Below, piece by piece: positions 1 through 34,452 of a stretch of 34,452 bases of DNA. The notes under the pieces are model-generated. The model was not told where the DNA came from and did no database searches. It worked only from the letters and a program-made list of their open reading frames with translations. Position 1 is the first letter of the stretch. The number at the start of each line of letters is the position of its first letter. A program made the position numbers and the translations under genes. This DNA is from Chrysochromulina tobinii (taxonomy: Eukaryota > Haptophyta > Prymnesiales > Chrysochromulinaceae), in assembly GCA_001275005.1 (NCBI GenBank), contig JWZX01001759.1:1-34452 (forward strand). Reading direction: 5' to 3'.

Positions 1-150
1 GGCGGCGGACCCCGGGCGCGGACCCGACGCCGCCGCCGCCGCCGGCGGCGTTCGTCTCGATAAAACGCAAAAAGCAAACAGGCCGCATTTTCTCTACCAC
101 AAAACACGTCACACGGCAACGTGAAGGTTCACACGCCTGAGTCTGTTCCT

Positions 151-174
151 AGTGACACCTTCAGTGACACCTTC
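151..174. repeat. 12-bp direct repeat, two copies
   Basis: The unit AGTGACACCTTC occurs twice head to tail. It lies downstream of the small membrane-protein gene on the minus strand. The rest of positions 1-295 has a short GCC/GCG-rich stretch near the left edge and an A-rich stretch around 60-110, with no supported gene. Confidence 0.6.
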
Positions 175-295
175 TCCCGCGCCTGGATGCTGGGGCCGAA
201 AACTCAAAACACTACTATTCGACGAAACAGCGAACGTGGCTTGCCAACGTCCCTCACGTCGATTTGAGGCCATGCAGACACGGTATTAGCGCCAT

Positions 296-742
296 TCAAT
301 TCTTGCTCGGCACGCACTTGAAGAGCCCTTCGCGCACGCAACCCGGCTGGCAGTCTTTCAAGAAGCCCGGATTGCAAGCAACCCCCTTGATGCTGACGGC
401 TGGCGGCGGCACCCCTTTGTGATACTCGGCGATGGTCCGCGCAATGCTACCGAATGAGCAAATGAAGAAGAAGATATACGCGAGGATGAGGAATGTGCTC
501 TTGAACAAGCGATTGACGGACCCCTTGGGCGTCTTGTTCCACTCCTTGTCGTGCTCCGTCCGGCCAAAGACGTAGGCCATTGCGTGCGGGCTCGAGTCGC
601 GGACGATGGGCGGGCCATACAGCCAGTAGTCGAGCCACTTAGGAATGCCCTTGTTCTTGGGGGCGTAGCCGCGCAACGAACTCGGTGAATACACCGCCTG
701 AAGGTATCCGGGCTGACGCTGCGCAAACGGGACGTCGGCCAT
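296..742 (-). CDS. small single-pass membrane protein, unknown function
   Basis: This is an uninterrupted 148-residue frame. The open frame runs slightly upstream through a TTG codon, but the first ATG (742) gives a sensible N-terminus beginning MADVPFAQ. The N-terminal half is polar and aromatic, with Pro, Tyr and Trp around residues 15-60. One strongly hydrophobic segment near residues 84-104 (including ILAYIFFFICSF) is a likely transmembrane helix. The last 30 residues hold four cysteines spaced C-x7-C-x3-C-x7-C, so a small disulfide or metal knot on one side of the membrane is possible. I do not recognise the family. It is divergent from the TPR/EF-hand gene, with about 265 bp between the two ATGs as a shared promoter region. 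An organellar inner-membrane subunit would fit the size and single helix, but nothing proves it. Confidence 0.6.
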   Translation of the reverse strand: MADVPFAQRQPGYLQAVYSPSSLRGYAPKNKGIPKWLDYWLYGPPIVRDSSPHAMAYVFGRTEHDKEWNKTPKGSVNRLFKSTFLILAYIFFFICSFGSIARTIAEYHKGVPPPAVSIKGVACNPGFLKDCQPGCVREGLFKCVPSKN

Positions 743-1007
743 CTGCAAAAAGCAATCTCGCCGAAGGTCGACCCCGGGATTCCTCTCACAGGGGGGTCAA
801 AAGCAAGCTCGTTCCCGCCGAGTGTGAAGAAAAGCTCTCAATCGCGTCGCTCGCTTTTTTTGCGTTCGGCCGCGGCCGTCCGTGTGCGACGAGTGCCCGC
901 TCCGCGAAACGCTGTTGCGGGCGCCGCGTGGGAGTTCTGAGCGTTCCCCCAGAGGCAGACTCCAGTCCAAATCTGCGACGAGTGCCATCCAACCGTGCTT
1001 TTCACGA
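743..1007. promoter_or_regulatory. divergent intergenic region between the membrane-protein and TPR/EF-hand genes
   Basis: The 265 bp between the two ATG codons must contain both 5' UTRs and promoters. It includes a short T-run (about 865-871) in otherwise GC-rich DNA. No TATA box or repeat stands out. The TPR-side frame is open back to position 882 but has no ATG there. Confidence 0.4.
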
Positions 1008-3201
1008 ATGCCTCGCCCGATTTTTACTCCCGAGTACAAATGGGATACCCGGCGTCTGTCCGCACCCGTAGTGATGCCCGACGTTCACGTTCAATCTTCG
1101 CCGCCGCCGCAATCCAAACTCACGCCGGCACAAGCACGCTCAAAGCGCATCCTCGAGTCCTCGAGGCGACGCATGCCTGACAGTTCACTCGCCCCTCCCG
1201 TAGTCATGCCCGACGCGAATGTAGCCCAAGGCGTGTCGGCGAGACGGCTTCAGATGCAGAATGCCAGGGCAGCCCTCAAGGCAGTCGCGCAGCAAGACAA
1301 GGCCAAGGCCGAGAGTGAGGGTGCTACCGCGGGTTTTGCGGTAAGGAGTGACGCTGCTGCAAAGGAGGAGGAGATGCGGAAGGCCAAACAGGCCAAAGAG
1401 GAGCAAGCGAAGCGTGGGCGTGAGGAGGCTGCCGCCGCGCAAGCTGCGGGCAGGGTTGGCGCGGCCCAAAAGGCCGAGGAGGCGGCGCGAGCAAAGGAGG
1501 CTGCACGAGCAGGCGGCGCGGAGCAGGCGGCGCTCGAGCAGGAGCGGGCGCAGAAGCTCAAATCGGCCAACGCGAGCTTCGAGGCCGGGAGGCTTATGGT
1601 TAAGAAGGTAAAGTATCGGGAGGCGGAGGCGGCGTTCCGGACTGCGCTGCAGATCAGGTCAGAGGTGCTCGGTAAGCGCCACGAAGAGGTGCTCAAGGTT
1701 CAAACGGAGCTCGGCGAGGTGTGCATACGCCAAGACAACCACGTCGAGGCAGCGCGCCTCCTCCACGAGGTCTATGAGAGCTATCTAGCGGCCAAGGGCC
1801 AGGCGGATGTGATGACCCTCAAAGTGGTCCATTTGCTGGGCAACGCGCTCTCCGCCAGTGCGCGCTACGAGGAAGCCGAGACGCTCTTGAAGCTCACCAT
1901 CGACGCGTGCTCCTTGCAGTACGGCCCGAGTGCCAAGAATACGCTCGTTTTCAAGACGGGGCTCGGCTTGCTCTTTGACAAGCAGGATCGCCTCGAGGAC
2001 GCAGAGCCCTTGTTGCGTGAGGCTCTGGCGGCGCGCCGGAGGGCAGCCTTGGTGGCCGTTGTGAGCGGCACGCATGATGTGAACGACCTGTGCGCCTCGA
2101 TGGGCAGCCTCGCCGTGGTGCTCCAGAAAAGGAAGCAGCCTGGACCGCTCGCTGAGGCGGAGGCGCTCTATCGAGAGGCGCTCGAGCTCACGCGCAAGCA
2201 CGACGAGGGAAAGGAGAGTCGCACTTCCATTGGATTGATGAATAACTTGGCAGCGCTCCTCAAGCCCGAAGCGAGCCGCTCGGACGAGGTTGAGCAGCTC
2301 TTGCGGCAATGCATCAAGGCCGAGAAGGAGCTCTATGGACCGTCGAACGACGCGACTCTGAACACCACCGAGCAGCTCGCTTCGCTCCTGCATCACACCC
2401 GAGGCTTACACGCCCAGGCCGAGGAGCTGCTGCGCGACGTGCTTCAGGAACGTCGAGCCGCGCTCGGCCTGATGACCTCTGATGACCTCTGATGACGTCT
2501 GATGACGTCTGATGACATCTGATTGCCTCCCTCATCAGGAACGTCGAGCCGCGCTCGGCCTGATGACCTCTGATGACCTCTGATGACATCTGATGACGTC
2601 TGATTGCCTCCCTCATCAGGAACGTCGAGCCGCGCTCGGCCTGGGTCATGAGAGCACGATCACGACGATGGTGAACCTGGCGTCTGTCTTCCGTGCCATG
2701 GGCCAAACTCCGCAATCGGAAGCGCTGCTCAAGGAGGCGCACGAGGCAAGCCTAAAGGCGCTCGGCGCGGGGCATTACAAGACCAAGCTGATCGAAAGGG
2801 ACTTGACGGGCTTGGGCGCTGTTCCAAAAGGTACAGGAGGCTCCTTCGTGGCCAAAGGGTTCGACATGACGATTAAGACGCTCGGCGTGGCCTCGGGCTG
2901 GCAGGAACTCTTCGATAACTTCGACAATTCGGACGCGGGCCTGGAGGAGGCGTTTGCCAAGGTGGACACGGACACGAGCGGCAAGATCGACGCCAAAGAG
3001 TTGAAGGCGTACATCCAGAGCAAGTACAAGTCGAATGGCCTTGACGACAAGACCATCGAAATAATGATGGCGGCGGCGGACACGAACAAAGACGGCGAGA
3101 TTGACCTCGATGAGTTCAAGATGATCATGCGCGCTGGGGCTGGGCCAGGGGCTGGGCCAAGCGTGGAGACAGAAGAGGAGAGCTTCCGAGGCGGTTTGTA
3201 G
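1008..3201 (+). CDS. TPR (kinesin-light-chain type) protein with C-terminal EF-hand pair
   Basis: Two exons, 1008-2447 and 2620-3201, encode about 673 residues. Residues 1-90 are disordered and contain the motif APVVMPD / PPVVMPD twice. Residues 95-190 are an Ala/Glu/Lys/Arg-rich coiled coil. Residues 190-590 are 42-residue TPRs of the kinesin-light-chain type, with repeated patterns such as EAETLLK, DAEPLLREAL and QAEELLRDVL. The C-terminus has two canonical EF-hand loops, DTDTSGKIDAKE (about 596-607) and DTNKDGEIDLDE (about 634-645). TPRs usually bind protein partners and EF-hands bind Ca2+, so a Ca2+-responsive scaffold is the likely role. The exon join is set by TPR periodicity, because the repeat spanning the splice has exactly the normal A-E-x-L-L to G-x-x-H spacing. 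The intron is unusual (see its entry). The ATG at 1008 was chosen because the upstream frame has only GTG/TTG starts. Confidence 0.8.
2448..2619 (+). repeat. repeat-array intron in the TPR/EF-hand gene, with duplicated exon segment
   Basis: This 172-bp intron is made of two near-identical units, each an exon-derived 27-nt segment followed by 10-nt repeats (CTGATGACCT and variants) and a terminal CCCTCATCAG box (2529-2538 and 2610-2619). The 27-nt segment occurs three times, at 2445-2471, 2536-2562 and 2617-2643; the last is the real start of exon 2. The two arrays differ by one unit. The join that keeps the TPR intact is CAG|GAACGT...CATCAG|GAACGT, which implies a GA donor. A GT-AG alternative (GAC|GTGCTT) also keeps frame but deletes three TPR residues. 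Confidence 0.75.
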
Positions 3202-3664
3202 GCGCGAGCGGCGAGGCGCCGGCCATGGTTGGTACCCAGCGTACGCACCAGCGCCCTGCCCGGGTCAGTGTGTGTCCACACCGCACTCCGCACACGACTA
3301 ACGCACAACCTTATTGCTTATAGGATTTTTATCGGCCGGGGATCGTGCTAACTGCTATGCTCGACTTATCGTTAGAAAAATGTCGTTTCTCTGGGATGCA
3401 TCTTTGTACACTTCTGATTCTTAAGAATCGGGTTGTTGAACCGGACGGGACTCGGGAGCGCGACCGAGCTCCTCCAGCGGTAGACAGCGGGTGTTCCCGC
3501 ACCCTTTTCGGAAATAAGGCTGAAAATGAGACCGGGCTTCAAGTTTCTAAAGAAGACGTTTCGTGGCGGCATCGCGTCGTCAAGAGCTCCAAGTCAGGTC
3601 AAGGTTTGGCTTGACTTGACTTGACGACTCCTCATCTGTACTTTACAAAAAAGGTCCGCTGACA
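3202..3664. other. intergenic region, TPR/EF-hand 3' flank and BCD1 promoter
   Basis: Positions 3300-3430 are clearly AT-richer than their surroundings and include the palindromic core ATTCTTAAGAAT near 3417-3428. A small open frame at 3345-3614 has no recognisable protein character. The last 60 bases hold the CTTGACTTGAC motif described separately. I see no RNA gene. Confidence 0.5.
3610..3625 (+). promoter_or_regulatory. CTTGACTTGAC upstream motif of BCD1
   Basis: The sequence CTTGACTTGACTTGAC (three TTGAC steps) lies 40-55 nt upstream of the BCD1 ATG. The same core occurs in the same orientation upstream of the sulfotransferase-like, CDK11-like and PDZ-IQ genes. Its role as a core-promoter or 5'-UTR element is inferred from this recurrence only. 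Confidence 0.45.
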
Positions 3665-4648
3665 ATGGACGGCGACGACGTCGCCTCGAAGGCGGCGGAA
3701 GAGGAGCCTCCTCCGCCGGCCCGACCCCCGGTCGCTCGCTGCGCGTGCGGCGAGCCCGCCAAATACCGCTGCCCCGCATGCGACACGCGTTCGTGCTCCG
3801 CCGCGTGCGTCGACTTGCATAAGCAAAACCGGCCTTGCACGGGCAAGCGCAATGTGGCTGAGTACCACGCGATTGGCGAGTTTGACGATCTCGTGGTGCA
3901 TCGCGATTACCAGTTCTTGGAAGACGTGGGGCGTGCCGTCGACAGCAGCAAGCGCGTGCGCCGCGATGTGGAGCCGGCCGAGGGCCGGCGTGGATATTCT
4001 CTGCCACCCGCCCGGCACCAGCTGCTGCAGCGCGCGCTCGAGCGGGGCGTCCATTTGGAGCTGCTGCCGCACGGTATGCAGCGGCAGCGTGAGAACACGT
4101 CGCGCTATGATGCCCGCCGGCGGCACATCTGCTGGCGCGTCGAGCTCGACTTTGGCGTCGCGGGTGTGCGGCACATCTTGCCAAGCGTGGTGGACAGCAC
4201 GACGCTGCGCGAGCTGCTGCGAGACCTTATCGGGCTGAGTGGGGAGCCGAGCGGCAGCACGGGCGCGGAGCATGCGGGCAACAGCGTCAGCGCCAGCAAT
4301 GGTGGCGGCGGCGGCGGTGTTGCCGCCGCCGGCGATGCGAGCACGAACCCTAGCGCAGCTACAGCACCTGCGGCAGCGCCAGCGGCGCCGTCGCACCGAC
4401 GCGACGGCGGGCAGCGCGCGGTGCTGCGCCACAAGCTGCGAGCGTACGCGGCGGCGGGCGAGAAGCAGCTGGTGGTCTTCATGGCCGTGCCCCACCGGCG
4501 CGGCGCAGCCGACGAGCGCTTCTACAGCCTGCCGCTCGTCGCCACGCTGCTCGACGCGCTGCACGGCAAGACGCTGATCGAGTTCCCAACGTTGCACGTG
4601 GCGATTCGCGATGGGTCGGAGAAGCAGCGCTTCCCGACGGTGGGCTGA
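3665..4648 (+). CDS. BCD1: HIT-type zinc-finger protein, box C/D snoRNA assembly factor BCD1/ZNHIT6-like
   Basis: This is a single exon of 327 residues starting at an ATG 40 nt after the promoter motif. Residues 24-60 form a HIT zinc finger. The ligands run C26/C28, C36-P-A-C39, C44-S-A-A-C48, H52-K and C58, the usual HIT order. The finger is followed directly by the BCD1-typical block YHAIGEFDDLVVHRDYQFLEDVGR, cited here as residues about 65-90 with key residues D-Y-x-F-L-E-D-V. In yeast and human, BCD1 (ZNHIT6) helps assemble box C/D snoRNPs in the nucleus. The middle (about 195-245) is a Gly/Ala/Ser-rich low-complexity linker absent from the family core. The C-terminal part (about 250-315, with RAVLRHKLRAYA and FYSLP) fits the less conserved BCD1 tail. 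The finger plus adjacent block make the family call fairly safe. Confidence 0.85.
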   Translation: MDGDDVASKAAEEEPPPPARPPVARCACGEPAKYRCPACDTRSCSAACVDLHKQNRPCTGKRNVAEYHAIGEFDDLVVHRDYQFLEDVGRAVDSSKRVRRDVEPAEGRRGYSLPPARHQLLQRALERGVHLELLPHGMQRQRENTSRYDARRRHICWRVELDFGVAGVRHILPSVVDSTTLRELLRDLIGLSGEPSGSTGAEHAGNSVSASNGGGGGGVAAAGDASTNPSAATAPAAAPAAPSHRRDGGQRAVLRHKLRAYAAAGEKQLVVFMAVPHRRGAADERFYSLPLVATLLDALHGKTLIEFPTLHVAIRDGSEKQRFPTVG

Positions 4649-4683
4649 TCCCGCGGTCTGCATGGGGCTGCAGATCGTGGTGT

Positions 4684-4720
4684 GCCCTTTTTTTTCTTTT
4701 TTTTTTTTTACTTGACTTGA
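4684..4720 (+). promoter_or_regulatory. poly-T tract plus CTTGACTTGA motif upstream of the sulfotransferase-like gene
   Basis: A T-rich run (about 4687-4709, interrupted by one C) is followed at once by ACTTGACTTGA (4710-4720), 72-82 nt before the ATG at 4792. The poly-T could instead belong to the 3' end of BCD1. The motif core is shared with three other genes in the window. Confidence 0.45.
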
Positions 4721-4791
4721 GAGGCTTCACAATCACAGCTTTTAAAGAATCTCCTTTTTTGGGCCTTCTTGTGGTCTTCTTGAACTCCGAA

Positions 4792-5730
4792 ATGGGCCGT
4801 GTGTTGATGCTCCTTGCGGCAAGGACCTTGGCGGCGGCGTTTACAAGCTTTCACACTACAGCGTTGGTAGCGGCGCCGGAGTGGCACGGCATAGGGCTGC
4901 ATGGCCTGCTGAGCGCGCAGGAGGCCGCTCCAGATGCACCGTTGATGCTCTTTGACCGGCATCTCGAGAAGAATGGGGGCTTCTCGATGCACACGGCCAT
5001 GCAGAATTCTGTGGCTTCAGCCGGCTCCAAGCTCAACTGCACCAAACTCTTTGGCTACCAGATCAATAACAAGGACTGGGTCGAGATGGCGTCGTTGCTC
5101 ACGCAGAAGCAGAGCATCTGCGTGGACGGGCACTCGCCGGTCCCGTCGGACTGGCTGCAGCGCGCGCGCGCTGTCGCGTCCGAGGTGGCGGCAACGGGCA
5201 CGACACCGCGCGTGCTGACGACGCTGCGCATCCGCAAACCGACAGATCATTACCGCTCCTTTTATGACTGGGATCAGGTGCCGCGCATGAACCAGAAGTG
5301 GGCGACGAACGTGAGCCTGATCGAATTCATCATGATGACGCCCGACCTGCAGGCCTCGACGTTGCTCGAAAGCAACCGGGCGGTGCTCGCGCAGCACCGC
5401 AAGGGCGCGACCGAGCCGCTCAGCGCGAGCGAGTGCGCGGCGGCGCTCGAGACCGCGGCAGACGTCGACCTGCTCACAACGACGGAGGCCATGACGGAGA
5501 TGTGGCCTGTGCTGCGCCGGCTGACGGAGTTCGCGCTACCCGAGGAGCACATCCACGAGGGGCCGAAGCGCTTTGGCTGCTGCGGCCCGGCCGTCTCGCT
5601 CCTCGTCGATAAGGTCGAGCAGGCGACGCGCACGATGGCGCCCTGCGACTGGATGCTGTATGAGATGGCGCAGCGTGCCACCAGCAAGCTGCTCGACGAG
5701 TGGAGGACACTCTCTGATGCTAAAGAGTAG
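4792..5730 (+). CDS. sulfotransferase-like type II membrane protein
   Basis: This is a single exon of 312 residues. The frame is open upstream to a TTG at 4717, but the first ATG (4792) gives a good signal-anchor: MGRVLMLLAARTLAAAF, residues 1-25. Residues 53-66 (FDRHLEKNGGFSMH) resemble the PAPS 5'-phosphosulfate loop of Golgi carbohydrate sulfotransferases (the H-x-x-K-x-G-G type). Residues about 144-160 (TLRIRKPTDHYRSFYDW) resemble the 3'-phosphate-binding R-x-P-x-x-x-Y-x-S segment. Two cysteines follow in KRFGCCGP (about 260). The likely role is transfer of sulfate from PAPS to a glycan or other acceptor in the Golgi lumen. The acceptor cannot be inferred. Overall similarity is limited to the two cofactor motifs, so the call is moderate. 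Confidence 0.6.
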   Translation: MGRVLMLLAARTLAAAFTSFHTTALVAAPEWHGIGLHGLLSAQEAAPDAPLMLFDRHLEKNGGFSMHTAMQNSVASAGSKLNCTKLFGYQINNKDWVEMASLLTQKQSICVDGHSPVPSDWLQRARAVASEVAATGTTPRVLTTLRIRKPTDHYRSFYDWDQVPRMNQKWATNVSLIEFIMMTPDLQASTLLESNRAVLAQHRKGATEPLSASECAAALETAADVDLLTTTEAMTEMWPVLRRLTEFALPEEHIHEGPKRFGCCGPAVSLLVDKVEQATRTMAPCDWMLYEMAQRATSKLLDEWRTLSDAKE

Positions 5731-6170
5731 TGAGCGGCAGAGCCGTGTACATGTAGAGAGTAGAGTTTAGAGAGTGGCAACCGTGCAACTAATTGTATTA
5801 AAGCGCTATAGGCGCGGCGGCTACACCGCAACCGCATCGTACTCCTTCGTACTCCATCGTACCGCTAGTCGCTCCTGGCAACCATCCGTGTCGCGCCAAT
5901 CGGACGTGTGAAATCCCACAGAAATAAGCCCTCCGCCCACGTGCTGGCCTCTTTCGGGCGGACGGGGTCAACAGTGGCTTGCGCAGCTGGAACGCGGCCG
6001 GAGAGCATACGCTGCACACGTGCACAGAGCCACAGACAGTCAGAAAAAGCCCGCCACACGCATGCGCGTAGGAGCCCCGAACCACGCAGATTGCGTCACC
6101 GGGCGCGCAGTGGACCGCCCGGCTGCCGGCGGTGAGCGGCCGCGCATCATTGAGCACGTCCACGGAAGAC
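5731..6170. other. convergent intergenic region
   Basis: This is the shared 3' flank of the sulfotransferase-like and FNTB genes. Near 5750-5770 there is a short imperfect repeat of GTAGAGAGTAGAG type. Around 5830-5870 the phrase CGTACTCC(T/A)TCGTA is repeated. I see no gene or clear polyadenylation signal. Confidence 0.4.
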
Positions 6171-7964
6171 TCACGCGAGGGTTGGCGCCGGCTGTGGCCG
6201 CATCAGCGACGATGGCAGCGGCGGCAGTGGCAGCTCTCGCGACCACTCGAGGGCAGCCTCGACCTTGGGCGCACTCACGTTATAAACCGGGTTGACGAAT
6301 CCCAAAGCCGTCTTCCAGTGGGCTGGGCTGGTCGCGGGGCGTGTGCCCGCGGTGGCAGGATCGGGCTCTGGCTCTGCCGCCGCCACGGCGAGCCCCGAGA
6401 GGCAGTAGCACGTGTGATAGTAGTCGCGGCTGCGAGGCACAGTGGTCGATCAGAGGAGCATCGGGTGAGAGCGGCAGGCTGTGGGGAGCATCGGGTGGGA
6501 GCGGGCAGGCTGTGGGCGGCAGGCAGTGGGCAGAGGGGCAGCTTTGGGATTCGTCAACGGCAGGCTGTGGGCGGCAGGCAGTGGGCAGAGGGGCAGCCGA
6601 GTTGCAGCCGGGGTCAGAGGGCAACCGAGCTCCAAGGCCAAGAGGTTTGAGGGGTCGAGAGAGCGAGCGGCGCACCCACGGCCGGGCTTGTCACGCAGCC
6701 CCCCATTCGACTGCTGGCAGCAGACGAACAGATAGTCGAGCAAGCCATCTGTGGAGAAGAGCGAAGCGATCCCTCCAGAGGGAAGCTCGGCGGTGCGTGT
6801 GAGCGCCGCCTCGAGCAACGGGAATGCACCGCCTTGCCAGAAGGAGTAGCACCCGTCGACGAGCTTGTTTGTGCGGCCTTGGAAGCCGCCGTGCACGCCC
6901 ATCTGCCGCTCGACCAGCCAGCGGGTCAGCGGTGGCACCCGAAGGAGCTCGACACGGTCGAGGAGCACCATGGACGCGAGGCCGCAAAAGGTATAGCCGC
7001 CGTGCGCCTCCTCGCCAGGCGTCGCGCCGATCCCGCCCTCATAAGTTTGACATGACGCGATCCACTCCGCGGCACCACGGCGGAGCTCGTCGTCGAGCAG
7101 GTTGGTCAACGATGCCACCGCCAGCGCGGTATAGACGCCGCGCACGTCGCACTCACCGTCGTCGTGCATGCTGAAGCTGCCGTCGGGCCTTTTCATGCGC
7201 CGCAGGAAGACGCGTAGCGACGCGCGGTCGATGGCGGCAAGTGCGGCGGGCGTGCCAATCGTCACCAGCGTGTTGATCGCAGCGTACGTGGGTGCCAGGT
7301 GCGCAATCTGGCCCGGATGCGCCCCCCCGGCGAAGCCACCAGTGCCGGGCACCTGGCAGCGCCTGAGGAAGCCGACGACATTGTCGGCCTCGTCGCCTCG
7401 CAGCGCGTGGCTCGGCCCGAGGAGCTCGAGCGAATGGGAGATCCAGTAGGTGAGCCACGGACGCGATGCGTCGAGGCTCACGTAGCCGGCCGCAAGCGAG
7501 CCGAGCCCGGCTTTTAGGTATGCGGCGTGTTCAGTTCGGCAGAAGGATACGCTGCGATCGCGTGCGCACGTAAGGCAGGTCGTCAGAAGCGGGATGGGAC
7601 GGCATGCGCATGGCTCATTATCGTTCACTCTCTGCCGGGAGGCGCACGATTCACGGCTGAGGCTGCCGTCCGGATTGATCCATTCTTCAAAGACCGCGCG
7701 GCATGCATCCTCGGTCTTGAGCTGCTCATTCGTCGAGTGCGTGGGCAGGCCGTCGTCGTACGTCGACTCCCAGAAGGTCGCCATCGGCAACGCAGTCGCA
7801 AGGGTGTCGCGAGGTGTGAATACAATGACGGTCTTCTCGTCAGGTCGTGCTCGTAACCAATTTGAGAACCGTGAACGTTTTGATGTCAGGGTGGAGGTTT
7901 GCATCGACGACAAGCGGAAGCCAACCATTTGAATCCTGAAGAGTCCCACCGATGGCTTCACCAT
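6171..7964 (-). CDS. FNTB: protein farnesyltransferase beta subunit
   Basis: The beta subunit binds farnesyl diphosphate, the catalytic zinc and the CaaX peptide. I infer three exons, 7964-7648, 7551-6676 and 6429-6171, giving about 483 residues. Family motifs run in order: ASRPWLTYWISHSLELLG, GGFAGG...HLAPTYAAINTL, DVRGVYTALAVASLTN, EAHGGYTFCGLASMVLL, HGGFQGRTNKLVDGCYSFW and, in the last exon, RDYYHTCYCLSGL. The zinc ligands are therefore present: Asp and Cys of LVDGC, and His of YYHTC. The C-terminus keeps the NPVYN...KVEAALEW signature. Without the 246-bp intron the frame would lose the zinc His. The 96-bp intron is inferred because removing it restores the normal spacing to the EHAAYLKAGL helix. 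The gene is divergent from the CDK11-like gene, with ATGs 118 bp apart. Confidence 0.93.
6430..6675 (-). repeat. FNTB intron with 39-nt direct repeats and an inverted exon copy
   Basis: The splice CGTGG|GTGCGC...CTCGCAG|CCGCGAC keeps frame and joins DKPGRG to RDYYHTC, as expected for the family. The intron contains two identical 39-nt direct repeats (6504-6542 and 6559-6597), pyrimidine-rich in the sense strand. The 16 nt between them plus flanking bases (6541-6558) are an exact reverse complement of coding sequence at 6291-6308 in the last exon. It is not of the CTGATGACCT type. Confidence 0.85.
7552..7647 (-). other. probable 96-bp in-frame intron of FNTB
   Basis: The donor GAATC|GTGCGC and acceptor GATCGCAG|CGTATCC delimit 96 nt with no stop codon, so retention only inserts 32 residues. 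Removal gives an N-terminal spacing close to other FNTB proteins. A branch-point-like CTGAC lies about 30 nt before the acceptor. Confidence 0.6.
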
Positions 7965-8082
7965 TGACCTGTATCGTCGAGACTTGACTTGTCTTGACTC
8001 TCACGAGGCACAGCGGACGTGTCGCACGCCCGGCGGTCCACGGACGTGGCCCTGCCCTTCTGTGCGCCTCCCTGGTCGCGCA
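7965..8082. promoter_or_regulatory. short bidirectional promoter of FNTB and the CDK11-like gene
   Basis: Only 118 bp separate the two ATG codons. The sequence ACTTGACTTGTCTTGAC (7982-7998) lies on the CDK11 side, 85-101 nt before its ATG, in the same orientation as the equivalent motif at other genes. Confidence 0.5.
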
Positions 8083-9558
8083 ATGTCGTCTCCTAATTCC
8101 AAGCGCCGCCGCACAGATGGCCGTGGAGATGACTTCCACGATGGGCCCCTTCCACGACACCCACTCGGCACCTCCCGATGGAACGGCCCTGATTCGGATT
8201 CAGATGAGGATGCCGCACCGCCCGCTGCCAAAACGGCGGCCGCAGGCAGTTCGAGCCTTGATCACATGCGCAAGAATCTTGAGGACTTCAAACGCCTTGG
8301 TGGTGGCTCTGCGGAGACCACGGAGGCTGTTGTGGACGGTGGGGGGGTGCTTGGGAGTGCATCGAGCCCTGCACTTAGCACGACGCCGACTGGGGTGGAA
8401 GCTGAGGTCAGATGCTGCATCGATGCTGCTGGGTGCGCCGCCACGATAGGATCCTCGGATGCTGGGCCGTCGACGCTGAGCCTGGGCGAATCTGCACGTG
8501 ATCCAGCTGCACCGCTGCAGAGCGGCCGCATATCCTGTCTACCTCCGATCTACCGCGGTCGCTGCCGTGGTGTTGACAAGTTCGAAAAGATTGCGAAGCT
8601 CGACGAGGGAACCTACGGCGTGGTATACAAAGCCCGCGAGCGCGACACCGGGGATATTGTGGCGCTCAAGCAGATCAAGATGAACCACGCAGGTTCCGAG
8701 GGCTTTCCGCCGACGGCGCTGCGAGAGCTCAACATCCTACTTTCCCTCAAGCACCCACACGTGATCAACACACGCGAGATGGTCGTGGGCGACACGCTGG
8801 ATAAGATCTTCATGGTGATGGACTTCATGGAGCATGACGTGAAGCAGCTCATGGCGGCGATGCGCTCGCCTTTCACCGAGGCCGAGGTGAAGCGCCTGAT
8901 GCTCGACTTGACCTCTGCCCTCGCCTACTGCCACGATCGTTGGGTGTTCCATCGCGATCTAAAGACGTCGAACCTGCTGATGAACAACCGCGGCGAGGTG
9001 GCCATCTGCGATTTTGGGCTTGCTCGCTATTACCATGAGCCACTGAAGACCTACTCGCCGACGGTGGTCACGCTGTGGTACCGGGCACCCGAGGTGCTCT
9101 TGGCGGACGGCGGGAGAGGTGAGAAGACGACGTACGGCCCCGCTGTCGATGTGTGGTCACTCGGCTGCATTTTCGCGGAGCTTGTGCTCCGCGCGCCGCT
9201 ACTCAACGGCCAGGGCGAGATCGATCAGGTCAAGCGCATCTTCGAGCTCCTGGGCACGCCCGACGAAGAAACGTGGCCGGGCTGCACCGCGCTGCACTTT
9301 CTGCGCAAGTACCCGCAGCGGCGCCAGCCGTTCAATCGGTTACGCGACAAGTTCAAGCGTGCGACCTTCACCTCGGCCACCGCTCTCTCCGAGGCAGGGC
9401 TCGACTTGATGCTGAAGATGCTCACGCTCGACCCGAACCAGCGCCTCTCGGCGAGCGAGGCGCTCAAGCACCCGTACTTCCGTGAGGAGCCTCCCCCTAA
9501 GCCACACCACCTTATGCCCACCTTTCCGTCGACGCATCGGTCAGATGCGCGTCGCTGA
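8083..9558 (+). CDS. CDK11: CDK11 (PITSLRE)-type cyclin-dependent kinase
   Basis: This is a single exon of 491 residues. Residues 1-160 are a disordered Ser/Ala/Gly-rich region opening with a basic, nuclear-signal-like stretch (MSSPNSKRRRTDGR). The kinase domain spans about 163-465. It has the Gly-loop DEGTYGVVYKA (with the inhibitory Thr-Tyr pair), the Lys of VALKQIK, the cyclin helix PPTALRELN in place of PITSLRE, HRDLKTSNLL, DFGLARYY, and the T-loop TYSPTVVTLWYRAPEVLL. The HRDLKTSN block, the T-loop and the C-terminal HPYFREEPPP match CDK11 better than CDK10, CDK9 or CDK12. In animals and plants CDK11 works in the nucleus in transcription-coupled splicing. The frame extends to TTG at 7984, but the first ATG is 8083. 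A 13-residue insert (ADGGRGEKTTYGP) before the AVDVWSLG helix is slightly longer than usual. Confidence 0.88.
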   Translation: MSSPNSKRRRTDGRGDDFHDGPLPRHPLGTSRWNGPDSDSDEDAAPPAAKTAAAGSSSLDHMRKNLEDFKRLGGGSAETTEAVVDGGGVLGSASSPALSTTPTGVEAEVRCCIDAAGCAATIGSSDAGPSTLSLGESARDPAAPLQSGRISCLPPIYRGRCRGVDKFEKIAKLDEGTYGVVYKARERDTGDIVALKQIKMNHAGSEGFPPTALRELNILLSLKHPHVINTREMVVGDTLDKIFMVMDFMEHDVKQLMAAMRSPFTEAEVKRLMLDLTSALAYCHDRWVFHRDLKTSNLLMNNRGEVAICDFGLARYYHEPLKTYSPTVVTLWYRAPEVLLADGGRGEKTTYGPAVDVWSLGCIFAELVLRAPLLNGQGEIDQVKRIFELLGTPDEETWPGCTALHFLRKYPQRRQPFNRLRDKFKRATFTSATALSEAGLDLMLKMLTLDPNQRLSASEALKHPYFREEPPPKPHHLMPTFPSTHRSDARR

Positions 9559-10991
9559 TGACGACCGCGGCGCCCTTGAGCCTTGGCTTTGTCTGGCGCA
9601 TGGGGCGTGAAGCTACACGGCACACGGAGGAGTCGTGGAACCCTCCCTGTGCGGTGGAACCCTCCCTTTGGAACCCTCCCTCTTTGCCATGATGCCATCT
9701 GGTCGATTGGCGTCACACACATAAAGTTGTCTAACGTACTTATCTACTTAATGTTGACTCCTAGACGTTGGCTTAGTGTTTCGTTTCAAGTCCCAATGTT
9801 GTTTAATGTTCAACAGCGCGTTAGTGCTGCGCGTTACTACTTTGTTTAAGTCTTAAGAATGCGACCGACCCCCAAACATGTAACATCAATGTTAAGAATA
9901 ACTCAATGAAGAATGACCAAACATCAATTTTCACGGTCACGTCGACGTCCGGGTCCGCCGCCTAGACCCGCAATATATCGAAAGTTCACTAGCAAGAGCA
10001 TCTCGGCCTCCCTGATACTGCTCGCTACTAACTCGCTACGGTTGACGCGAAGACGTCGTGCGGGTGCGCGTTTCTGGCGGGGGCCGGCCGGGGGCCGTCC
10101 TGGATGGCCCCCGCGCCCCCTTGCCTTTCTTGCCCGTTTGCCCAACGCGTGACCGTGAGGATCGAACGGTTGGAACGGAGATCAAACGGAGATCTCAACG
10201 TTCGCGCCAAGTGCACATCTTCGGGGAATTTCCTCTCGTTCTGCTGTTAAAGTTTAAGTTAAGAAATTTTTCGTTCTGAGGTTCACATTCTGTTGTTCGA
10301 ATCATATTTCCAATCACGACATCGTGAGTGTTGCCGGTTCTCGTTGAAGGTTGATCCGCGTATCGGGTACGTTGTCCGTTGCCGCCCTTGTCCGGTCCGT
10401 CGAACGCGCCGCCCGCGCCGCGGCTCGCCGATGCGACGTCATGCGGTCGTCCGGTCCGGAACGCCCTCACAAGGCTCAAGGGTCATGTGCGGTCATGGCT
10501 CATCGCACTGAGTTCGTTCCTGCTCTTAACGTTAGACAACTCTACACCCACACCCACACATGTACGAGATACCGAATACGTGTTGCCGAGTTGTGTTTCG
10601 AGCTGCTTGCTCTCTCTGGTGCTGGCTACATGCCCGATTTCCGCTCCCCCGTCCCCGCCCGGTCTCCCCCGGAGCGGCACGCACTTCCACTCGGGAGGAC
10701 GCGGAGCCACCGCACACACGCTGCACCGCACGACACGACACCCCCGCCGACATGGACACGAGACATATCATTCGGATCCGCGCATTATCTTTGAGGGAGA
10801 GGGGTCAGGGGTATGTGCGCAGGGTGTCGCCGTCGCACCGTCCGGTGCTGCTGGAGCTGAACATCTCGCCCCAGCCGGCATTCACGCCTCGTCACGCCCG
10901 CCTGCTGCCATCAAGCCCCCTCGATGCCGCGTCTTGAGGAGGCTTAACATCTGCCGACGTACCGGAGATGCGTAGGAGATGCGAGCCATGC
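9559..10991. other. long convergent intergenic region
   Basis: These 1.4 kb hold no protein I can support. Positions 9635-9681 hold three copies of GGAACCCTCCCT. Positions 9700-9930 and about 10230-10320 are AT-rich islands with several TTAAG, TTAAGTTAAG and TCTTAAGAAT words. The open frame at about 10379-10975 has skewed Pro/Arg/His composition and no domain, so it is probably chance. No tRNA cloverleaf, snRNA or transposon end was recognised. Confidence 0.45.
9635..9681. repeat. three-copy GTGGAACCCTCCCT minisatellite
   Basis: Copies begin near 9635, 9654 and 9669. They sit about 80 bp after the CDK11-like stop codon, probably in its 3' UTR or flank. Confidence 0.6.
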
Positions 10992-12273
10992 TCACACGTT
11001 CTGCGCACCCGCCTCCGCGGCCGCCTCCGGCTTCTTCGTCCTCCGCGTGAACGAGAGCGAGCGCGCCATCTTGCCGAGAGTGCCCTCAGCGGCAGGCTCA
11101 CTCGCGGCCGGCGGGGCGGCGTCGGACGCCCGCGGCGTGCTGCTCTCCTTCTTCTGGTTGCGCTTCGTGAATGAGAGCGAGCGCGCCATCTTGCCCATTT
11201 GGCCCATAATCGAGCTCTCCTTCTGCCTCTTACGCTCTTCTGCCTTACTCTTCTTCTTGCGGTAGATCATGTGCCTGGCACCGCTCTGGATCTTAGTGGC
11301 AGCCCACTGTCTCAGGTTATCCTTCTTCAGCTTGAGCTCCGCCTGCGCCTGGCGGCGTCGAACCGCCGCCTGCAGCATGAGGGATGCGCCGCGCTCCTCA
11401 TGGAACTGGCCACGTGCCTTGTACGCGCGGAAACACTTTTGGATCCTGGTGGCCGCACGATTCTTCGCGCGCAACTCCTTCTTGAGTCTGTTCTCCTCGG
11501 TGGGGATCGCCTCAGCGACGCTCTCGAAAACGCTCTTCGCGCGCGCCGAGAGCTGGCCGAAGTTCTGCTCCGCCCCTTGCATGAAGTTCGCAAAGCCCGC
11601 AGCAATGTTGAGACCGCCTGGAGGAGGCGTGGGTGCGGGTGCGCTGCTGCTAGGGGCTCCGGGCCCGTTGATGACCTTCAGGCCCGTCAGCAGTGGCCCG
11701 GGTGCGCCTGCACCTGGGCCGCGTGGCGTCGCCGCGTCCGTGCGCGGCGTCGCCTGCGGCGCCTGTCCCGGCTGAGCAGCCTCGATGGCCTTGCGCGCGT
11801 TCTCGGCCTCGATCTGCGCATACTCCTCGTACTTCGCATCGAAGTCAGCGCGCTTCGGTAGCTTCTTAATTTTCAAGTAGCCCTCCGATTCGCGCAGCAG
11901 CCGCGCAGCATGCAGCGGGCCCTGGACGTCTTGGCCCTGCACTGACATGATGCGCTCGCCGACAAACAGCTTGCCGACGGCCGGGCCCGTGGCGCCGAGC
12001 CGGCTGATGATGGCCGCTTCCGGCACGCCGCCCTCCTGCGGATCGCGTCGGTAGAATGTCACGCCCAGCTTACTGTCTTTGGACTCCTTGTACAGGATGA
12101 CCTCCTGGGCCTGCGGAGGACGCGGCGGCGGGCGAGGGCGGTGAGGAGCACGGAGACCAAGAGCGCGCCGCGTCGCAGGGGCCAAGGATGCAACATCCGA
12201 TCGGCGTGGCACATGCGAAGAGGCGTGGCTCGCGGCATCGCACCTGCGCCAGCTGCGCGCCAATGCCAAACAT
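10992..12273 (-). CDS. PDZ domain plus IQ-motif protein
   Basis: Two exons, 12273-12244 and 12110-10992, encode 382 residues starting MFGIGAQLAQ. An in-frame stop lies upstream and no earlier ATG exists. Residues about 10-95 form a PDZ domain: carboxylate loop KLGVTF, core AIISRLGATGPA, then GERIMSVQGQDV and LHAARLLRES. An Ala/Pro/Gly linker (about 120-190) follows. Then come IQ-type helices, with AATRIQKCFRAYKARGQF, SLMLQAAVRRRQAQ and AATKIQSGARHMIYRKK, which normally bind calmodulin. The tail carries MARSLSFTKR twice, a basophilic-kinase-like R-x-x-S site. A scaffold that binds C-terminal peptides and calmodulin is the likely role. The C-terminal half is clearly paralogous to the neighbouring divergent IQ gene. 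Confidence 0.82.
12111..12243 (-). other. 133-bp intron of the PDZ-IQ gene
   Basis: The donor GCGCAG|GTGCGA and acceptor CTCCGCAG|GCCCAG join LAQ to AQEVILYKES and preserve frame. It is ordinary GT-AG with no tandem array. Confidence 0.75.
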
Positions 12274-12571
12274 CCTTGGCCGACTCAAGGACGACTTGGA
12301 GGCCAAGCTGGGTTTGTCGATTTGGGCCGCTAAAAAGGGCTCTGATTAGGGGCGTAATCACTTTGCCTTCTAGGTTCGAAAAAACCCCGTGATCAAGTCA
12401 AGTCACGTCACGTCAAGGCACGTCAAGGGCACGCGCAAGTTGACCTTGAGATCTTGATTGTGTTGCGTGAGTGCTCGCCAAAAAGAGATTTTCTCCGACG
12501 GCGGTGCCGCGCCCCGAACGAAAAAGCGGCACGCGACCCGAGTTCCCCTCAAGACCCTCAAGGTGTCCACG
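12274..12571. promoter_or_regulatory. bidirectional promoter between the IQ paralogues
   Basis: These 298 bp separate the two ATGs. Positions 12393-12405 read TCAAGTCAAGTCA, the reverse of the TTGACTTGA motif, and so are oriented towards the PDZ-IQ gene. Overlapping and following it are three CACGTCA/CACGTCAAG words (12404-12427), which resemble ACGT-core bZIP sites. Both ideas come from pattern only. Confidence 0.45.
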
Positions 12572-12997
12572 ATGAGTTTTTTCGCCGAATTCATCGAGGG
12601 TCTTGATCCAGTGAAGAGGGAGCTACGCACGAAGAACCGTGCGGCACGCAAGATCCAAAGGTCGTTCAAGAACCACTCGTCCAAAGGCGAGTTCGAGGAG
12701 AAGCGCGGCGCGGCAATCTTCCTGCAGGCTGCTGCACGGCGCAAGAGGGCGCAGTCGTTGCTCGAGGCGAAGAAGAATGACCTCAGGATCTGGGCCGCGA
12801 TGGAGATCCAGGACGCCGGTAGGCGCATGATCCTCCGCAAGGCGGCGAAGAAGGCGGCCGAAGACAGGCGGCGGGCAAAAGCCGGTTTACTGGGTATGGG
12901 CGTTGGTACGTACCGCAGTATGGCGCGCTCACTCTCCTTCACGAAGAAGAAGAGCCCCGAAAAGAAGCCCAAAGTCGCATCGGTGCAGGAGCTTTGA
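12572..12997 (+). CDS. short IQ-motif protein, paralogue of the PDZ-IQ protein
   Basis: This is a single exon of 141 residues. The ATG at 12572 begins MSFFAEFIEGLDP; upstream sequence in frame has no ATG. It aligns along nearly its whole length with the C-terminal half of the neighbouring PDZ-IQ protein. The pattern L-R-x-K-N-R-A-A-x-x-I-Q is shared, followed by GxFxExRGA, LQAA-RR and MARSLSFTK. It has three IQ-like helices (AARKIQRSFKNH, IFLQAAARRKRA, AAMEIQDAGRRMIL) and lacks the PDZ domain. A small calmodulin-binding protein is the likely role. The head-to-head arrangement with its paralogue points to an inverted duplication, with the PDZ domain either gained by one copy or lost by the other. 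Confidence 0.8.
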   Translation: MSFFAEFIEGLDPVKRELRTKNRAARKIQRSFKNHSSKGEFEEKRGAAIFLQAAARRKRAQSLLEAKKNDLRIWAAMEIQDAGRRMILRKAAKKAAEDRRRAKAGLLGMGVGTYRSMARSLSFTKKKSPEKKPKVASVQEL

Positions 12998-13799
12998 GCG
13001 CAGGCAGGAGACAGTAATGAGTGAGGCCGCGGTGGCACACTATTCCTGCGTTGAGAGGCCGCTTGCCCCGGCGACGACTCTCCGGGCAGCCCCAGAGATG
13101 CGCCGCGACGCGGAAGAAGTGACATGAGAAGGGCGAGGCGTGCGAGCGGCCCTGAAGAGGCCCGGCCGACAGGGTCATAGGCTCTCAGCGTGTCGCATCT
13201 GCTCGCACGTGGACACTTGATCTACAGCGCCACCGGCAAATGTGCAAGACCCCCGCTTGCCCAACAACCCGTATGACGCTGTTCTGTATGCGGGGGAGTG
13301 AGTGGTCACTGTGCGCATGTGTTTCCCTGGTGGTCTGTAGGCCAGGGAATACGCGACGCTCGCCCCGGAATACGGTAGAATCGAAGCTGACGAGAAGTGT
13401 ATAACGGGACCAATTGGATACGCACTGCGGGACGTGTCCGCAGTTGCTTCCCACGTCGAGCCGGACGCCCCCAGGCTGCGGACGGCGGAGCAAGTACCCC
13501 CGCGGGTTGTTGCGCGTTCCTCCGGCTCCGCTCCCGGAGAGATATCAGATAACAAGACGAGTTGGTCACTCTACGGAGAGATGCCGGTGAGCGGCTGCGG
13601 TGCCGGCCCTGTGGGCCTGGCTGCGTGGCTGGTGCCTAAGGCTCTCGCGAGGGAGCTCGACGAGCGCGATGGTTGTTGGTGCGCTTGAGGAGGATGCTGG
13701 TTCAATTTCAAGAGATTGTGCGTGCGCCGTCATCATGTTTTCATCCCTCATGCGTCCTGTTTCGTCGCGGGCCCGACGGATCGCACACCGGCCTGGAGC
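12998..13799. other. 802-bp intergenic region
   Basis: I see no supported gene. Several open frames cross it on both strands but none has a domain. A frame on the minus strand (about 13175-13555) has unbiased composition and no neighbours in frame. An unrecognised 5' exon of the following gene could lie here. Confidence 0.35.
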
Positions 13800-14804
13800 A
13801 TGGATGTACCGTCGACGACCACGACCGCGGTCCAGACCTCTCTCCGGGCGGCTGCCCACGCCTTCGGTGACATGCCCAACGCGCGCACGCCGCCGCACTC
13901 GGTGTCACAGCTTTTGCACTACCTCCAATCCGCCGAGCTCCAGGCGTCCGAGAAACCCCTCCCTCCGATGCGAATCATGCTCGCGCTTGCGGAGCAGACG
14001 ACGAGCGAGCTCGAGGCGCGGTCGCGTAAGGCAGTGATGAAGCAGCGATGCTGGCTGCAGGAGCAGCTTCAGCATGGACTCGTCGTAGCCGATGCGCCCG
14101 GCTGGATGCGGCTTCCCAAGGGCCTGCGTACGATCCTTTGCTCACGGTATTCTGGTCACACAGAGGAGCGATACTTCGACAACCAGCCGCCGGCGCGCGC
14201 CGCGGCCGGACCAGACGCACTCGCAGCCGTGGGCGCGGCTCATGCACAGCTCAAGAGTCGCTACGCCCTGTGGCGGCGCGTGCTCGACTCGTCGTTCGGC
14301 TCGCACTGCTCGCCGCGGGAGATCCAGAGCACCCCGCGAGCGCAGGACAGCCACACGCCGTCGACCCGCGACGTCGACACCGGTGGCAGCCGCGACATTG
14401 TCGAGGAGGGCGATGACGGCATGGTCTTGCCTGTGACCTCTTCGGTGAGCATCGAGCTGCGCGGCGGTCCGAGCGGCATCATCTCGCCGCTCGTCGACGC
14501 GCGCACGCACTGGCAGGTGAAAGTGCGCCTCGACTGCGGGAGCGTACCCTGCCGCGTGAGTCGGCTGATACTCTCCGAGGACATCCGCGACGCCTGGGCT
14601 GTCGACTTGGCCGCCGAGGCCTTCGGCCCCGCCGAGCTCGCGGCCCTCGAGCGCCTTGCGACGGTCGAGCATTCCTTCTCACCGCCCGCCGAGCTGCTCG
14701 GCAGCTGCTCCTCGGTGCACGTGCGCCTCAAGATGCCGCGCGTACGCGCAAGCGGCTCACTCGAGACAGAGCCACCAAAGCTGCGCGTGGAGCGCGTGCT
14801 GTGA
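13800..14804 (+). CDS. protein of unknown function
   Basis: This is a single exon of 334 residues from the ATG at 13800 (MDVPSTTTTAVQ); the frame continues upstream only through TTG. Residues 30-105 are predicted helical (SQLLHYLQSAELQ, MRIMLALAEQTTSELEARSRKAV). A mixed Cys/Trp/Arg segment follows, then a disordered linker around 190-230. Residues 230-325 look beta-rich, with alternating hydrophobics such as SVSIELRG, WQVKVRLD and SSVHVRLKM, possibly a sandwich or PH-like fold. I do not recognise a family. The GC-rich third positions and long open frame support a real gene. Confidence 0.6.
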   Translation: MDVPSTTTTAVQTSLRAAAHAFGDMPNARTPPHSVSQLLHYLQSAELQASEKPLPPMRIMLALAEQTTSELEARSRKAVMKQRCWLQEQLQHGLVVADAPGWMRLPKGLRTILCSRYSGHTEERYFDNQPPARAAAGPDALAAVGAAHAQLKSRYALWRRVLDSSFGSHCSPREIQSTPRAQDSHTPSTRDVDTGGSRDIVEEGDDGMVLPVTSSVSIELRGGPSGIISPLVDARTHWQVKVRLDCGSVPCRVSRLILSEDIRDAWAVDLAAEAFGPAELAALERLATVEHSFSPPAELLGSCSSVHVRLKMPRVRASGSLETEPPKLRVERVL

Positions 14805-15301
14805 GAGGTCGTGTGCGCGAGAGCTGTTTGAGGCAGTGGGCACAGCAAGTGGAGAGGGGGTCCCTGTGGCATCGGTGCGACGTTTGTCGGATCGCGTGAC
14901 CGCCGGGCGACACGGATCCGGGCGCGGCCGCGGGTCGACGGTCGTGAACGGAAGATCTGAAAAGTACCGTACCGTACGGTGCCGTCCGGCCGGGCGTGAC
15001 CGCCCCGCGCGGCCTTGCGTGAGAGTCAGACGCGTGACCGACTGACCGTCCAGCTCCCCCCCGGTCGCCCCGGTTCCCGCCGCCGCCGCACACGACAAAC
15101 CCCGTGTAGCACGCGGCCACGACTGCACGTCAGTCAACACCGCGCTTACACCGCGCGACGGAACATCAGTCATAAGCACGCACATATCGTGACACAACCT
15201 CGGCATGCCTCTGTTCTTAGTTCTGTTCTTAGTTCTGTTCGACCCCCCCCCCCCCCCGCACCGCGGGGAAGTGCAGCAGATGGGGAGAAAGGGGGGAGAT
15301 C
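14805..15301. other. convergent intergenic region with a poly-C tract
   Basis: It contains GTACCGTACCGTACGG (about 14964-14980), two copies of TTAGTTCTGTTC near 15215-15240, and an uninterrupted C-run of about 15 (15243-15257). No gene is supported. The poly-C is followed by a 24-nt copy of the adjacent kinase coding end (see findings). Confidence 0.45.
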
Positions 15302-18300
15302 TCACCTCATCCGCACCGCGGGGAAACGCAGCAGGGACTCGGAGGCAGCTGAGTCGCGATCCGAGCCGCGGCTCGAGTCCGAATCACAAGATAGGCGCGA
15401 CGAGCGCAGAGAGTGCAGCGAGTCGCGGATCGAGTGACGAAGCGAGGTGCGGATCTCCGGCGACGAGTACTCGAGCGTAAGCGCCTCGAACTGCTCGTTC
15501 ATCTCGACCGAGAGCGGCTTGCGCAGCGGTGAGAGCACGGGTGCCTCGAGGGTGTACTTGGTGTCGAAGTTGGACACGTCGCTCGTCGGGTCGGCGGCAT
15601 TCAGCGTGGGCACAAACGGCGCCTCAAGCTTCCCGAGCATCAGCAGCTTCCAGTTCAGGTTGCGGAAAAAGGGGTGTGTCTTGAGGGAGGCAAAGTCGGA
15701 CTGACACGTGGGCGACTCTTCTCGGACACCGAGCCGCTGGGCGGGGTCCTTGGTGAGAAGCCCTTTGATGAGCCCCTTGGCCTCATTCGTGAACCAAGAG
15801 GGCAGCCGCAGCTTCGTGTGCACGATCTTGCGCTGCAGCTCCTTCTGCTCCTTGTGCCACCACGGCGCCTCGCCCGTCATCATCTCGTAGAGCAGCACAC
15901 CTGATGAGGGAGGCAATCAGAGGTCATCAGAGGTCATCACACCTGATGAGGCGTCATCAGCTCGTAGAGCAGCACACACCGAGCGACCACACGTCTCATC
16001 AGAGGTCATCAGAGGTCATCAGAGGTCATCAGAGGTCATCAGAGGTCATCAGCACACACCGAGCGACCACACGTCCACCGCCTGGCCACAAAGCATGCGC
16101 CGCAGCACCTCGGGCGCCATGTACTCGGTCGTGCCAACCAGCACAGGCCGGCCTGAGGCGGACGTGTGCGTGGCGGAAGCGGTCAGCCCAACGGCTGCGA
16201 GCCCGAAGTCACAGAGCTTCGCGTTCCCGTCGGCGCAGATGAGCACATTCTCCGGCTTGAGGTCGCGGTAGATGATGCTCTGCGCATGCAAGTGCTCGAG
16301 CGCGAGCATCACCTGCCAAATGAGGGAGGTCATTAGGGAGGTCATTAGGGAGGTCATTAGGGAGGTCATTAGGGGGGGTCATTAGGGTAGCCATGAGGGT
16401 GCTCGAGCGTCGTGACGATCACCTCGGCGGCATAGAAGCGCGCCATCTTCTCCGAGAACATCTCATGCGCCCTCAGGTGCGCGAAGAGCATGCCGCCCGG
16501 CACGTACTCCATCACGAAGTGCAGCTTGGACGCGCTCTGGAAGGCACATTCGAGCCCGAGGATGAACGGGTGGCGCGCCTCGGCATGCTGGCGCAGGATG
16601 CTCAGCTCGATCGCAATATTCTCCATCGAACGATAGCGCTCAATGGACGCCTTATCGACCACCTTCATCGCATAGATCTGGTGGTTGAGGTGGCAGCGTA
16701 CTTGGAAGACCTTGCCGTAGCCTCCCTTGCCCACGAGCCGCAGTAGCACAAAGTCGTCCATGGAGAGCGTGCGCATGCTTGCCGTCTCCGCCAGCTCGAG
16801 CTCCTCCACGAGCGCGTCCACCGCCTCCGCCGCCGCCGCCGCCGCCACACGTGCCAAAAAGTCCCCATCGAGCGGCGACGCGAGGTGCTCACCATGGCGC
16901 TCGTTGGCGTCGCTCCTTACGCTGCCCGCCGCCGCCTCCTCCGCCGCCTCCGCCGCCTCCGCCTCCTCCGCCTCCTCCGCCTCCTCCGGCGCCGAGATCG
17001 ACCGCAGCAGCGCGGCGAGGGCCGCCGTGAGCTCTGCCGCTGCCGCTGCGGCATGCGCCCCATCGTACCGCGGCAACTCGCCGCTGATCAGCGAGCGACT
17101 CGACGGCGGCACGATGATCTTGAGCACGACGGGGGGGCTCGGCGGCGTCGTTGCGGGCGGCGTCGTCGCCGCGCTCGCGCCGGCGTCGTTCTCGTCAGGC
17201 ATCATCGAAGTGTCTGGATCGGCCAGATTGAGCGTCGTCGCGGGCGTCGTCGTCGTGGGCGCCGCAGTGCCCGTCGGCACCGCAAGCTCGTCTGTGACCG
17301 TGGCGCTGAGTGGTGGGCGCAGGCCGGTGGCAGCAGCAGCGGACGTTGAGGCGCCGACGGCGGGCGCGCTGCGCTGGGCACCTGGTGGCGGAGCGCCGTG
17401 CTGGGCGGCGGGAGGCAGCTTCATCGAGTGTGGGAAGTTGTGCGGCGGAGAGTGCCGAGGGTGAGGGGTGTCAGGACCGTGCAACGGCTCCCTGATCTCG
17501 TCTTCGATATCATCGTGTAAGGGCTCCCTGATCTCATCGTCGTGCGCCGCCTCGATCGACATATGCACCGGATCCGATGCTGCCCACGACGGCGCGGCCG
17601 CGCTGCCGGCCGCTGCCCACGACGGCGCCATGGGAGCCGCGACGGCGCCAGTGCCGGTGGATGCTGCAGCAGGGGTGGGTGGTGTGACCGAGGAGGAGGT
17701 CGAAGAGGCGGGCGTGGGTGTGGCCGAGGAGGCGAGGAAGGAGGAGGCCGAGGAGGAGGTGGAGATGGCTGTAGTGCTCGACGCGGCGCTCATGCGCAGC
17801 ATCGAGGAGACGGAGGCTGCCTCGAGCCCCCCGCTACCCGCCTTGGCCCCCGGCGAGAGAGGGCCGCTGCTCGCTGTGGGCGGCGGCCGGCTATGTAGAA
17901 GCGATCCATGGCTAAGGGTGGCGGGGAGGGCATCGAGGTGACGCAGCTCTCCCAATGCGGTGGCAGCCGCGCTGCTCTGCTGCTTGATCTTCTGTGCCGA
18001 GGACTTGAACTGATACAGCCGATCCAGCATTGCCTGGCCCTCATCCGCCGATGCGCCCGCGACGGCGCCGGCGCCGCGTCCGCCGCCGCCGCCGCTGGCG
18101 CCCACGCCGGCGCCGGCGCGTCCCCCCCAGGCCCCCGCAGGGGGCTGCTTGCGCCACGTGGCGTCGGGCGACGCGCCGGCGGCACTGGCGCCGAGGCTGC
18201 TCCCCCACGCGCTCGGCTTGGGCGTGGACGTGCTGAGTGGGTGCGCCTCCTCCTCCTCGCGCGATTCGCGCGGCGCCACGTGTACGGTCTCGACCGTTGG

Positions 18301-20172
18301 TGCCCGCCACGGCGCGTGCATGGCCGAGGCGGCCGCGGAGGCCGAGGCGGCCGCGGAGGCCGCGGAGGCCTGCGGTGCGCCCGGCTCGGCGGGCATCGTC
18401 AAATCCGCCTCCTCCCACGAGGCCACGGAGACGGTCGACATGCGGTTGCTCGGTCGGCCTGATGGGCGGGCCGAGGGCTGCAGCGAGCGAGCGTCCGGCG
18501 CCGTCGTGGGCACCGGCGCGGCGGACGGAGCGGCTGAAAGAGGCGGCGCGGGGGGCGCAGGTGGAGCTGGTGGCGCAGATGGAGCTGGTGGCGAAGGCGG
18601 AGCTGGCGGCGGTGGAGCTGGCGGCGGTGGAGCTGGCGGCGGTGGAGGCGGAGGAGCGGCGGAGGGCGGGCCGTCGGCGCCAGCTGCGGCTGCGGAGGCG
18701 GCTGCGGAGGCGGCTGCGGGGGCAGCTGCGGAGGCGTCTGCGGGGGCAGCTGCGGAGGCGTCTGCGGGGGGCCATCGCCCCTCGTCATCACGAGCCATCT
18801 GGCGCTGCAGCGTGGCCAGCTCGTACTCGAGCTGCGGAATCGAGAGCACCTGATGAGGGAAGCCATCGGAGGTCATCAGTGAGGCAATCAGAGGCAATCA
18901 GCTCATACTCGAGCTGTGGAACTGAGAGCACCTTGGCCTGTAGGGCCTCGGTCAATCAGAGGCAATCACATGCAATCAGAGGCAATCACATGCAATCATA
19001 GGCAATCAGCGGTCATCAGTGAGGTAATCAGAGACCATCAGAGGCCATCAGAGGCCATCAGAGGCCATCAGAGGCCATCAGTACCTTGGCCTGTTGGGCT
19101 TCGTTGAGAGGTTTGCCATCAGCGTGCTCCTGCTGCACCGCGAGGGCCTGCCGGAGCTTCTTGAGGATCGCTCGCTCGCGCTTCTCCGCCTCGCTCTTGG
19201 CACTGCTCGTGGCCTCGGCGGCCGGGGTGCCCGCTAGCTCGTACGAAACTGCCGCCTCGGCCATCGGCTGAGTCTCGGCAGACAGCGCGCCCTGCGCCTC
19301 TGCGGCCGCCTCTGCGGCCGCCCCTGCGGCCGCCTCGGCTGCCTCGGCCGCCTCCGCCGCCTCGGCCGCCTCCATCCTGGCTCGTAGCGCCGCCTTCTTC
19401 CTCTCCCGCGCGGCCGCCTTCGCAGCGGCCGCCTCATCGGCGCTCGCCTCGGCGCTCGTCACGGCGCTCGCCGCACTGCTCAGCACGGCGCTCGACTCGG
19501 CGCTCAGAACGGCGCTCGCATCGGCGCTCAGCACGGCGCTCGCCTCGGCGCTCAGCACGAGTTTAGTCACGGCGCTCGTCTCGCTGGCCGTGGCACGGCC
19601 CTCAGAAGATGGCGTGACAGCCCCCCCAGCTGCCCCGACGGGCAGTGCCGTGTCAGTGGCCTCGGCCGATGGTGGCGCCGCGGCCGCGGGCGGCGGCGTG
19701 GCCGCGGCCTTGGCGGCGGCCACGTCCTCAGCGGCCGCCTGCGCGGCCTCCAACTGCGCCTCCGCCGCCGCACGCTCCTCCTTGAGCTCTGCCTCGCTCG
19801 CAAGCTTCTGCAGCTGCTCCGCGGTGAGGGTCTTGGCCTCGAGGCTGCGTGGCGAGAGGCACATCGACCCGGAGGGCGTGAGTGGCATCCACTGGAACTC
19901 GCGATGGGCAGCTCCAGGCGGCAGCATGTGCGTTGCGGCGGCAGTGCTGACCTTCGGATTTCCTCAATCTGACGCAGCTTCTTCGTGAGCGCACGGATGC
20001 GCTTGTTCAGGGCTGTTACGGGATCGTCGATGGACTGCGCGAGACACAGCCGCGCTCTCAGGTCAGCAGCGGGAAGAGCGGACACGGTGCTGAGCATGAT
20101 GGGTACGTCGCGCGGGTCTGTGCAGCTCGTTTCACGCACCACCACAGCCGTGGATGGCCCCTCGGTTGCCAT
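15302..20172 (-). CDS. large AGC-family protein kinase with N-terminal helical hairpins
   Basis: Five exons (20172-19952, 19844-19085, 18849-16423, 16312-16060, 15900-15302) give about 1419 residues, and every junction keeps frame. The N-terminus carries two related helical segments: [16 protein letters not shown]...[11 protein letters not shown] and [16 protein letters not shown]...LNEAQQAK. Residues about 350-1000 are Ala/Pro/Ser-rich low complexity. The kinase domain (about 1027-1290) has [47 protein letters not shown] (activation-loop Thr) and [15 protein letters not shown]. The C-terminal tail has [14 protein letters not shown] and a hydrophobic-motif-like [10 protein letters not shown], as in AGC kinases of the S6K/Akt/PKC group. 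The substrate is unknown. The kinase function is safe, but the subfamily is not. The ATG at 20172 is the first reasonable one; an upstream exon is possible. Confidence 0.85.
15901..16059 (-). repeat. repeat-array intron of the AGC kinase (DVWSLG|VLLYE)
   Basis: The donor CTCG|GTGTGTG and acceptor CCCTCATCAG|GTGTGC join S-L-G to V-L-L. The array is sense CTGATGACCT, with at least five units at 15996-16050 and more near 15911-15940. Positions 15961-15995 are a copy of the joined exon ends: 17 nt identical to the start of the next exon and 16 nt identical to the end of the previous one, with 2 extra nt between them. Confidence 0.85.
16313..16422 (-). repeat. repeat-array intron of the AGC kinase (YAAE|VMLALEH)
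   Basis: The donor GCCGAG|GTGATC and acceptor TTGGCAG|GTGATG give A-A-E-V-M-L-A-L-E-H, ungapped against AGC kinases. The array has 12-nt units, sense CCTAATGACCTC. The first 32 nt of the intron resemble the start of the downstream exon, including an identical CGCTCGAGCAC. CCCTCAT is retained 7 nt before the acceptor CAG. Confidence 0.85.
18850..19084 (-). repeat. repeat-array intron of the AGC kinase (QQAK|VLSIPQ)
   Basis: The donor GCCAAG|GTACTG and acceptor CCCTCATCAG|GTGCTC join in frame. Two arrays (units CTGATGGCCT, CTGATTGCCT, TGATTGCATG) flank a 54-nt copy of the uninterrupted exon junction at 18900-18953, which differs from the real exons at about 8 positions. Confidence 0.85.
19845..19951 (-). 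other. 107-bp first intron of the AGC kinase
   Basis: The donor CCGAAG|GTCAGC and acceptor CCACGCAG|CCTCGAG join IEEIR to [11 protein letters not shown] in frame. It is a GT-AG intron without a tandem array. Confidence 0.75.
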
Positions 20173-20448
20173 CGCCGTGGTAGGCGCACAGCCAGTATTC
20201 GCAATGCCGACGGCCACAACGAATACTGGAGGCAGCACACAGCGTGTGATGATTTGCTTCTCGCGCCTCCGCTCCGTCGGCTGCGACCTCAAACGAGGTC
20301 GCCCCAAAAATGAACTTTGTCATTCATCTACGATTCGGTCTCGCTCGAAAAGTGACTGGCGTGTGCATACACAAAGATTGGTCTATGCGCCAAATTTTGC
20401 CACGAGAAGGAAATGAAGGGATCCTAGCAGGGTCAGAGCAGGTCTCGC
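20173..20448. promoter_or_regulatory. divergent region between the AGC kinase and UFD1/UBX genes
   Basis: These 276 bp lie between the two ATGs. Positions 20305-20345 are locally AT-richer. The CTTGACTTGA motif is absent here, so it is not universal in the window. Confidence 0.4.
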
Positions 20449-22710
20449 ATGAGCGCCTCCAAGTGTTCGACCTGTGGCGTGCGCTGGGCCGACCCCTCAG
20501 CGGCGGATGGCCGCTGCCGCTCGTGCACACGAAATTTGGGGAGCGCCGCAGCCGATGGTGCTCCCGCGGCGGCCCCCTCACTCCGTGTGGCGGCAAATGC
20601 CGTAAGGGTCGCCGCTCCGCGTCCTGGTGCAGCCGCCAACCCTGTTGCCCGGACCGCCGCGCCACCGATTCCCACCAAAGCCGCCGCGCCCGCGGGCCGA
20701 GCCCCCGCCAGCGGCACTCGCCCAGCGACCCTTCCCGGATCACGTCCGTCGTCAACCCGTCCAGGTACACTCAGCACTGCAGCCGCTCCCGCCGCCCAAG
20801 GGCCACCTCGGCCGTCGCCAGCGTCGCGCGCGGCGGAAGCTCGTGCTGATGCCGCGGCGGAGCTTCGTGCTGCTGCCACGGCGGCGCGCGCGGCGTCGTC
20901 GCGCGCGGCGGAAGCTCGTGCTGATGCCGTCGTGGATGCTCATGCAGCCGCCGAGGCGCTTGCTCGTGCTACTGCCGCTTCGGAGGCTCGAAGTGCCGCC
21001 GCGTCGGCGCGCCCATCACCGCGAGAGCTTCGTGCCGCCGGCGGCGACGACGACTACCTCCTGCAGGCAGTGCTAGCAGCATCCCTCGAGGAGATGGCCG
21101 GTGAGGACTTTGTGGGCCGACTTGGCCTCGGTGGCGCGAGCGCGGTGGCGCCGGCGAGCCTCGCGGAGCTGCGCGCGATCGTTGGGGAGGACGCGAGCGA
21201 CGCCGGGCTCGAGCGGCTCATCCTGCAGGCCGACGGCGACCTGAGCGTGGCGCTGGAGCTCTATCTTGCTTCGCCTGTAGCGTACGCGAGCGATGCGGCC
21301 GCACTGGTGGAAGACGACGACGGGATGGGAGCTGCGAGTTGCATTGAAGGGGTGTGGGCTACAACGCTTGCGCTGCTGCCTCCGGAGGATGCCGAGGAGG
21401 CTCACCAGGCGTACGTGTGGCGCGGCGATCGGATCGTGTTGCCTCACGCGGCGCTCGGTGCCTTCTTGGACGCTCTCCATGCGCGCACTGGCCGCCGTCA
21501 GCCGCCCAACCCAATTTGCATGCGTCTCTGCCTCTCAGGCGCGTCGCGCGTCTGTGGAATCGCCGACTGGAGCGCGCCCGAGGGTACGGTCATCGTGCCG
21601 CAGTGGCTGCTGGACGAGATGACGATGGCGTCGGGGCGCGTGGCGACGCTCGGCGAGCCCGTGGGTGTGGAAAGTGCGGACGTGCCCCGCGCCACCTCCC
21701 TCTCATTGCGCCCTCTCGGCCAGGCCGTGCGCCTCCTTAGCCGCGAGCGGCAGGTCGAGCTGCTCACACGGGGCGTGCAGGATATCTTCACGAACGTGCG
21801 AGTGGGCGATCACCTCGACATCGCCGGTGAAGGGGGCGGCAAGTTCGAGGTGGTTGCATGCCGTGGCAAGTTGGACGAGCGGATGGGGGGCGCTGGAGCC
21901 TCACGCGGCGGCGGCGGCGAAGACGCGCGCGGCGGCACCACGCAGGAGGCCGTTTGCGTGGTCGCCGCCGACAACGGTGATCTCGAGTTCGATCTCGATC
22001 TCGAAGAGAGCGTCGAGCGTGAGGGTGCGCGCCTTCGGTTCGAGGCGGCGCGAGAGGCGTACAAGCAGACGCTCGAGGGTGCGGCGATCTCGGGACGATC
22101 TCGGCTGCTGCTCGACGAGCCGATCGCGCGAGATCAGCTGCGCGCGCTCGTGAACGCGGCGGACGAGGCAGTCGAGGCGGGCTGTGAATTCGGCGAGGAG
22201 CTCGATCTCGCGCGATCTGGCCTGCAGGCCGCCGATAGGCTCGTCGAGTTGGAGCGGTTGGCACACGAGGCCCAGGCCCAGGCCGAGGCCGCTCGCGAGG
22301 CAGAGGCAGTCGGACTCGCCCAGGAGGCGTTCCAAGCGCAGGCGGCGGCCGAGGCGGCGCGGCACGCGGCCACTGCGCTCGCGGAGCAGCTCCAGGCGCG
22401 TCTGAGCGCTCTGGTTCCCGCTGAGCCGGAGGTTGGAGGCATGCCCATCCGCGTGCAGTGGCCGCACGGCGGCCAGCTGCAACGCCGCTTCGAGGCCGGC
22501 GCCACGCTCGAGCAGGTGCGCGCTTGGGTGGTGACTGCGTACCCGGCCGACGCGCCCACGCCGCTCACCGAGGCCTTTGTGCTCAAGACGCGCCCTGTGC
22601 CCGGCACGCCCACGATCAAGCTTGACGAGTCCAACCGGCTCGTGACCGTCGAGGAGGCGGGATTGCGCGGGCAGACGCTCATGTTTGACTTGTCCGGGGG
22701 CTGTCCATAG
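20449..22710 (+). CDS. multi-ubiquitin-domain protein: zinc finger, UIM, UBA-like, UFD1-like, UBX
   Basis: This is a single exon of 753 residues from ATG 20449. C6/C9 and C23/C26 form a small zinc knuckle (C-x2-C-x13-C-x2-C). Residues 30-195 are Ala-rich, ending in repeated SRAAEARADA helices. Residues 199-217 (DDYLLQAVLAASLEEMAG) match a ubiquitin-interacting motif. Residues 237-275 look UBA/CUE-like (LAELRAIVG...GDLSVALELYL). Residues about 356-520 resemble the UFD1 N-domain (CGIADWSAPEGTVIVPQWL, VRVGDHLDI, then an acidic LEFDLDLEES). A coiled coil (about 590-650) precedes a UBX-type beta-grasp (about 665-750). The canonical FPR loop of UBX is replaced by TRPVPG, so p97/Cdc48 binding by that loop is uncertain. 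The likely role is a ubiquitin-binding Cdc48 cofactor in protein degradation. Confidence 0.75.
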   Translation: MSASKCSTCGVRWADPSAADGRCRSCTRNLGSAAADGAPAAAPSLRVAANAVRVAAPRPGAAANPVARTAAPPIPTKAAAPAGRAPASGTRPATLPGSRPSSTRPGTLSTAAAPAAQGPPRPSPASRAAEARADAAAELRAAATAARAASSRAAEARADAVVDAHAAAEALARATAASEARSAAASARPSPRELRAAGGDDDYLLQAVLAASLEEMAGEDFVGRLGLGGASAVAPASLAELRAIVGEDASDAGLERLILQADGDLSVALELYLASPVAYASDAAALVEDDDGMGAASCIEGVWATTLALLPPEDAEEAHQAYVWRGDRIVLPHAALGAFLDALHARTGRRQPPNPICMRLCLSGASRVCGIADWSAPEGTVIVPQWLLDEMTMASGRVATLGEPVGVESADVPRATSLSLRPLGQAVRLLSRERQVELLTRGVQDIFTNVRVGDHLDIAGEGGGKFEVVACRGKLDERMGGAGASRGGGGEDARGGTTQEAVCVVAADNGDLEFDLDLEESVEREGARLRFEAAREAYKQTLEGAAISGRSRLLLDEPIARDQLRALVNAADEAVEAGCEFGEELDLARSGLQAADRLVELERLAHEAQAQAEAAREAEAVGLAQEAFQAQAAAEAARHAATALAEQLQARLSALVPAEPEVGGMPIRVQWPHGGQLQRRFEAGATLEQVRAWVVTAYPADAPTPLTEAFVLKTRPVPGTPTIKLDESNRLVTVEEAGLRGQTLMFDLSGGCP

Positions 22711-22903
22711 CTGGATCCGCAAAAAGCTTTTTAAGGGGCTGGAACACCTTCAGTGCTTCGGCTTCAGGGGCTAACAAACTTTTGGGGGGGACCGCGACGA
22801 AACTGACTGACTTCCTGTTGTTTGCAAACTTTCGAAGTTCTGAAGTCCCGAAGAAACAGAGTTGCCTCTGCCTGTTCACCTTCTGTCGGTCTTCCGCACG
22901 GCG
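22711..22903. promoter_or_regulatory. short intergenic region before the EF-hand gene
   Basis: This is 193 bp with AT-richer stretches (AAAAAGCTTTTTAAG, about 22720-22734, an imperfect palindrome). It holds the 3' end of the UFD1/UBX gene and the promoter of the EF-hand gene. Confidence 0.35.
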
Positions 22904-24217
22904 ATGATTGACGAGGCTGCGAAATACGTCGAGGCTGGCATGGCCGATGACGACAGCCTGGACTTTGACGGCTTCTCCGAGCTTGTGCGCGTCCGCGAGG
23001 GCGGCGAGCACTCAGCCGCAGAATTGCGGGCTCGCTTCCGCATGATGGACACCACAGGGAGCGGTCGCGTTAAGAAGCAGGACTACCCGCTTTTCCTGCT
23101 CCGGGCTGCGCTCGCTCAATCGGTATCGTACGTCCAGGAAATCTTTCAGAGGTGGGACGCGGACGGCAACGGGATGGTTGACGCGAGCGAGTTCCGGAAG
23201 GCAATCATCTCGCTCGGCTTAGCGGACGTGATGCCTGCAACCATCGACCAGGTCTTCCGTGAGCTCGATGATGATGGGTCTGGGTCCGTCTCGTACCGTG
23301 AGCTCGACCGCAGACTCCGTAAGTTCGCCGGCATCAGCGTGACGCAGCGGCACGACCTTCGGAAGGTGTCAGGAGGGCGGCGCGGCGCGGCGCTCGCGAC
23401 GACGGTCAAGCTGGACCGCGCGAGTGGCAAGTCGATCCCCACGCTGCTGAGCGAGGCGCTCGCGTCCCGTGGTGTCCGCGTGATGGACCTCTTCCACGAC
23501 TGGGATGAAGATGGCTCAGGGCGGATAGACCAAGAGGAGTTTTTCCGAGGCACCGTCGCTCTGAAACTCGACGTGACACGCGCGGAATCGAATGAGCTCT
23601 TCGACGAGTTTGATACGGACGGCTCGGGCGAGGTCGACTTTCGCGAACTCAACAAGCTGCTTCGCAGGCGCCTCATGGTCGAGCGGACAGCTGGCAGGCC
23701 GAGCCCGTTGGAGATGTCGCGCGCTTCGCTGCTCAGGGTCAGACCCCCTGGGCCAGCGCGCGCGTCGCTGGCGCAAGCGTCAGGTGCAACCGACGCGAGC
23801 GGATCTTCCACAGTCGTCCATCTGCCCTCGCCGCGCCAGGCCCTCCTCTATCAGCATGGGCTGGTCGCGGAGTACCAGACCGATCGTAACGAGCAGTGCG
23901 CGTTCCGACGCGACATCACGCCGGGATTGCGATCCGAGTACACGGGAAGCATGCCGCCAAATCCCTGGGTGAAACCACCCGAGCTGACGAAACTCGCCTC
24001 GCTCTGGCTGCAGCCCGCGCGTGGGCAGGAGTGGCGCAATCGGGGCCAGTCCGGCCTGAGCGGCCTGGCCTCACCTCTGGTCTCACCGCGAGGGGCGCCC
24101 GGTGCGGCGCCCGGTGCGGCACCACCGCACGCACGCCCCTCCGCTCTGCTCTCGCCTCGCGGGCCGCTGCCGTCACGCATGAAGCCGTCGGCCGGCATCA
24201 CCCTTACTGCCTTGTAG
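22904..24217 (+). CDS. multi-EF-hand calcium-binding protein
   Basis: This is a single exon of 437 residues. The frame opens upstream at TTG, and the first ATG is 22904 (MIDEAAKYVEAGM). Four canonical EF-hand loops are visible at about 85-96 (DADGNGMVDASE), 122-133 (DDDGSGSVSYRE), 201-212 (DEDGSGRIDQEE) and 237-248 (DTDGSGEVDFRE). A weaker one at 49-60 (DTTGSGRVKKQD) has Asp instead of Glu at position 12, and a vestigial one lies near 16-27. The hands form two pairs separated by a basic linker. The C-terminal 170 residues are Pro/Ser-rich with a Tyr/Trp-containing patch (SEYTGSMPPNPWVKPPEL) like microtubule- or flagella-associated tails, but I cannot name it. The likely role is a Ca2+ sensor. 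Neighbours give no direct partner. Confidence 0.82.
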   Translation: MIDEAAKYVEAGMADDDSLDFDGFSELVRVREGGEHSAAELRARFRMMDTTGSGRVKKQDYPLFLLRAALAQSVSYVQEIFQRWDADGNGMVDASEFRKAIISLGLADVMPATIDQVFRELDDDGSGSVSYRELDRRLRKFAGISVTQRHDLRKVSGGRRGAALATTVKLDRASGKSIPTLLSEALASRGVRVMDLFHDWDEDGSGRIDQEEFFRGTVALKLDVTRAESNELFDEFDTDGSGEVDFRELNKLLRRRLMVERTAGRPSPLEMSRASLLRVRPPGPARASLAQASGATDASGSSTVVHLPSPRQALLYQHGLVAEYQTDRNEQCAFRRDITPGLRSEYTGSMPPNPWVKPPELTKLASLWLQPARGQEWRNRGQSGLSGLASPLVSPRGAPGAAPGAAPPHARPSALLSPRGPLPSRMKPSAGITLTAL

Positions 24218-24904
24218 CCGCCGTGCCTGCGAGGCGAGGCCGCACTAGTTGCCGCACTGAGTCCAACTGGCCGCTGCGGCATCTCGCATCTGATCGCAGA
24301 CGGCCCGATAGCGGGCCGGCGACAGGCGTCAGGTTGCGCGTGCCGCGTGGATACCGCGACACCACACATGCCACGCACAAACACGCGTGTGAGAAAGAAA
24401 AAGTACCCACACGGCCATCCGCACGTATGTGGATGGCGGTGTGTTAGGCGGTGTGGGGAAACTTTGGAGGTTCAATACGGTTCAATATGTGTACAATGTG
24501 ACGCGCGAGAAGGTTCAAGGTAACTCTCCACGATCCAGCGGTCGGGTGGCCGGTGCCACCGACGATCATCGTCACGATCGGATCGGGATAAACGCGATAA
24601 TGGTCGCAATGGCTTCGCTTTTATTGTGCGCTTTCGCTTCGATTATTCGCTTACCGCTTCGCGCTTGCGCTTTTCACGGTAAGCCTTTTGAAAGTCGAGA
24701 CTCGAGTGCGGAGTGGCGTCGCGTCGTCTTCACGAACACGCGGCCACAGGGGACCAAAGGAAAAGCATCGCTCAGGGGTGTGCACATGGAAGGCACACGG
24801 CCTTTACACATGACAATGCGTCACGCAGGTGCACTCAGGCAGCGACGCCACAGCCGTGCATGGCGCTGAGGGTAGACGCGGCTGCCGCCTTCGCCGCCTT
24901 CGCC
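24218..24904. other. convergent intergenic region
   Basis: These 687 bp lie between the EF-hand stop and the PKG stop. An AT-richer stretch at 24460-24500 and a run of CGCTT words (24616-24675, e.g. GCTTCG, GCGCTTTCGCTT) are visible. There is no convincing coding frame or RNA gene. Confidence 0.4.
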
Positions 24905-27767
24905 TCAGAAGCCAGTGAAGAGCTCCGAGTCGGCGGGCTTGCACGGCTTCGCATCAGTGACGATTCTCTCCGCGGGCAGCCATTCGTACTTGGACGCATC
25001 GAAGAGGGGAGGCTTAAAGGCAGAGCCGCGCTGCGCATAGTCGGTCCAGTCGAAGCCCGATTTGGCATAAAAGGGGTGCTCCTTGATGTCCTTGCAGCCG
25101 TCGCGCAGGTTGCCATACCGCTTCGAGATATCCTTCTGGAGCAGCTTGGAGATCAGATCTGCCGCATCGATGTTCATCTCGGGCGGGTAGTGGACCGTGC
25201 CGTCGAGGATCTTTTGGTACGTCGCTAGGTGGTCCTCGGCCTCAAAGGGCGAGTGGCCGTTGAGCATCTCGTAGAAGAGAACGCCCATCGCCCAGTAGTC
25301 GACTGCCTTCGAGTGCCCCTTCTCGAGGATGATCTCGGGCGCGAGATACTCTGGTGTTCCACAGAGCGTCCACGAGCGGTACTTGATGACCTTCGCGAAG
25401 CCAAAGTCGGTCAGCTTGAGCGCGCCGTCCTGGGCGACCAGGATGTTCTCGAGCTTGAGGTCGCGGTGTACGATGCCCATACTGTGCATGTACTCGAGAG
25501 GAAGCATCACCTGCCGAGGGCGAGCGACCGCGGGCGGTAAGTGGGGGTTGTGTGTGTCTGTGTAGGGGTGGGGGTGGGGGGGAGGGCAGAGGGCGGAAGG
25601 CGCGTGCCTGCGACACGTAGATACGCGTGTCGGGGACGGAGAAGCGCTTGTGCTTATACAGCTGGTCGAACAGGTCGCCGCCCGGGCAGAACTCCATGAT
25701 GAGAATGAGGTTGGACGGGGTGACAAAGCCGGCCCACTTGTTGGTAACGAATGGATGCGCTATCCTGTCGAGGATCTGCGTCTCCTGCATAATGTGCTCC
25801 ACCTGGCCCATCGAGACAATGTCCGCCTTCTGCATCTGCTTGAGTGCAAAGACCTCGCCCGTGCTCCTCACGCGGCATCGGCGCACTGTACCGAACGCGC
25901 CTTCGCCGAGCGTCCCTTTGGTCACTGTGAAGTCACTCAGCGTCATCGGGCGCTGCGCCTTGATGTACTTGTGCTCGTTGGGCATCTCGACGCCTGCGCT
26001 CGCGCTGCCGGTGCTCTCCGCGTCCGCGTCGCTTGCCTGCTGCTGCAACTCGGCGCCGCTCGCAGTGTACTTGCGCATCGCGAGCAGTTCCCCCAGCGGC
26101 CCTAGAAGCCGTTGGAAGGCGCCGCGGTCCATACGCACGACGGTCGTGCCCGCGGCGGCGGCGGTCACTGACGCCATCGTGGGCGCCCCCGTCTTGAGTG
26201 ACAACTCTCCGAAGTAGTCTCCCTGATGAGGGATCACTCAGATGCAATCAGATGCAATCAGATGCAATCAGATGCAATCAGAGGAGACACGTTCGGAGCA
26301 TACCTCCCTGCGACGTGCGAGCTCGCCCTGGCCCGCCTTGGTGATCACCACCTCGCCTCGCGCGATCACATAAAAGTGGGTGCCTTCCTCGCCCTCGGTG
26401 ATGATCGCGTCATCCTGGGCGTAGGTGACCTCCTCGAGCGCATCCACCATGCGGTTGCGCTGGTCCTTGTCCAGCGGCGCGAGCAGTGGCACCTTTTCGA
26501 GGAACGATTCATAGCTCGCCGCCTTCTTCGTGTTCGCCTCGAGCACGATCGTGCGGAACGAGACGCGATCGAGCGACCATAGCACAACGGGAGTCGCCGC
26601 CTGGATCGTCGCCGTGCGCGGGCAATTGTACATGAGCGCGAGCTCCCCAAACGACTCGCCCGCCCGGAAGCCCCTGACGCGCACCGGGTGGCTGTCGGGA
26701 TCCTCCCCCTGCACAAACGCATCGAGCTCGCCACTGTCCACGATGAAGAAGTGGTTCCCCTTCTCGCCTTGCGTGATGACATTCTGACCGGGGTGTATTG
26801 TGTGCTCCATCATGGCCTCCTGCAGCATCGTCAGCTGCATCTCGTTGAGCCGCGAGAAGATGACGTTGCGACTCACCGCCCCCATGATGCGCGCTACCTG
26901 CTCCGTGGTCTTCTTCTTCCCAGATGCGACCTTGCCGGTCAAGACGCCTGTCGTCGCCTCCGCCGCCTCACCAAAGCGGCGGCCGCGCATCTTGCTGCCG
27001 GCCGGGGCGCCCTCAGCCTTGAGCGCGAGCTGCTGCTGACCCGCCTCCCGCACGAACGCATGCAACGGCACCAGCTTCAAGAAATCCTCCTTTCGGAACG
27101 TGGCGCACCACACCGCCGTCTCCGCGCGGCGTGTCTCCTGGTGCTTCGAGTTCTGCAGAAGCTCGACGTGCCCAAAGTAGGCCTGCCGGCCGTACTTGGT
27201 GCTCTCGGCTGGGCCGCCCGCGACCGCGACCACCGTGCCTTCACGCACGACGAAGAACTTATTGTCGCCCGGTGTGCCGACCTCGTGCATCGTGGCGCCT
27301 GCCGCGTAGCGCACCTCGCGGCACGCGTCGGCGAGCAGCCCAAGCTCGTAGTCTTCGGAGAGCTCGGCGAAGATTGGAAGCAGCCTGAGAAAGGGGACCC
27401 ACTCGGCGCGCTTCTTGACGATCTTGTCGCCGAGCGCTGCATTGAACGCGCGCCGATTCACCATGAGCAGAGTCACCTCCGGCGAGGTCGCCATGATGCT
27501 CGCGCTGCGCGGCTTGCCGGTCAGCAGCGAAAGCTCACCGCACCACGAGCCGGCGGTGAGGGAGCGGACGTTGCGCCGCTCACCCGCGCTGTCCGCCATC
27601 CACACGTCGCACGTGCCGCTCTTGATCAGGTAGAAATTGTTGCCCTTGTCCCCTTGCCGCATGATGACCTCCTGTTGCTTCACCTGGACCTCTGCCATCG
27701 AGTCGACGAAGCCTCTCCGCTCCTCGTCGGTGTCCATGTAATTGTGCAGCAGCGCACAAGGTGGCAT
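24905..27767 (-). CDS. PKG: cGMP-dependent protein kinase with four cyclic-nucleotide-binding domains
   Basis: Three exons, 27767-26304, 26222-25608 and 25510-24905, give about 894 residues. Four cyclic-nucleotide-binding domains precede the kinase, as in alveolate and algal PKGs. Their phosphate-binding cassettes are GELSLLTGKPRSAS (78-90, intact), GHVELLQNSKHQETRRAE (199-216, degenerate), GELALMYNCPRTAT (374-387, intact; Thr after Arg suits cGMP) and GELSLKTGAPTMAS (493-506, the Arg replaced). The kinase domain (about 586-845) has GEGAFG, FALKQM, HRDLKLEN, DFGFAK and the activation loop WTLCGTPEYLAPE. The C-terminus ends in an AGC tail with FTGF. The role is cGMP-controlled Ser/Thr phosphorylation in the cytosol or at membranes. 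The frame is open upstream to 27845 without ATG, so an extra 5' exon is possible. The gene is divergent from the FkbM/exostosin gene. Confidence 0.88.
25511..25607 (-). other. 97-bp GC-AG intron of PKG
   Basis: The join TCGCAG|GCACGC...CTCGGCAG|GTGATG gives R-I-Y-V-S-Q-V-M-L-P-L-E-Y-M-H, with no gap against other AGC kinases. The donor is therefore GC. A GT alternative two codons upstream would delete V-S-Q from the helix before the catalytic loop. The intron is pyrimidine-rich in the sense strand. Confidence 0.75.
26223..26303 (-). repeat. repeat-array intron of PKG (ARRRE|GDYFGEL)
   Basis: The donor AGGGAG|GTATGC and acceptor CCCTCATCAG|GGAGAC join in frame within the fourth nucleotide-binding domain. 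The array has four 10-nt units of sense CTGATTGCAT followed by CTGAGTGATCC and the shared terminal box. It is the shortest member (81 bp). Confidence 0.85.
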
Positions 27768-28223
27768 GACCTCGAACGAGCCCGCCGCCGACTTGAGTTG
27801 CCTGAGATTCCAGCAGCGCAGGTGCGCGCAGAGGCGTGAGAGCAAAGGAAGAAAGCGCAGACGAATGGTGAAGCGGCCTCAGGACGTCAAGGCGCGCCGG
27901 GTTCAAGAGGCAGGGGAGGAGCGTACGGTCGCTCATACGTCTTCTGGCCGCTAGCAGGCGCAGCCGTGGGCATCGGCACAGGCAGTCGCAGGCCGGTCCG
28001 CGGCCGTGAAGAGAGGAAAGTGCAGTCGCGATCGGCAAACTTGTTACCGGTATCCAAGCCGAGCGCACGAAGAAAATAGTCTCAGCTATGGCATCGCGTC
28101 ATCCCGGCACCTAGCGGTGCTTTTCAACGGTGGGGAGTCGGGACACAAAACGGTAAGCGCGCGGCACGGCCGCGACATGAAAGCGTCTTCGAGTCTCGGC
28201 CGTGCCCTTTTTCTCCCGCGAGC
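27768..28223. promoter_or_regulatory. divergent region between PKG and the FkbM/exostosin gene
   Basis: These 456 bp include the extension of the PKG frame to 27845 (no ATG), which ends near a candidate acceptor TCTCAG|GCAACT. A non-coding or coding first exon of PKG could therefore lie here. No motif shared with the other promoters was seen. Confidence 0.35.
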
Positions 28224-30440
28224 ATGTCCGACGACGTGTGTTCGCAGACCTCCGCCGCCTTCTGGGCGCAGGGTGGCCCTCGCACAACGCAGTGCATAGG
28301 CGCAGCAGCCCTGGAGCAGTTTGCTGCCATCTCCTTGCGGAAAGAGGCTGGTGGTGCAGGCAGACATTGTCTGCCTGCGGGCAGTGCGGCACTCGTGATC
28401 GGTGGCAACAAAGGCGACGACTGTGCGGGATGGGCCCGGCTGCTATCCGGTGACGACACCCTGAATGCATCCGCTTGGCGTGCAGAGTTGCTTCGGCATA
28501 TTACTGGCAAAGTCGACGCGTCGGTGCGCAAAATCGGCACGAGTGCATGCATTGGCGAGTATCCGCTCGCACGACAAAGTGCGGTGCGAGCCCACGTGTT
28601 TTGTGTCGAGGCCCTGCCAGCAAACTCCCGCATCCTTGGAGCAGCTGTCAGAGCCGCGCCGTGGAGCAGCTACATGACGACGATCGCAGCCGCTGCCGTT
28701 TCCCCGACTCAAAAGATGGCAAGTGGCACGGTGCCGTTTCCGAACTGGGAAGTCTTTGGATTCGAGAGCATCGGACTCGGCTCGCGACCGGGCATACCTG
28801 ACGCGCAGGTGGAAGCCGTCACCGCAGATGATCTCGTTCGCTCACACATGAGTGGATTCACACCCGCTGTGCTCACGGTAGACACGGAGGGCAATGATCC
28901 TGAGGTGCTGCTTGGGTCGACGCAGCTGCTCGCGTCGGGGAGTGTGGGGTTTTTGCAGTTTGAGGTTCACAGCCAAGGCGCTTGGCGAAGCCATTTGCTC
29001 CGCGACACCATTGGCATGCTGGACAACCATAGCTACACGTGCTTCTGGGCTACCCAATCTGGAGCTCTCTACCGGATCACGGGCTGCTGGGAGCCCCGCT
29101 ATGACCAACGCAAGATCTGGAGCAATATCGTTTGCGCGAATCGCCGTTCCGCATGCTGGACCGAAGCACTTGAGCGTGCTGCCTACAGGCCCAACGCGCG
29201 CGCTACGCGGCAGCCACGCTCACTCAACGAGGTTGCACCCGATGAGTGGGCGAAGTCTCAGAAAATCGATTCGGACGATCCGACGAGGGCGCATCAAGAG
29301 CCGCCAGTAGGATCGACGCAAAATGTATCGGCGTTGGGCAACCTGAGCACGCTGCTTCACGGATCGACGCTCGCCAACCTCTCGACAGAGTGCTGTGCGG
29401 ATGGGAGGGTGCTCATGCAGCAGACGAGAGCGTGGCTGTCAGTTCCCTCGAGCTCCAATCGACCTGTGTTTGAGACTTGCTTGCAAGGCAGAAAATGGCC
29501 TCTCGGCCCCACGGAAAGACGTATATTTCATGAAGCGCTTCAGCATCGATGCCATTGGGTCAACGGGCTGGATTCGAGCGTTGCATGGGTTGTTCTTGAC
29601 TGCGGTGGCTACGGCCACAGTCAGCCGCCAGGGCGACGGCACGACAACGGTTCGCTGGCACGCTGTGCACCTGCTCACGTGAGTGTCGCGTGCGTGACCT
29701 GCTCAAAGCCGGATTTGCGTCCTGGAATCGACATGGGCTTCCCACCCATATCGTGGGGGACGAAGACCCTTGCGGCTTTGCGACCGAATTCGACGCAGGA
29801 TGTCGAACAGCGGTGCCTCTTCAACTACGAGCACCGCTTTGAGCGGTACCCGCTCGCCACATTTCGAGGCTCGTTCGCAAGCCGGTTTAGCCGTCATACC
29901 TATCCATATGACGGGTATAAGCGTACTTTGGGGCATTGGTTGCTCAACATGAGCAGGCACAATGTGAGCGTGCCGGGATGGGGCCACATACAGGTGTCGT
30001 TTACAGACTTCAAAGACAAGGCACCGGCGGCGATGGAGGGTGCGAAGACGCTTTGCACGAACTCGTACGAGGAAGACTTTCTGAAGAGCCAGTTCATCCT
30101 CGCGCCACGTGGGACCAATCTTTACTCGATGCGAGCCTTTGAGGCCATGTCTATGGGCGTGATCCCCATCATCATCTCGGATGATTGGGTCTTGCCATTC
30201 GAGGACGTCATCAACTGGTCGCAAGTCTCGGTGCGGCTGTCTGAGCTCGAGCTTGAGTCGTTACCTGCCAAACTTGCGTCGATGACCATCGAGCGAGTCT
30301 GCCAGATGCGCAAAAATGCGTTTGAGGCCTACCGCCGGTACCTGGAATCGCCGGCAGCATGGGAAGCTGGGATTGCAAGTTCTCTGGCCGCGAGGAGGAG
30401 GAGCAGCGCCGGTCCCACGCCGCCGTCTGACGGGCCGTAA
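28224..30440 (+). CDS. FkbM-type methyltransferase fused to exostosin-like glycosyltransferase
   Basis: This is a single exon of 738 residues from ATG 28224. The N-terminal half resembles FkbM methyltransferases: a Gly-rich SAM loop at VIGGNKGDD (about 58-66), VEALPANSRIL in place of the E-P-x-x-x-N motif (about 128-138), and LTVDTEGNDPEVLLGS (about 217-232) matching the D-x-E-G-x-E segment, then FLQFEVH. The C-terminal half resembles exostosin (GT47): ATFRGSF, FILAPRGTNLYSMRAFEAMSMGVIPIIISDDWVLPFE cited as about 625-661, and VINWSQVSVR. GT47 enzymes transfer sugars from nucleotide donors in the Golgi, and FkbM enzymes O-methylate hydroxyls, so a bifunctional glycan-building and methylating protein is plausible. 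The first 20 residues show no signal peptide or anchor, which is odd for a Golgi enzyme; an upstream exon may be missing. Confidence 0.78.
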   Translation: MSDDVCSQTSAAFWAQGGPRTTQCIGAAALEQFAAISLRKEAGGAGRHCLPAGSAALVIGGNKGDDCAGWARLLSGDDTLNASAWRAELLRHITGKVDASVRKIGTSACIGEYPLARQSAVRAHVFCVEALPANSRILGAAVRAAPWSSYMTTIAAAAVSPTQKMASGTVPFPNWEVFGFESIGLGSRPGIPDAQVEAVTADDLVRSHMSGFTPAVLTVDTEGNDPEVLLGSTQLLASGSVGFLQFEVHSQGAWRSHLLRDTIGMLDNHSYTCFWATQSGALYRITGCWEPRYDQRKIWSNIVCANRRSACWTEALERAAYRPNARATRQPRSLNEVAPDEWAKSQKIDSDDPTRAHQEPPVGSTQNVSALGNLSTLLHGSTLANLSTECCADGRVLMQQTRAWLSVPSSSNRPVFETCLQGRKWPLGPTERRIFHEALQHRCHWVNGLDSSVAWVVLDCGGYGHSQPPGRRHDNGSLARCAPAHVSVACVTCSKPDLRPGIDMGFPPISWGTKTLAALRPNSTQDVEQRCLFNYEHRFERYPLATFRGSFASRFSRHTYPYDGYKRTLGHWLLNMSRHNVSVPGWGHIQVSFTDFKDKAPAAMEGAKTLCTNSYEEDFLKSQFILAPRGTNLYSMRAFEAMSMGVIPIIISDDWVLPFEDVINWSQVSVRLSELELESLPAKLASMTIERVCQMRKNAFEAYRRYLESPAAWEAGIASSLAARRRSSAGPTPPSDGP

Positions 30441-30948
30441 CGAAACCTACCGGCACGATTGAAAGAATCCTGACTGCACGTCTCAAGCACAACGTACGTA
30501 GCGATAAGCCTGCGGATGCTGCGAGCTGCCTGACGTTGCGCAAGCCGCCAGCAGTGGGCGAGGCCTCGATGTCCTTTCGGAGTAGAGCTAGAGGATCCTC
30601 CGAGTGTCTAGAGCTGTCTTGTTATTCGAAGGGCAATACCAATAGGGCGCGTTAGGCGCGACGCCCATCGCGACTAGCCGCTACCGCTAGCCCTACAGTA
30701 CGCGCTAAGTATGGTACTCGGTCCATCGACCGCACCCGACTCCTACGTTGTTGGTGGTACGACGGTTCCCGGTTCGCCGATACATTACAGCTCGCGGGCT
30801 GTGCTACGGTACTACATCACCGCCTGCGAGTGCAGCTCGAGCTGGACTCTCAGCCGCCGTGTTGAGCCTCTGTAGCCGGCGTCGACAGGCGGGGCCACTT
30901 GCGCAAGCTGCTCAGACTGAGTGCAACCAAAGATCAGCCAGATTCGCG
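30441..30948. other. convergent intergenic region
   Basis: These 508 bp lie between the FkbM/exostosin and WD40 stops. There is a CTACCGCTAGCCCTA-like stretch (about 30680-30695) and short GTACGA repeats, but no gene. Confidence 0.4.
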
Positions 30949-33900
30949 CTAATCGCGCAACGTCCACACCCGAATCGTCTCGTCGAGCGAGCCTGAACAC
31001 GGGCGCCCCTCGTGCACGACGAGGCTGTACAGACCCCCTCGATGGCCCGCGAGCACGCGCAGTCGCTCGTACGTGCCCAGATGCCACACGATGCAGGTCT
31101 TGTCCGAGGAGGCGGAGAAGAGCCGTTGCCGGTGCGCGTCGGCTGCGAGCGCGCACACGAAGCTGCGGTGGCCGGCCAGTGTGGCTTGTTGCTCGAGGGA
31201 TGCGAAGTCCCAGACGCGAATGAGCCGATCGCCGCCGCCGGAGAGCAAGCGCAAGCCGGCGGCCGAGCCGGCGGGCGATGGCGGCGACGGCGGCGACGGC
31301 ACGAGCAACAGAGCGTAGACAGCGCCGTCGTGGGCGATCGGTTCGAGGCGGCCCCGTGCACGGAGTGTGTACAGAGGCGCAAGGGTGCGAGCGTCCCACA
31401 CACGAATGGTCGCATCGGCGGAGGCCGAGACGAAGCGCTCAGTCGCGTAGATGACGATCGCATGGATCTCGGCCTCGTGAGCCTCCTTGGCGAGGTGTGT
31501 CAGGGTGATGCTCGGGCGGACCATCGCCGAAGCACCTAGCCCGAGCCCACCTGCCCTGCCTGCCCTGCCTGCCGGGTGGACCGCCGCCGAAGCGTCCTGC
31601 AACGTCGCGGGCGATGGATCGGGCGCGGGATAGGGCGCCACGCTGGGCGGTGCATGCGGAGATTGGATCTCGAGCCGCGGAGATTGGAGCTCGAGCCGGA
31701 GCTCGAGCCGGCTGATCCCGCAGTCTGCGGAGCCGCAATACACTGGGCCGTCGGGAGTGGCCGCGCTGGCGCACAGCACGCTAGCCGCGTGCACCGTGCA
31801 CCTCTGCATGCACTCCCAGCGCCCAGAGCCACCTTCAGGTGGGCGCCACAGCTGAACTGTCCCGTTGGCAAGCCCGGCCAGGAGCACGCCGCGCAGCGGT
31901 AAGAGGGCGAAGACTGTCGTGTCGTCAGCCGCATCCGCCTCGACGGATCGAGCAACAGCGGGCCGTGGCTCGAGTGCCAGGGCAGCCTGAGCAGCGCAGT
32001 CGAGCTCGACTACCAACCGCCATGCCGCACGCGCCCCAGCTGCCTCCGCCTTAGCACCCTGCGCTGCCGCCGGCGCGCTCCGCTCCGTCTCCGCCGACGC
32101 TCCCTCGGCGGACTCTCGATGCTCCTCCTGCCAGATGCTCACCTTGCCATCCGCGCCACCTGAGAGCAAAATGGGGTTGCTGCTGTCGGCGGGTGTCAAT
32201 GCCGGTCTACCCAGGGCCGCGTCGGCGGTGGCGAGGGACCAGACGCAGCCACGATGGGCAGAGAGAACCTCCGTCGTCGGCTCTTCTGCCAGGTCCTGAG
32301 CGCCTGGGCGAACCGGGACGCGGTGAAGCGCCAGCGCACCGTCCACGCTCCCGGAGAGTAGCTGCGTCGCTGCCCGGCCGGTGCGCCGGGTTGGATGATG
32401 AAGAGGAGCGGCTATGAGCGATAGGATGCCGGAGGAGTGAGCAGCACAGCGGACGACCGGTAGGCTCGGTAGGCTCGGTGGGAGGGAGGTGGCGGAGGCG
32501 GCGGAGCCGGCGGAAGCGGCGCATTGGACGGCCGCCGCCGCATCCCAACACAAGAGTTCGCCGCGTCCGCCCGCTCCATGCAACCACCCCTCCGCATCGG
32601 CCGCCAGTGCACAGACGGAGCCCTCGCCGCTAGTCAGCTGGCCGACTGCCCTTCGCCCCGGCACGTCCCAAAGCACAACGTGCCCCTGTGCATCGGCCGA
32701 GGCGAGCTGGAACGTGCCCGCGAGCGGCGTGCACCCAGTCCTCGCGGGGTCGCCTGCTGCGGCTGCGGCGCCATCGTCCAGCACGGGTGGTAAGAGCGCT
32801 GCCAGAGCAAAGACCGACGCACGATGCATGCTCGGGTCGAGCGTTGCCACCGCGCTCAGATCGGCGCGATTCCACAGACGCACGCGATGGTCCGCCCCGG
32901 CGGTGACGACGAGGGACGACGCGGCGAAGGCGAGAGCGTAGACACCACCGCCCTGCTCGGTCACGTGCACGCGCGCCGTTGGCAGCATCGAGCCGCCTGC
33001 GAGACCGAGCACCGGAAGCGGGCGGACGGACCATCGCAACAATTCGCCTTTCGCATCTGCAGAGAAGAGAACCGACGCGGCGGCATCGGCGGCAGCGGCG
33101 GCGGCACCAGCTTCTGCGTACGCTCCGCTGGCGCAGGCACAGCAGAGCACGCTCCCCGTGTGGCCCATGAGCGCCACGATGGCGCGGAACCGCATGAGGT
33201 CCCAAATGCGTATCGATCCATCGGCGGAGGCGGAGACTAGCTGGCCTGAGGGGGTGAGCGTCAGAGCGTGCACCTGCTCGAGGAGTGCCTTCCGATGAGG
33301 GCCGCAATCAGAGGCCATCACATGCAATCACATGCAATCAGAGGCCATCAGAGCGTGAGAGCGCGCACCGCATCCGTGTGGCCGCGAAGCGTCGCCACCT
33401 GCTCGGCCATCGCGGGCACTTGAGCGGGCGCGGCCGCCGCTGCTGTGCCATCTAAAACGGCTCCTGCGGCCACGTAACCACCATGGCCGGCCACGTAACC
33501 ACCGTCGCCGACCACGCGGCTGCCCACGCTGCCAGCTGCGCCACCGACCACACCGCCGACCGCGCCATCGCCTGCGCCGGCCAGGTCGGTGGCGAGTCGC
33601 GGTACGCATGCATCCGGAGTCCAACGGCAGAGGCGGATCTCGCCATTGCCGCCGCCGCATGCAAGCGTGTGGTCTGGCAGCATCAACATGGACCAGACGC
33701 ACGTGCCGTGCGGCTGGATCTGGCACGGCGCCGTGCCGAGCGCCACGTACCCAGGCGCCTGCGCGCCCGCCACGGCGCCCGTTGCGTTCGACTCTTCGCT
33801 GACGGCGCCTGCCACGGCGCCATCTCCCGCGATCTGGCCGCCGGAGGCCGCCGCACCAGTTGCGGATCCTCCCGAGATCGGAGCTCGGGTTTCGGCAGCC

Positions 33901-34247
33901 ACCTCCTCGTCCGCACGCAGCCGAAGCCACCAGCTCTTGATCTCGCCGTCCGAGCTCGCGCTCTGCAGCCTGGCCCCCTTCAAGAGGAAGCTGTGCTGCA
34001 GCTCCTCCGCTGCCCCCGCCGCCGCCTCGCCGCTCGATGCGAGAGCGCTACGGCGCACCGAGTCACCGCTCGCCAGCAACGCATAGATGCCCGCCGTGTG
34101 TGCCGTCCAAGCACGTAGGGCATGCCGCTTTTCGAGATCCCACAGCACCACGCATCCGTTGAGGTCTGCCGAGACGGCGCGATCACGTGCAAGCACGGCG
34201 AGGGCGGAGACGAAGGCGTCGTGCCCATGCTCCGCCGTGAGCACCGT

Positions 34248-34298
<51 letters not shown>

Positions 34299-34452
34299 TG
34301 GCGAGGGGCTGGGGCTGAGGCACGCCAGCGTTGGCACGAGGTACATGTGGACCTGCTGGTCGGTCCCTCCTGCGAGCAGGCGAGCTGGGCCGCCGCGCTC
34401 GCAAGCGGGCGCCGCCGCGAGACAGAAGAACGAGTAGCTCGCCTCCGAGGCT
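30949..34452 (-). CDS. long WD40-repeat protein, 5' end outside the window
   Basis: Exon 34452-33369 (open to the window edge) joins exon 33273-30949, giving at least 1135 residues. I count about 16 blade-end signatures, among them VVLWDLEKRH, IRIWDLMRF, LLRWSVRPL, VRLWNRADL, VVLWDVPGR, VSIWQEEH, VQLWRPPE, IRVWDARTL, IRVWDFASL, CIVWHLG and IRVWTLRD. At least two seven-bladed propellers are therefore likely. The last four blades are the most canonical (GHRSFVCALAAD, GHRGGLYSLVVH). WD40 propellers are protein-interaction platforms and no enzymatic domain is visible. Between early blades is a poly-Gly run of about 17 from a GGC repeat. An ATG at 34346 exists, but the frame upstream (LLAGGTDQQVHMYL) reads as WD40, so the true start lies beyond the window. 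Confidence 0.85.
33274..33368 (-). repeat. repeat-array intron of the WD40 gene (HTDA|VHALTL)
   Basis: The donor GATGCG|GTGCGC and acceptor GAGCAG|GTGCAC give the WD40 phrase GHTDAVHALTLTPSG. Units are CTGATGGCCT and TGATTGCATG. The box CCCTCATCGG (33292-33301) is displaced 18 nt from the acceptor. The first 18 nt of the intron match the first 18 nt of the downstream exon at 16 positions. Confidence 0.85.
34248..34295 (-). repeat. GGC trinucleotide repeat encoding poly-Gly
   Basis: About 16 GCC/GGC triplets run uninterrupted within the coding sequence of the WD40 protein. They give a flexible loop between SPSP and TVLTAEH. The length is likely to vary between alleles. Confidence 0.85.

Follow-up and report, generated by a model that had tools for sequence, protein, structure and literature searches.

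A candidate intron-generating repeat with a tandem body and exon direct repeats in Chrysochromulina tobinii

We describe a family of predicted introns in the haptophyte Chrysochromulina tobinii that probably arose when a small repetitive element capable of generating introns inserted into genes. Such an element would have a tandem body, made up of ~10-nt units that resemble branch points (CTGATNNCNN), and would leave long target duplications of variable length; a complete 3' splice module, typically CTGATTGCCTCCCTCATCAG, would be its least variable part. Insertion would occur into coding exons, in the sense orientation and usually at (A)G|GT, and would duplicate ~16-37 nt of the target. The initial GT of the upstream copy would then become the 5' splice site, with branch point and AG coming from the element, and the mRNA would be unchanged because the exon resumes with the downstream target copy. 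The new part is the anatomy, namely exon direct repeats that border an array and a box.

The window, a stretch of 34,452 nt (contig JWZX01001759.1), holds six introns in four genes with CTGATNNCNN-type arrays on the sense strand (Table 1). All six had been proposed in an earlier note and all are present, consisting mainly of short TGAT or TAAT units of ~10 nt (12 nt at 16313-16422) that read along the gene. They were also said to end in or near a common box, four of them exactly, and this holds: the exact terminus CCCTCATCAG is found in 4/6 (2448-2619, 15901-16059, 18850-19084 and 26223-26303), 16313-16422 ends in CCCTCATTTGGCAG, and at 33274-33368 the apparent 3' splice site AG lies 18 nt beyond the box-like CCCTCATCGG. 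Pfam matches identify gene 1 as a TPR/EF-hand protein (+), gene 2 as a protein kinase with a Pkinase_C domain (-), host to three of the six introns, gene 3 as a cNMP-binding protein with a kinase domain (-), and gene 4 as a WD40 protein (-). The description of these genes as unrelated needs qualification, as a kinase domain occurs in two of them, though with different intron positions. Shared ancestry is still no explanation, since the cNMP gene has its intron within the cNMP-binding domain.

Table 1. Array introns of the window and their parts.
Feature	Position	Strand	Remarks
Predicted intron, TPR/EF-hand gene	2448..2619	+	two tandem elements, each a 21-nt direct repeat, an array and CCCTCATCAG
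Direct repeat copy 1, GAACGTCGAGCCGCGCTCGGC	2448..2468	+	identical at 2539-2559 and 2620-2640
Array 1, six 10-nt units CTGATNNCNN	2469..2528	+	
Terminal box CCCTCATCAG	2529..2538	+	
Direct repeat copy 2	2539..2559	+	
Array 2, five units	2560..2609	+	
Terminal box and predicted 3' splice site CCCTCATCAG	2610..2619	+	
Direct repeat copy 3, downstream exon start	2620..2640	+	
Predicted intron, kinase gene; two arrays split by a 36-nt exon-junction copy (15961-15996)	15901..16059	-	
Terminal box CCCTCATCAG	15901..15910	-	
Second array	15911..15960	-	
Internal direct repeat GTGTGCTGCTCTACGAG	15961..15977	-	17/17 identical to exon 15884-15900
First array, five identical CTGATGACCT units	16003..16052	-	
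Predicted intron, kinase gene; 12-nt CTAAT units at 16327-16385	16313..16422	-	ends CCCTCATTTGGCAG
Predicted intron, kinase gene; arrays 18960-19081 and 18860-18901, box 18850-18859	18850..19084	-	
Internal 30-nt direct repeat of exon 18820-18849	18902..18931	-	
Predicted intron, cNMP-binding/kinase gene; array 26233-26281, box 26223-26232	26223..26303	-	
Predicted intron, WD40 gene; array 33302-33351, box-like CCCTCATCGG 33292-33301	33274..33368	-	
Direct repeat GTGCGCGCTCTCACGCTC	33351..33368	-	16/18 identical to exon 33256-33273, borderline

Judged from sequence, the array segments would be spliced out as introns. With the segment removed, one unbroken Pfam domain runs across the junction in 5/5 tested window introns: TPR_12 (2448-2619), Pkinase (15901-16059 and 16313-16422), cNMP_binding (26223-26303) and WD40 (33274-33368). 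At 18850-19084 the join is open without stops and has no domain at the junction, and all six joins are open over 179-200 residues. The kinase protein, spliced as predicted, aligns with homologues at the 15901-16059 junction, and homologues such as P0121 (413 aa, from a 1,292-bp contig) can be aligned without gaps across two kinase junctions. Among 22 hand-chosen array introns the frames on the two sides agree in 18, where one third would be expected, and disagree in 4 under the boundaries chosen; the 18 include one with a stop (C33a) and several with weak or negative coding scores. The genome also contains U1 and U2 snRNA genes with the usual pairing segments.

We surveyed arrays of at least three units in the window and 20 sampled 10-kb stretches, 234 kb in all. 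This returned 48 arrays, compared with 0 when the same sequences were reversed, and unit-to-unit spacing in the sample was exactly 10 nt in 102/167 steps. On inspection, three of the arrays proved to be look-alikes, of which L045 holds two and L049 one (at 4913), leaving 45. Genome-wide, the two-unit pattern CTGATKRCMTCTGATKRC occurs 5,592 times against 1 in the reversed control, and the 20-mer CTGATTGCCTCCCTCATCAG has 643 exact copies against 0 reversed. The search for unit plus box that had been proposed earlier yields 1,404 exact copies of a unit followed by CCCTCATCAG, again with 0 in the reversed control. Together with the sense orientation, these counts support the view of a shared array-based family spread through the genome. 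Contigs of prokaryote genomes gave no exact match to a family 22-mer. Viral carriage of the element was considered and rejected, as the viral contigs of IMG/VR gave 0 exact matches to both a 27-mer of units and the 20-mer.

Strand calls gave 42 sense, 2 antisense, 3 mixed and 1 uncalled among the 48 arrays; they draw on coding sequence within ~600 nt and are no proof that every array is genic. The look-alikes dropped were one of the sense arrays and both of the antisense ones, so that the 45 kept comprise 41 sense, 3 mixed and 1 uncalled, and none antisense. The three mixed arrays belong to the window, where the strand is backed by Pfam matches of the downstream reading frame and by frame agreement. 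The claim that the arrays always lie in the sense orientation thus agrees with the sample, and equal frequency in both orientations, named beforehand as an outcome that would speak against the family, is not seen. Plain microsatellites and minisatellites are expected to be independent of gene orientation, and the arrays sampled here are not. The arrays are clustered, and fewer independent events therefore lie behind the orientation count. A looser, uncontrolled array rule gives opposite-strand matches at L034, L041 and L044, all of which fail the stricter rule.

Imperfect direct repeats (DRs) of exon sequence lie on both sides of many arrays and measure 16-37 nt in the cleanest cases. The layout is exon-G, GT-DR1, array, CCCTCATCAG and GT-DR2, with the exon resuming at DR2; DR1 would give the 5' splice site and the element the branch points and 3' splice site. 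At 2448-2619, three identical 21-nt exon copies flank and separate two elements, and the donor would be GA, not GT. The left flank of the first kinase array (16050-16075) recurs in the internal copy, and the 5' part of 16313-16422 is similar to the downstream exon (GTGAT..GCTCGAGCAC). The repeat GTGCGCGCTCTCACGCTC scored 14, above the 99th percentile of 13 in the per-array test and equal to the 99th percentile of 14 in the cluster test. At 26223-26303 no direct repeat was found (score 7 in the cluster comparison); an inverted exon copy seen there by eye was rejected, its inverted score of 12 falling below the inverted 99th percentile of 13. The exon copies inside the introns had been missed in the earlier note.

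Counted per array, direct repeats exceed the 99th percentile of 1,864 mispaired comparisons in 29/48 and their maximum in 17; inverted repeats exceed the 99th percentile in 2/48. When arrays are merged into clusters, 16/21 exceed the mispaired 99th percentile and 14 the maximum of 362 comparisons, with two of the 16 (L034 6407-6752 and L041 6312) matching mainly via array-like, imperfectly masked sequence. The five clusters without a direct repeat above the 99th percentile are L041 5945, L043 6688, L050 2413, window 26242 and window 33302, the last being equal to it. Of ten sites picked by pattern before they were read, eight exceed the maximum of 90 controls.

The exact box terminates 14/22 hand-chosen array introns and 8/22 end otherwise; it is common, not universal. 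The two bases after the 1,404 boxes are GT in 938, GC in 210, GA in 46, GG in 39 (by difference) and non-G in 171, so that 466 (33%) have no GT next. The ranking GT > GC > GA > GG is what we would expect if the post-box bases double as a 5' splice site. The earlier proposal of an array-based family needs a qualification: the most reproducible part is the ~20-nt 3' splice module with the long target duplications, not the array alone. Neighbouring units agree at 9.15/10 positions and units of different loci at 7.68, which indicates that local array growth matters, and the final two unit bases are locus-specific. This growth probably came after insertion, with arrays lengthening and homogenising locally; whole blocks of direct repeat, array and box may also turn tandem. 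The conserved 8-nt unit core is no evidence, as the search pattern imposed it.

We infer that insertion, and not exon duplication alone, made the direct repeats, and the chemistry proposed here is reached in the same way. In target-primed insertion of non-LTR retrotransposons, the 3' end is fixed, and the 5' end and target duplication are variable. The present family resembles them in all three respects and differs in that the element is almost only splice signal. In box-ended copies, a fixed 3' end goes with a variable target duplication; selection for an AG beside the repeat could also fix this end. Inserts differ in where their 5' end lies (L054, L060). On the same two loci we rejected the idea, raised by a few early junctions, of a constant start at the branch-point A (CTG|A). 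Target-primed reverse transcription or staggered-break repair would account for the features of the family better than a cut-and-paste transposase does: the target repeats are long and unequal in length, the 5' end varies, and the fixed 3' end is located at the 3' end of the excised intron. As a tentative and rather doubtful extension, the excised intron RNA might copy itself back into genes. The fixed 3' end of the element would then be the 3' end of the spliced-out intron, and reverse transcription primed at a staggered exon nick would start there and halt variably within the branch-point array. Each insertion would regenerate an AG|GT donor, so that repeated insertion or block duplication would give introns removable in steps. 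If so, the branch-point array would be a splicing signal and a copying product at once.

Apart from insertion, the introns could have arisen locally, by tandem duplication of AG|GT exon segments, with microsatellite growth and selection for branch points and AG building the arrays independently. Higher-order tandem blocks of exon and array, the locus-specific last two unit bases and the greater likeness of neighbouring units are in keeping with this, as is the absence of the box from some array introns, and intron gain through tandem duplication is described in PMC4974935. At L034, L041 and C29, some repeats include the upstream exon end instead of starting at GT, and tandem duplication explains these equally well. 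We nevertheless consider a local origin unlikely given the 643 exact 20-mers and 1,404 unit-plus-box copies with none reversed, and given two ordinary introns (L034, L041) that by eye end in plain CCCACAG without the box.

A non-autonomous DNA transposon ending in short terminal inverted repeats (CTGATGA...TCATCAG), mobilised by a transposase and later turned into arrays, appears improbable. Over 7 nt the box is the reverse complement of a CTGATGA unit, and one predicted fold (window 2448-2538, z -3.0) has it paired with the first unit; in addition, most published introners are said in PMC9860276 to be consistent with DNA transposition. However, the direct repeats here vary among loci and reach 37 nt (16-37 nt in clean cases), compared with 3-9 bp stated for earlier introner families in PMC9860276 and 10-15 bp for MITEs in PMC7789003, and the 5' end is not fixed. 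That the arrays are coding minisatellites or assembly artefacts instead of introns is scarcely credible. Nine of the 22 hand-chosen introns have a length divisible by three, but the unspliced upstream frame meets 1-15 stops in 22/22, removal leaves the domains continuous at every tested junction, and the genome-wide pattern search finds unit-plus-box copies on many contigs.

Insertion of an intron-generating element, the reading we prefer, brings the family close to introners. An introner family takes at least four similar introns in non-paralogous genes; here six lie in four genes of the window, two of which share a kinase domain with the intron at different positions, and the genome has 1,404 unit-plus-box copies. 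Of the similarity near both splice boundaries that marks introners, the 3' part is found where the box is present, and at the 5' boundary each locus has its own exon copy; the body, a ~10-nt tandem array, would not pass the introner low-complexity filter. As described by Gozashti et al. 2022 (PMC9860276), introners have many copies in different genes, as seen here, and, as predicted here, preserve the mRNA and can carry the 3' splice site with the 5' splice site taken from the duplicated target; in the present family the body is a 10-nt tandem array, the duplication is 16-37 nt and variable rather than 4 bp, and the 5' end is locus-specific. Those of Chrysochromulina sp. TARA_PON_109_MAG_00232, as described in PMC9860276, share the genus name and short introns, yet have 4-bp duplications, an element-borne 5' splice site and a co-opted 3' one. 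The introner elements of Amoebophrya (PMC7789003) are similar in their many repeated introns and border direct repeats, and differ in having 8-20 nt inverted repeats, 3-5 nt direct repeats and mostly non-canonical splice sites; no tandem body is reported in that description. In the potato RdRp gene (PMC4974935), tandem genomic duplication also places splice-signal exon segments twice at an intron, whereas in the present family the copies enclose a shared array and 3' module, and do so at many loci. Rogers and Bendich 2025 (PMC11782384) also read direct repeats at intron-exon borders as insertion traces; theirs are 4-30 bp (mean 11.4) in 213 introns of all kinds, as opposed to one family with repeats of up to 37 nt. 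Among the matches listed in a literature search by title and abstract start, there were no tandem-array introners. According to PMC9860276, low-complexity families were removed by hand in that main introner survey, and it is therefore fair to call an array-based family a different kind, as had been suggested. The present family would be lost from any survey that filters out intron families of low complexity, a possible blind spot.

The bulk origin of new spliceosomal introns is an open question, on which one family with many insertions bears. Target copy, element and 3' splice module are separable base by base, making insertion, splice-site recruitment and decay directly readable. Paired exon copies show anything from full identity to clear divergence, so the insertions look to differ in age.

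Read along the genes, all six window segments proposed as introns in the earlier note are present as arrays of CTGATNNCNN units, and each lies in the sense orientation relative to its gene, as had been claimed. The suggested terminal box, CCCTCATCAG, forms the exact end of four of the six; 16313-16422 ends in CCCTCATTTGGCAG, and 33274-33368 has CCCTCATCGG 18 nt before its apparent AG. The array of 16313-16422 has 12-nt CTAAT units rather than the ~10-nt unit, and at 33274-33301 the AG of the box is lost, as if splice-site use had moved once the box had decayed. Pfam domains mark the host genes as coding for a TPR/EF-hand protein, a protein kinase that has Pkinase_C, a protein combining cNMP-binding and kinase domains, and a WD40 protein. 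A perfect (GCC)16 run lies near the window end (34248-34295).

The window arrays belong to a genome-wide family, beyond chance. The search for unit plus box that the earlier note had called for, run over the full genome (53.15 Mb, 2,253 contigs), returned 1,404 copies against none in the control. A two-unit pattern gave 5,592 matches (control 1) and the 20-mer CTGATTGCCTCCCTCATCAG gave 643 (control 0); this 20-mer had no exact match in IMG/VR, and a 22-mer including GT had none in a prokaryote collection. In a 234-kb sample, consisting of the window and the opening 10 kb of each of 20 contigs chosen at steps of 100, we found 48 arrays with at least three units, compared with 0 in the same sequences reversed, and 102 of 167 unit-to-unit steps were exactly 10 nt. 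Inspection led to the rejection of three look-alikes, one of them in L049 and the others in L045, leaving 45 arrays. The spread is very uneven: two 10-kb stretches (L034 and L041) hold 16 and 8 of the 48, where some genes seem to have been invaded repeatedly, and 12 of the 20 sampled stretches have no arrays once the L045 look-alikes are dropped.

Coding strand was called with a codon-usage model seeded with the window genes and then trained again on the strong windows from every stretch. Beside the 48 arrays, calls were 42 sense, 2 antisense, 3 mixed, and 1 uncalled; the look-alikes account for one sense and both antisense calls. Among the 45 arrays kept, 41 are called sense, 3 mixed, 1 uncalled, and none antisense, although these arrays fall into just 21 clusters, spread over 9 of the 21 stretches when the window is counted. 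The mixed calls are window arrays 18860, 18960, and 33302, for which the gene strand is backed by Pfam matches in the downstream frame and by frame agreement. Since the model, itself seeded from the window, also called 738 of 1,921 random windows coding, and calls up to ~600 nt from an array were used, the result signifies that arrays and the closest coding sequence agree in strand, not that every array lies in a gene. A looser array rule, applied without a control, gave further candidate matches, some on the opposite strand of L034, L041, and L044.

Many arrays are flanked by direct repeats of exon sequence. We compared the 80 nt before and after each array, with units masked and mispaired flanks as control. 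For 29 of the 48 arrays the two flanks scored above the mispaired 99th percentile, and for 17 they also surpassed the highest of 1,864 mispaired scores; the inverted comparison placed 2 of 48 above threshold. After merging, 16 of 21 clusters exceeded the 99th percentile and 14 the maximum of 362 mispaired comparisons, though in two of the 16 (L034 6407-6752 and L041 6312) the similarity comes mostly from array-like sequence missed by the mask. The five clusters not above the percentile include window introns 26223-26303 and 33274-33368, the latter at threshold. In a check, ten sites were hand-picked, with their sequence yet unseen, among the first 100 listed matches to unit plus box plus GT; eight scored higher than any of 90 mispaired comparisons, repeats aligned over 12-29 nt, and in six the repeat began immediately after the box. 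The cleanest repeats adjoin array and box directly. Copies range from identical to clearly diverged and lengths vary, a pattern that insertions of differing age would be expected to leave.

Window introns and further loci with direct repeats, and Pfam domains spanning the predicted junctions
Locus	Strand	Direct repeat	Domain across junction	3' end
2448-2619	+	21 nt, three identical copies (2448-2640)	TPR_12	
15901-16059	-	17 nt (15961-15977 and 15884-15900)	Pkinase	
16313-16422	-		Pkinase	
18850-19084	-	30 nt (18902-18931 and 18820-18849)		
26223-26303	-		cNMP_binding	
33274-33368	-		WD40	CCCTCATCGG 18 nt before apparent AG
C33		35 and 37 nt		
L038		16-17 nt		
L053		29 nt		

Upstream of an insertion, the exon is seen by eye to close mostly with G or AG, and the repeat there opens with GT. 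U1 would thus see the target's own AG|GT, U2 would see one of the CTGAT units, the box would give the AG, and the exon would continue in the downstream repeat, restoring the mRNA. The bases following the 1,404 unit-plus-box copies are GT in 938, GC in 210, GA in 46, GG in 39 (by difference), and non-G in 171, the ranking we would expect if, in the upstream copy, they act as 5' splice site. The genome has U1 and U2 genes that carry the usual pairing segments. Short irregular GCTCGACA-type repeats were seen by eye 3' of the U1 snRNA gene (L052, ~1000-1400). At 2448 the donor would be GA, so splicing of this young-looking double insertion (2448-2619) may be unusual or absent.

At the sequence level, restored domains and frames are consistent with the predicted splicing. 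In-silico removal leaves all six window joins open over 179-200 residues, and a single Pfam domain spans the junction in all five introns tested; 18850-19084 lies in low-complexity sequence that has no domain. Both kinase junctions align gap-free with homologues, one a protein of 413 aa that fills its contig of 1,292 bp. Two of 12 aligned kinase homologues, P0134 and P0138, carry other inserts, which look like retained introns at nearby but different positions. In P0134 the insert precedes QAVDVW; in P0138 non-homologous sequence directly follows VLLYE, where the duplicated segment of the window ends. Among 22 introns from the window and other loci, chosen by hand with hand-chosen boundaries, exon frames agree in 18 (one third expected), although C33a among these contains a stop and several have weak scores. 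Disagreement in the other four, three from L034 and one from L050, may reflect wrong boundary choice or real exceptions. Read unspliced, all 22 contain 1 to 15 stops; 14 end in the exact box.

Judged by sequence, the family would work like an introner yet departs from the surveyed class on two criteria. The main survey (PMC9860276) required similarity close to the splice boundaries on both sides, and families with abundant short repetitive motifs were removed by hand. The Chrysochromulina introner described there has 4-bp duplications and carries its 5' splice site, the opposite of the arrangement here, where that site would come from the target. Titles and abstract openings listed in the literature searches held no mention of tandem-array introners. 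Given these filters, the opposite arrangement, and the literature result, we judge the tandem-array family to be a new form of introner-like element.

Target repeats here are variable and reach 37 nt, in contrast to the 3-9 bp of earlier introner families (PMC9860276) and the 10-15 bp of MITEs (PMC7789003). Box-ended copies have a fixed 3' end, which is the end of the predicted excised intron, and a variable 5' end. These ends, like the long, variable repeats, fit a transposase less well than target-primed copying from excised intron RNA or staggered-break repair with copied filler, although the fixed 3' end could equally be a result of selection for an AG next to the repeat. A DNA element with short inverted repeats is possible, given that unit and box are complementary over 7 nt, as seen in one predicted hairpin (z -3.0).

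Arrays appear to homogenise in place after insertion, since neighbouring units, compared over 38 runs, agree at 9.15 of 10 positions and units of different loci at 7.68. The unit core is fixed by the search pattern and gives no independent evidence of conservation; the last two unit bases agree between neighbours in 67% of steps, compared with 19% expected. Blocks of repeat, array, and box are themselves tandem in L034, L038, L043, and window 2448-2619, and each internal box|GT could serve as a stepwise splice point. A tandem repeat of GGCCATCCGTGGATCCTCGGGTCAAATCTCGGGACAAATCTC seen by eye in L009 (contig C29, ~650-830), with three copies and part of another, is apparently coding and unlike the intron arrays.
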